Source of the DNA: Closterium sp. NIES-65
Lineage: Eukaryota > Streptophyta > Zygnematophyceae > Desmidiales > Closteriaceae
NCBI GenBank assembly: GCA_948144175.1
Contig: CANXME010002102.1
Coordinates: forward strand, 248,001 to 312,000
DNA: 64,000 nt
Direction: 5' to 3'
Both the position numbers and the translations under genes were made by a program. Below the pieces are notes generated by a model. It saw nothing but the letters and a program-made list of their open reading frames with translations. It was not told the DNA's origin and did not search any database. This document shows, in pieces, positions 1-64,000 of this stretch. Position 1 is the first letter of the stretch. Every line of letters begins with the position of its first letter.

Positions 1-205
1 AGGTCGGCGAAGTTGGGATGTTCGCTTCATGCACGGTTGAGGAGGCTCATTTGGGTGGGCTGATGCATCATACATGCATCATGATGCATCCGATAATGCG
101 TGTCTCGGTATGCTTGCGTGCCTGCACCCCTGCTTCCATTTGCTCTGACTTCACTTTCCACTGTTCCTAGTGCCTCCCCCCCCTGTCGTTTCTGCCCCCC
201 ACCAG
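1..205 (+). other. Probable intron of the GRWD1-like host gene (left edge)
   Basis: No coding sequence is recognised here. The segment ends in a pyrimidine-rich run and an AG at 204-205, which I read as the 3' splice site of the exon that follows. Around 61-90 there are overlapping copies of the palindrome TGATGCATCA and of TGATGCATC, a small inverted-repeat cluster of unknown meaning. The upstream exons of the gene lie outside the window. Confidence 0.4.
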
Positions 206-357
206 TCTCCTCTGCCCCTCTCGGTCGCCTCCGCTCTAACTCGCGCGCATGCGACTGCAAGGGCGGGATAGTGGAGTGGCGGCTAGTGGAGGGCGGCAAG
301 TGGGTGGTGGGCGACAGCAAGTTCAGAGGGCACGAGGGCAGCGTGGAGGACATACAG
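206..357 (+). CDS. GRWD1: Exon of a GRWD1/RRB1-like WD40 protein (partial)
   Basis: The exon is read in the frame that ends SVEDIQ, with CAG at 355-357 followed by GT at 358. It encodes GRL near its start, then DCKGGIVEW, GGKWVVGD, a short FRGHEGSVEDIQ block and the splice donor. Proteins of the GRWD1 (animal) and Rrb1 (yeast) family have the order GRLL-GDC-(x)-I-(H/L)-W, a gap, then F-GH-x-SVED-(L/V)-Q-WSP, and this matches well. Family members are nucleolar WD40 propellers that chaperone ribosomal protein L3 and help 60S assembly (known for the family, not shown here). The frame stays open across the exon and both splice signals are plausible. A few extra residues lie between GRL and DCK. 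The next exon starts with W-S-P at 843 in the right phase. Another WD40 family is possible, but the SVED-Q-WSP junction argues for GRWD1. Confidence 0.68.
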
Positions 358-842
358 GTGTGTGTGGTGGGGGGTGCGGCATGACGCATGTGGGATGGGG
401 GATGGGGCATGGCGGATGATCAATTTGGGATGGGGAATGGGGCATGGGGGATGGTGAATTTGGGATGGGGAATGGGGCATTGGGGATGGGTCATGGGGGA
501 TGGTTGGGATGGGGAATGGGGCATTGGGGGTGGGGCATGGGGGATGGTGAATTTGGGATGGGGAATGGGGCATGGGGGATGGGGCATGGGGGAACGGGGC
601 ATGTGGAATGGGGCATGGGGGATGGTGAATTTGGGATGGGGGATGGGGCATGCGAGATGGGACCTGGGTCAAGGCAGATTTGTCTACATGCCAAGAGCAC
701 TAACCTGTCTCTATACCAAGAGGCACCGCTCTCCCTACTGTCTTTCCATCCTTACACCTCACATTGCAACCCACCTACCCACCCTCCACGTCCCCTCTCC
801 TCCATCCCCTCCCTGCTCCTCCCTCCACAACACCACCGCTAG
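358..842 (+). other. Intron of the GRWD1-like gene
   Basis: It runs from the GT donor after SVEDIQ to an AG at 841-842 that follows a long C/T-rich tract (about 720-840). It contains the G-rich minisatellite at 388-660. The remaining bases show no coding signal. The acceptor lies directly before TGG AGC CCA, which codes for the W-S-P expected by the family at this point. That supports the intron limits. Confidence 0.6.
388..660 (+). repeat. G-rich heptamer minisatellite in the intron
   Basis: The basic unit is 7 bases of the form GGGGNAT (GGGGAAT, GGGGCAT, GGGGGAT). Units are grouped into a higher-order repeat of about five heptamers ending in GGTGAATTT. Runs of four to five G recur every 7 bases on the sense strand of the host gene, so DNA or pre-mRNA G-quadruplexes are possible. 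Open frames across it are by-products of the repeat. Confidence 0.9.
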
Positions 843-857
843 TGGAGCCCAAAGTGT
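843..857 (+). pseudogene. GRWD1: Start of the next GRWD1-like exon, cut by a retrotransposon
   Basis: After the acceptor AG the sequence reads TGG AGC CCA AAG TGT (W-S-P-K-C). It is in phase with the previous exon, and WSP is the family's expected continuation. At 858 the sequence changes to the TGTCAAAC terminus of a copia LTR. The exon is therefore interrupted after five codons, and its remainder was not found in the window. The match is short, so the call rests on splice position, phase and the WSP motif together. Confidence 0.55.
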
Positions 858-982
858 TGTCAAACTCTTATGCTATAGTCTGTATAGGCTATAGTGGGGT
901 AGACAATATGGGGTACAACACTTCTAGGTTTTCCTACTTGCACCCACCTGCTTCCTAGTTCATTCATTCCTCATTCTTCACA
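858..982 (+). repeat. 5' LTR of A3
   Basis: It begins TGTCAAAC and ends CTTCACA, immediately before a TGGTAT primer site. The central part (GCTATAGT, GGCTATAGTGGGG, ATGGGGTACAACACTT) matches the reverse complement of the A2 LTRs at 21707 and 30141. At about 125 bp it is typical of the short LTRs of this family. Confidence 0.75.
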
Positions 983-2604
983 TGGTATAGAGCGGGAGAC
1001 GCCGCACCGGCAAGGACAAGGGGGGCAAGGGCGCTGGAGGGGCTAGCGGGGGCGGTGGAGGGGGTGGTGGAGGCGGTGGAGCGGGTGGGGGTGGTGGTGG
1101 GAGTGGTGGCGGGGGTGGCGGCGGCGGTGGCAGCAGTGGAGGCGGAGGAGGCGGCGGTTGCAGCGGAGGGAGCGGATGCGGCGGAGGTGGCGGAGGCGGC
1201 GGTGGCAGAGGCGGCGGGGGCGGTGGTAGCGGCTGCGGTGCAGCTGGTCGCGACTCTGCGCAGAGGAGTGGGTCCGGTGGTGGTCAGCGCCAGCAGCAGC
1301 AGCGCGGTCGTGAGACCTTGACCCCTCAGCAGCTTCGTGAGTGGTACGCTGCGCGTCAGCGGGGTGGGGGTACTAGTCCCTGCACTTACATCCTCCGTAC
1401 CGGCGACCGGGCTGGTGAGCAGTGCGAGGGCCCGCACTCCACCCAGCGCTGCTTCGGCCGCTTGACGGACGCGTGGCGTCACCAGTTCCCTGAGGCGTCA
1501 GAGATCCCTCGCTGGGGAGATCTGTCTAGGGCGGGGGTTGCCATCTTTGATCTTGACTATGATGCTATCCTTGCTGCCATGTATGATGTGACTACTAGTG
1601 TTGAGGGTGACTGTTACCTGTGTGTACCGCCTGACCCGGGCATTGAGGCTACTGCTCTAGGTGCTGGTGAGGCTGCTGCTCTAGGTGCTAGTGCGTCTGC
1701 TGCCCCAGGTGCTAGTGCGTCTGCAGCCCCAGGTGCTGGTGAGTCTGCTCTCTTAGGTACTACGTCGGCTCAGACCTTACACACCTTCACCCTTCACTCG
1801 GGTGCTTCCCGCTCCTTCTTTAGAGACCGCACCACGCTTACGCCGCTTAGTCGGCCGGTTGCGGTCTCCCTGGCGGACCCCTCTGGGGTTCCTGTCCTTT
1901 CTAGCTTCTCCACTGTCTTACCGTGCCCGGCAGCCCCCTCTGGCACCCTGTCAGGTCTCTACCTCCCCTCGTTCTCTACGAACTTGGTGAGTGGAGCGGA
2001 CCTACTGGATAGGGGGGTTGACCAGTTCACTCCTGCGAGTCAGCGGGTGACCCACTGCACGTGTGCTCGCACAGGCCGACACTTGGCCACGTTCACCCGT
2101 CGGCCAGGGTCGAGCCTGTACACCCTTACTACTGAGTCTCCTCCGGCTGCTGAGTCTGGCCAGGTAGTTGCGTCGAGTCAGGTGTTTGCTGCAGCGTCCA
2201 GGTCTGGTCCTGAGTCTGCTCCCTGCTCGTCTCGTCTCCTGTCCCACCAGACTCTCTTTTGGCACCACCGTCTTGGTCACCCCTCCGTGCCTCGTCTCCG
2301 AGGCATGGCCTCCCGTGTCCTTGTCTCTGGTCTCCCCCGGTCTCTCCCTCCCCTACCTCCGGGGCCTGGCCCTACTTGCGTCCCCTACGTCTAGGGGCGA
2401 CAGCGCGCCGCCCCTCACTCCTCCAAGTTTCCTCCGACAGAGGCTCCGCTGCAGACTCTCCACATGGACGTGTGGGGCCCCGCCCGCGTCCGTGGACAGG
2501 GGCACGAGCGTTACTTCCTGTTGGTGGTTGACGACTACTCGCGTTACACCACAGTCTTCCCCTTCCGCAGCAAGGGTGACGTCACTGAGGTGTTGAAGGG
2601 CAAG
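858..2604 (+). mobile_element. Ty1/copia family A, copy A3 (fragment, plus strand)
   Basis: The 5' LTR at 858-982 is followed directly by a primer site resembling the tRNA-iMet complement (TGGTAT-AGAGC). Recognisable parts in order are a Gly/Ala-rich gag stretch (about 1030-1310), the LREWY module (about 1320-1350), a Cys/His motif (about 1380-1460), a protease-like block (about 1790-1870), a GAG-pre-integrase block (WHHRLGHP, about 2265-2300) and the start of integrase (DVWGPA, VVDDYSRY, about 2460-2600). It is broken, with a few breaks, and its 3' half is absent where it meets family B sequence. It belongs to the same group as A1, A2 and A4. It entered the host exon that starts at 843. Confidence 0.8.
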
Positions 2605-3776
2605 CTTGGCGCAACAAATCTTGTCGGCGGAGGTAGCAGTGGCTCGAAGTCGACCAAGGAGGTCCATAAGAAGTCGTCAACCAAGGGCAACGGTCGAGGA
2701 GGAGGAAGTCGACGTCGGGAGTGTTGGCTGTGCGGCGACCCCGACCACCTCTCCTTCGAGTGCCCCGAACGCAGTGACTCCGACGACGACGACGCCAAGG
2801 GAGGCCGCAGAAGGTCTGGCAGTCGTCGTCCTCGTCGTTGAGGAAACAAGCCGCGCAAGGAGAAGCAGTCGACCACGTTGACCTCAGCGAAGGACACCAA
2901 CTCCTCTGCTAGCGGCAAGGCGCGGGACGACAAGACGGCGTCGTGCTCGCTTGTCGGCGTCGTGGAGCCGACCCTCTCGCTGGCACCGGAGGTCGGAGAG
3001 GATTACGAGGCGGTGGCGGCAGCTGTGCAGGCGAACCCGGCGGTGGTCCTGCTCGACAGCGGCTGCTCCCACCACGTGATGGGGACGAAGGAAGTCTTCG
3101 TCGACCTGCAGCCGAGCGGCTCCATCAAGCACGTGAGCGGCTTCAATGGGGCGCTGCAGGACGTCCAGGGCCGTGGCACCGTCGCCCTGCAAGGAGAGGC
3201 CAGAAAGCAGGTGCTCATCCCCGACGTGCTGTGCGTCCCGGGTGTGCGGTCCAACCTGCTCTCGTCCAGCCAGCTGAAGGAGCACGGCGTGAAGCTACAG
3301 GAGGATGGCGACGGAATGCTGCTCGTCTCGGCGGCGGGAGAAGTGCTCGGTCGGGCGACGTACTACGGGCATGTCCTCTGCACCGACCTGCGTCCCTGCT
3401 CAACGAGGTCCACGTCGCCTACGCCGAAGGTTGTGGCCTTGCGGGCGATCGTCTCGAAGACGAAGTCGACGCCGGACATGATGCATGCGTGGCTTGCACA
3501 CGTCGGCATGGACACCATACGAAGCTCGGTGAAGAACGAGGTCGCCACTAGGCTGGACCTCAAGTTGACCACGGGGGCCGACTCACTGTGTGTCTCATGC
3601 GTCGGCGGGAAGCTGGCCGGCACACCTTCCCCGACCAAGGCTCCGACGCGGACGACGTGCTAGCCGTCGTACACATCAACTTGTGCGGGCCGTTCCGCGT
3701 GGCTGCCAAGGACGGTAGCTTGTACTTCTTACTGCTGAAGGACCGCAAGACCCGCTTCATGTGGGTGAGGCCGGTT
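2605..3776 (+). mobile_element. Ty1/copia family B, copy B3 (internal fragment, plus strand)
   Basis: This is an internal piece without LTRs. It shows a zinc knuckle (CWLCGDPDHLSFEC, about 2727-2770), a protease block around DSGCSHHVMG (about 3050-3090), a GAG-pre-integrase block (HAWLAHVGM, then CVSC, about 3480-3610) and the first part of integrase (HINLCGPF, about 3670-3776). It is closely related to B1 (47.6-48.4 kb). It has A-family sequence on both sides (A3 on the left, plus strand; A4 on the right, minus strand), so its edges are rearrangement junctions and not element ends. Broken. Confidence 0.8.
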
Positions 3777-6290
3777 GCCACTGACGATGTTTGCTCCAGG
3801 AGGGGGAACCTCGTCAACGTAAGTGCCTGTGGACTTCTAGGATGCCATCTCTTCGTCCATGGCTGTCTGCCACTGAGAGGAGTACTCACCCGCGATCGCC
3901 TCAGCGTAAGAGCGCGGGGTCGGGATGTCTGGTGCATCCGGGTCTCCCTCAGGTGCAAGCAGCATGGACACGAGATGAGGCGCTGCGGCTGCAAGACACT
4001 CAAGGTCCTCCTGCCTGTCCTCAAGGACGTCTGTGCCAAGAGCACACTCTCCCCCGAAGGACGGAGGACAGACAGACTCAGACTCAGCAACAAGACTAGC
4101 GGCGTAGTCTAGACAACAGGTAGCAGCAAATTCAACAAGCTCAGTGACTAAGGCAGACGCAGCAGCAGACTCAAACGACGGATCAGTGACAACTGTGGCT
4201 AGTAGATGCGTGACAGTAGGGTGAGCAGCACGGGTGCGGTCAGACTCAGGCTCAGGAATGGTAGGCAGAGAAGACGCAGGAGGGGACGGCAGAGGAACAC
4301 GCTGTGGAGGAGAGGAAGGACGACAAACTACGAGGTGGGTGCCGGTGACAGCGGGCTGACGCGAATGAGGAACATGACGACCAGAACGACCAGAACGACC
4401 AGAACGACCAGAACGGACAGGCGAGACAGGACGCGATGCAGGCGCACGACGCTCAGTAAGACCCCCAGAACCGGCAGCTCCAGTCCCAGGGTCTCCAGCC
4501 TCAGTGTCTCCAGTAGCAACACCCCTAGACCTAGGGTCTCCAGCAGTAGCACCCTCAAGCTCAGCACCTCCAGCCCCAGCAGCTCCAGTACCTCCACTAC
4601 GAGCACCTCCAGGACCAGGACCACTCCCAGCTCCAGTGACGCCAGCACAAGTACTTCCAGCGGCAGAGCCCCAAGCTCCAGAAGCGCGACCCTGACGGCG
4701 ACCGTACCAGTCGCGCAGCTGCTGTGAGGTGAGAGGCACACGCGGACGAAGGCGGCTACTCCAAGGAGACCGCGCAACAGCAGACTCAGAACCCTCAGCG
4801 CGAGCACCCGCAGCAGCTCCAGAACCTCCAGCGCCAGCACCCGCAGCAGCTCCAGAACCTCCAGCGCCAGCACCCTCAGCAGCTCCAAAACCTCCAGCTC
4901 TAGCACCATCAGCAGCTCCAGAACCTCCAGCAGAAACAACTCTAGTAGCAGAGTCACCAGCTCCAGCGGCTCCCGCAGCAGGGCCCCTAGCTCCAACAGC
5001 GGAAAGGCCGGAAGCTTGAACGTCTGGCGGATGCCGTGCTCCGTACAGAAGGCTGCCAAGAGGTCGGAGGAAAACTCCCCACCTGTGTCAGAGTGCAGAC
5101 GCAGGATGGGAAGCTCCGTCCCGAACCGCTCGCGGAGCTGGAGACGAGTAGCGCGGATCCAAGGGATCAAAACATCAGGGACCTCACCCTTTGGTGCGCA
5201 AGGGGAAGACCGTGATGTAACGCGTGTAGTCGTCGACGACCAGCAAGAAGTACCACTCGTGGCCCTGTCCACGGACGCGGGCTGGGCCCCACACGTCCAG
5301 GTGGAGAGTCTGCAAGGGAGTCTCTGTGGGAGGGAACGAGGAGGAGTGAGGAGCGGCGCGCTGCCGCCCCTTGACACAGGGAAGACAGGGAGGAGCAGGC
5401 GAGGGTGGGAGGGGAGGGAGAACCTTGGGAAGACCAGAGACAAGGACACGACGGTGCATGCTGCGAAGGCGCTACACCGAGGGGTGACCACGGCGGTGGT
5501 GCCAAAGGAGGGTCTGGTGCGACAAGGCGCGACACGAGCAGGGGGCAGAAAGCTGACCTGACAAAGACGCAGACGCAGCTACCTGAGGGGACTCACTGGT
5601 CAGTGTGTACAGGCCCGACCCCGGCTGTCGAGTGGAGGTAGCGAGGTGACGACCCGTCTGAGCACACGTGCAATGTGTCACACGCTCGTAGGCAGGGGTG
5701 AACTGGTCAACACCCGCGTCCTGGAGCGCAGAACCCGCCACCAAGTTCGTAGAGAACGAGGGGGGGTAAAGACCCGATAGTGTGCCGGACGGGACAGCGG
5801 GCGCAGTACCAGAGAGAGCAGACTCACCAGCACCTGGAGCAGCAGCCTCACCAGCATCTAGAGCAAGAGACGCACGAGCACTTAGAGCAGCAGCCTCACC
5901 AGCACCTAGAGCAGCAGGCTCTATACCTGGGTCAGGCGGTACGCACAGGTAACAGGCACGGTCAGCACTAGTAGGCAATGCATAGATGGCAGTTAGAATA
6001 GCATCATAGTCAAGAGCAAAGTTATCTACCCCCTGTCCAAGCAGCTCCAGCCAGGTGGGGAGCTCAGCCTCGTCGCCAAACTCGGTACACCAAGCGTTGC
6101 TCAGACGGGTGAAGCAGCGGGACTGGGTGTGACTAAGCGTCCCGCAAGCCTGACTAGTCCGATCATCTGTACGAATGATGTATGGGCAGCGAACGGTACT
6201 GAGAGACCCTCTACTCTGAGCGTACCACTCACGAAGCTGCTGGGGCGTGAGAGACTCGCGCGGACGTCGCTGGAGCTGCATGTGGCCACC
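3777..6290 (-). pseudogene. A4 gag-pol remnant
   Basis: From right to left it shows an LREWY module and Cys/His motif (about 6250-6100), a block rich in Gly/Ala/Glu (about 5940-5800), a stretch shared with the A1 protease-to-pre-integrase interval (about 5770-5560), pre-integrase (WHHR-GHP, about 5510-5470), integrase (DVWGPARV, about 5300; VVDDYTRY, about 5240; HSD-GGEF, about 5090), a Gly/Ala/Leu-rich linker (about 5000-4500) with another LREWY-like copy near 4720, an (SGR)n run (4381-4416) and the start of reverse transcriptase (TPRSYAEA, about 3900). Broken in several places. It is a relic of a polyprotein like that of A1. Confidence 0.75.
4381..4416 (-). repeat. 9-bp tandem repeat, in-frame (SGR)n
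   Basis: There are four copies of CCAGAACGA on the plus strand, the last with one substitution. On the A4 coding strand they give Ser-Gly-Arg repeats in the linker between integrase and reverse transcriptase. The A1 and A2 linkers do not carry this expansion, so it arose in this copy or its subfamily. Confidence 0.85.
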
Positions 6291-6291
6291 G

Positions 6292-6510
6292 CCAGTAGCA
6301 GCAGTAGCAGTAGTAGCCGCAGTAGCAGCAGTAATAGCAGTAGCAGCAGTAGCAGCAGTAGCACCAGCAGCAGCGCGGCCACCCCTACAACCCCAACTAG
6401 CGTACCACTCACGAAGCTGCTAGGGCGTGAGGGACACACGCAGACGTCACTGGAGCTGCATCTGGCCAATGCCAGTAGCAGCAGTAGCAGTAGTAGCAGC
6501 AGCACCGCGG
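6292..6510. repeat. (AGC/AGT)n microsatellite pair around a duplicated LREWY segment
   Basis: Two blocks of AGTAGCAGC-type triplets (about 6292-6372 and 6474-6505) flank a second copy of the segment GCGTACCACTCACGAAGCTG (about 6400-6425), which also occurs near 6220. The layout is a local duplication of the gag LREWY segment with its triplet tail, in the A4 remnant. Long serine or leucine runs read from it are artefacts of the repeat. Confidence 0.85.
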
Positions 6511-6526
6511 GCAGGGCAGGCGCGGC

Positions 6527-6586
6527 AGGCAGGAAGGCAGGCAGGCAGGCAGGCGGGCAGGCAAGCAGGCAGACAGGCGGGCAGGT
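6527..6586. repeat. (AGGC)n tetranucleotide repeat
   Basis: A run of AGGC/GGGC units with a few AGAC variants. A shorter run of the same motif occurs at 21681-21697, close to the junction with A2. Both lie in what I read as the A4 leader. Confidence 0.85.
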
Positions 6587-6599
6587 AGAGGGCGCGGCA

Positions 6600-7091
6600 A
6601 TGCGCGAACAAGGCAGGTGCTCACCAGTGGTGAGAAGGGCCGGCACTCGGCGGGCGGCGGCAGGGTAGGCGCACGACGGCGGCAATGGCGGGGCCGCAGC
6701 AGCAGCTGCAGAGTAGGGCCGCAGCAGCTGCAGGGTGGGGCTGCGTCAGGGGCACGTCGGGGCCGCGTCAGCTGCAGGGCTGGCAGGGCCGCGTCGGCGT
6801 CCGGGCGGGGCAGCGTCGGCGGCAGGGCGCGGCCGCGTCGGCTGCAGGGCTCGGCCGCGTTAGAGGCAGGGCGCGGCCGCGTCAAAGGCTGGGCGCGGCC
6901 GCGTTAGAGGTAGGGCGGGGCCGCGTGATGCAGGGCGCATCCACGTCAGAGGTAGGGCGTGGCCGCGTCGAAGGCAGGGCGCGGCTGCGACGAAGGCAGG
7001 GCGCGGCCGCGTCAGAGGCGCGGCCGTGTCAGAGGCAGCGCGCGGCCGCGTTGGGTGCAAGGCGTGGCCGCGTCAAAGGCAGGGTGCGGCC
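6600..7091. repeat. GC-rich minisatellite (A4 leader, first piece)
   Basis: The unit is about 20-24 bases around GGGCGCGGCCGCGTCAGAGG, each unit containing a NotI-like GCGGCCGC core. It is clearest from about 6840 to 7090. The same repeat resumes at 13737 after C1 and at 21370 after A1, so the array was one block before those insertions. It carries no gene. Arginine- or proline-rich frames across it are spurious. Confidence 0.85.
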
Positions 7092-8175
7092 TGTTGGTGT
7101 AAGGGCCTAATGAACTCAAACTATTAAGACTTTATCAAACTTAAAACCTCTCCTCGGGGTCACCTCTTGGGTGCCTGGTACAAGACCAGCCCCTATCCTT
7201 GGGTCCGAGTTTGTAGAGAGAGGGATCAAGAGGGACTTAGTCAAAACAGCAAGAGTACCTTGAACGTCGCGCAGCGTATCGTGCAGACCGTCGATCGGAT
7301 TAAGCTGAGAATTTCCTATATCGAAGCTCGCTCTAAGAGCTTTAAAATGAACCAAGTTGCCTCGCGAAAAGTTCTGCCATTACGAAGTTATGGCTCGGAC
7401 AGCGTTTGCCTAGCATTGAAGTGCTAGCGTACTAGCGTTGACTCGGGTAGCATTCCGCCGTCGCACTGCGTAGAAACGAAATTCCAGCAAGGAAGGAATT
7501 CGCTTGAATCAATTTCACTATATTCAGGTACAAACAAAGAAGGAATAAATAGTTCTAGCTAGCAAGGACCTTGGGAATCAACCAGGGAACAACCAGGGAT
7601 GATCCCAAATAATTCCAAGCAACAGAACCAACCTGGCTGGACAAAACAGCAGGTGGTAGGTTGGTAAACAACCTCTGATTCTGTTTTTCCAACCTGGAAA
7701 AACAACAACTAGGTTCAGGTCCTAGAAACAGAACCTGTTTTGTCTTTGCCCAACCAGCCAAATGCTGGTTCCGCTGGTTTCCCCTGGCCCTGTAGCATGC
7801 AGATACAGACAAACAACATCCAACCTTCACCTAAATTGTACCCCTATAGTGCCTGCCCTGCTACACTATAGTCAACCAAACAAAACAGTACAATTTCGAG
7901 TTGGATAGAACTGAATCTGCGCAATCAAGTAAGTTGAACTGCAAAGCTTCCATCTTGGGTTCCTTTGCGAGCTCGTCCTTTCTGCTTGTACTGTTCATAG
8001 CACGTACAATGTTGTGCCGAAGTGCACAATGCGCGAGTACCTGCAAATGCTTCAAGCGAAAATTGCGAAAGCAAACAAACACACGAATATTCCATTCACA
8101 CCCAAATGCATTCGCACACGCATATTCGTACAAACAGACGGCAGGATGTCGTGCAATGTGAATTTGCACCCAACA
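7092..8175 (-). repeat. 3' LTR of C1
   Basis: About 1.08 kb, with TG...CA termini inside the inverted ends TGTTGG/CCAACA. It matches the 5' LTR at 12647 over its whole length, apart from scattered substitutions and an indel of roughly a dozen bases near 7165. Five other copies of this LTR occur in the window (12647, 27987, 43739, 55116, 60588). Confidence 0.93.
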
Positions 8176-8358
8176 CATTCCCCCTCAGCCTGCCGGCTGC
8201 ATCCCCATCATTCCATACTAGTTCATGCTCATTCCACTCATGCACACACAACGCCAATGAGGCTCATCCGCAAGCCTCTTGGTGAGGAAGTCTGCTGGCT
8301 GCTGGTGAGTCTTGATGTAGATCGGATTCACCGCCCCCCTCTTCACTTCCTTACGCAG

Positions 8359-11300
8359 CTAGTGCCACTTGATACGCATGTGCTTATTGAGCCCATGAAG
8401 CACAACGTTCCTGGCCATCCCAAGAGCCCCCTTGCTATCACAGAACAGCGGCGTAGCAACCTTCCGCTCCTGGCCAATCTCCTCTAACAACCTCCTCAGC
8501 CAAATCGCCTCCTTCACCCCATGGAACATCGCCATGTACTCTGATTTCACAGAAGAGAGTGTTGTCTCCGTCTGCTTCTTTGACCTCCAACTAACAGGTC
8601 CTCCCCCAACTACACAGATGTATCCTCCGACAGATGAGGAATCCTCCTTCTCAGAGGCCCACGTAGCATCGGTAAAGCAAGTGAGAAAGAGCTTGCCTTC
8701 TCCAAGCCTCTCCCCCTTCTCTTTCAGCACCTCAACCCCTTTCTGCTTCACCTGTGCTAATGCGGAGTATTGAACTCCAATGCTTGGTTGAGAGTTCAGA
8801 TACTTCACCACACGCTCTGCTGCATCCACCTGCTCCTCTGATGGATTATGCACCACCCTAGCCAGCTGCCCAACCGAGAAAGAGATGTCGGGCCTCGTGT
8901 GAACTGCTGCATACAAGAGGCTGCCCACCAAGGACTGAAATTGCTGCTGCTCCTCGCCTTCAACCCCTTCATCCTCTGCAGCTTTCACAAGCTTGAATTC
9001 TGCTGACAGGGGAGTTGCAACTTTGCGCTCATTCTCAATCCCGTACTTCTCCCGAAGCTCCTTGATGAACTTCTCCTGGTGCAGCTTCAACCACCTGTGA
9101 TCCAGATCCCTCTCCATGTGCATCCCGAGGTAGTGCTTCACCTCCCCAAAGTTCTTGCACTTGAAGTTCTCCATCAGCTGCTGCTGCACATTCAGGGTCT
9201 TCTTCATGCAGCTCTTAAAGAGAAGAATGTTGTCCACATAGACCAGAAACAGCACCAGCTTCTCCCCCTCCCCCTTGAGAAAGAGGCTCTTATCACAGCT
9301 GATGGTCGTGAATCCCATCTCCTCTAAAACAGCTGCCAACTTCTGGTACCAGCAGCGTGGCGCCTGCCAAGCCGTAGATGAACTTTTTAAGCTTGCACAC
9401 CCTGCCCGTACCATCCTCATACCCAGGCAGCTGAGTCATGTACACATCCTTCTGCATAAACCCCTTAGCCACCAGCCTACTCTTGTAGATGGTGACCTGT
9501 CCCTTGTCACCATCGGTCTTGATCCTTAGCACCCACTTGCACTGTACGGCTTTCTTACCGTCAGGCTGCACCACCAGCTCCCATGTCCCATTCTCTAGCA
9601 GGCTCTAGTACTCAGCATCCCTTGAAACCAGCCACTTCTCCCTATCTGGTCCAGCTAATGCCTCCTCCATGCTAGCTGGTTCCTCTGGTGCAGGGGCAAG
9701 AAAACAGTAGGCAGGTTCATCCTCCTCATCCAGATCATAGCCATGCGGTAGAATCAGCAATGCCTCCTCGGTCCCAAGCTGCTGCTCTGCTACATCAGCT
9801 CCTGCAGTCAGCTTCTTAGTAGCCATACGGGTACGTCCTGGCCTGGAGACGGGTGTCTCCCATCCCTTCATAACGACACCCTTCGGCTTCTTAGTTTTCC
9901 CCTGCTGCTGCTCTCCCCCCTCGGATCTAGCAGCTCCACTAGTGCTAGTGTCCACATCATTTTCTCCACTAGAAGGTGCCTCCTGTACCTTCTTTCCATC
10001 ACCACCCTCTGCAGCTCCCTCCTCTCCCTCCTCCCACACAGTAGGAGTCAGGTCCAGCTGCATGGTGATCTTCTCCATCTGCTGGGACACCCTGGCCTCC
10101 GGCTGTTTCTCCCAGCTCTCATACATCATGCCCTCAACAATCTTCACATCCCTGCTGTAAAAAAACACACCTTTGGATGGTTCCCACAGCAGCCATCCCT
10201 TGCTCTCAGCAGCCAGCCCCAAATGCACACACCAGATTGCACTCGCACCCAACTTACAGCGGTAGGTCTTGGGGACGTGGGCGACTGCCATGCAACCGAA
10301 CACCCTCAGCATGTCCACCGGCGGCTTCCTCCAAAGCCACCTCTCCCACGGCACCCACGAGTCATCCCCAACCTTTGTGAGTACCCTGTTCCTAGCGACG
10401 GTAGCGTGCCGAACAGCATGGGCCACATCAAGTTGCCCAGCCCAGATTCTATGAGCAGCGCCCTAGCTGTCTCCAGAATTGTTCGGTTCGCCCGTTCTGC
10501 TACACCGTTAGACTGTGGGGTGTAAGCCTTGGTCAGCTCCCTCTGGATGCCCTGCTTCTTGAGCCAGGCCGTCATCTCAGCTCCAAGGAACTCACCACCC
10601 CGATCTGTCCTAATCTGCTTCACCACACACTCCGCTTGCTTCTCCACGAATGGCAGCCAATCTTTGCGTATCGTAGAGGCGGCATGGTCCTTTTGCTTCA
10701 GCGGATATGCCCACATAAGCCTGCTCCAATCATCCACTATGGTCAGAAAGTACCGCTCCCCCTTATGTCCCTGAACCGGCAGCGGCCCTACCAAGTCCAT
10801 GTGGACCAGCTCCAACGACTTCTTGCTCCTGCAAGCCACACTATGGAAGGGGAAACGGGTAAACTTTGAGAGCAAACAGATTTCACAATTCTCATCAAGT
10901 GGCTGTCCGTTCCGCTTCAGACCCTTAACGGCTCCATCTTTCTCCAACTGCTTCAACAAGGGCATTGCCACATGCCCCAAGCGTCGGTGTGCCGTTGCCC
11001 AATCCGTCTCCCCAGATCTGGCCGACACATTCACACCAACCCCTCCAACGGCATTGCACTCCCCCTGGGATGCAGACCCCTCTCCAGCCTGCCCCCCACC
11101 ATGCCACGCCAAAGCCGGCAGCTGCCATATTGATCTGTACACGTCCGTGCTCTCGTGCAGATCCCAAAGCACCCGATTGCCCAGTTGCCCCTTGTAAGTG
11201 CGTGCCCCATCCGTGCTAGTGCTCACCCCAGCCTTGCCAAGCTTACGGAGGGAAATGAGGTTGGCCTTGAGTTTAGGAACGAGAAGAACGTCGTGCGGCA

Positions 11301-12600
11301 CCACCGGCTTGCCATCCGCTCCCTTAAACGCAGCTCGTCCCGCACCAGCCACCTGTAGCGCGTGTCCAGATGCGGAGCACACCTCGTTGATCGGTGCAGC
11401 GCGTACGTGGTCCAGAAGGTTCTTGCGCGGCGTCATCGTCCAAGCAGCGCCCGTGTCCAACACCCAATAGTCCAGGGGGTGCAGCTCTGCTCCAACCTTG
11501 GCAGATGCGTCTCCTTGCTCCCCCTGTTCTCCAATGTGGAAGAACTGGCCCGCAGTGTGCTCCTTCTTCTTTTCCGCACCGCCGTTTTTCTGGTTCCTCC
11601 GCGCGCCGCCATTCTGGTGACGATTCTGGGGGGTCCATCCATCGGGTTTCTTATAGCACAAAAACCAGGGGTGCCCCTCCTTCTCACAATACCAGCAACT
11701 CCCTTTCATTTTGCCACCAGCACCCGACTTGCCCCCACGTCCAGATTTCGCACCGTGACCCCAACCGGTACCTCCTTGTTGGTCGTTGGAGTCGTCGTCC
11801 TTCTTTGCACCGCGTCCAGCACCACCGAAGCCACGTGCTCTGCCACGTCGGCTCCCTTGCATCCTGTAGCCGCTGCTGCCGTCGTCTCCACCCCTCACTA
11901 GGCGGCGACGGAAGTCCTTCTCCAGAATCTTCGTCCGCACCCACTCGAGCGTCCACAAGCTCTGGTTCTGCGGCAGGCTCAATCCGCTCGTGAATTGAAG
12001 CCACGATTCCGGCAGCAGCGAGAGCATCTTCAAGCACTTGGTCTGCTCCGGGTAGGTGATTCCCGCGGTCGCCAACTTTGCGTAGAGGTCGCGCATCTTG
12101 TCCTGGACAGGTTGCACCGGCTCTCCCTCGCTCAGGCGCAACGCGAACAGCTCCCTCTCCAGCATCAACGTTGCAACAACGGAGGTCGGGGCGTGCAGCT
12201 CCTTCAACACGGTCCACGCCTTCGGACCGCACTCAACCTCGAGCAGCAGGTGCATGACGTGGTGACGCTGGTTCAGCTCCAAACTCTGCGACATCAAATA
12301 GTAGCAAGCCGAGGAGCGCTCATCTCAATCTTCCTGCAGCGGGGGGTCACTCGGTCTAGGCTCCTCTCCAATCATTAGTTTCAGCAAACCGATCTGACGG
12401 AAATACAATTGTGTTTTCCAGGCCCAATCATCATAGCCCTCACCATTGAACTTCTCGACGGTGAAGTTTTTCAGCACCTCCTTGACCAGCGAGCCCTGGT
12501 TTGTTCGCGCTCCCCTTGGCGCTGAAACACCAGAATCTTGGCTGCCGCTACGATCTTGGGCTGAAGATTCACCAGCTACCGTCGAGGTGTTGCCCACCAT
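8359..12600 (-). pseudogene. C1 gag-pol remnant
   Basis: Read right to left it shows a gag of the UBN2-like type (about 12600-11750), a CCHC zinc knuckle (CWYCEKEGHPWFLC, about 11700-11660), protease (DTGAAWTM, about 11450), GAG-pre-integrase with an HHCC-type zinc-binding block (RRLGHVAM; CEICLLSKF, about 11010-10870), the integrase core (MDLVGPLP; TDRGGEFLG; NGVAERANR, about 10810-10470), a linker rich in charged residues (about 10150-9750), reverse transcriptase (about 9600-9050) and RNase H (FTDATWAS; EYMAMF, about 8690-8400). The order is that of Ty1/copia. Broken. Confidence 0.88.
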
Positions 12601-12631
12601 AGCTACCTATATCGAGGATCACTATAACGCA

Positions 12632-12643
12632 GCTCTGATACCA
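12632..12643 (-). promoter_or_regulatory. Primer binding site of C1 (tRNA-iMet type)
   Basis: The minus strand reads TGGTATCAGAGC, three bases inside the 5' LTR. This is the classical complement of the 3' end of plant initiator tRNA-Met used by copia elements for minus-strand priming. The same 12-mer is found next to the 5' LTRs of C3, D and E. Confidence 0.93.
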
Positions 12644-12646
12644 GCT

Positions 12647-13736
12647 TGTTGGTGTAAGGGCCTAATAAACTCAAGCTATTAAGACTTTATAAAACTAAAA
12701 ACCTCTCCTCGGGGTCACCTCCAAGGGTCCTTGGGTGCCTGGTACAAGACCAGCCCCTATCCTCGGATCCGAGTTTGTAGAGAGAGGGATCAAGAGGGAC
12801 TTAGTCAAAACAGCAAGAGTACCTTGAACGTCGCGCAGCGTATCGTGCAGACCGTCGATCGGATTAAGCTGAGAATTTCCTATATTGAAGCACGCTTCAA
12901 GAGCTTTAAAATGAACCAAGTTGCCTCGCGAAAAGTTCTGCCATTACGAAGTTATGGCTCAGACAGCGTTTGCCTAGCATTGGAGTGCTAGCGTACTAGC
13001 GTTGACTCGGGTAGCATTCCGCCGTCGCACCACGTAGAAACGAAATTCCAGCAAGAAAGGAATTCGCTTGAATCAATTTCACTATATTCAGGTACAAACA
13101 GAGAATGACTAAATAGCTCTAGCTAGCAAGGACCTTGGGAATCAACCTGGGAACAACCAGGGATGATCCCAAATAATTCCAAGCAGCAGAACCAACTTGG
13201 CTGGACAAAACAGCAGGTGGTAGGTTGGTAAACAACCTCTGATTTTATTTTTCCAACCTAGGAAAAGAACAACTAGGTTCAGGTCCTAAAAACAGAACCT
13301 GTTTTGTCTTTGCCCAACCTGCCAAATGCTGGTTCCGCTGGTTTCCCCTGGCCCTGTAGCATGCAGATACAGACAAACAACATCCAACCTTCACCTAAAT
13401 TGTACCTCTATAGTGCCTGCCTTGCAACACTATAGTCAACCAAACAAAACAGTACAATTTCGAGTTGGATAGAACTGAATGTGCACAATCAATTCAACCG
13501 AACCGCAAAGCTTCCATCTTGGGTTCTTTTGCGAGCTCCTTTGTGCTTGTACTTTTCATAGCGCGTACAATGTTGTGCCGAAGCGCACAATGCGCGAGTA
13601 CCTGCAAATGCTTCAAGCGAAAATTGCGAAAGCAAACAAACACACGAACATTCCATTCACACCCAAATGCATTCGCACACGCATACTCGTACAAACAGAC
13701 GGCAGGATGTCGTGCAATGTGAATTTGCACCCAACA
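12647..13736 (-). repeat. 5' LTR of C1
   Basis: About 1.09 kb, with termini as in the 3' LTR. It adjoins the primer site on its left and the resumed GC-rich minisatellite on its right. In the element's sense it should carry the promoter. I see A/T-rich candidates but no TATA box that is conserved across all six copies. Confidence 0.93.
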
Positions 13737-13997
13737 CGGTCGCGTTGAAGGTAGGGCGCGGCCGCGACAAAGGCAGGGCGCGGCCGCGTCAGAGGTAGGG
13801 CGGGGCCTTGTCGGCTGCAGGGTGTGGCCGCGTCGAAGGCAGGGCGCGGGCGCGTCGAAGGCAGGGTGCCGCCTTGTCGAAGGCAGGGCGCGGCCGCGTT
13901 AGAGGCCAGGCGCGGCCGTGTCAGAGGCGAGGCGGGGCCGCGTCGGCTGCAGGGCGCGGCCGTATCGAAGGCAGGGCGGGGTCGCGTCAAAGGCAGG
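13737..13997. repeat. GC-rich minisatellite (A4 leader, second piece)
   Basis: This continues the array at 6600-7091: units around GGCAGGGCGCGGCCGCGTC, with variants GGGGCCTTGTCGGCTGC. It lies between C1 and A1 and ends in GCAGG, which is the target duplication of A1. Confidence 0.88.
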
Positions 13998-14131
13998 TGT
14001 CAGAATGAGAAACGAGAATGAGGAGTGACTAGCAGGAACAACAGTACAAATATGTCAAACCCTAATCTGGTGTACCCCTTATGGTGTGACCCACTACAGC
14101 CTAGAACCACACAAACATATAATGTTTGACA
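13998..14131 (-). repeat. 3' LTR of A1
   Basis: 134 bp from TGTCAGAATG to TGTTTGACA, with termini TGTCA/TGACA. Identical to the 5' LTR, preceded by GCAGG (13993-13997). Very short for a copia LTR. Confidence 0.96.
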
Positions 14132-14362
14132 CACCCCCATAGGCAAAGTGGGGGAGACCTAGGGGTCACAAGACCAGTCAAGGCAAAACAAGGCAAACAA
14201 GCTCAGGGTGGATCTCGAGGATTCCACACAAATTCCGAGCACAAGCAAGCGGTCACAAGACCAGTTCACATGCAGTTTTATAATAGAGCAAGAGGTACAA
14301 TGATCACAACCTAACAAGGCAAACATGCAGGTATATATATAATGATCACAGTACAGGTAAAG

Positions 14363-17300
14363 TCAAGAAGTAAGTAAGTGAGAAACAGTCGGCACAAGGC
14401 CTAGAAGAGTGCAAAAACGCTGATGGTCAACAGGCGGAAGCGCCTTGGTGAACACATCAGCAGTGTTGGCCTCAGTGGCCACGTAACGCAGAAGAAGCTG
14501 ACCACGCTGCTGTAGCTCTCGAGCTAGAAAGTAACGCAGAGCAATGTGCTTCGTCATGTGCTCCAGTCTGTGCTCCTGGCACAAGGCAATGGTTGCCTTG
14601 TTGTCGACGTACAGCACTGGAGGAGAACGAGGCTGCTCTCCAAGGTCAGTCAGCAGGTAGGTGAGCCAGCGAAGCTCCTGGGCAGCCATGGCCGTGGCGT
14701 AGATCTCAGCCTCACAGCTGGAGCTGAGAACAGAAGAAGAACGAGTAGAACGCCAAGAGACACAGCCAGAGCCAAGACTGAAGGTGTAACCCTGAGACGA
14801 CCGCTGAGTAGCCTGGTCGTCTGCCCAAGAAGCGTCTGAGTGCCCAGTGAGAACAGGCCGGTCTCGCCCTCCAAGCACTAGCCCCATGCCCGACGTACTG
14901 CACAAGTAGCGCAACACCCTCTTAGCTGCATCCATGTGCTCCTTTCGGTGACGGCCGGGAGCAACATAGCGTGCTAAGATGCTGAGAGGGTATGCTAGGT
15001 CAGGTCGAGTGCAGGTCATCAGGTACATGAGGCAGCCCACAAGCTCTGGATACGGACCACTCGACTCTACGGACTCATCCGAAGGCAGAGCTGAGAGCGA
15101 GTGACCCGTAGGCAGAGGAGTGGACTGAGGCGAGGAGTACGTGAAGCCGAAGCGCTGAAGGACCTGCTGCACCATGTGTGACTGAGTCAGGGTAATGGTG
15201 CGGTGTGCTCTGTCCCGGGTGATCCGCAAGCCAAGATAGCTTGTCAGTTCACCCAGGTCTGTGCACGTGTGTCTCTTCTGCAGCTCGGACTTCACGTGGG
15301 CGAGTGCGGCAGTGTCCGCAGTGGCAAAGACCAAGTCGTCGACGTACACGAGGATGTAGAACGGCGGCAGCGAGGTGTCGGTGCGCAGAAACAGCGACGG
15401 GTCAGCAGTAGAAGGAGCAAACCCAAGAGCCGCAAGTGTAGTCCTCAGTGTGTTGTGCCACTCACGCGGCGCCTGGCGGAGACCGTAGACTGGCCGCCGG
15501 AGGCTCCACTGGGTGCCAGGAGGGAACGACCCAGTGAAGCCAGGTGGGCGGCGCAACCAGATCTCCTCGTGCAGGCTGCCCTGCAAAAAAGCTGTGCTGA
15601 AGTCAAGAGAGTGGAGCTCGTAGTCACGCTGAGCGGCGACGTGTAGCAGAACCCGAAGAGTGGTCATCTTCGGGGTCGGGGAGAAGGTCTGGAAGAAGTC
15701 AACTCCCTCTCGCTGACTGAAGCCTCGTGCAACGTAACGCGCCTTGAAGACAGGCGGAGAGCCCGGCGGCCGCTTCACCCTGAAAATCCACATGCCACTG
15801 ACAATGTTCGCCCCAGGTGGGGGAACCTCGTCGACGTAGGTGCCTGTGGACTTCCAGGAAGCCATCTCTGTGTCCATGGCTGACTGCCACTGAGAGGAGT
15901 AGGGACCGGCCATCGCCTCTGCGTAAGAGCGTGGGGTCGGGATGTCTGGTGCATCCGGGTCTCCCTCAGGGGCAACAAGCATGGACACGAGATGGGGCAA
16001 AGCAGCGGCAAGGCAACCAAACTCCTCCTGCCTGTCCTCAAGGACGTCCGTGCCAAGAGCACACTCACCCCCGACGGACAGAGGACAGGCAGACTCAGAC
16101 TCAGCAACAAGACTCGCTGCGTAGTCTAGACGACACGCAGCTGCAAAGTCGACAAGCTCAGTGACTAGGGCAGACGCAGCAGCGGACTCAAAAGAAGGGT
16201 CAGTGACAACCGTAGCCAGGAGACGTGTGACAGTAGGACTGGCAGCGCGAAGGGAGTCTGACTCCGGGTCAGCAAGAGCAGGAAGAGAGGACGCAGGAGG
16301 CGACGGGAGAGCAACACGCTGCGGAGCAGTGGACTGACGAAGCGCCATCTGGTGCGTGCCTGGGACAGTAGGAGGACGCTCACGCGGGACACGACTACCA
16401 GTGGTAGCAGCTCGAACAGGCGATGCTCGACGAGACGCAGGTGAGACAGGACGTGACGCAGGCTCACGTCTCTCAGCAAGACCGTCAGTCGGACCAGTGT
16501 AAGGAGCAGGCACAGGGAGTGGGGAGGCAGGCGGTAACTGTGGCTGTGACTGGACAGACGGCGGACACTCTAAGGCGAGAGGAGAACAAGGAGGAGGAGG
16601 CTGACCAAGAACCTGCTGAAGGAGCGGAACGAAGTACGGTCGTGGCCGTGTAGCAGCTCTCGAACCAGCAGAGACACCAGCGGCAGCAGCAGCACCTCCA
16701 GAAGCAGCAGCACCTCCAGCACCAGGGTCCGCAGCACCTCCAGCAGCACCTCCAGCAGCACCGCCAGCAGCAGCAGTACCTCCAGCAGCACCGCCAGCAG
16801 CAGCTGCACCTCCAGCACCAGGGTCCGTAGCACCCACAGCAGCTCCAACGCCCGGGTCCTCAGTACTAGCAGCACCTCCAGTAGCACCGCCAGCAGCAGC
16901 AGTACCTCCAGCAGCACCGCCAGCAGCAGCAGCACCTCCAGCACCAGGGTCCGTAGTACTCGCAGCAGCGTCAACTCCGGGGACCCCAGCACCAGCAGCT
17001 CCACTACGGAGACTGATGTGCCGAGCGTACCACTCTCGAAGCTGAGGGGAAGAGGGCGGCTCCCGCCGTGGTGGGGAAGCACGAGTACCAACTCCAGCAG
17101 TACCACGAGCCCAAGACTCACCCCGCCGGAGGCTGCAGTACCGTGAGTACCACTCACGCAGCTGCTGCGAAGAGGGAGGTCCTCCAAGCGCCTCACAGTC
17201 AACTGCAACACCACCAGGCTCAGCACCCCCAGGCTCAGCAACTCCAGGCGCAGTACCCCTAGACTCAGCAACGCCAGGCTCAGTACCCCCAAACCCAGCA

Positions 17301-20300
17301 CCCCCAGGCTCAGCACCCCCAGGATCAGCACCCCCAGACTCAGCACCCCCAGGCTCCGCACGCTCAGGCTCCGCACGCTCAGGCTCAGCACCTCCAGCAG
17401 GACGCGAGTCGACAGCTACCTCGGCAGGCTCAACCGGGTCTACCTGAGAGACACCTGAGGGAGCGGCACCCTGAGGGGGGAGGGGGTCTACCACTGCAGC
17501 ACCTGGCGCGAGGAAGAGAGGCGGGGGAGGGAGCGGGGCAGTGCGGTAGGGGAAGAGGCGGTAGAAGGGCACGGACTCGTCAAAAGTGACGTCCTGAGAG
17601 GGGAAGACTCGGTGCGAGGCGGGGTGGTAAAACTGCCAGCCAGACGCATCCGGGACAAAGCCAAGAAAGACACAGGGAGCAGTGCGGGAGGAGAGCTTGT
17701 CCGCAGACGTGTCGCGAACAAAAGCTCGGGATCCCCAGACACGGAAGCGTGACGCATCGCCAACCTCCCCCGTCCACAGCAGTGTGGGCGAGGTCTCCGG
17801 AGCGGAGACACGGGGCCAGAGGTTGAGCTGATGCGCAGCGTACCGGACCGCAAAGGGCCACAGAAAGTGGGGGGCAGCCGCGTGGACTAAGGAGGTACGA
17901 GCGACCTCCATGACCAAGCCAATGCGGCGCTCAGCAACCCCATTCTGCTGTGGAGAGGCCGGGAGCGTGAACGACTGGCGAATGCCATGCTCGGCACAGT
18001 AGGCTGCAAAGAGGTCGGAGGAGAACTCGCCACCTCTGTCAGAGTGCAAGCGCAGAACAGGAAACTCCGAGCGAAAACGCTCTCGCAGCTGAAGACGTGC
18101 TCTGCTGATCCAGGGGATCAGAACATCAGGGACTTCACCCTTGGTGCGCAAGGGGAAGACCGTGGTGTAGCGCGAGTAGTCGTCAACGACGATCAAGAAG
18201 TACCTCTCCTGGCCCTGACCACGGACGCGGGCTGGGCCCCACACGTCCATGTGGAGCGTCTGCAAAGGAGCAGTCGTCGAGGGGAACGAGGAGGAGTGAG
18301 GGGCAGCGCGCTGCCGCCCCTCGACACAGGGAAGACAAGGAGGAGCAAGGGAGGGTGGGAGGGGAGGGAGTACCCGAGGAAGACCAGAGACTAGGTACCG
18401 GGCGTGCATGCCCCGAAGGCGCTGCACTGACGGGTGACCAAGTCGGTGGTGCCAGAGGACAGTCTTGTGCGCTAGAGAGCGACACGAGCAGGGGGCAGAG
18501 AGCTGACCTGACGCGGACGCAGACGCAGACGCCGCTACCTGAGGGGACTCAGTGGTCAGTGTGTACAGGTCCGACCCCGGCTGCCGAGTGAAGGTAGCCA
18601 GGTGACGGCCCGTCCGAGCACACGTGCAGTGTGTCACACGCTCGTAGGCAGGGGTGAACTGGTGAACACCCCCATCCTGAAGCGCACAACCCGCCACCAA
18701 GTTCGTAGAGAACGAGGGGAGGTGGAGACCTGACAGTGTGCCCGACGGGACAGCAGGACAAGGAAGGAGGGTGGAGGAGGTCGCAATGACCGGACCCCCA
18801 GAGGGGTCAGCAAGCGAGACAGCGACTGGTCGAGCAAGGGGCTCAAGAGCAGTGCGGTCACGAAAGAAACAGCGCGAAGCGCCTGAGTCTAGAGTGAAGG
18901 TGTGCAGTGCCTCAGTGGACTCAGTAGTACCTGGGGTGGCGGACACACACGCACCTAGAGCAGTAGCCTCACCAGTACCTGGGGTAGCAGACACGCAAGT
19001 ACCTAGGGCGTCTGCCTCACTCGTGCGGATGCCTGGGTCAGGCGGAACACTCTGGTACTGGTCCTCCTCTCCACTAATAGTCAATGCATACATTGCTTTG
19101 AGAATAACATCAAAATCAAGAGCATAGATATCGATATCCTTCTTGAGGAGATCAGCCCACTGAGGGAGCTCAGGAGCGTCAGGAAACTGAGCACGCCAAG
19201 CGTCATCTAGGCGAGAGAAGCAGCACTGCGAAGTGTGCGCCCTCCCGCACGTCTGTCCCTTGCGGCGACCAGTGCGGATGACGTACGTGCAGCTAAGGCT
19301 ACCCCCCCCACCCCCGTGCTGTAAGTACCACTCACGAAGCTCCTGGGAGGACTGAGGGTGCTGCGCACTCTGGCTAGTGCCCGAGCCTCCACGACCACCA
19401 CCGCCGCCTCCACCACGACCACCACCGCCCCTGCCGCCGCCACGTCCACTGCCGCCACCACCACCGCCCCCACCGCGGCCACCGCCGCCGCCGCTGCCTC
19501 CACCACCCCCACCGCTGCCACTAGCCCCTCCAGCCCCGCCACCGCCCCCGCCGCTGCCACCACCCCCACCACCACCTCCCCCGCCGTCACCCCCACCGCC
19601 CTTGCCTCCCCTGCCCTTGCCGCTGCGGCGCCCGCTGGGAGCGGACGCAGAGCCGACCTGCTCAGCACCAAGAAGGTCGACAGCAGCAGCAGAGGCGACA
19701 GAGGGGAGGAGGGGGGAGGGGGAACACCCCTCGAAGAAAGGGGTGCGGGGGTCGCCACGAGAGGCACCTACAGCTACAATACTCTTCTCAGCTGCAAGTA
19801 GTTCCTTCTCTAGGGCGGCAATGGTGAGCTCAGTGGGACAGCGAGCTAGGAAGTGGTCCCTGACTGTACGCAGAGTGTCAGGGAGGCGGGTGACTAGGTG
19901 GTAGAGAGTGAGCCAGAGCGGGGGAGGGTTGGAGGCAAGAAACTCAGCGGGCATGGCTGCACGGAAGCGGGCATCACTAGTACGGAGGTGAGTGATGAGG
20001 TCAGCGACTGTCTGGAAAGCGGACAGGTCGGGGAACAGGTAGGGAAGGGAGAGACGGCCTAGTGCAGCTGAGGCCGGGGAGGAGTAGCGCGCAACTACAG
20101 CAGTGTACAGGGCCTGCGCAGTCTGATGTTGGCCGAAGTGCTCACGCTCATCGACTAGCAGGGAGTTGCGAATGGCAAAGCGGGCGTGGGCATCGCGAGT
20201 CTGCCACTGCGAGCGAGCAGTAGCGGTAGCAGTAGTAGCAAGAGCAGGGACTGTGCCTAGTGCGTGATCGTACAGCGAGATATCCTCTCTGGCAGTGAGC

Positions 20301-20389
20301 CGGAGGAACAGGTGCAGATCATCGAGCCAGGTATCAAACTTAATCGGGCGGCCCTCAGAATCGAACGAGAGAACTGTAGGGCTAGCCAT
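14363..20389 (-). CDS. A1 gag-pol polyprotein (Ty1/copia), 2008 residues
   Basis: One frame runs from ATG at 20389 (MASPTVLSF) to the stop at 14363. I chose this ATG because the frame further upstream has only a GTG and a repetitive Ala/Thr stretch, and because A2 gag starts with the similar MATPSVLTF. Approximate residues: gag 1-230; Gly-rich tract 257-337; LREWY module 353; C-X13-C-X3-H-X4-C motif 367-391; protease DSGAS 501; pre-integrase WHHRLGHP about 645; integrase DVWGPA about 710, HSDRGGEF about 782, QQNGVAERR about 813; low-complexity Gly/Ala/Glu/Pro linker about 985-1235, with two more LREWY copies near 1079 and 1118; reverse transcriptase from about 1510, YVDD at 1682; RNase H SDASWADD about 1850. 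Gag would form the particle, and pol would process, copy and integrate the element. There is no internal stop. At about 2000 residues it is longer than typical copia polyproteins (about 1300-1500) because of the linker. Confidence 0.93.
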   Translation of the reverse strand: MASPTVLSFDSEGRPIKFDTWLDDLHLFLRLTAREDISLYDHALGTVPALATTATATARSQWQTRDAHARFAIRNSLLVDEREHFGQHQTAQALYTAVVARYSSPASAALGRLSLPYLFPDLSAFQTVADLITHLRTSDARFRAAMPAEFLASNPPPLWLTLYHLVTRLPDTLRTVRDHFLARCPTELTIAALEKELLAAEKSIVAVGASRGDPRTPFFEGCSPSPLLPSVASAAAVDLLGAEQVGSASAPSGRRSGKGRGGKGGGGDGGGGGGGGGGSGGGGGGAGGASGSGGGGGGSGGGGGRGGGGGGGGSGRGGGRGGGGRGGGGGGGRGGSGTSQSAQHPQSSQELREWYLQHGGGGGSLSCTYVIRTGRRKGQTCGRAHTSQCCFSRLDDAWRAQFPDAPELPQWADLLKKDIDIYALDFDVILKAMYALTISGEEDQYQSVPPDPGIRTSEADALGTCVSATPGTGEATALGACVSATPGTTESTEALHTFTLDSGASRCFFRDRTALEPLARPVAVSLADPSGGPVIATSSTLLPCPAVPSGTLSGLHLPSFSTNLVAGCALQDGGVHQFTPAYERVTHCTCARTGRHLATFTRQPGSDLYTLTTESPQVAASASASASGQLSAPCSCRSLAHKTVLWHHRLGHPSVQRLRGMHARYLVSGLPRVLPPLPPSLAPPCLPCVEGRQRAAPHSSSFPSTTAPLQTLHMDVWGPARVRGQGQERYFLIVVDDYSRYTTVFPLRTKGEVPDVLIPWISRARLQLRERFRSEFPVLRLHSDRGGEFSSDLFAAYCAEHGIRQSFTLPASPQQNGVAERRIGLVMEVARTSLVHAAAPHFLWPFAVRYAAHQLNLWPRVSAPETSPTLLWTGEVGDASRFRVWGSRAFVRDTSADKLSSRTAPCVFLGFVPDASGWQFYHPASHRVFPSQDVTFDESVPFYRLFPYRTAPLPPPPLFLAPGAAVVDPLPPQGAAPSGVSQVDPVEPAEVAVDSRPAGGAEPERAEPERAEPGGAESGGADPGGAEPGGAGFGGTEPGVAESRGTAPGVAEPGGAEPGGVAVDCEALGGPPSSQQLREWYSRYCSLRRGESWARGTAGVGTRASPPRREPPSSPQLREWYARHISLRSGAAGAGVPGVDAAASTTDPGAGGAAAAGGAAGGTAAAGGATGGAASTEDPGVGAAVGATDPGAGGAAAAGGAAGGTAAAGGAAGGAAGGAADPGAGGAAASGGAAAAAGVSAGSRAATRPRPYFVPLLQQVLGQPPPPCSPLALECPPSVQSQPQLPPASPLPVPAPYTGPTDGLAERREPASRPVSPASRRASPVRAATTGSRVPRERPPTVPGTHQMALRQSTAPQRVALPSPPASSLPALADPESDSLRAASPTVTRLLATVVTDPSFESAAASALVTELVDFAAACRLDYAASLVAESESACPLSVGGECALGTDVLEDRQEEFGCLAAALPHLVSMLVAPEGDPDAPDIPTPRSYAEAMAGPYSSQWQSAMDTEMASWKSTGTYVDEVPPPGANIVSGMWIFRVKRPPGSPPVFKARYVARGFSQREGVDFFQTFSPTPKMTTLRVLLHVAAQRDYELHSLDFSTAFLQGSLHEEIWLRRPPGFTGSFPPGTQWSLRRPVYGLRQAPREWHNTLRTTLAALGFAPSTADPSLFLRTDTSLPPFYILVYVDDLVFATADTAALAHVKSELQKRHTCTDLGELTSYLGLRITRDRAHRTITLTQSHMVQQVLQRFGFTYSSPQSTPLPTGHSLSALPSDESVESSGPYPELVGCLMYLMTCTRPDLAYPLSILARYVAPGRHRKEHMDAAKRVLRYLCSTSGMGLVLGGRDRPVLTGHSDASWADDQATQRSSQGYTFSLGSGCVSWRSTRSSSVLSSSCEAEIYATAMAAQELRWLTYLLTDLGEQPRSPPVLYVDNKATIALCQEHRLEHMTKHIALRYFLARELQQRGQLLLRYVATEANTADVFTKALPPVDHQRFCTLLGLVPTVSHLLTS

Positions 20390-20460
20390 AGCTGAAGTAG
20401 CAGTAGAAGCAGTGGTGATAGTAGCAGTAGCAGTAGCAGTAGCAGTGCTGTGCACAGGTA

Positions 20461-21117
20461 AGTAGGGCGCGGCTCGGCTAGGGCGGCGCGGCTCGGCTAG
20501 GGCGGCGCGACTCGGCTAGGGCGGCGCGACTCGGCTAGGGCGGCGCGGCTCGGCTGGGGCGGCGCGGCTCGGCTGGGTCGCGCGGTTCGGTTCGGGTCGC
20601 GCCGTGCGGCTCGGTCGTAGAGGGGCGAGCGCGGGAGGGCCGGTCGGGGCTAGCGCGGGGCCAAAAGGGGGGGGCCGTGAGAGGCTAGCGCGGGGCCTGC
20701 AGGGGACGTGGGAGGCTAGCGTGGGGCCTTAAGGGGCCGTGAGAGGCTAGCGCGGGGCCTGCATGGGCCGTGGGAGGCTAGCGCGGGGCCGACGGGGGCC
20801 TTAGGAGGCTAGCGCGGGGCCGATCGGGGGCCTTAGGAGGCTAGCGCGGGGCTAGCGTGGGGCCGACGGGGGCTTAGGAGGCTAGCGCGGGGCCGACGGG
20901 GGCCTTAGGAGGCTAGCGCGGGGCCGATCGGGGGCCTTAGGAGGCTAGCGCGGGGCTAGCGTGGGGCCGACAGGGGCTTAGGAGGCTAGCGCGGGGCCGA
21001 TCGGGGGCCTTAGGAGGCTAGCGCGGGGCTAGCGTGGGGCCGACGGGGGCCTTAGGAGGTTAGCGCGGGGCCGATCGGGGGCCGTGAGAGGCTAGCGCGG
21101 GGCCATACGGGGCCTTG
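20461..21117 (-). repeat. Tandem-repeat leader of A1
   Basis: Two blocks lie between the primer site and gag. At 20461-20600 the unit is about 19 bases around GGGCGGCGCGGCTCGGCTA. At 20640-21117 the units are about 30-38 bases, each with GGCTAGCGCGGGGCC followed by a variable GGGGGCC/TTAGGA part. It is a GC-rich array containing no gene. Leaders of A2 and A4 are also GC-rich tandem arrays but with different units. Confidence 0.9.
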
Positions 21118-21211
21118 AGAAGGAGGCGCTCGAGGCGCAGGAAAAAGAACGGCGGCGCACGAGGGCGCGGCTAGCGGAAACGGTGGGCCCTATCGTTTCG
21201 GTCCTAGGTGG

Positions 21212-21231
21212 AACCTAGGCTCGTAATACCA
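21212..21231 (-). promoter_or_regulatory. Primer binding site of A1 (bulged tRNA-iMet type)
   Basis: The minus strand reads TGGTATTACGAGCCTAGGTT, directly inside the 5' LTR. Allowing two single-base bulges, it matches the extended tRNA-iMet complement TGGTATCAGAGCC-AGGTT. A contiguous match covers only the first six bases, yet the element is young, so the site presumably works. Assignment to iMet is inference. Confidence 0.65.
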
Positions 21232-21365
21232 TGTCAGAATGAGAAACGAGAATGAGGAGTGACTAGCAGGAACAACAGTACAAATATGTCAAACCCTAAT
21301 CTGGTGTACCCCTTATGGTGTGACCCACTACAGCCTAGAACCACACAAACATATAATGTTTGACA
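21232..21365 (-). repeat. 5' LTR of A1
   Basis: 134 bp, identical to the copy at 13998. Followed by GCAGG (21366-21370), the second half of the target duplication. Confidence 0.96.
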
Positions 21366-21706
21366 GCAGGGCGCGGCCGCGTCAGAGGCTGGGTGCGGCT
21401 GCGTCAGAGGCAGGGCGGGGCCGCGTTCTGGCCTGATGGACCTGCAGGTGCGGCTCGTGGGCCTGACGGGCCTGCAAGGGCGGCTCGTGGGCCTGACGAG
21501 CCTGGAGGGTCAGCGCGTGGGCCTTACGAGCCTGGAGGGTCAGCGCGTGGGCCTTACGAGCCTGGAGGGTCAGCGCGTGGGCCTTACGGACCTGCAGGGG
21601 CGGCGCGCTGGCCTAGGGGGGCAGGAGACAGCACGAAGGCTGCAGGACGGCGCGCGCAGCGCAGCACATAACAAGGCAAGGTAGGCAGGCAGGCAGGACA
21701 ACACGT
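21366..21706. repeat. GC-rich repeats (A4 leader, third piece)
   Basis: It begins with the GCGGCCGCGTCAGAGG-type unit seen before C1 and A1. It then changes to a 36-bp unit (about 21430-21610) around GTGGGCCTTACGAGCCTGGA, repeated about five times. A GC-rich stretch and a short (GGCA)n run at 21681-21697 follow. It ends CACGT, the target duplication of A2. No gene. Confidence 0.85.
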
Positions 21707-21832
21707 TGATAAGAAACGAGGAATGAATGCATTGAGCAAAATGAGGAGTACAAGTAATGAACCCTAAAGTGTTGTACCCCATATGAACTGCCCCACTACA
21801 GCCTACACAGACTATAGCATATATGCCTGACA
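21707..21832 (-). repeat. 3' LTR of A2
   Basis: 126 bp from TGATAAGAAACG to GCCTGACA. It shares the motifs GTACCCC, CCACTACAGCCTA and a TGACA end with the A1 LTR, so the two are sister subfamilies. Confidence 0.94.
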
Positions 21833-22031
21833 CACCCCCATAGGCAAAGTGGGGGAGAACAAGGGGTCACAAGAACAGTCAAGCAAAGCAAAGCAAGCTC
21901 AAGGTGGATCACAACGTCACCACACAGTCCAAGCACAAGAGCAAGGCCACAAAGATAGTTCACATGCAAGATCATATATATAAAGGTAAACAATCAAGTG
22001 CAAGTATAGAAAGAGTACAGTACAAACAAGA

Positions 22032-25000
22032 TCAAGAAGTGAGCAAGTGAGGCCAAGTAGGCACAAGACCTAGCATAGCACAGAAGCGCTGATGATCACA
22101 AGGCGGAAGGGCCTTCGTGAAGATATCAGCAGTGTTGGCCTCAGAGGCCACGTAGGTGAGGCGGAGCTCACCACGCTGCTGCAGCTCACGAGCCAGGAAG
22201 TAGCGAAGAGCAATGTGCTTCGTTCTATGCTCCAGTCTGTGCTCCCGACACAAGGCCAGCATGGCCTTGTTGTCTATGTACAGAACTGGAGGAGAACGAG
22301 GCGGCTCTCCTAGGTCAGTCAGAAGGTAGGTGAGCCAGCGTAGCTCCTGTGCAGCCATGGCCCACGCGTAGATCTCAGCCTCACAGCTGGAGATGAGAAC
22401 AGAAGACAAGCGGGTAGACCGCCACGAAACAGAGCCGGAGCCAAGGCTGAAGATGTAACCCTGTGACGACCGCTCTGTCGGCTGGTCGTCAGCCCAAGAA
22501 GCGTCTGCGTGACCTGTGAGGACCACTCGACGTCGCCCTCCAAGCACTAGCCCCATGCCCGATGTACTGCACACGTAGCGCAACACCCTCTTCGCTGCAG
22601 CCATGTGCTCTGGTCGGTGTCTCCCAGGAGCAACATAGCGTGCCAAGATGCTAAGAGGGTATGAAAGGTCAGGTCGTGTGCAGGTCATCAGGTACATGAG
22701 GCAGCCAACAAGCTCTGGGTACGGGCCACTCGGCTCTACGGACTCATCCGAAGGCAGAGCTCAGAGCAAGTGGCGAGTAGACAGAGGAGTGGCCTGAGGC
22801 GAGGAGTACGTGAAGCCGAAGCGCTGAAGGACCTGCTGCACCATGTGTGACTGAGTCAGGGTAATGGTGCGCTGTGCTCTGTCCCGGGTGATCTGCAAGC
22901 CAAGGTAGCTGCGCAGTTCACCCAGGTCTGTGCACGTGTGTCTCTTCTGCAGCTCGGACTTCACGTGGGCGAGTCCAGCAGTGTCAGCTGTGGCAAAGAC
23001 CAAGTCGTCGACGTACACGAGGATGTAGAACGGCGGCAAAGAGGTGTCGGTGCGCAGAAACAGCGACGGGTCGGCTGTAGAAGGAGCAAACCCAAGAGCC
23101 GCAAGTGTAGTCCTCAGTGTGTCGTGCCACTCACGGGGCGGCCGGCGGAGACCGTAGACTGGCCGCCTGAGGCTCCACTGGGTACGAGGAGGAAACGACC
23201 CAGTGAAGCCAGGTGGGCGACGTAGCCAGATCTCCTCGTGCAGGCTGCCCTGCAGAAAAGCCGTGCTGAAGTCAAGAGAGTGAAGCTCGTAGTCGCGCAT
23301 AGCGGCTATGTGCAGCAGCACCCGAAGAGTGGTCATCTTCGGGGTGGGAGAGAAGGTCTGAAAGTAGTCAACTCCCTGCTGCTGACTGAAGCCTCGAGCC
23401 ACGTAAAGCGCCTTGAAGACAGGCGGAGAACCCGGCGGCCGCTTCACCCTGAAAATCCACATGCCACTGACGATGTTCGCCCAAGGTGGGGGAACCTCGT
23501 CTACGTAGGTGCCTGTGGACTTCCAGGAAGCCATCTCTGCGTCCATGGCCGACTGCCACTGAGAGGAGTAGGGACCCTCGATCGCCTCAGCGTACGATCG
23601 AGGAGTCGGGATGTCTGGTGCATCCGGGTCTCCCTCACGGGCAATCAGCGTGGACACAAGATGGGGCAAAGCAGCAGCAAAGCACTGGAACTCCTCCTGC
23701 CTGTCCTCAAGGACGTCCGTGCTAAGAGCACACTCACCCCCGACGGATGGAGGACAGACAGACTCAGACTCAGCAATGAGACTAGCAGCGTAGTCTAGTC
23801 GACAGCGAGCAGCGAAGTCGACAAGCTCAGCAACTAGGGCATACGCACTAGTGGACTCAAAGGAAGGGTCAGTGACAACTATAGCCAGGAGACGCGTGAC
23901 TGAAGGACTAGGAGCACAAAGAGAGTCAGACTCCGGGTCAGCAAGAGTAGGAAGAGAGGACTCTGGAGGAGACGGCAACGGGACACGCAGAGGAGTAGTG
24001 GAAGGACGCAGCGCCATGTGGTGTGTGCCGGGGACCGCAGGAGGACGCGGACGCTCAGTACGACCACTAGTGCGAGCAGCACGAACAAGCGACGCAGGAC
24101 GAGACGCAGGCTCACGACGCTCAGCAAGACCTCCAGTAGGACCACTGTAGGGAGAAGGAGCAACTAGAGGGGAGGCGGGCTGTAATTGTGATTGCGACTG
24201 GACAGGCTGTGGACACTCTTAGGGAGGAGCAGGACCAGTAGAGGGCGGGAGACCAAGAACCTGCTCCAGGAGCGGAACGAAGTACGGCCTGGGCCGCGCA
24301 GCGCCTCTAGAACCAGCAAGGACAGCACTAGTACCCCCAGTGGCAGCACCAGCGCCAGCAGCACCTCCAGCTCCAACAGCGCCAACTCCAGCACCCTCAG
24401 AAGCACTACCGCCAGCAGCACCGCCAACGCAAACACCCCCAGCAGCTCCAGCTCTAGCAGCTCCAGCTCCAGCAGCACCAGCTCCAGTAGGACCGTCAGC
24501 TCCAGCAGCCTCACCAGCACCCCCAGACGCACCAGCGCCAGTAAAAACACCAGCGCCAACACCCCCAGCAGCTCCAGCTCCAGCAGCACCAGCACCGCCA
24601 GCAGCTCCAGCAGGACCAACTATAGTAGCCCCAGCAGCACCCCCAGTCCCAGCAGCTCCAGGACCGCCAGTACGAGCACCTCCGGGACCAGCAGCAATAG
24701 TAGCACCTGCAGCTCCAGCAAGACGTCTCCAGCGGCGGGCAAACCACTCGCGCAGCTCCTGTGGAGAGAGTGGCTCTCGCCTCGACGAAGCACCGCCGGC
24801 GGCCACACGGGCAGACTCAGCGCCCCCAGGCTCCGCACCCCCAGGCTCCGCACCCCCAGACCCAGCACCCCCAGGCTCAGCACCCCACGACACAGCACCC
24901 CCAGTCTCAGCACCCCCAGACTCAGCACCTCCAGACCCGGCACCCGCAGGCTCAGCACCTCTAGCAGCACCAGAGTCAACAGCTACCTCGACAGGCTCGA

Positions 25001-27960
25001 CTGCATCTACCTAGGACACACCTAACGGGGCAGGACCCTGAGGGGGGAGGGGGTCTACCGGGGGAGGACCTGGCGTAAGGAAGAGCGGCGGCGGGGGGAG
25101 GGGTGCAGTGCGGTAGGGGAAGAGACGGTAGTAAGGCACCGACTCGTCAAAGGTGACGTCCTAGGAGGACAGAACACAGCGCGAGGTGGGGTGGTAAAAC
25201 TGCCACCCAGGCGCGTCAGGGGGGAAGCCAAGGAAGATGCAGGGAACAGCACAGGGGGACAGCTTGTCCGTAGACAAGTCGCGGACAAACGCCCGAGATC
25301 CCCAGACCCGAAACGCAGACGCATCGCCAACCTTCCCCGTCCACCCCAAGGCGGGGGAGGTATCTGGCAAGGAGACCCGGGGCTGAAGGTTGAGCTGATG
25401 CGCAGCGTACAGAACCGCAAACGGCCACAGAAAATGGGGGGCAGCCGCATGCATCATGGACGTACGAGCGACGTCCATGACCATGCCAATGCGGCGCCCA
25501 GCAATCCCATTTTGCTGTGGAGAGGCCGGAAGCGTGAAGGTCTGGCGGATGCCCTGTGCACGACAGAAGGCTCCCAGACGGGCAGAGGAAAACTCCCCGC
25601 CTCTGTCCGAGTGCAGACGCAGAACAAGAAAGTGCGTGCCAAAACTCTCCCTGAGCTGGAGACAAGCTGCGCGGATCCAGTCTATCAACACCTCAGTGAC
25701 GTCACCCTTGCTGCGCAAGGGGAAGACTGTGGTGTAACGCGAGTAGTCGTCAACCACCAGCAGGAAGTGCTGCTCGTGCCCCTGCCCTCGGACGCGGGTG
25801 GGGCCCCACACGTCCATGTGGAGGGTCTGTAGCGGAGCCTCTGTCGGAGGAAACTCGGAGGAGTGAGGGGCAGCGCGCTGTCGCCCCTCGACGCAGGGGA
25901 TGCAGGTAGGGCCAGGCCCCGGAGGTAGGGGAGGGAGAGACCGAGGGAGACCAGAGACAAGGACACGGGAGGCCATGCCTCGGAGACGAGGCAGGGAGGG
26001 GTGACCAAGGCGATGGTGCCAGAGGAGAGTCTGGTGGGACAGTAGACGACACGAGCAAGGAGCAGACTCAGGACCAGACCTGGACGCTGCAGCAAACACC
26101 TGACTCGATGCAGCTACCTGGCCAGACTCAGCAGTCGGAGGAGACTCAGTAGTAAGGGTGTACAGGCTCGACCCTGGCCGACGGGTGAACGTGGCCAAGT
26201 GTCGGCCTGTCCGAGCACACGTGCAGTGGATCACTCGCTGACTTGCAGGAGTGAACTGGTCAGCCCCCCTATCCTGTAGGTCCGCTCCACTCACCAAGTT
26301 CGTAGAGAACGAGGGGAGGTAGAGACCTGACAGGGTGCCAGAGGGGGCTGCCGGGCACGGTAAGACAGTGGAGAAGCTAGCAAGGACAGGACCCCCAGAG
26401 GGGTCCGCCAGGGAGACTGCAACCGGCCGACTAAGCGGCGTAAGAGTGGTGCGGTCTCGAAAGAAGGAGCGGGACGCACCCGACGTAGTGAAGGTGTGTA
26501 AGGCCTGAGGCGACGTAGTACCTGAGAGAGCAGACTCACCAGCACCTGGGGCAGCAGACGCACTAGCACCTAGAGCAGCAGCCTCACCAGCACCTAGAGC
26601 AGTGGCCTCAATGCTCGGGTCAGGCGGTACACACAGCTAACTGTCACCCTCAACACTAGTAGTCACAGAATACATGGCAGCAAGGATAGCATCATAGTCA
26701 AGATCAAAGATGGCAACCCCCGCCCTAGACAGATCTCCCCAGCGAGGGATCTCTGACGCCTGAGGGAACTGGCGACGCCACGCGTCCGTCAGGCGGCCGA
26801 AGCAGCGCTGGGTGGAGTGCGGGCCCCCGCACTGCTCACCAGCTCGGTCGCCGGTACGGAGGACGTAAGTGCAAGGACCAGTACCCCCACCGCGCTGACG
26901 CGCAGCATACCACTCACGAAGCTGCTGAGGGGACAGGGTCACACCACTCCGCTGCGGCTGGCGCGGACCACCACCTGAGCCACTCCTCTGCGCAGAGTCG
27001 CGACCCGCTCCACCACTGCCACCGCCGCCTCCGCCGCCTCCTCCACCTCCGCCTCCTCCGCCATCTCCGCCGCCTCCGCTCCCTCCGCCACCACCGCCGC
27101 CTCCTCTGCCTCCACTGCTTCCGCCACCGCCGCCACCCCCGCCACCACTCCCACCACCACCCCCACCCCCTCCACTGCCTCCACCACCACCTCCACCGCC
27201 CCCGCCAGCCCCTCCAGCGCCCTTGCCCCCCTTGCCTTTGCCGGTGCGGCGTCTCCCGCTAGGGGAAGACGCAGCGCCGACTCCGGTGAAACCAACAAGG
27301 TCGGCCGCAGGAGCAGAAGCAACAAAGGGCAAGACGGGGGAGGGGGAACACCCCTCAAAGACGGGGGTGCAAGGGTCACCACGAGAGGCTCCTACAGCGA
27401 CTATGCTCTTCTCTCCTGCTAGGAGGCCCTTCTCGAGGAGGCCAACGGTGAGAGTGGTGGGGCAAACAAAGAGGAAGTAGTCCCTAAATACACGAAGAGA
27501 GTCAGGGAGCCGGGTGACTATGTAGTAGAGGGTGATGTACATGGGGGGGAGGGGGGGGGTTCTTGGCGCAGAACTTAGCAGGAAGCGCAGCGCGGTAGCG
27601 AGTGACACTAGTGCGGAGGTGCGTAATGAGGTCAGCGACTGTGGGAAAGGCAGCAAGGTCAGCGAAGAGGTACGGTAGCATGAGGCGGCTCAGTGCAGCA
27701 GTGGTAGGGGAAGAGTAGCGTGCAACTACAGCGTCGTACAAGGTCTGAGCACTCTTGTACTGGCTAAAGTGTGCACGCTCAGTGGTCGGTAAGTGGCGAT
27801 GCACAGCAAGGCGAGCAGCAGCATCGCGTGTGGCCCAGTATGAGCGAACAATGCTGTCAGACGTAGCAGTCGGGGCAGGAGAGACACCAGAGGTGAGATC
27901 GAACAGAGAGAGTCTGTCTGCCCTATCCCACTGGAGAAACAGCTGGAGGTCATCGACCCA
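22032..27960 (-). pseudogene. A2 gag-pol remnant
   Basis: From right to left it shows gag (about 27960-27300), a Gly-rich tract (about 27230-27000), the LREWY module (about 26930-26895), a Cys/His motif (about 26880-26800), protease-like sequence (about 26490-26400), pre-integrase (WHHRLGHP, about 26020), integrase (DVWGPTRV, about 25820; HSDRGGEF, about 25610; QQNGIAGRR, about 25510), a Gly/Ala/Glu-rich linker with a LREWF copy near 24760 (about 25000-24200), reverse transcriptase (about 23560-22960, with YVDD) and RNase H (about 22560-22100). Gag begins upstream of the solo LTR, near 29118. Broken. Confidence 0.88.
24330..24730 (-). repeat. GCAGCTCCAGC-type coding repeat in the A2 linker
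   Basis: Imperfect repeats of AGCAGCTCCAGC and variants encode Gly/Ala-rich sequence between integrase and reverse transcriptase. The A1 linker (about 16680-16960) has the analogous AGCAGCACCTCCAGC unit and A4 has AGCAGCTCCAGAACCTCC (about 4810-4930). The linker repeat is thus a property of the family, with its own unit in each copy. Confidence 0.85.
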
Positions 27961-27986
27961 GACCTCAAAGTCAACGGCACGGCCCT

Positions 27987-29079
27987 TGTTAGTGTAAGGG
28001 CCTAATAAACTCAAGCTAGTAAGACTTTATCAAACTTAAAACCTCTCCTCGGGGTCACCTCCAAGGGTCCTTGGGTGCCTGGTACAAGACCAGCCCCTAT
28101 CCTCGGGTCCGAGTTTGTAGAGAGAGGGATCAAGAGGGACTTAGTCAAAATCGCAAGACTACCTTGAACGTCGCGCAGCGTATTGTGCAGACCGTTGATC
28201 ATATTAAGCTGAGAATTTCCTATATCGAAGCTCACTCCAAGAGCTTTAAAATTAACCAAGTTGCCTCGCGAAAAGTTCTGCCATTACGAAGTTATGGCTC
28301 GGACAGCGTTTGCCTAGTGTTGGAGTGCTAGCGTACTAGCGTTGACTCGGGTAGCATTCCGCCATCGCACCGCGTAGAAACGAAATTCCACGAAGGGAGG
28401 AATTTGCTTGAATCAAATTGACTATATTCAGGTACAAACAGAGAAGGAATAAATAGCTCTAGCTAGCAAGGACCTTGGGAATCAACCTGGGAACAACCAG
28501 GGATGATCCCAAATAACTCCAAGCAACAAAACCAACCTGGCTGGACAAAACAGCAGGTGGTAGGTTGGTAAACAACCTCTGGTTCTGTTTTTCCAACCTG
28601 GGAAAACAACAACCATGTTCAGGTCCTAAAAACCAAACCTGTTTTGTCTTTGCCCATCCAGCCAAATGCTGGTTCCGCTGGTTTCCCCTGGCCCTGTAGC
28701 AAGCAGATACAGACAAACAACATCCAACCTTCACCTAAATTGTACCTCTATAGTGCCTGCCCTGCTACACTATAGTCAACCAAACAAAACAGTACAATTA
28801 CAAGTTGGATAGAACTGAATATGCGCAATCAATTCAACCGAACCGCAAAGCTTCCATCTTGGGTTCCTTTGCGAGCTCATCCTTTCTGCTTGCACTGTTC
28901 ATAGCGCGTACAATGTTGTGCCGAAGCGCACATTGTGCGAGTACCTGCAAATGCTTCAAGCGAAAATTGCGAAAGCAAACAAACACACGAACATACGATT
29001 CACACCCAAATGCATTCGCACACGCATACTCGTACAAACAGACGGCAGGATGTCGTGCAATGTGAATTTGCACCCAACA
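27987..29079 (-). repeat. Solo LTR of family C inside A2
   Basis: A 1093-bp LTR with TGTTAG/CCAACA ends and no internal sequence. The target duplication GCCCT is perfect (27982-27986 and 29080-29084). It lies within the first part of A2 gag. The solo state with intact duplication is the usual product of LTR-LTR recombination after a full insertion. It is younger than A2's own insertion. Confidence 0.95.
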
Positions 29080-29199
29080 GCCCTCAGCATCAAAAGTAAG
29101 GACACTGGGGGTAGCCATGACTGCAGTGGCCTAGGAGGGACTGAGCTCACCAGTCCGAGGAAGGAGGCCCGGGGCGCACCGGTAGGAACAGCAGCGACT

Positions 29200-30010
29200 C
29201 GACAGTAGGGCGGCTCGGCGGCTCGGCGGAAGGGCGGCTCGGCTGCTGGGCGGCTCGGCTGCTGGGCGGCTCGGCGGCTGGGCGGCTCGGCTGCTGGGCG
29301 GCTCGGCGGCTCGGCTGCTGGGCGGCTCGGCTGCTGGGCGGCTCGGTTGCTCGGCAGGTGGGCGGCTCGGCTGCTGGGTTGCTCGGCGGCTCGGTCGCTG
29401 GGCAGCTGAGCGGCGACAGGGCCGCTAGGGGAGGGCGACGGGGCCGCAGGTGACGGCGACGGGGCCGCAGGTGGCGGCGACGGGGCCGCAGGTGGCGGCT
29501 GCGTGGCCGTATGTGGCGGTGACGGGGCCGCAGGGGGCGACGACGGGGCCGCAGGTGGCGGCGACGGGGCCGTAGGTGACGGCGACGAGGCCGCAGGTGG
29601 TGGCGACGGGGCTGCAGGTGGCGGCGACGGGGCCGCAGGTGACGGCGACGGGGCCGCAGGTGGCGGCGACGGGGCCGTAGGTGGCGGCGACGGGGTCTCA
29701 GAGGGGCCGCAGAGGGGCCGCAAGGGGCCTAGACGGGGCCGCAGAGGGGGCCGCAAGGGGCCTAGACGGGGCCGAAGAGGGGCCGCAAGGGGCCGAAACG
29801 GGGCGGCGACGGGGCCGTAAGGGGCTGGAAAGGGCGCCGCGAGGGGCCGAAAGAGGGCCGCGCGAGGGCCGTAAGGGCGGCGCGACGGGCCGTAAGGGGC
29901 CGTAAGGGCAGCGCGAGGGGCCGTAAGGGGCCGTTAGGGCGGTGCGAGGGGCCGTAGAGGGCGGCGCTAGGGGCCGTAAGGGCGGCGTAAGGGGCCGTGA
30001 GAGGGGCCAC
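29200..30010 (-). repeat. Tandem-repeat leader of A2
   Basis: Three successive fields lie upstream of gag. At about 29205-29400 the unit is GGCGGCTCGGCTGCTGG (17 bp). At about 29420-29700 an 18-bp unit reads GACGGGGCCGCAGGTGGC with variants. At about 29700-30010 the unit is GGGGCCGTAAGG and related. No gene. Long alanine/proline- or glycine/arginine-rich frames here are repeat artefacts. Confidence 0.9.
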
Positions 30011-30140
30011 TAAGGGCGGCTCGAAGGTAGGGAGGGCACACAGAGCGCGACTCGGGCAGGAGTGAAGCGCGCTCCGGGCAGGAAAAAAAATCGTGGTGGG
30101 CCCTAGGTAGCGTTCCCACTAGGGAACCTGCTCGATACCA

Positions 30141-30266
30141 TGATAAGAAACGAGGAATGAATGCATTGAGCAGAATGAGGAGTACAAGTAGTAAATCCTA
30201 AAGTGTTGTACCCCATATGAACTGCCCCACTACAGCCTACACAGACTATAGCATATATGCTTGACA
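30141..30266 (-). repeat. 5' LTR of A2
   Basis: 126 bp, five differences from the 3' LTR. Its left neighbour is the primer site (minus strand TGGTATCGAGC) and its right neighbour is CACGT, the target duplication. Confidence 0.94.
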
Positions 30267-30347
30267 CACGTGGGGTAGCGTTGTAACCGCAACGGTAGGT
30301 GGGCCCGAAAAAAAAAACGGTCCTACGGACCTAGTGCTCTGAAACCA

Positions 30348-30481
30348 TGTTAGAATCTAGCAGCAGGAATGAATCAACTATGAAAGAGTTGAGTACAAGT
30401 ATGAAACCCTAAAAGGGGCTGTACCCCATATTGGCTACCCCACTACAGCCTACACATATATAACATGCATATACTTCGACA
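30348..30481 (-). repeat. 5' LTR of A4
   Basis: 134 bp from TGTTAGAATC to CTTCGACA, with GTACCCCATA and CCACTACAGCCTACACA motifs shared with A2. Just left of it the minus strand reads TGGTTTCAGAGC, a primer site. No second copy is present. Its element continues leftward through the leader pieces listed above. Confidence 0.8.
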
Positions 30482-33400
30482 CCCGCATGCACCGCTACTC
30501 CATGTCACCAAGGGACTTGCACTTGAACTTGTCTTGAAGTTTTAGCATCACCTCCTTCACAAGATCAGAGTGTGAGAAGATGAGGATGTCATCCACGTAC
30601 ACCACCATGGAGCTCCTCTGCTCCCCCTCGCCAAGCATGAACAAGGAGTGATCGGCCGTTGAGGGAGTGAAGCCGATCTCCTCCAATACCTCGCGCAGCA
30701 TTATGTACCATTGCCTAGGGGCCTGCCTAAGCCCATAGAGGGCCTTCTTCAGCTTCCACACTCTGCCACTACCATCATTAAACCCCTCTGGCTGCGCCAT
30801 GAAGATCTCTTCCTCTAGAACACCGTTGAGGAATGCCGTTACAATGTCCATCTGCTTCACCACCCATCATTTGATAGCGGCTCCCGCGAGTAGGGTCCGC
30901 AGCGTCGTTAGCTTCACCACAGGAGCAAACTGCTCCTTGGCTACAAGCCTAGACTTGTAGCACTCGATCTTGCCGTCGGCGTTCGACTTGATCTTGAAGA
31001 GCCACTTGGACATTATCGCCTTACGCCCCTCCGGTAGTTCCACCAATTCAAACGTGTCGTTCTCCTCAATACTTTTCAACTCACTCTTCATGGCCTTCTT
31101 CAACTCCTCAGCATCACTGCTCTCCAAGGCCTCCTTGAGGGTTGCTGGTTCTCCCGGCATCTCCATTGGATAGAAGAGCACGAACGCACATTCCTCGTAG
31201 TTACTCTCCTCGTCGTCTCCGACCATCTTTGCCGCTCCGGCCAGGGCTGACCTGCCATGTGTTCCCGGTGCATCATAGGTCAGCCTATTTGGGGCTTGAA
31301 CTTTCCTATTTCCCCTTCCTTCCTCCTCAGGTGCAGGGACTTGAATGCCTTGGCGTTGCTGCGGTATGACGCGGATCCGTGGAGCACTTGTAGTGCTAGA
31401 GGGAAGTGTCGGTGCACGCTCACTCACTTGCTGCACCTCCTCCTCCTCTTCCTCTGCATCCTTGGCCTCCTCTCCCCCATTCATAAGGAAGGATTGCCTT
31501 GTGGTTGTGCTGCCGCTGCTCAGCTCCAAAGGCAGCTCCACATGCTCCAAGCCGGAACTCTTCACCTCTCCAAACCGCACGCCTATCTTCGCCTCATTCT
31601 CCGTCTTCCCATCCTTACACATCCGGTTCTCCATGAACTTGCAGTCCCTGCTCACCAGGAACTTCTTCGTGAATGGGTCCCAAAGGAGCCACCCCTTGCT
31701 TTTTTTAGCCATGCCCAAGTGCACGGCCCATATTGCCTTGGCACCAAGCTTGTTGTGCCGAAGATGCTTAGGCACGAGCCCCATGCACATGCACCCGAAC
31801 ACCCGAAGCATATCCACCTAGGGCTTCCTTCCGATCTACTCCACATAGGGCACCCATTTGTCTGCTCCCACATGAGTCAAGGCTCTGTTCTTGGCCACAC
31901 ACGCACTCCGCACCGCATCAGGCCAGAAAAAGTCGGGTAGCCCGGCTTCAATGAGCAACCCGCGTGCCGTCTCCGTGATTGTGCGATTCGCTCGCTCGGC
32001 GATGCTGTTCATTGCAGGGGAGTATGGCATGGGAAGGGAGTGCCTTATCCCATTCTTCTTCAGCCACAATCCACACTCCTTGCTCAGGAACTCTCCCCCA
32101 TAATCGGTGCGGATTGGCTTGACTAGTCGGTCTTGTTGCTGCTCCATCATCGGCAACCAATCGGTCTTCACCGTTTCAGCCAGGTCGCTCTTCTTGGACA
32201 GCGCGGACACCCAGGTCATGCGGGTGTAGACATCCACAATGGTGAGAAAATATTCGGCTCCAGCAGCCCCAAGCTTCAGGGGGCCCACCACGTCCATGAC
32301 CACCTCATCAAGTGGTGCCTTTGCCATTGCTTCCGAACTAGGGAACGGAAACCGGGTCAACTTGGCTTGAATGCACGTCGGGCAGCCAAGCACCTCATCG
32401 GGCTCCCCTTTCACACGTATACCAGCAACCATTCCATTCTTCACTAGCTGCAGCAAGATAGGCAGGGCCACATGTTTTATTTGCCGATCTAAGGTAAGCC
32501 AATCACACTCCCCCAAGTCGGATTGGAGAATGCCGCGCTCGCAATAGCGCCCCACATGCTCTCTCCGTAGTCCTCCTCCGCTGCTGCCTTGGGGTTCTCC
32601 TCACCCTTGTGCTGCTCCTTGGCTGCTGCACCACTCTCCTTAAGTTCACACAGCTTACTGGTCCCTCCAAGATTGCACTTGTTGGACTCTTTCGCTTTGG
32701 CGCCATCATTCGCGCCGTAGCCGCTACCAACCGCTTCACCCTTGGTGATGACGCTTGCTGCCACTTGCCTCTCCTTAGGCATAGGGACCACTGGGATCAG
32801 CCACATCTCGTTGTAGACATCCCTATCCTCATGGAGGTCCCAAAGAATCCGCTCGCCAAGCCTCGCGGTGTAGGTGTTCGCTCTCTTCGAGTTCGTGTCC
32901 ATGCCGGCCTTTGCCAGTCGTGGCACGGAAATCAAGTTCGCAGCAAGGCTGGGCACCCAAAGAACGTTCTTGAGGCCCACCATCTTCCCATCAGCACCCT
33001 TGAACATGGCCTTGCCCATGCCTTTCACCTCTGCTCGCTGCCCTAAAGCCGATGTGACATGCTTCACCGGTGACTGTTCGAGTTCGGTAAGCAAGTCCGC
33101 GCGAGGTGTCATGGTATTGGTAGCGCCGCTATCGATCACCAAATAGTCCAGGGGGTGTAGGGTGACCTTTCCCACAGCTGCAGGCTCTTCAAAATATTCA
33201 TCCTTCTCTGGTGTAGCCGGTGCTTGCGTCGAGACGAAGAAGAATTGGCCCGGGAACCGATCGTCGCTCGGGTCCTTGTCGTTATTTCCGCTCTTCATGT
33301 TTGCAGCACCGCCTCCGCGACCGCCACGGCCTCCACGGCCTCTTCCTCTCCCTCCTCCTGCTCCTCTACCCTTTTGGCCTTGAGCAGGGATCCAACCATC

Positions 33401-35137
33401 AGATAGGTTGTAGCAATCGCGCCACATGTGTCCGCTCTTGTGGCAAAAATGGCACTTGCCGTCGAATCGGCCGCGACCGCGTCCGTAGCTCTTGTCGTCG
33501 CTGCCGTAACCGCCACTCCCGCGGCCCTGCATTGAAGTTGTTGCTGCAAAATCTTCCTCTCCCTCGTCCTCTGCCTCTTCCACGGCCGTACCCCCGGCCG
33601 ATGCTTGCTGCCCCGGCACCATCCACACTCGCCAACTTACGGCGCAGGAAATCCTTTTGAAGGATTGCTCGCTTTACGTCTTCAAGCGAGAGGCGGGGCA
33701 GATCACGATTGAGGTTGATAATGAGGGAGGACCATGACTCAGGGAGTAAGGCCAGCGACTTGGTCTTCTTCTGGAGCTCACTGTAGTTCAAATCAGCTCC
33801 CTCAAGCCGCGTCAGCAAGTCGAAGAATTTCTGCACCCCTTCTTCCACGGGTTTATCTTCTTCAATTCATAGTGTCGCCATTTGCCGTTCCAACACCACC
33901 GCTACCGCCGCTGTTGCAGGAGCGTGTACACCCTTCAGATCAGCCCATGCCTTTGGTTCCTTCTCTGGTTCAGGCTGGAATGGCTTGATGTGACGGATTT
34001 GGCTGCTCCCCAAGGCTTGCCCAAGTAGGAGGTAGCCTTGTGCGCTCTTCCGTACCCACAGGCTCTTCTCCGGGTCGTTCTCGGGACGCTTCTCCGTTCC
34101 TTCCATCACCTTCTCGGGACGCTTCTATGTTCTCCATTCTGAAGGACCACTCAGAGAAGTTGTCAAGGCTAAACACTCTAGGCTCATCCCTAGATGGGCC
34201 AACACTTTGTTGCACGGGCGCCATGGCTGAGTCACGGGGTTGGCCTTGAGCTTGGGCTTCTCCACTACCACCAGCACCTCTGCCACCCCTTTCCTCAGGT
34301 CCAGCCATTATTGAAACTGCTCGAAGGGGCTCTGATACCACTTGTTATAGTCACAGTAGGCTCCAATGTGCCTAAAACAAAAGATAGAGTGCACAGTCGG
34401 ATTTCTGCACAGCGGCTCTAAACACTCATAGCGTTCTGTTCACAGCTTCAAATAACCTGATTCAACATGGATCTCAAGCGTCCTAATGTCGCCTACAATA
34501 CGCAATTTAGATCGCACGATTTTACCAAGTATTGACGACACAGCGTCGGTTTGAATAAACGGCACTATGGCAGCCAATATGGTCTTAGAACACAATATAG
34601 GAAGAGTTACGAGTTGGGAATGACTCCCAGCTCCTACAAACCCCAAGAGCCGAGGTACACTGATATGGAAAAGTGCCCCACAAAGAGTCTCGAAACTACC
34701 CTTCACTAGGGCCTACACCAAGTGAAATGTTACACTACACAAAGTAATGTAACTATCTTCAATATCTTGAGGTGTACCCTTTTCGCGGGCTTTGCGATCA
34801 CTTGAATCTTGACACCAAGGCTCTGGTTCTTCACCACAAACTCATCCTTGAGTTCTTGATACGCCGAATGTTCCACATACACGACAAAATAGAAACCCTG
34901 CACGAGACACACGACGAAATAGAAACCGCGCACAGGATACAAACGACTGCGTGACACGCGACTAGTGATAACTCGCTATTGATTCGACACACACACTCGA
35001 CATCATGACTCAACATTCACACACTATTATAAGCATGAAGTATATATATTATCCCATGCCCTCATACCATTCGATGCACACACGCATGCGCGCACACGGA
35101 CAACAAGCCGAGTGCAAACCGTAGGGTTGCACCAACA
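30482..35137 (-). mobile_element. Ty1/copia family E (partial, minus strand)
   Basis: 5' LTR at 34343-35137 and a perfect TGGTATCAGAGC primer site at 34329-34340 (minus strand). From right to left: gag (about 34300-33650), CCHC knuckle (CHFCHKSGHMWRDC, about 33460-33415), protease (DSGATNTM, about 33140), pre-integrase (about 32510-32360), integrase (MDVVGPLK; TDYGGEFLS; IAERANRT, about 32300-31960), a charged linker (about 31560-31200) and reverse transcriptase up to the YVDDILIF region (about 31070-30495). The 3' part and 3' LTR are absent where A4 begins. Broken. It is inserted in the reverse transcriptase region of A5, so E is younger than A5 and older than A4. Confidence 0.85.
34343..35137 (-). 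repeat. 5' LTR of E
   Basis: 795 bp, with inverted ends TGTTAT.../...CCAACA. The inner edge is set by the adjacent primer site. The outer edge is set by the point where A5 coding sequence resumes (GTTCCTTCAAGGG). It contains a direct repeat of CGACAAAATAGAAACC / CGACGAAATAGAAACC near 34885-34925. No partner LTR is in the window. Confidence 0.7.
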
Positions 35138-36821
35138 GTTCCTTCAAGGGAGCATGCACGAGCAGATCTAATAGCGTTGCCCGCCTGGCTTTATTGGCTC
35201 TTTCCCACCTGGGACCCAGTGGAGGCTGCGTCGACCAGTTTACGGCCTGCGTCAGGCTCCACGTGAGTGGCACGGCACACTTCGCTCGACCCTTGCCGCA
35301 CTTTACTTCTTTCCATCGTCTGCCAACCCATCACTGTTCATTTGCCGTGGCTCGACCCTGTTCTTTGTCCTGGTCTACGTCGACGACCTGGTGTTCGCCA
35401 CTCCCGACCGACGCGTGCTGGCCTCCGTGAAGGAGGAATTGCAGAGGAGACACACTTGCACTGACCTTGGTGAGCTGCATCATTACCTTGGCCTGCAGAT
35501 CACCAGGGATAAGGCAGCTTGCACCGTTACGCTGACTCAATCGCATATGGTTGAGCAGATCCTCACGCGATTTTGCTTCCCGTTCTCCAAGGTACAGCTT
35601 ACCCCTATAAGAGGGGTGGCGCCTGAACCCTCGCTGTGGATCATGGGCTCACAGCTCCACCTTCGGACGAGTCATTTGAGTCCATTGGTCCATTTCCTGA
35701 GCTGGTGGGTTGTCTCATGTACCTGATGACCTGTACTCGCCCAAGCGTAGCTTACCGTCTTAGCGTCCTTGCGCGCTTTGTTGCGCCTGGGAGACACTGA
35801 CCGTCCTACTGGTACGCTGCTAACAAGGTGGCGAAGTATGTGGCGAATACATCAGGCATGGGACTTGTCATTGGTGGGAAGCAGCCAGTTACACTCACAG
35901 GTTACTCGGACTCGTCGTGGGCCGACGACACGGAGATGCGTCGGTCTACACAGGGGTACTCCTTTAGCCTAGGGACAGGTATTCTTTCGTGGCGGTTGAC
36001 TCTGGCATCGTCCGTCTACGGTTCCAGCTGTAAGGCAGAGGTGTACGCTGCGGCCATGGCCGCTCAGGAGCTTCGATGGCTGTCTTTCCTTCTCACCGAC
36101 CTTGTTGAGCGTCCTCGCTCTCCCCCAGTCTTGTTCGCCGACAACAGGTCTGCCGTCCTGTTGCGTGAGGAGCCCCGACTTGTTCGGAAGGCGAAGCACA
36201 TCCAAGTTTGTTTATTCCTTTTGCGTGAGTTCCAGCAGCATGGCTAGGCACTCGTACGATGTGTGGTCTCTGAGGCCAACACGGCAGATGTCTTCACCAA
36301 GGCGTTGCCGCCTTGTGACCATCAGCATTTCTGCACCCAGCTTGGCCTTGTGCCTGCCCGTCCTCACTTGCTTACATAGAGATGCTTTGTCTTGTTTGTC
36401 TTGTACTCTTGCATCTCATTATATTTGCTATATACGTGCATGTGGATTTGCCTTGTGGCCCTTTGCTTGCTCTCGGCACGTGTGGTAACTTTGAGCTCCA
36501 CCCTGAGATTTGTCTTGTTCTCTTGGACTGGTCTTATGACCCTTGCTTGTTCTTGCTGACTGGTCATGTGACCCTTCCTTGCTCTCAGACTGTGTATGTC
36601 CTTGAGACTCACCCTGGGCTTTATGATGTCTTCTACAGGACTTCCGTCACCTAAACTATGGGGGTGTGTCAAACTATATTTCTATATATTTTATCTAGTT
36701 TTAGTCTAGGTGTTGTACATTATGTTTCTTGTGCTAGAACTAACGCTAGGGTTTGCTATAACTTGTTTGTACCTTCCCTTTGTCAATTTCTTCACCCGTT
36801 AATCTCTCGACACAACTGACA
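35138..36821 (+). mobile_element. Ty1/copia family A-like, copy A5 (3' part, plus strand)
   Basis: It starts within reverse transcriptase (FLQGSMHEQI, about 35140), continues with the YVDD region (about 35380), RNase H (SDSSWADD, about 35905; CKAEVYAAAM, about 36030; DNRSAVLL, about 36140), a 3' untranslated part (36383-36654), a purine-rich tract CTATGGGGGTG (36656-36666) and the 3' LTR (36667-36821). The tract is the same as in A1 and A2. Broken. Its 5' part is missing on the far side of E. It lies next to the start of hAT-1. Confidence 0.82.
36667..36821 (+). repeat. 3' LTR of A5
   Basis: About 155 bp from TGTCAAACTA to CAACTGACA, with TGTCA/TGACA ends as in A1. It includes a TATATATTTTAT stretch (about 36684-36700) and GTTGTACA. 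The outer limit is inferred from the TGACA end, because the partner LTR is not present. Confidence 0.7.
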
Positions 36822-36881
36822 TCCCTGTCCGCGCGGACACCGGCTCGCCCGCACTAAACCAAGATGCAGCTGAGATAGCAG

Positions 36882-37335
36882 ATGTACCATGAGGCGAGTA
36901 TCAATTACGAGACAAAGTATTCAGGCGTTTTTTCGTGGCTTGTGTTTGGGAAAACCAAGGATGGATTTCCCTATGTAAAGTGCAGCGTCTGCATGTCGTA
37001 CGGGAAGGAGAACACGAAGTACTCCTGGCAAGGTGATGATGGTGGCCGTGACTTGCAGATGCAGTCTTTCCGGGCTCACGAGCACACTGACGCTCACACG
37101 AAGGCGGTTGATCGGCAGATGAAGACTGCGCAGGGCATCCGCGAGGGGCAGCAGGTGATTTCAAGCTTCATCAACTCGGACATCGAGGGGAGGCGCACGA
37201 TTCGACTCATGCGGTCGGTTGAGTCTCTGTGCAAGTGCGACGCGCCGATCAGCATGTTCCCGAAGCTGATGCGGCATCTCGCGGAGCAGGACACGCACGA
37301 CATCTTGAGGCAATCCTACTTGGTCTATCTCACTC
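36882..37335 (+). pseudogene. hAT-1 first coding block: BED/TTF-like zinc-finger exon
   Basis: The frame is open from ATG at 36882. It contains FSWLVFGKTKDGFPYVKC, CSVC, then SFRAHEHTDAH: a C-X2-C pair and a His cluster about 35 residues later, as in the zinc fingers of hAT transposases and their ZNF862/KIAA1586-like relatives. These bind the transposon ends in active elements. After about residue 140 the frame runs into sequence that resembles an intron (TTTATTGTCTCC..., ending at an AG before 37458). An MVQSISFYLTRV segment follows that corresponds to MVHNMCCYLMRV of hAT-2. The family assignment is good, while exon limits are approximate. Confidence 0.6.
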
Positions 37336-37505
37336 AGTATGACGCTGTTTTCGAGTGTTGCTTTGTTACGTGTGTTCTGTTTATTGTCTCCTTCATTTTT
37401 TGCTGACAATTGTACTAACAAACATGTGCAGGTACGGCTTCTAGCAGATGGTTCAAAGCATCAGTTTCTACCTGACAAGGGTGCTGACGGACCACATCCA
37501 AGTCT

Positions 37506-38364
37506 TGTTATGTCATGCTATCATTTGCATTCACGTCTGTCTGCCTCCTCTCACATGTTCGTGCATTGCATGTGTGGTGTGAGCGTGTGCAAGAATTTGT
37601 GTTTGATGTGGTTTGGTTTTTCTGAGTGTGTGTGAATGTTATTTTTGTTTGAGCAGATATCTGATGTGACTCCTCTGCTCAAGAGCTTTCCGACGAACCA
37701 AGTATCGCTTCAATCGGAGCACGAACAAGAAAGTTACAAACGTTAGAAGTTCGTATGCTTTTGATATTTGGTTGTGGTGACTATGGGAAGTTGTGGGGTT
37801 GACTCCATAATGGGTATAGACTTTTGAGGGTTGGGAAATTCGTCAACATTGCTGTAGATGCTGCCAAGTTGTTTGGAGGAGCCAAACCAGGTTGGCATGT
37901 GTGGCCAAGTTGGGTAAGGTAGATGGCATGGGTTGGGAAAGTGACAAAAGTAAAAGCGGGAGGGGATTTGATGTGCTTATGGGATTTCCCTGGTTGGGGA
38001 CTCCTTTAGGACCTCCGCTCTCGTCCTCCTCTCCCCCTCCTACCTGGTTTCTAGCTACTCAATCATTCTTGTGTGTTAATCTTGTGAGACTCTTGTGATT
38101 GAGTTAAGATTCTATGGCAGCATACCCCCCTGTGCACCGAAATTGATAAGTCGAGATATACTTCATCTCTTGATACGATTCAACTTGGGAATTATAGCTA
38201 CGCTCTAGAGCTACAGCATATCCAAAATTAATGACGTTAAAATGGTGCGTTTGTTGTGGACGGCGTTTCTTGTCAACGCGACTTTTCTGTCCAGAATTCT
38301 AAGCCAATGATTTTGAGAAATTTAGCCACCTTATCTTCGTAGACTCCGTCCTTAGTCTCTAACA
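37506..38364 (+). repeat. 5' LTR of D
   Basis: 859 bp from TGTTATGTCATG to CTCTAACA, ending two bases before the primer site. The first 260 bases match the partial 3' LTR at 42995. It contains a short TTCCGACGAACCAAGTATCG segment also found there. Confidence 0.88.
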
Positions 38365-38366
38365 AG

Positions 38367-38378
38367 TGGTATCAGAGC
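38367..38378 (+). promoter_or_regulatory. Primer binding site of D (tRNA-iMet type)
   Basis: TGGTATCAGAGC, two bases after the 5' LTR: a perfect 12-base complement to the 3' end of initiator tRNA-Met. Confidence 0.93.
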
Positions 38379-41300
38379 TGATTATGGACTTTTTTGGAGA
38401 GTCTACTGAAGTATGAAGACCCTCCTAGACCCACCATGGCCTGTGGGCGTACCTAAATGGAGTTCTGGAGGTTGGATGTGGCTTCCGCTGAGGGGAAACT
38501 CTCTTGAAATTTCGTTGGCACCGACACTTGTGGAAATTGTGTGGGACTTCGGTGTGGACAGCAAAGGGGGAGCTGGAACCTGTGATTGGGAGCAGAGGAG
38601 ATGAGTCAAGGGAGTGGACATGCAGCTGAGAAGAGGAGTGAGCCGCCACCATCCAAGATTGAGGCATTGGATGGCTCCAACTACGAGGAATGGAGTGGGC
38701 GGATGCGGAGTGTGTTTAAGCGCTACAAGCTGCTGAAACTTGCGATGGGAGAAGAGAACATGCCGGAGGAAGGCGACGCGCGCGATCGGTGGATTGAGAA
38801 GAGCGCGGTGTTGTACGACCCTATCCTTCAATCGGTCAACAACGACATGTTCCAACACATCAAGGACCTTGTGGAATTAAATGATTCGGGACCGAAAGCG
38901 TGGACGCTACTACGCGACATGGTTAAGCCCAACACGCTGCCAATGGTGATCGTTTTGGAGAAGGAGCTGGCGGCCATCTCCATGCGATCGGGAGATAATG
39001 TGAAGCCGGTCCTTGACAATATTAAGGACACCTATGCGAGGATAGCAGCGGCGGGCAGCGAGGTGTCGCAGATGCAGCAATGCACCAAGATCATCTCGGT
39101 ACTCGACAACTCATGGGACAACCTTATCCCCACCCTCAACGTTCAGCAGGACAAGTGGACGCCTGAGTGGCTACGGCAGCAGATCCTGCAAGAGGACTTT
39201 CGCAGGTGCCACACGGGAGGTGGTGCTGCCAACAAAACTCCTGAGGGGTATCGAACTGCAGGAGGCAGTAGAGGAAGAGGGGATGGGAGAGGCCGAGGCC
39301 GTGGGAGAGGCTTTGGCAGAGGAAGAGGCTGAGGTGACTATAATGAGGGGCATGGAAGCTCTGGTGGCAGGGGGAGCACCCGAATGGAGGGTGCGTGCTG
39401 GTACTGCAAGAAGGCTGGACACCCATGGTTCAAGTGTTTCAGCCGTCCTGAGGGATGGGCGCCTCCAGACATGAAGCCGCCAAGTGGTGAACGCGCACGA
39501 GGTGGCGCTGTACAAGGTTCAGGTGCACAAGGTAAAGCCGACCCCGGGATGTTCCTCATAGTTGAAGATGTGAAAGAGAGTGAGGATGATGTGGGTTCGG
39601 TTGGGAAGGTTCTGATGCACCCCCTCACTCACTGGGTGATCGATTCAGGTTGTACAAGTCACATGACCCCACTGGCAGATTTGCTTGACGAGGTAAAACC
39701 CCCTGGGAAAATAAAGTTTGTGGCTGCCGCTTCAGGTGCTTTGCTCCCTGTGATTGGTGTTGGGAATTCCAAAGTAATGGGAGCCAATGGGGGGCTTGTG
39801 GGGCTGGGGAATGTGCTGTTGGTTGAAGGTTTGTCCGCTAACCTCCTCTCTGTGCACCGGCTGCAGAAAAGCAAGGCCAAAGTGACCTTCGGCCCAACCA
39901 GCTGTCGTGCAAAGCTTGGGAAGTTGCTGTTGTGGGATTTGGAGGAGAAGAGCAGCTGCATCAAGGACCTCTGGCAGCTGCCCATCATTCCTTGGATAGG
40001 AAACCACCAGCACCGGCAGTGGCAGCGGCAACTGCTAAAGCAACTGAGGGAGGGGAGGAGACTGCACCAACTGCTGGGGCCCTGGATGCAGTCAAGAAGG
40101 TGCAGCAGCCACAGCAGCCACATGGTGAGGTGCTTGCTGGTGTGGATGCAACAGCCGCATGGGCAAAGGCTTCGCGTGGGAGTGGTGAAGCCGATTGGGA
40201 GACATGGCTCAAAAGGATGTGTCGTGTGAACTTTCCAATGCTGCAGAAGTTGGTGAAGGATGGGTGTTTGAAGGGGTTAGAGGTGAAAGGGGCAGAGCTG
40301 CCCTACATGCCTTGAGACCAAATTCACGATATTTCCCTTTAGCAGCAGCACAGGACCAGCCAAGGCACCACTCGCACTTGTGCACATGGATGTGGTGGGC
40401 CCCACAAGGGCCCTTTCTCTCTCAGCCGCTACTTCTTGACCATTGTGGACGACCACACGCGTGCGGTGTGGGTCTGCCCTCTGAAGACTAAGGGGGAGGT
40501 GGCAGCGGCTGTTCTTAAGGAGTGGATGCCGAGAGCTCAAAGGGAGAGCGGACACAAGGTGAAGGTGATCCGCACTGACAACGGGGGAGAATTCATTGGC
40601 GCTGATTTTGCGGCGATGCTGAAGAAGAAGGGGATCCAGCATCAGCTCACGGTGCCCTACATCCCTCAGCAGAACGGCGTGGCTGAGCGGTTCAACTGGA
40701 CCCTGCAGGAAGGTGCTCGCACTCTTCTTGGGCATGCAGGGCTGCCGGATCCGTCTTGGGTGATTGCACTGCGGCAGGTCGCTCTTGTGAAGAACCGGGT
40801 GTTGGCGACTGTGGGGGACAAGCAGTGGGTCCCCTACACCAAGTGGTATGGGAGTGCACCAGCAGTCAACATGCTGAGAGCCTACGGCTGCATGGTGGTA
40901 TTTCATGTGCCGAAGGAGAAGAGGGGAAAACTGGAGGCTTCTGGGAGATGGGGTGTGCACTTGGGGCTTGCTAAGGATCACAAGGGCTGGTTGATATGGG
41001 ACTTGACCAGCCAGCAGCTGACTGTGTCGAGGGATGTGAAGTTCCTCGAGTCCTTATACTACAAGGATTGGAAGCAGCAGCAGCAGAAGCTTCCTACTAC
41101 ACCACTAATCATTGAGGCTGATGAGGTGCAGCGGCCTTCGAGGCAAGTGCAGGTCACTGTCTCAGAGGATGGGATCTCTGGGGTGACTGAGGATGGGGGA
41201 GAACCTGAGGTGGAGGAGCAGCAGCAGCAGCAAGGTGCTCCACAAGGTGCCGCACGTTCGGTTGACCGTCCTATGAGAGATTTGCGCCCTCCTAACCGGC

Positions 41301-42994
41301 TGATCTATCCGAGCTTTGGCAAGCCAAAGGTGGTAAGGGCTGGGAGTGTGGCTGAGCAGTGTGATGAGGAAGAGATAGCACAGTGCTACTGGGCAGCCGT
41401 CCCTGAGCCCAAGACGCTAGCTGAGGCATTGAGCGGGCCCGATGCTGAAAAGTGGAAGCAGAGTGTGAAGGAGGAGTATGACTCTCTGCTGGAGAATGAG
41501 ACGTGGGAGCTGTGTGAGCTGCCTCCTAGGAAGAAGGCCATCTCTTCCAATTTGATCTTCAGGCATAAGTACGGACCTGATGGGGCGCTCACCCACTACA
41601 AGTCAAGGCTTGTGGCTAAGGGGTTTCAGCAGACAAAGGGGAAGGACCTTGACAATATTTTTGCTCCTGTGGGGAAAGGCACAACATTGCTGGTGTCATT
41701 GGCAATGGCAGCAAACCGTGGATGGCGGGTGAAGCAGATGGACATTACCACCGCCTTCCTCAATGGGATAATTCTGGAGGAGCTGTACATGCTACAGCCT
41801 AAGGGATTGGATGATGGGAGCGGCAGGGTGTGCAGGCTGAAGAAGGCCATCTATGGCCTGAAGCAGGCTCCTTGTGCATGGTACCACAAGCTAGATGAGA
41901 CACTGCTGGCTGGGGGGTTCAAGAAGACTAAGTGCGACCACAGCTTGTTCCTACTGCAAGAGAAGGAGCACTTCCTCATGCTCGTGGTGTATGTGGACGA
42001 CATCCTGCTCTTCTCTGAGTCCTCTGCAATGATTGAGCGAGTGGAGGAGATGCTGGAGATGCAGTTTAAGGGTTCCAAGATGGGAGATGTGAAGTACTAC
42101 CTGGAGATGCATGTGGAGAGGGACCTTGACAAGGGAGTGTTGAGGTTGCACCAGAGGAAGTATTGTGAGGGGCTGGCTGAAAAGTATGGGCTGCAAGATG
42201 GAGGAAAGCCAGCCACCCCACTGCCTTCGGGGTTCACTGTTGACCCTTGTGCTGATGATGAGGTGGTGGGCGAGAGTGCCAGGAAACTGTTTCATTCCAT
42301 GGTGGGGGCACTCAAGTATGCGGCTAACTACACGCGGCCTGACATTGCCAGGGTTTAGCACGCCAAGAGGTTGGTCCGCTATGTGAGCGCTACAGCATGT
42401 GTGGGTTTGGAGTACAGTGCTGTGAGGCAAAGGCAGCAGCGGGGTGCTTATGATTTGAGCAAGGGGGAGATGCTCCTGACCTGCTACACTGACGCTAGCT
42501 TCAACCCTGTGAAAGCGGATGACATCAGATTTGGAGGCTATGTGTGCCTGTTTGGAGGTGGTGCAGTGAGCTGGCGCAGCAAGAAGCAGAACGAGGTGGG
42601 GCAGTCCTTGTGTGAGACAGAGTACATGGCCCTGCATCATGGGGCAAAGGAGGTGGTGTGGCTGAGGCGTTTGTTGGAGATCGGAGTGTGCCAGAAGGAG
42701 CCGATTGTGATGTTCTGTGATAATGAGTCGGCAGTGAAGTTAGCCAAGAATGCTTGCCTTCATTGGCTAACAAATCACATCAGGCCCAAGTGGCACTAGG
42801 TGAGGAGGCTCCTGGACAAGGAGGTGCAGCTGGAAACTGTGAAGACCCATCAGCAGGCGGCTGACATTCTCACCAAGCGCCTGGCAGATTCTGAGCATTG
42901 GAAGGGCATCAAGCTTGCTGGGATGAGTGTGCATTGAGGGTGCATGATTGAGCTATGGCATGTGGGATGATGGTAGGCAGCCAGAGGGGGAGTT

Positions 42995-43262
42995 TGTTAT
43001 GTAATGCTATCATTTGCATTCATATCTGTCTGCCTCCCATCACATGCTCGTGCGTTGCATGTATGGTGTGAACGTGTGCAAGAATTTGTGTTTGATGTGG
43101 TTTGGTTTTTCTGAGTGTTTGTGAATGTTATTTTGGTTTGAGCAGATATCTGAAGTGACTCCTCTGATCAAGAGCTTTCCGACGAACCAAGTATCGCTTC
43201 AATCGGAGCACGAACAAGAAAGTTACGAACGTTAGAAGTTCGTAAACTTTTGATTTTTTGGT
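42995..43262 (+). repeat. Partial 3' LTR of D
   Basis: It begins TGTTATGTAATGC directly after the purine-rich tract and follows the 5' LTR for about 268 bases. Then the sequence becomes hAT-1 (CAAGGTGTGAAGATGCGCAA, matched in hAT-2). Confidence 0.85.
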
Positions 43263-43738
43263 TACAAGGTGTGAAGATGCGCAACACATGTCACTAGATT
43301 TACTCACACATCTTGTGTTATGCCCCCTGCGTCCTACAGGGAGGCTCTGGATGTGAAGGATGCTACGACGCCGAATTTGGACCTGGACATGGTGGACAAG
43401 GTGGTGCGCACCGTTGCGGCAGAGCTCGGGAAGTCGTACGTCTAGAGTCAACGCTTGAAGTACCTGCTGGGAGTGATATACAACACGAACCTTGAAATCC
43501 AGGGAATCCACACAGTTCGGTGGCTGTTACAAGGGAATGTGGTGCATCGGCTGTGCAAGATCCTAGGCGTGTGCATCGTTCTGCTCTGGGAGAACAGCAC
43601 AAGGCGTACGAGATTGTTACGTGCTACAAGTTCCAGTTTTGCCTGTCTTTCTCGCCGACATCCTCGCCGACATGAACGACCTCTACCGTTGCTTCCAGAA
43701 GCGTGATGAAAGTATATTTTACTTTCGCGAGTAGGCCT
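43263..43738 (+). pseudogene. hAT-1 middle coding block
   Basis: After a pyrimidine-bearing stretch and CTACAG at 43335-43340, the sequence encodes REALDVKDATTPNLDLDM, TVAAELGKS, then GIHTVRWL, HRLCKILGVCIVLLWE and, in another frame, DMNDLYRCFQKR. hAT-2 has the same order (EALDVNDATT, GIHTVRWLSR, RLCKVLGACIVLLWE, DMNNLNRCFQKR). RWLS-type motifs are typical of the hAT catalytic region and DUF4371-like domains. One stop (near 43442) and at least one frame change make it non-functional. It is cut at 43739 by a family C solo LTR. Confidence 0.6.
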
Positions 43739-44831
43739 TGTTGGGTGCAAATTCACATTGCACGACATCCTGCCGTCTGTTTGTACGAGTATGCGTGTGC
43801 GAATGCGTTTGGGTGTGAATGGTATGTTCGTGTGTTTGTTTGCTTTCACAATTTTCGCTTGAAGAATTTGCAGGTACTCGCACAATGTGCGCTTCGGCAC
43901 AACATTGTACGCGCTATGAACAGTGCAAGCAGAAAGGACGAGCTCGCAAAGGAACCCAAGATGGAAGCTTTGCGGTTCGGTTGAATTGATTGCGCAGATT
44001 CAGTTCTATCCAACTTGTAGTTGTACTGTTTTGTTTGGTTGACTATAGTGTAGCAGGACAGGCACTATATAGGTACAATTTAGGTGAAGGTTGGATGTTG
44101 TTTGTCTGTATCTGCTTGCTACAGGGCCAGGGGAAACCAGCGGAACCAGCATTTGGCTGGATGGGCAAAGACAAAACAGGTTCTGTTTTTAGGACCTGAA
44201 CCTGGTTGTTGTTTTCCCAGGTTGGAAAAACAGAACCAGAGGTTGTTTACCAACCTACCACCTGCTGTTTTGTCCAGCCAGGTTGGTTCTGTTGCTTGGA
44301 GTTATTTGGGATCATCCCTGGTTGTTCCCAGGTTGATTCCCAAGGTCCTTGCTAGCTAGAGCTATTTATTCCTTCTCTGTTTGTACCTGAATATAGTCAA
44401 TTTGATTCAAGCGAATTCCTCCCTTCCTGGAATTTCGTTTCTACGCGGTGCGATGGCGGAATGCTACCCGAGTCAACGCTAGTACGCTAGCACTCCAACA
44501 CTAGGCAAACGCTGTCCGAGCCATAACTTCGTAATGGCAGAACTTTTCGCGAGGCAACTTGGTTCAATTTAAAGCTCTTGGAGCGAGTTTCGATATAGGA
44601 TATTCTCAGCTTAATCCGATCAACGGTCTGCACGATACGCTGCGCGACGTTCAAGGTACTCTTTCTGTTTTGACTAAGTCCCTCTTGATCCCTCTCTCTA
44701 CAAACTCGGACCCGAGGATAGGGGATGGTCTTGTACCAGGCACCCAAGGACCCTTGGAGGTGACCCCGAGGAGAGGTTTTAAGTTTGATAAAGTCTTAAT
44801 ATCTTGAGTTTATTAGGCCCTTACACTAACA
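43739..44831 (+). repeat. Solo LTR of family C inside hAT-1
   Basis: A 1093-bp LTR, here in the sense orientation (TGTTGGGTGCAAATTC to CCCTTACACTAACA), without internal sequence. Target duplication GGCCT is perfect on both sides (43734-43738 and 44832-44836). It resembles the solo LTR at 27987 and has the same length. A CTATATAGG string near 44065 could be a TATA box, but the other copies read CTATAGAGG or CTATAGGGG there. Confidence 0.95.
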
Positions 44832-45281
44832 GGCCTCTGTTTGTTTATGGTTTGTTTTGCTGTTAGAAACTGTGTATCATGTGCTCAATCGCGGTGTTGT
44901 GACAGCTGGATGTGATAGAGATTTCTAAGACCATTGAGTCCTCCACGGCGGATCTGACAGAGCGGTACTTGACGAACGACAAGCCGCTCGGCGGCAAGAG
45001 CACGAGCTGGCTGGTCGGCATTCTGAAGCTGCACGGGCAAGGCGGAGGCAAGAAGGTCCGGGTGCAAGGCGTGGACGGTGAAGCACGCCCCATCAACCAC
45101 CTCTACACCATGCACGAGAGGAAGCTCCCGGAGCACACGTGCGGAAACATTTACGCCGAACGCGTGAAACTGTTCCGCATCTCGCCCGCGATTGCGTTGA
45201 CAACCTCAACGAGCGTGCTGATGACCTGGGGAAGCTGGGGATCGGAAGTGCCGTGAGTGGCTTCTGAGATGCAGCAAGCTT
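44832..45281 (+). pseudogene. hAT-1 third coding block
   Basis: After GTGTTGTGACAG the exon begins CTGGATGTG and encodes LDVIEISKTIESST, LTERYLTNDKPLGGKS, SWLVGILKLHGQGGGKKV and, beyond, RIFARDCVDNLNERADDLGKLG-like sequence. hAT-2 holds the equivalents (LTERYLTNDKPFGGES, SWLVTLLKLHGQGGGKIV, FAHDCVDNLNKRLDDLGKL). The reading frame shifts near the end. The block stops in AAGCTT, where the B1 LTR begins. Confidence 0.6.
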
Positions 45282-46518
45282 TATCAACGGGAGTTGTCGG
45301 TTGGCCCCGTCCTCGCTCGGGCGGAGTCGACTTCGTGGTCGGGTGTGAGGGAAGTAGCCGACTTGCAGCAGTGGGCGAGCTGGTTGACGAGGAAGTCGAC
45401 CTGCACGGGAACCACTGCACGGGCACCGAATTCAGGGAGGTCGACCTGAGAAGTCGACCTGCGGAGGGCGTCGACTTCTTGACGCGAACTTGGGGCAGCC
45501 GACTTGGGTGGTCGGCTGACAGGCCTGCTGGTCAACATGGTGGTTGGTCGACCAGGCGTGATGTCAACCTAGTGGTCGACCTGACCTAGTGGTCGGCGGA
45601 GGAGGGACCGACGTCGACCACGACTCAAGACGCCGAGCAGCTGGGCGTCGAGTGGCAGGGCCTCAACTTGGTGACGCCGACTCTGGGTAGCCGACTTGGG
45701 TGGTTGGCGACAACTGCGCTGGTCAACATGGAGCTGGTCGACCAGGAGTGCTGGTCGACGTGGAGCTGGTCGACCAGGAGTGACGTCGACCTGGAGTTGG
45801 TCGACTAGGGGCGTGGTCGACCTGGTGAGGTCGACTTGGGGTGGTCGTCGACTTGGGAGATCGACGGGCACATACAGGAGCAGCTGGTTGACATGGTTGC
45901 CCGGTCGACCAGGTTACCTGGGTGACGAGGTCCTGCGGAGATTGCGATGGTCGCCCAGGCGAAGTTGGCGAGTCCGACCTCGGTGGTGGTATCCCGAGGT
46001 CGACGTGGCTGATCAGATGCAGTCGTCAGCGCCAGGTATACTTGGTGTATGCACTGTGCAGGTGACAAGGCTCAGCACGCCAATTATCTGCGAGCACGTG
46101 TGAAGTTGGTGTGATGCTGTACTGCAGGAGCTACGCTGGCATGCCGTCGACCTGAAGCGTTGGCACGCCGTTGACTTTGCACTGCAGGAGGGCGGTCGAC
46201 CAAGTCGTGCTGGAACGCAGTCGACCATGCTGTGTTGGCAGTCGACCGACCTGAATGCTAGCTTTGATGTAGTCTTGCCATGCCAACTTCTTTGGACCAT
46301 TGTTGTCAACTTTTTCTAGTGAAACTCTTGCCAACTTACCCCGTGAACTAGCAAGTAGTGTGTGCACTAGGAAAACGACTAAGGACGAACGAACGCAGAG
46401 ATCACACGAGCATCCATGCCTAGCCCGTAGTCTAGCTCCCGTTGTAGTAGTTATTTCCGCACGGTGCGGTGAGCGTGGACGGCACACGACTAACCCTTCC
46501 GTCAAGTCGACGTTGACA
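45282..46518 (+). repeat. 5' LTR of B1
   Basis: About 1.24 kb, from TATCAACGGG (elsewhere TGTCAACGGG) to GTCGACGTTGACA. The ends TGTCAAC/GTTGACA are inverted complements. The LTR contains more than 20 copies of the palindrome GTCGAC, often as GGTCGACC or AGTCGACC. Confidence 0.8.
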
Positions 46519-46567
46519 TCATTTACCTAATTCGTGGTTGTAGGCCGGCTGCTGTGCGGCAGTCACT

Positions 46568-49500
46568 ATGGTAGGAGCCGTAGGTGACGCAGGGGTGGTG
46601 GACACCCTGGAGGCACGTCTGGAGAACGAGAGGAGAAGGCACAAGGCCAACGAATATGGCGACCTACCGTGGGCGGTCGTCGAGGCTGGACTCCGCACCA
46701 TGTGGGCAATGGAGCACCCTTCTCGACCTACCTCTCCTCGACCAATGACCAACGAAGGTGGCGACGACGTAGGCGTCAACGCCGGTGGAGGTTAAGTCGG
46801 CAGTAGTGCGGGAGGCACGTCGAGGTAACGTGGTGTGATTCACGCAGATGAAGTCGATGGCGTTCATGCGCAAGGGATGCAATCGTCGGCGGCTGCAAGC
46901 CCCTCGCATGGCGACGTCGAAGGTCGACGAAGCGGATTGTCGCCGATGTCAGCGACCCAGGTGACGGCGGGCGGGATTGTACCGAGCTACGGCTACTTCA
47001 AGGCTACGCTGGACAGGATCTTGGTCATCCCGCCGCTCGTTGGTCGACCAGACATACTCACCTGGAAGGAAGCCATCGAGCCCAGCTGGAGATGGCCGGG
47101 CTGATTGGCTTCGCCCGAGTGACCGTGGCGATGCCGGGGGAGCACCACCCCGACATGCGCACGGAGTTTCGTGCCATGCAGTTGTTGACCTTCACGGTCA
47201 TCTCGCGGTGCTGCTCCCCGAGCGTGCAGATTGCCCTGAAGTGGTGCAGGGAGTACCTTGACGCCGGCCACCGGGCGTGGCACTTCATCGAGTTGACCTA
47301 CCAAGTCACAGACGACTTGTTCATCGCCCAGCTAGAGGGACAGCTGACGCACCTGCATATGGGCGACAAAGAGACGGCGACCGACTACTACAACCGACCC
47401 TGGCGAATTCTCGCCACCATCAGGATGGCCGGCGCGCAGTACTTGACGGCGTCGTATGTCACCCACGTCATGTAGGGACTCTCGAGCAGCTACAACCTCT
47501 GGAAGCGCCTGTTAATGGCGCCGAGCATGAGGACGACGCTCAACGAAGACAACTTGACCTCGTACATCCCGCAGGACGAGGCGATGCAGGAGGCTGAGCG
47601 GTCCCAAGAGCTCTTGGCGCAGGCGAACTTCGTCGTCCCGGCGAAGCAATGAGGTTGACTCGGGCAGCGTGGACAGTCTGGCGGTGGTGGTAGCAGTGGC
47701 TGGAAACTGGCCAAGGAAGTCGACAAGAAGAAGTCGGTCAAGAACAGCAGTCGAGGAGGAAGAGGTCGACGTCGGGAGTACTGGCTGTGCGGTGACCCCA
47801 ACCACCTCTCCTTCGAGTGCCGCAACCGTAGTGACTGCGATGACGACGACGCCAAGGGAGGCCGTGGGAGGTCTGGCAATCGTCGTCCTCGTCGAGGAGA
47901 AAACAAGCCACGCAAGGAGAAGCAGCCGACGACGTCGACATCAGCGAAGGACGCGGACTCCTCTGCTAGCGGCAAGGCACGGGACGACAAGACAGCGTTG
48001 TGCTCACTGGTCGACGTCGTGGAGCCGACCTTTCGCTGGCGCCGGAGGCCGGAGAGGACTTCGAGGCGGTGGCGGCAGCTGTGGAAGCGAACCCGGCGGT
48101 GGTCCTACCACTTGATGGGAACAAGGGAAGTCTTCATCGACCTGTAGCCGAGCGGCTCCATCAAGCATGTGCGCGGCTTCAATGGGGCACTGCAGGATGT
48201 CCAGGGCCGCGGCACGGTCACTCGGCAAGGGGAGGCCGGAAAACAGGTGCTCATCCGCGACGTGTTGTAAGTCGCGGGTGTGCGGGCAAACCTACTGTCG
48301 TCCGGCCAGCTAAAGGAGCACGACGCGAAGCTGCAGGAGGACGGCGACGGGGTGCTTCTCGTCTCGGCAGCGGGAGAAGTGCTCGGTCGGGCGACGTACT
48401 ACGGGCATGTCCTCAGCACCAACCTCGGTCAGTGGGCTTACTGCTGAGGACGACGAGGACGTCCGTCCTCCTTCCCCTCCCTCTCCTCCCCCTCCCCTTC
48501 AGGCCGACCAGCGCGGGCTGACCTCGGTGTCGGCCTCCGGCGATGAGGGGAGTAGTGGGACGTCGCCTTCGGCGCCGACCAATGACATCGCCAGTGGCCG
48601 ACGTGACGAAAGGCACGTCGACGTGGTAGTGAAGCTGACGATGACGAGGGAGGGGCAAGTCGAGGAGAAGCAGCCGACAGGGGAGCAGGCAGCACTGAAG
48701 CCGACCACAGAGCAGTCGGCAACCACGCCGACCACAGGGGACAGGTCGGCCAGGAAGTCGACCGAGATGTAGCAGGACGACGAGGGCAGTGAAGACGACG
48801 ACGAAGGTGGGGACGCCGAGGAGTCCACCAAGAGTGACGTGGTGGAGGTTTGGCCTGAACCCCGGAAGTGAGGACGACTTCGGAGGCCACCCGACTTCTT
48901 CGTCCCCGCTGCCTTCACCACGGTGTACGAGGTGGATGACGACGACCTGGCGTATGACGACGTCGAGGAGGATGAGGAGTTTCTGGAGCTCGACCCTGAC
49001 ATACTGGCCAACCCCGAACACCGCTGGGACATCTCGACCATGACGGTGAAGGAGGCGTTGGTGAGCTATAAGGGCCCGGCGGTGAAGGCCGCCATGGAGG
49101 AGGAGATCCGCAGCCTCATCAACATGGGCACTTGGGAGCTGGTCGAACGCCCGCAGGGGGTCAACATTATGAAGAACCGGTGGGTGTTGACGACGAAGTA
49201 CCACGTCAACGACACCGTCGAGCGCGAGAAGGCGAGACTGGTCGTGAAGGGCTTCACGCAGGTGTACGGCACCGACTACGACGAGGCGTTCGCGCCGGTG
49301 GGCAGCTACGTCACACTGAGGATCTTCCTCAGCATCGTCGCCGTCCTTAACCTCAACCTGATGCAGCTCGACATGAAGAACGCCTTCCTGCAGAGCAAGC
49401 TCGACCGGGTGCTCTATATGACTCAGCTGGACTACTTCAACGATGGAACCGGCTGGGTCTTCAAGCTGCTGAAGAGCCTGTACGGCCTTAAGCAGTCGCC

Positions 49501-50440
49501 ACTGTTGTGGTACTTGGCGCTCAACGACGTGCTGGTCGGCGCCGGGTGGAAGAAGAGCCAGGTCGACGAGGCTCTGTACTTCAAGGTCGGCAACGACGGA
49601 GTGGCTTGCTGGGTGCTGATCTACGTCGACGACCTGCTCGTCGCCAGCAGCAGCGCTGCGATGTTGAAGGAGCTGCTGGAGTCCGCCTTCGAGCTTTGTG
49701 AGATCTCGCCGGTGCAGAAGTACCTTGGGCTGGAGATCGTCCGCGACAGGTCGGCGGGGAAGCTGTGGCTGCACCATCAGGGCTACGCCGACAAGCTGCG
49801 TATGCGCTTTATCGACGACGAGCATACCGGGCGCACTCCGAAGACGCCGGTCTCGGTCGACGCCTATGCCGAGCTCACCTTCGACGACGATGAGGCACAG
49901 GAGCGACAGGAGGATGAGTACCGGCAGAAGGTCGGCTCGCTGCAGTTCGCAGCGACGACGACGAGGCCGGACATTGCCTTCGCCTGCAGCAAGCTGGGGA
50001 GCGACCTCACGTTGAGGAGCGACCAGCACTGGCGCGAGGTCGACCGCTGCCTCGCTTACCTCGCCAACACGCTTGACACCGCCTTGGAGTTTGGCGGTGG
50101 ACCTGAGTCACTGGAGCTGGTCGGCTACGTGGACGCTGACGACGCCGGTGACAAGCACAACAGGACGAGCACGGGCGGCTACGTGTTCGTCTACAGAGGG
50201 GCCGCAGTCTCCTGGTCGAGCCAGCGCATCAAGTGCGCGACGTTGTCATCGACCGAGTCGGAGTACGTGGCGGCCACGGACGCCGGCAAGGAGGGACGTC
50301 GTCTTCGCTTCCTCCTTGCAGTTCCAGCAGTTGGATGCTAGGAAGTCGACTGTCCTCTGGGTGGATAACAAGTTGGCCATCACAATCACTGAGGGCATGG
50401 GGTTGCTAGGAAACCTCAAGCATATGGAGCGGCGATAGGC
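46568..50440 (+). pseudogene. B1 gag-pol remnant
   Basis: Family B gag, knuckle, protease-like, linker, reverse transcriptase and RNase H sequence, in copia order. The longest clear stretch is the reverse transcriptase/RNase H part (about 48930-50340), which retains motifs such as NAFLQSKL, YGLKQSPLLW, YVDDLLVAS and STESEYVA. Codon use is strongly GC-rich, with many GTCGAC (Val-Asp) dipeptides. Broken. Confidence 0.85.
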
Positions 50441-50748
50441 CTGGCTGCAGCACATGGTGAGGCGCGGGAAGTTCTCGGTGAGGTACATCCCGACCACCGA
50501 GCAGCCGGCCGGCTTCCTGACAAAGGCGCTGCACTATCCGGCCTTCAACCGGTGCTCCGTTGCCATCGGCCAGGTGTGCTTGGCCGACGTGGGCGACGAA
50601 GTTGACGAAGTGCAGCAGTAGGTGCCATGCCCTCTTGCATGGCTGGTGCGGTGGACGATGTGCTTTGTGTTTGGTGCACGTCGACGAGCTAGTATCTGTG
50701 GAGTACTGCCGTGTGGGCTGGGGGCCCAAGCGTGAACGCGGCAAGGGA

Positions 50749-51921
50749 GTGTCAACAGGAGTTGTGTATTGGCCCCGTCCACGCTGGGGCGGAGCCGACT
50801 TCGTGGTCGGGTGTGAGGGAGCAGCCGGCCTGCAGCAGTAGGCGAGCTGGTTGACGAGGAGGTTGACCTGCACGGGGACCACTGCACGGGCGCTGACTAC
50901 AGGGTGGCGCCGACTTCAAGGGAGGTCGACCTCGGAAGTCGACCTGCGGAGGACGTCAACTTGGTGACGTCAACTTGGGGCAGCCGACTTAGGTGGTCGG
51001 CTGACGGACTGCTGGTCCACCTCGTGGTTGGTCGACCAAGCCTGCTGGTCGACCTTCTGGCGGTCGATCTGACCCGGTGGTCGATGAAGGAGGGGCCGAC
51101 GTCGACTTTGACTCAGGATGCCGAGCAGTTGGGCGTCGAGTAGCCGGGCGTCAAGTTCGTGACGCCGACTTTGAGTAGCCGACTTGGGAGGTCGGCTGAC
51201 AACTGCACTGGTCGACGAGGAGCTGGTGGACCAGAAGTGATGTCGACTTGGAGCTGGTCGACCAGGGGCGTGGTCGACCTGGTGAGGTCGGCTGGAGGTG
51301 GCCGTCGACTTGGGAGGTCGACGGGCACGTACGGGAGCAGCTGGTCGACGTGGTTGCCCGGTCGACCAGGTTACATGGGTGACGAGGTTCTGCGGAGTAG
51401 TGCGACGGTCGCCCAGGCGAAGTTGGCGAGTCCGACCTCGGTGGTGGTATCCCGAGGTCGACGTGGCAGATCAGGTGGAGTCGTCAGCACAAGGATGACC
51501 TGGTGTGTGTGCGTTGTGCAGGTGACGAGGCTTAGCCCGCCAATCATCTGCGAGCACATGCGAAGTAGGTGCGCAGCTGTTCTGCGTGAGCAGCGCTGGC
51601 ACGCCGTCAACCTGCAACGTTGGCACGCCGTCGACTTTGCACTGCTAGAGCGCAGTCGACCTAGTTATGCTGGAACGCGGTCGACCTTGCTGCGATGGCA
51701 GTCAGCCAACCTGAATGCTAGCTCTGATGTAGTATTGCCATGCCAACTTCATTGTACTATTGTTGTCAACTTTCTCTAGTGAAACTCTTGCCAATTCTCC
51801 CTGTGGACTAGCCTGCTGTGTGTGCACTAGGAAAACGACTAAGGACCAACGAACGCACAGATCACACGAGCACACGTGCCTAGCCCGTAGTCTAGCTCCT
51901 GTTGTAGTAGTTATCTCCGCA
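50749..51921 (+). repeat. 3' LTR of B1
   Basis: It starts TGTCAACAGGAG and follows the 5' LTR to TTATCTCCGCA. It then passes directly into host sequence, about 57 bases before the expected GTTGACA end. It has the same GTCGAC-rich composition as the 5' LTR. Confidence 0.8.
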
Positions 51922-52324
51922 CCATCCACGTGAGCACTATTTGGTCATGCTGTGGTTTGTGGTAGCAAGCACTATGCACTCACTCACCTCCTGGCCATCG
52001 CTGATCCTTCTCCACCTCTCTGCTTTTCCGCATCTTCAGGTAGGCATTGCTAGCATCTGTAGTTCTTGGCTCAACTATCTTTGCTGCCGCGCCTTGGCGT
52101 CGTTTCTCGCTTTCACTTTGCCTTTGCAATCTGCATCACTTTCTCTTCCCAAGAAGTTCAACAACTGCTACTTGTTGGGAACAGGTGTGTTGTAGAGGCA
52201 CCATTTCTTCAAAACTGCTACGTGCACCTGCTGCTGCAACCAGTTTCCTCCTCTGTCTCCTTCAATGAACGCCTTTTGCTCCTCTTCTTCCCCCTCTCCC
52301 ACCCCCCTCTGCCACCCAATGCAG
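51922..52324 (+). other. Probable intron sequence of the GRWD1-like gene
   Basis: A non-repetitive, C/T-rich stretch between B1 and the first copy of the last exon. It ends in a polypyrimidine tract and GCAG at 52321-52324. A CTTCAG|GTAGGC string at 52033-52044 could be a splice donor. The preceding 40 bases (LLHLSAFPHLQ in one frame) are faintly like the LLFVHQ that precedes the last exon in the family, but I could not establish an exon. No other coding signal is seen. Confidence 0.45.
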
Positions 52325-52378
52325 GGTCAGACAAACATCAAGGAGCTACACTGGCATCCGCACATCCCGGGATTCTGA
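52325..52378 (+). pseudogene. GRWD1: Last exon of the GRWD1-like gene, copy 1 of 3
   Basis: After a C/T-rich tract and AG at 52323-52324, the frame reads GQTNIKELHWHPHIPG. This matches the family's signature GQxDLKELHWHPQIPG, just before its C-terminal strand. The frame then meets TGA at 52376. The following bases (ATT TCC ACT ACT GCT, ISTTA in the next frame) show that copy 1 lost one base. It ends too early to supply the family's C-terminus. Confidence 0.75.
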
Positions 52379-52495
52379 TTTCCACTACTGCTGCTTTAAC
52401 TACATTACTTCCTGGTCTTCTCTATTCAACACTTTGTTCCGCTCACCTCCTTCCCCTTTGTCGCCCTCCCACCCCCCTCTGCCACCAACTGCAAG

Positions 52496-52566
52496 GTCAG
52501 ACGGACATAAAGGAGCTACACTATCCGTACATCCCAGGCATGCTGATATCCACTGTTGCTGCTTGA
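52496..52566 (+). pseudogene. GRWD1: Last exon of the GRWD1-like gene, copy 2 of 3
   Basis: Preceded by the same CCCACCCCCCTCTGCCACC tract as copy 1, and by AAG at 52493-52495. It reads QTDIKELHYPYIPGMLISTVAA and stops at 52564-52566. Compared with copies 1 and 3 the WHPH segment is changed to YPY (three bases shorter), and the C-terminus after STVAA is missing. The exon would also enter in a different phase (GT instead of GGT). Confidence 0.72.
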
Positions 52567-52625
52567 TATATCTCTATTCAACACCTCTCTCCGCTCCCCT
52601 CCTTTCCCTCCCATACGTATAACAG

Positions 52626-52748
52626 GATCAGGCGGGCATAAAGGAGCTACACTGGCATCCGCACATTCTGGGCATGCTCATTTTCACTGCTGCCAATGGC
52701 ATCAACGCCTTCATGCCAGGGCTGACGTTCCATATTAGGGCCCCCTGA
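52626..52748 (+). CDS. GRWD1: Last exon of the GRWD1-like gene, copy 3 of 3 (open)
   Basis: After a pyrimidine-rich tract and ACAG, the frame reads DQAGIKELHWHPHILGML, then IFTAANGINAFMPG, then LTFHIRAP and TGA at 52746-52748. Family members end in LKELHWHPQIPG-(M/L)-(I/L)-(I/V)-ST-(A)-x-DGFN-(I/V)-(L/F)-MP plus a short tail, so this copy carries the full expected C-terminus: the last WD40 strand. It is the only one of the three that does so, and is the best candidate for the original exon. Because the second readable exon (843) is interrupted and the central exons were not found, a functional gene in this window is doubtful. Confidence 0.75.
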   Translation, partial: DQAGIKELHWHPHILGMLIFTAANGINAFMPGLTFHIRAP

Positions 52749-52929
52749 TCTGGGAAATAATTCCCCCTTGTATAATGGGTGCACATTTTTCAGAGGTCCG
52801 CTACTCTGATTTCTCAGTGTCCAACGAAGTCTCACTATGATGCGTGAGGGTTCACAACAATAATTTAGTGTTGCTTAAAAAATTGCACTATGCTTTTCAC
52901 TGCGGTATACAGCATGCTGGAAGTTTCCT
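52749..52929 (+). other. 3' flank of the GRWD1-like gene
   Basis: A/T-richer than its surroundings, with no canonical AATAAA. It contains AATAATTTAG and TTAAAAAATTGC strings but nothing that fixes a polyadenylation site. hAT-2 begins near 52930 and reads toward it, so the two units are convergent. Confidence 0.4.
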
Positions 52930-55115
52930 ACACTATCCAGTGCACCGGCTTGTCAATGTGGAACACCTCCTCCACATCTTCATTGTCCCAGAGGAAAAGG
53001 TTGTCATCCTCCTCCTCCCCCACGACCTCCTGATCGTCGCCTAGGTCCTGTTCCACATCCTCCTCTTCCCCCACGACCTCCTGATCGTCGCCCAGGTCCT
53101 GTTCCACATCCTCCTCCTCCTCCTCCCCCTCTTCCTCCTCGTTATGCCCGGCAGTTCCAGCAACCTCGTCTTCACCCTTCTTCTCTTTACCCTTCCTACC
53201 ACAGGCGGCTTCGCGCTCTTCACAGAGCGCCTCCTCCTCATGGACCTCCAGACCTCCGGTGCTTCCGGCCAGTCGATGTCATACTTCAGGAGCGAGATCT
53301 GCATCAGCTCGCCCAGCCGCGCGTTGCAGAGTGTTCCTTGCACCAACCACTTGATGATATTTTACCTGGAGAAACCCCTCTCGCACTCCAAGGTTGACAG
53401 GGGGAGCACCGCAATCGCCTGCCACAGAAGGACGAGGTTGGGCCATCTCCTGCCTAGTACAATCACGCAGCATCACACCCCGTGAAGAAACGTTTATGAC
53501 ATGCAAAGCACACTAACACTCAAAAACAGCGCTGCCCCGAGCAGTGCGTTACCTCTTCGAGTCTGCGCTCCCGAGAATGTTGGTCAGGCCCTTCTTGAAG
53601 CTCTCCAGCTTGTGGTGCGTCTCCATTATCACACAGAATGTCAGGAGCTCCCTCTCTGCGGCCTTGAGGTCGAATCCCGTCAGCTTGTTGCGGAAAAGCT
53701 TGCTGCATCCCAGAAGCCACTCACGGCATTTCTGCTCCCGTTGAGCCTTGATCTTCAACCACTTCCCCGCCTGAAACAGCTTCGTCGGCCTCAGCTTCCC
53801 TAGGTCATCCAGACGCTTGTTGAGGTTGTCCACGCAATCGTGGGCAAATATGCGGCACAGATTCACTTACTCGGCGTAAGTGCTTCCATACTTGTGCCTC
53901 GGGAGCTTCCTCTCGTGCATGGTGTAGAGGTGGTTGATTGGGGTCCTTCACCGTCCACGACTCGCACCCGGACGATCTTGCCTCCGCCTTGCCCGTGCAG
54001 CTTCAAAAGGGTGACCAGCCAGCTCTTGCTCTCGCCACCGAACGGCTTGTCGTTCGTCAAGTACCGCTCCGTCAGATCCTGTGGTGGACTCAAAGGTCTT
54101 AGAAATCTCTGTCACATCCAGCTGTTACAGCACCAACACTGAGAACATGTTAGACAGTTACTAAAAGTGAAAATACCATGCACAAACAGAGGCCTGCTCG
54201 TGAAAGTAAAATAAACTCACAGCACGCTTCTGGAAGCAACGGTTGAGGTTGTTCATGTCGGCGAAGATGGCGACGAGAAAAAACAGGCAGAACTGAAACT
54301 TGTAGCACGTCACAATCTCGTACGCGTTGTGGCTGTTCTCCCAGAGCAGCACGATGCACGCGCCCAGGACCTTGCACAGCCGACGCACCGCATCTCTTCG
54401 TGATAGCCACCGAACCGTGTGGATCCCCTGGACTTCAAGGTTCGTGTTGTAGGTCACTCGATGTAGGTATTTGAAGCGTTGACTCCAGACACACGACTTC
54501 CCGAGCTCTGCCGCCACGGTGGGCACCACCTTGTCCATCATGTCCAGGTCCGGATTTGACGTCGTAGCGTCGTTCACATCCAAAGCCTCCCCGTAGGACG
54601 CAGGGGACATAACTCAACATGTGTGAGTAAAACAAGTGACATGTCTTGCGCATCTTCACACCTTGTATACTCACTGGTAGGCGATGCAGTGACAGGAAAA
54701 GAGATGCAGGACGTGTTCCTTTATCCGCGCCACCAAGCCGTTATCCTTCTCCATCATGATCGACACCCATTTGTACTGACTTCAACAATCTTGGACACAT
54801 CGACAGATGAGGAGCGGAGATGATTCATGAGCACCTCGAACAAAGACCCTGCATCACACTTCTCAACTCTGAGAAGAATGAAAAACTCGTAGGCGATTTG
54901 GCGATTTTAAAAAATGTGAGGTAAACAATCATATGTTTCCCTCGCGTTCGGTCAGTGCTCTCGTCGCAGCTGAGGCCCAGGAATGGGGAAGACTGGATGT
55001 GGTCCATCTGCACCCTCATCAGGTAGCAACACATGTTGTGAACCATCTGCTGGAACCACATGTTTGTAATACAGTTGTAAGCAACAAATGAAGGAAACAA
55101 TAAACGCAACAAAGC
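52930..55115 (-). mobile_element. hAT-2: decayed hAT-type DNA transposon (minus strand)
   Basis: From right to left: a VAYNCITN stretch and MVHNMCCYLMRV with PFLGLSCDESTDRTRGKHMI (about 55080-54830, the DEST motif of DUF4371-like hAT proteins); EALDVNDATT to GIHTVRWLSR, VLGACIVLLWE and DMNNLNRCFQKR (about 54600-54200); an exon starting LDVTEISKTFEST at 54122 after GTAACAG; LTERYLTNDKPFGGES (about 54080); FAHDCVDNLNKRLDDLGKLRPTKLF through ELLTFCVIMETHHKLESFKKGL (about 53850-53570); PLSTLECERGFSR, the hAT C-terminal dimerisation signature (about 53400-53370); LMQISLLKYDIDW (about 53310-53260); a basic stretch; and an acidic C-terminus. Several introns seem retained. At least one frame change near 54085 breaks it. 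The 5' end is cut by C3. No terminal inverted repeat was found. Confidence 0.65.
53041..53130 (-). repeat. Tandem repeat encoding the acidic tail of hAT-2
   Basis: A unit of about 57 bases (GGTCCTGTTCCACATCCTCC plus CCCACGACCTCCTGATCGTC on the plus strand) occurs in about two and a half copies, beginning near 52995. On the coding strand it gives Glu/Asp-rich sequence. Confidence 0.8.
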
Positions 55116-56197
55116 TGTTGGTATAGCGGCCTAATAAAATCAAGCCATCAAGACTTAATCAAACCTAAAACCTCTCCTCGGGGTCACCTGGGGTGCCTGG
55201 TACAAAACAAGCCCCTATCCTCGGGTCCGGGTTTGTAGATCGGAGTCAAAAATGACTTAGCCAAAATAACAAGAGTACCTTGAACGTCGTGCAGTGTATC
55301 GTGCAGACCGTCAATCGGATTAAGATGAGAATTTCCTATATCGAAGCTCGCTTCAAGAGCTTTAAAATGAACCAAGTTGCCTCGCGAAAAGTTCTGCCAT
55401 TACGAAGTTATGGCTCGAACAACGTTGGCCGACCGTCACAGTGCTAGCATACTAGCGTTGACTCGGGTAGCATTCCGCCGTCGTACCGTGTAGAACGAAA
55501 TTCCAGGAAGGGAGGAGTTCGCTTGAATCAAATTGACTATGTTCAGGTACGAACAGAGAATGAATAAATAGCTCTAGCTAGCAAGGACCATGGGAATCAA
55601 CCTGGGAACAACCAGGGATGATCCCAAATAATTCCAAGCAACAGAACCAACCTGGCTGGACAAAACAGCAGGTGGTAGGTTGGTAAACAACCTCTTGTTC
55701 TGTTTTTTCAACCTGGGAAACAACAACCAGGTTCAGGTCCTAAAAACAGAACCTGTTTTGTCTTTGCCCAACCAGCCAAATGCTGGTTCCGCTGGTTTCC
55801 CCTGGCCCTGTATCATGCAGATACAGACAAACAACATCCAACCTTCACCTAAATTGTATCCCTATAGTGCCTGCCCAGCTACACTATAGTCAACCGAACA
55901 AAACAGTACAATTTTGAGTTGGATAGAACTGAATCTGCGCAATCAAGTAAGCCGAACCGCAAAGCTTCCATCTTGGGTTCCTTTGCGAGCTCGTCCTTTC
56001 TGCTTGCACTGTTCATAACGCGTACAATGTTGTGCCGAAGCGCACATTGCGCGAGTACATGCAAATGCTTCAAGCAAAAAGTGCGAAAGCAAACAAATAC
56101 ACGAACATTCCATTCATACACAAATGCATTCGCACACGCATACTCGTATAAATAGACAGACGGCAGGATGTCGTTCAATGTGAATTTGCACCCAACA
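55116..56197 (-). repeat. 3' LTR of C3
   Basis: 1082 bp from TGTTGGTATAG to CCCAACA. It cuts hAT-2 at its right-hand (5') end. Confidence 0.92.
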
Positions 56198-59100
56198 CAC
56201 TCCCCCTCAGCCTGCCGGCTGCATCTCCATCATTCCATGCTAGTTCATACTTATTCCCCTCATGCGCACACAACGCCAATGTGGCTCATCCGCAAGCCTC
56301 TTGGTGAGGAAGTCTGCTGGCTGCTGGTGAGTCTTGATGCATATCGGATTCACCGTCCCCCTCTTCACCTCCTTACACAGCCAGTGCCAGTTGATACGCA
56401 TGTGCTTGTTCAGCCCACGAAGCACAGCATTCCTGGCCATCCCAAGAGCTCCCTTGCTATCACAAAACAGCGGCGCAGCAACCTTCTGCTCCTGGCCAGT
56501 CTCCTCTAACACCCTCCTCAGCCAAATCACCTCCTTTACCTCGTCAAACATTGCCTTGTACTCTGACTCCACAGAAGAGAGTGCCGTCTCCGTCTGCTTC
56601 TTTGACCTGCAACTAACAGGTCCTCCCCCAACTACACAGATGTATCCTCCCACAGATGAGGAATCCTCCTTCTCAGAAGCCCACGTAGCATGAAAAAAGC
56701 AAGTGAGAAATAGCTTGCCTTCTCCAAGCCTCTCCCCCTTCTCTTTCAGCACCTCAACCCCTTTCTGCTTCACCTGTGCAAATGCGGAATATTGAACTCC
56801 AATGCTTGGGTGAGAGTTCAGATACTTCACCACACGCTCAGCTGCATCCACCTGCTCCTCTGATGGATTTTGCACCACCCTTGCCAGCTGCCCAACCGAG
56901 AAAGAGATGTCGGGCCTCGTGTGAACTGCTGCATACAAGAGCCTGCCCACCAAGGAATGAAATTGCTGCTGCTCCTCGGCTTCAACCCCTTGATCCTCTG
57001 CAACCTTCACAAGCTTGAATTCTGCTGGCATGGGAGTTGCAACCTTGCGCTTATTCTCAATCCCATACTTCTCCCCAAGCTCCTTGATGATCTTCTCCTA
57101 GTGCACCTTCAACCATCTGTGATTTGGATCCCTCTCCACATGCATCCCGAGGTAGTACTTTACCTCCCCAAGGTTCTTTCACTTGAAGTTCTCCGTCAAC
57201 TGCTGCTGCACGTTCTGGATCTCCTTCATGCTGCTGCTAAAGAGAAGAATGTCATCCACGTAGACCAGCATCTCCCCCTCCTCCTTGAGAAAGAGGCTCG
57301 CATCACAGCTGTTGAACCTGAATCCCATCTCTTCTAAAACAGCTGCCAACTTCTGGTACCAGCAGTGTGGCGCCTGCTTCAAGCCGTAGATGGACATTTT
57401 CAGCTTGCACACCCTGCCTATACCATCCTCATACCTAGGCGGCTGCGTCATGTACACATCCTCCTCTAAAATCCCATTGAGGAATGCGGTTGATATATCC
57501 ATTTGAATGATAAATTTCCCACTAACGGTTGAATCTGTCAACAAGACACGGAGGGTAGGGGGTTTGGCAGTGGGAGCAAAAATCTCATTGAAGTCCTGCT
57601 TCTCCTTCTGCATAAACCCCATAGCCACCAGCCTACACTTGTAGATGGTGACCTGTCCCTTGTCATCGGTCTTGATTCTTAGCACCCACTTGCACTTTAC
57701 GGCTTTCTTCCCATCGAACAGCACCACTAGATCCCATGTCCCATTCTCTAGCATGCTCTGGTACTCAGCATCCATAGAAACCAGCCACTTCTCCCTATCC
57801 GGTCCAGCCAATGCCTCCTCCATGCTAGCTGGTTCCTCTGGTGCAGGGGCAAGAAAACAGTAGGCAGGTTCATCCTCCTCATCCGGGTCATAGCTATGCG
57901 GTAGAATCAGCAATGCCTCTTCTGTCCCATGCTGCTGCTCTGCTACATCAGCTCTTGCAGTCAGCTTCTAAGTAGACATACGGGTACGTCCTGGCCTGGA
58001 GACGGGTATCTCCTATCCATTCATGACGACACCCTTTGGCTTCTTAGTTTTCCCCTGCTACTTCTCTCTTCCCTCGGATCCAGCGGCTCCACTATTGCTA
58101 CAGCTAGTCTCCACACCATCTCCTCCCCCAGTTGGTGCCTCCTGTATCGTCTCTCCATCACCACCCTCTGCAGCTGCCTCCTCTCCCTCCTCCCACACAC
58201 TAGGAGTCAGGTCCAGCTGCATGGTGATCTGCTCAATCTGCTAGGACACCCTGGCCTCTGGCTGTTTCTCCAAGCTCCGAAACATCATGCCCTCAACAAA
58301 CTTCACATCCCTGCTGTCAAACAACACACCCTTGGATGGTTCCCACAGCAGCCATATCTGCTCTCAGCAGCCAGCCCCAAATGCACACACCAGATTGCAC
58401 TTGCCCCCAACCTACTGCGGTAGGTCTTGGGGACATGGGCGACTGCCATGCAACCGAACACCCTCTCCAACGGCATCCACGAGTCATCCCTCACCTTTGT
58501 GAGTACCCTGTTCCTAACGACGGTAGCGTGTCGAACAGCATGGGGCCACATCAAGTTGCCCAGCCCAGATTCTATGAGCAGCGCCCTAGCTGTCTCCAGA
58601 ATTGTCCGGTTCGCCCGTTCTACTACACCGTTGGACTGTGGGGTGTAAGCCGTGGTCAGCTCCCTCTGGATGCCCTGCTTCTTGAGCCAGGCCGTCATCT
58701 CAGCTCCAAGGAACTCACCACCCCGATCTGTCCTAATCCGCTTCACCACACACTCCGCTTGCTTCTCCACGAATGGCAGCCAATCTTTGCGTATCGTAGA
58801 GGCGAAGTGGTCCTTCTGCTTCAGAGAATATGCCCACATAAGCCTGCTCCAATCATCCACTATGGACAGAAAGTACTGCTCCCCCCTGTGCCCCTGAACC
58901 GGCAGCGGCCCCACCAAGTCCATGTGGACCAACTCTAAAGGCTTCTTGCTTCTGCCAGTCACACTATGGAAGGGGAAACGGGTAAACTTTGAGAGCGAAC
59001 AGATTTCACAATTCTCATCAAGTGGCTGTCCGTTCAGCTTCAGACCCTTAATGGCATTGCCACATGCCCCAAGCATTGGTATGCCGTTGCCCAATCCGTC

Positions 59101-60587
59101 TCCCTAGATCTGGCCGACACTTTCACACCAACCCCTCCAACGGCGTTGCACTCCCCCTGGGATGCAGACCCCTCTCCAGCCTGCCCCCACAATGCGACAC
59201 CAATGCCGGCAGCTGCCACATGGATCTGTATACGTCCGTGCTCTCGTCCAGATCCCAAAGCACCCGATTGCCCAGCTTCCCCTTGTAAGTGCGTGCCCCA
59301 TCCGTGCTAGTGCTTACCCCAGCCTTGCCAAGCTTACGGAGGGAGATGAGGTTGTCCTTGAGTTTAGGAATGAGAAGAACGTCGTGCAGCACCACCGGTT
59401 GGCCATCCGCTCCCTTAAACGCAGCTCGTCCCGCACCAGCCACCTTCAGCGCGTGTTGAGAGGCAGAGCACACCTCATTGATTGGTCCAGCGCGTACGTT
59501 GTCCAGCAGGTCCTTGCGTGACGTCATCATCCTTGCAGCGCCCGTGTCCAATAGTTCACGGGGTGCAGCTCTACTCTAACTGTGGCAGAGGCGTCTCCTT
59601 GCTCCCCCTGCTCTCCAATATGGAAGAATTGGCCCGCGGTGCGCTCTTTCTTCTTCTCCGCACCGCCGTTGCGCTTCGGGTTGTTGTCGGACGAATCGGC
59701 GACCATGCTCGCGCCATTTTTCTGGTTCCTCCGCGCGCCGCCATCCTGGTGACGATTCTGGGGGGTCCATCCATCAGGTTTCTTATAGCACAAAAACCAG
59801 GGGTGCCCCTCCTTCTCACAATACCATCAACTCCCTTTCATTTTGCCACCAGCACCCGACTTGCCCCCACGTCCAGATTTCGCACCGCGACCCCAACCGG
59901 TACCTCCTTGTTGGTCGTTGGAGTCGTCGTCCTTCTTTGCACCGCGTCCAGCACCACCGAAGCCACGTCCTCTGCCACGTCGGCTCCCTTGCATCCCGTA
60001 GCCGCAGCTGCCGTCGTCTCCACCCCTCACTAGGCGGCGACGGAAGTCCTCCTCCAGAATCTTTGTCCGCACCCACTCGAGTGTCCACGAGGTCTGGTTC
60101 TGCGGTAGGCTCAATCCGCTCGTGAATTGAAGCCACGATTCCAGCAGCAGCGAGAGCATCTTCAAGCACTTGGTCTGCTCCGGGTAGGTGATTCCTGCGG
60201 TCGCCAACTTTGCGTAGAGGTCGCGCATCTTGTCCAGGACAGTTTGCACCGGCTCTCCCTCGCTCAGGCGCAACGCGGACAGCTCCCTCTCCAGCATCAA
60301 CGTTGCAACAACGGAGGTCGGGGCGTGCAGCTCCTTCAACACGGTCCACGCCTTCGGACCGCACTCAACCTCCGGCAGCAGGTGCATGACGTGGTGACGC
60401 TGGTTCAGCTCCAAACTCTGCGACATCAAATAGTAGCCAGCCGAGGAGCGCTCATCCCAATCTTCCTGCAGCGCGGGGTCACTCGATCTAGGCTCCTCTC
60501 CAATCATTAGTTTCAGCTCCTGTCGAGGTGTTGCCCGCCATAGCTACCTATACCGAGGATCACTATAACGCAGCTCTGATACCAGCT

Positions 60588-61679
60588 TGTTAGTGTAAAG
60601 GCCTAATAAACTCAAGCCATTAAGACTTTATTAAACTTAAATCCTCTCCTCGAGGTCACCTCCAAGGGTCCTTGGGTGCCTGGTACAAGACCAGCCCCTA
60701 TCCTCGGGTCCGAGTTTGTAGAGAGAGGAGTCAAGAATGACACAGCCAAAATATCAAGAGTACCTTGAATGTCGTGCAGCGTATCATGCAGATTGTTGAT
60801 CGGATTAAGCTGAGAATTTCCTATATCGAAGCTCCCTTCAAGAGCTTCAAAATGAACCAAGTTGCCTCGCGAAAAGCTCTGCCATTACGAAGTTATGGCT
60901 CGTACAGCGTTTGCCTAGCGTTGGACTGCTAGCGTACTAGCGTTGACTCGGGTAACATTTGGCCGTCGTACCGTGTAGAAAGAAATTCCAGGAAGGCAAG
61001 AATTTGCTTGAATCAAATAGAGTATGTTCAGGTACAAACATAGAAAGAATAAATAGCTCTAGCTAGCAAGGACCTTGGGAATCAACCTGGGAACAACCAG
61101 GGATGATCCCAAATAATTCCAAGCAACAGAACCAACCTGGCTGGACAAAACAGCAGGTGGTAGGTTGGTAAACAACCTCTGGTTCTGTTTTTCCAACCTG
61201 GGAAAACAACAACCAGGTTCAGGTCCTAAAAACAGAACCTGTTTTGTCTTTGCCCAACCAGCCAAATGCTGGTTCTGCTGGTTTCCCCTGGCCCTGTAGC
61301 ATGCAAATACAGACAAACAACATCCAACCTTCACCTTAATTGTACCTCTATAGTGCCTGCCCTGCTACACTATAGTTAACCAAACAAAACAGTACAATTT
61401 CGAGTTGGATAGAACTGAATCTGCATAATCAATTCAACCGAACCGCAAAGCTTCCATCTAAGGTTCCTTTGCGAGCTCGTCCTTTCTGCTTGCACTGTTC
61501 ATAACGCATACAATATTGTGGCAAAGCGCAGATTGCGCGAGTACCTGCGAATGCATCAAGCAAAAATTGCGAAAACAAACAAACAGACGAACATTCCATT
61601 CGTACGCAAATGCATTCGCACAGGCATACTCGTACAAACAGACGGCTGGATGTCGTACAATGTGAATTTGCACCCAACA
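60588..61679 (-). repeat. 5' LTR of C3
   Basis: 1092 bp from TGTTAGTGTAAAG to CCCAACA. Internal element sequence adjoins it on both sides. Confidence 0.92.
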
Positions 61680-61735
61680 CACTCCTTATCAGCCTGCTGG
61701 CTGCATCTCCATCATTCCACGAATTGGGTTAGTGA

Positions 61736-62988
61736 TGTGTACATCGACTTGACGGAAGAGTAAGTCGTGTGCCGTCCATGCTCACCGCACCATGCGGAAA
61801 TAACTTCTACAACGGGAGCTAGACTATGGGCTAGGCAAGGATGCTCGTGTGATCTCTGGGTTTGTTCGTCCTTTGTTGTTTTCCTAGTGCACACACTACT
61901 TGCTAGTTCACGGGGTAAGTTGGTAAGAGTTTCATTAGAGAAAGTTGACAACAATGGTCCAAAGAAGTTGGCATGACAAGACTACATCACATCAAGCATT
62001 CTGGTAGGTCGACTGCCAACATTGCATGGTCGACTGCGTTCTAGCACAACTTGGTCGACCGCGCTCCACCACTGCAAAGTCGACGGCGTGCCAACGCTTG
62101 AGGTTGACAGCATGCCAGCGTAGCTCCTGCAGTACAGCATCACACCAACTTCACAGGTGGTCGAAGATGATTGGCGTGCAGAGCCTTGTCACTTGCACAG
62201 CGCACACACCAAGTAAACCTGGCGCTGACGACTGCATCTGATTAGCCACGTCGACCTCGGGATACTACCACCGAGGTCGGACTCGCCAACTTCGCCTGGG
62301 CGACCGTCGCACTCCTCCGCAGGACCTCGTCACCCAGGTAACCTGGTCGACCAGGCAACCACGTCGACCAGCTACTCCTGTATGTGCCCGTCGAGCTCCC
62401 GAGTCGACAACCACCCCAAGTCGACCTCACCAGGTTGACCACGCCCCTGGTCGACCAGCTCCACGTCGACGTCACTCCTGGTCGACCAGCTCCACGTCGA
62501 CCAGCTCCACGTCGACCAGCACTCCTGGTCAACCAGCTCCATGTCGACCAGCACAGTTGTCGCTAACCACGCAAGTCGGCTACCCGAAGTCGGCGTCACC
62601 AAGTTGACGCCCTGCCACTCGACGCCCAGCTGCTCGACGTCCTGAGTTGTGGTCGACGTCGGCCCCTCCTCCGTCGACCACCAGGTCAGGTCGGCCACGA
62701 GATCAACATCACGCTTTGTTGACCAACCACCATGTCGACTAGCAGGCCTGTTAGCTGACCACCCAAGTCGGCTGCCCCAAGTTGGCGTCACGAAGTCGAC
62801 GCCCTCCGCAGGTCAACTTCTCAGGTCGACCTCCCTGAAGTCGGTGCCCGTGCAGTGGTTCCCGTGCAGATCGACTTCCTCGTCAACCAGCTCGCCCACT
62901 GCTGTAGGTCGGCTGCTCCCCTCACACCCGACCACGAAGTCGACTCCGCCCAAGCGAGGACCGGGCCAATAGACAACTCCCGTTGACA
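61736..62988 (-). repeat. LTR of B2
   Basis: About 1.25 kb. The coding-strand start TGTCAACGGGAG lies at 62988. The other end, at 61736, reads TGTGTAC, degenerate from TGTCAAC. It is rich in GTCGAC like the B1 LTRs, with a local tandem CAGCTCCACGTCGAC (about 62456-62550). Confidence 0.8.
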
Positions 62989-63164
62989 CTCCCCTGCCGC
63001 AATGACACTTGGGCCCCCAGCCCACAAGGCAGTACTCCTCGTAGAATAGCTCGTAGACGTGCACCCAACACACAGCACGTCGTCCACCGTACCAGGCGTG
63101 CAAGACGGCATGGCACCTGCTGCTGCACGTCGTCATCTTTGTCGCTCACATCGGCCAAGCGCAC

Positions 63165-64000
63165 CTAGCCGATAGCAACGGAGCAACGGTTGAAGGCCGG
63201 ATAGTGCAGCGCCTTCGTCGGGAAGTCGGTTGGCTGCTCGGTGGTCCGGATGTACCTCAGCGAGAACTTCTTGCGCCTCACTATGTGCTGCAGCCAGGCC
63301 TCTCGCCGCTCCATGTGCTTGAGGTTGCTCGTCAACCCCATGCCTTCGGCGACTGTGATGGCCGACTTGTTGTCCATTCGATGGACGGTCGGCTTTCCGG
63401 CATCCAGCTGCCGGAACTCTGCAAGGAGTAAGCAAAGTCGGCGCCCCTCCTTGCCGGCTTCGGTGGCCGCCACTTACTCTGACTCGGTTGACGACAACGT
63501 CACGCACGTGATGCGCTGGCTCGACCAGAAGACTGCGGCCCCTCCGTATACGGACACATAGCCGCCCGTGCTCGTCCTGTTCTTCTTATCACCAGCGCCA
63601 TCGGCGTCCACGTAGCCGACCAGCTCTAGCGACTCAGATCCACCTCCAAAATCCAGGGCGGTCTCACGCGTGTTGGCGAGGTAGGCGAGGCAGCGGTCGA
63701 CCTCACGCCAGTGCTGGTCACTCCTCACCGTGAGGCCGCTCCCCAGCTTGCTGCAGGCAAAGGCGATGTCCGGGCTCGTCGTCGTCGCCGCGAACTGCAG
63801 CGAGCCCACCTTTTGCTGGTACTTCTCCTCCTGTTGCTCCTGTGCCTGTTTCTCGTCGAAGGTGAGCTTGGCGTAGGCGTCGACAGAGACCGGCGTCTTT
63901 GAGGTGCGCCCGGTCTGCTCCTCGTCGATGAAGCGCCTACGCAGCTTGTCGGCGTAACCCTGCTGGTGCAGCCACAGCTTCCTCGCCCGAGGTAGTTCTG
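63165..64000 (-). pseudogene. B2 RNase H / reverse transcriptase remnant
   Basis: The coding strand shows GSLQFAATTTSPDIAFACSK, VDRCLAYLANT, VGYVDADGAGD, TGGYVSVYGGAAV, SSTESE and, further on, MDNKSAITVAEGMG and KHMERREAWLQH. These correspond one-to-one with B1 at 49930-50450. The region continues beyond the window. Broken. Confidence 0.85.

Follow-up and report, generated by a model that had tools for sequence, protein, structure and literature searches.

The two ends of what looks like a single WD40 gene lie about 51 kb apart in the window analysed here (the whole 64,000-base stretch of DNA, with 0 ambiguous letters), and the question is whether they belong together and, if so, what became of the middle of the gene. 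The window looks eukaryotic, as it contains spliced-exon pieces together with Copia and hAT-like elements. The features discussed below are listed in Table 1. We propose that the locus is probably a dead gene copy of the GRWD1/RRB1 type, the middle of which was lost through recombination between two retroelements of one Copia family (the B1 family) in a plant-like eukaryote.

Table 1. Positions, strands and supporting evidence of the features in the window
Feature	Position	Strand	Evidence
Internal exon, GRWD1/RRB1-like WD40 gene (...ACDCKGGIVEWRLVEGGKWVVGDSKFRGHEGSVEDIQ)	206-357	+	tblastn 32.0 bits at 253-357; BLASTP E 4e-10; translation; GT donor at 358
First 15 bases of next exon (WSPKC), LTR-cut	843-857	+	AG acceptor; phase 0 with preceding exon
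Copia-type element fragment: 5' LTR (~858-984), primer-binding-like TGGTATAGAGC, then mid-gag of family A	858-2596	+	self-comparison; gag_pre-integrs domain
Mosaic of element pieces: B1-type interior 2622-3389; C/A-type pieces within 3776-6245	2622-6245		self-comparison; Pol_BBD in 2842-3663
Copia D	7092-13736	-	LTRs 95.65% alike; flanks CGGCC/CGGTC (4/5); gag/integrase domains
Copia C	13998-21365	-	134-bp LTRs identical; target duplication GCAGG; single open frame 2050 aa
Copia A	21707-30266	-	short LTRs ~96% alike; target duplication CACGT; domains in 25161-26636
Solo LTR, family D, inside element A	27987-29079	-	target duplication GCCCT
hAT-like element (hAT1), 36879 = ORF start, cut at 45281 by B1	36879-45281	+	zinc-finger domain; homology to minus strand ~53.7-54.7 kb
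Copia B1, apparent recombinant of two insertions; LTR-L 45282-46462, LTR-R 50750-51921	45282-51921	+	RVT_2 in 48872-50341
Remainder of last host intron (inferred)	51922-52324	+	no element homology in self-comparison; exon copies next
Terminal exon copy 1 (GQTNIKELHWHPHIPGF, stop)	52325-52378	+	one base short, early stop
Terminal exon copy 2 (GQTDIKELHYPYIPGMLISTVAA, stop)	52495-52566	+	three bases short; acceptor AA, not AG
Terminal exon copy 3	52626-52748	+	sole copy with full-length end; tblastn 45.4 bits; BLASTP E 9e-11
Copia D2	55116-61679	-	flanks AAAGC/CACTC unmatched; LTRs 91.46% alike; RVT_2 in 57179-57967
B1-family piece	61717-63987	-	interior 63987-62987, LTR-P 62986-61793, 5' leader 61791-61717

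We searched the window by tblastn with a putative 221-aa stretch of a plant-type GRWD1, using 40 shuffled queries as a control. The four best matches were all located at the window ends, at 52572-52718 (45.4 bits, E 2.6e-8), 52298-52372 (34.3 bits), 253-357 (32.0 bits) and 52468-52554 (32.0 bits), and the top score among the shuffled queries was 27.7 bits. The query passes the Pfam WD40 model and, among the best 60 of 537 matches to solved structures, its top matches were RBBP4, as expected of a WD40 protein. In BLASTP comparisons with the putative plant GRWD1-like stretch, 19/38 identities were found for the left exon extended by WSPK (E 4e-10) and 17/30 for the last exon (E 9e-11). For four peptides, all 2000 shuffles per peptide stayed below the observed score, and in each case the score against the GRWD1-like stretch was at least twice that against RBBP4 (93 versus 29 for the C-terminal exon). 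The same comparison with the plant-type sequence located in the left piece an SVED(I/L)QWSP blade preceded by a DC..I..W strand, which we take to be a GRWD1/RRB1 hallmark, and the last exon contains KELHWH..IPGM.I.TA..G.N..MP, presumably the C-terminal hallmark of the family. The exon peptides alone had no significant match in the Protein Data Bank (best E 0.7 and 0.12) or in Pfam (best E 0.15 and 0.22), and no GRWD1 relatives were found in viral contigs, in which 14 stretches fit a search pattern and 0/14 were confirmed.

The exon boundaries were consistent with these matches. The left exon ends at GACATACAG/GTGTGT, the following exon starts at 843 in phase 0 (...CTAG/TGGAGCCCAAAGTGT, encoding WSPKC), and the last exon reads DQAGIKELHWHPHILGMLIFTAANGINAFMPGLTFHIRAP up to its stop codon, with an AACAG acceptor before it (read by eye; the stretch to FMP is also included in the tblastn match). 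As the left fragment is an internal exon, the 5' end of the gene is outside the window. The sequence-only reading had described an exon ending in SVEDIQ, an in-phase W-S-P start and a last exon, all on the plus strand and in the order of GRWD1/RRB1, and both tblastn and the splice phases agree with this description; the translated search with a GRWD1-type protein that it had suggested gave, within the window, top matches at both ends and above the shuffle maximum. Because the order, strand and phase of the pieces agree and none of the shuffles matched their scores, we assign them to GRWD1/RRB1, and, judged by order, strand and splice phase, they appear to derive from one gene copy.

The terminal exon is present three times in tandem, starting at 52325, 52495 and 52626 (spacing of 170 and 131 bases), and each copy is preceded by a pyrimidine-rich stretch. 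The first two copies are truncated or damaged extras, a feature that is new relative to the sequence-only reading.

We then considered the middle WD40 exons, for which a translated search of the window gave a best match of 20.4 bits, compared with a median of ~21.9 bits and a maximum of 27.3 bits for 200 shuffles. As a detection control, a simulated middle was split into exons that were then inserted into the window (threshold of 27.5 bits). At ~50% identity, at least one exon was detected in 30/30 trials and 97/126 exons were found; at ~40% identity, the corresponding values were 30/30 and 69/123, and with 29/126 and 54/123 single exons missed, one lone short exon could escape. The earlier statement that the central WD40 exons were not seen is thus supported both by a best match below the shuffle median and by the simulations. 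Since the propeller is incomplete (a complete WD40 propeller is absent from the window), the locus represents a gene fragment and not a working GRWD1/RRB1 member. A living split gene with an intron of ~51 kb was rejected, because the middle exons were not found there and an LTR interrupts one exon. The view that everything between the two ends is mobile-element sequence agrees with the element domains or self-similarity that cover much of the interval; stretches such as ~34.1-35.1 kb have no assignment.

At the left break, the second exon is interrupted after its fifth codon by a Copia-type LTR, which starts at 858 and is followed by a motif, TGGTATAGAGC, that is presumably primer-binding-like. 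Positions 858-996 were 79% identical to the LTR and leader of element A, and positions 991-2596 were 91.8% identical to its interior. The coding sequence of the gene is therefore broken at 858 irrespective of later events. In the adjacent mosaic of element pieces (2622-6245), no LTR was recognised by self-comparison.

The right break is formed by B1, in which an RVT_2 domain lies between two LTRs. As the sequence-only reading had claimed, there is no target duplication around B1: the left flank (AGCTT) and the right flank (CCATC) agree at 1/5 positions. We compared its LTRs with a third LTR of the family near 62 kb (LTR-P), and obtained identities of 86.6% for LTR-L/LTR-R, 92.3% for LTR-L/LTR-P and 85.3% for LTR-R/LTR-P. 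The changes unique to one LTR numbered 32 in L, 46 in P and 111 in R, and the difference between 32 and 111 was significant (p 2e-11, assuming equal rates and independent sites). The sister LTRs expected of a single insertion were accordingly not seen in B1, the closest pair being L and P rather than L and R. Because B1 has no target duplication and its own LTRs are not the closest pair, it is likely a recombinant. It also seems to be without an integrase region, judging from the ORF list (the domain scan covered two B1 ORFs other than 47659-48147).

The left neighbour of B1 is the hAT-like element, and its match to a second copy is close up to the first bases of B1 and gappy beyond; on the right, B1 is presumably bordered by host intron. 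The hAT-like element is itself interrupted by Copia F (~37506-43266) and by a solo LTR (43739-44831, target duplication GGCCT), and its label comes from the sequence-only reading together with a zinc-finger match (zf-C17orf113 at 36879-37406), the one domain match obtained in looking for a hAT transposase domain. Among the three ORFs scanned in the second copy (54161-54613, 54825-55130 and 53549-53866), 0/3 had a Pfam family. Near the end of this copy, a 51-base tandem repeat is found at 53005-53120, the minus strand of which reads as an acidic stretch.

The remaining elements of the window provide a reference for B1. Domains of Copia type (RVT_2, integrase core, gag_pre-integrs and Pol_BBD) were found in the elements of the window, and ORFs without a Pfam family numbered 2/10 in one set (54161-54613 and 46852-47475) and 3/8 in another (54825-55130, 53549-53866 and 56240-57097). 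The 5-bp target duplications were exact in A, C and both solo LTRs and agreed at 4/5 positions in D; none was found in D2, and Copia F, the ends of which are only approximate, showed no clear one. The two family-D solo LTRs (27987-29079 and 43739-44831) share 97.25% identity, and each is flanked by an exact target duplication of its own. Copia C is probably a recent insertion, given its identical LTRs, exact GCAGG duplication and uninterrupted 2050-aa frame. Among the six LTRs of the D family, each LTR of D has the other as its closest relative (95.65%), whereas those of D2 are 91.46% identical to each other and 91.24-92.22% identical to the other four. Interior-type sequence lies on either side of the right LTR of D2, which is followed by ~40 bases of D-type interior, and self-comparison placed B1 interior on both sides of LTR-P. 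The D2 and B1-family pieces at 55116-63987 thus contain LTRs with two-sided interior, which are marks of further recombination. A G+C-rich repeat stretch (6664-7091, 13737-13997 and 21366-21427) is seemingly split by the insertions of D and C.

We hypothesize the following history. A Copia element would first have landed in the coding sequence after the fifth codon of an exon, where the LTR start is seen at 858, and further elements may then have accumulated in and beside the gene. On the left, one B1-family Copia would have inserted into the hAT-like element; on the right, another in the same orientation would have entered the last intron of the gene. Homologous recombination between the two B1 copies could have produced the single chimeric B1 without a target duplication, and the stretch lost between them would have comprised what remained of the hAT-like element together with the middle WD40 exons. 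Several results favour such a recombination: the flanks of B1 differ, while A, C and both solo LTRs keep exact duplications and D keeps 4/5; the D family offers a parallel, since D, with its nearly kept duplication, has sister LTRs and D2, without a duplication, has not; interior-type sequence flanks each of two neighbouring LTRs on its left and right; and the hAT-like match changes from close to gappy at the first bases of B1. The earlier proposal that a deletion removed the middle of the gene hence remains the best reading, now with the LTR relationships of B1 besides the missing duplication, but the gene was probably not intact until that deletion, as the Copia LTR at 858 would already have broken it.

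An identical signature, a missing target duplication plus LTRs that stem from separate insertions, is predicted if at the true locus the remaining exons lie between two B1 copies, which the assembly merged into one chimeric B1. We regard such an assembly collapse as unlikely, since LTRs diverged by ~13% should be separable by long reads, if such reads were used, and the window has 0 ambiguous bases; moreover, a separate LTR would still interrupt the exon at 858.

Somewhat more doubtful is a history in which the exons were lost through illegitimate recombination at the left mosaic; B1 would then be a simple insertion of some age, whose duplication has decayed and one of whose LTRs has changed fast. 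At ~2.6-6.2 kb, fragments from three element families are crowded together with no LTR among them, which suggests other deletions, and the exons may have gone there and not at B1; the three B1-family LTRs cannot be rooted, and the same counts could arise if LTR-R changed faster or if gene conversion took place between L and P. However, the unique changes (32 versus 111) are very unequal, and the flanks of B1 agree at only 1/5 positions, yet D keeps 4/5 at an LTR identity of 95.65%. This history also fails to account for the differing neighbours of B1, hAT-like sequence to its left and host intron to its right. Finally, the triplicated terminal exon demonstrates local duplication, but it is very improbable that the two ends are different damaged tandem paralogues of one gene family joined by rearrangement, because order, strand and splice phase suit one gene and, among the matches listed, no second left-exon match exceeded the 27.7-bit shuffle maximum.

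Under the preferred reading, recombination between two B1-family elements, a single locus clearly documents the breakage of a housekeeping gene by nested retroelements, after which recombination between them can remove exons. The reading would be useful to annotators of this genome, as gene finders may report two spurious partial genes at this locus. Recombination between related retroelements is a well-known route of DNA loss in plant-like genomes, and the locus is a good example of this known process and no new kind of system.

Yeast Rrb1 is reported to be a chaperone of Rpl3 that binds this ribosomal protein (L3) and has its essential function in the propeller (PMC4491177). In view of this essential role, another intact copy is expected somewhere; we find it hardly credible that this was the only gene copy of the organism, that is, that a plant-like eukaryote is losing or has lost through retroelement insertion and recombination a chaperone essential in yeast. 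Compared with GRWD1/RRB1, the WD40 chaperone of ribosomal protein L3, the locus is similar in two exon-sized pieces (19/38 and 17/30 identities to the putative plant member), whereas the middle of the propeller was not found here, one exon is LTR-cut and the last exon is triplicated. The window elements resemble Ty1/Copia in their RVT_2, integrase core, gag_pre-integrs and Pol_BBD domains, and B1 differs in apparently being without the integrase region, according to the ORF list. For unequal homologous recombination in plants, the introduction of PMC7251063 describes three kinds of product: solo LTRs, elements that look full-length but have no duplication, and LTRs flanked by interior sequence to the left and right. 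The window matches this removal of LTR elements in plants, with two solo LTRs that have duplications, B1, and LTRs of the last kind, and differs from it in that the stretch removed here apparently included exons of a host gene and in that the PBS/PPT of the window LTRs are putative.
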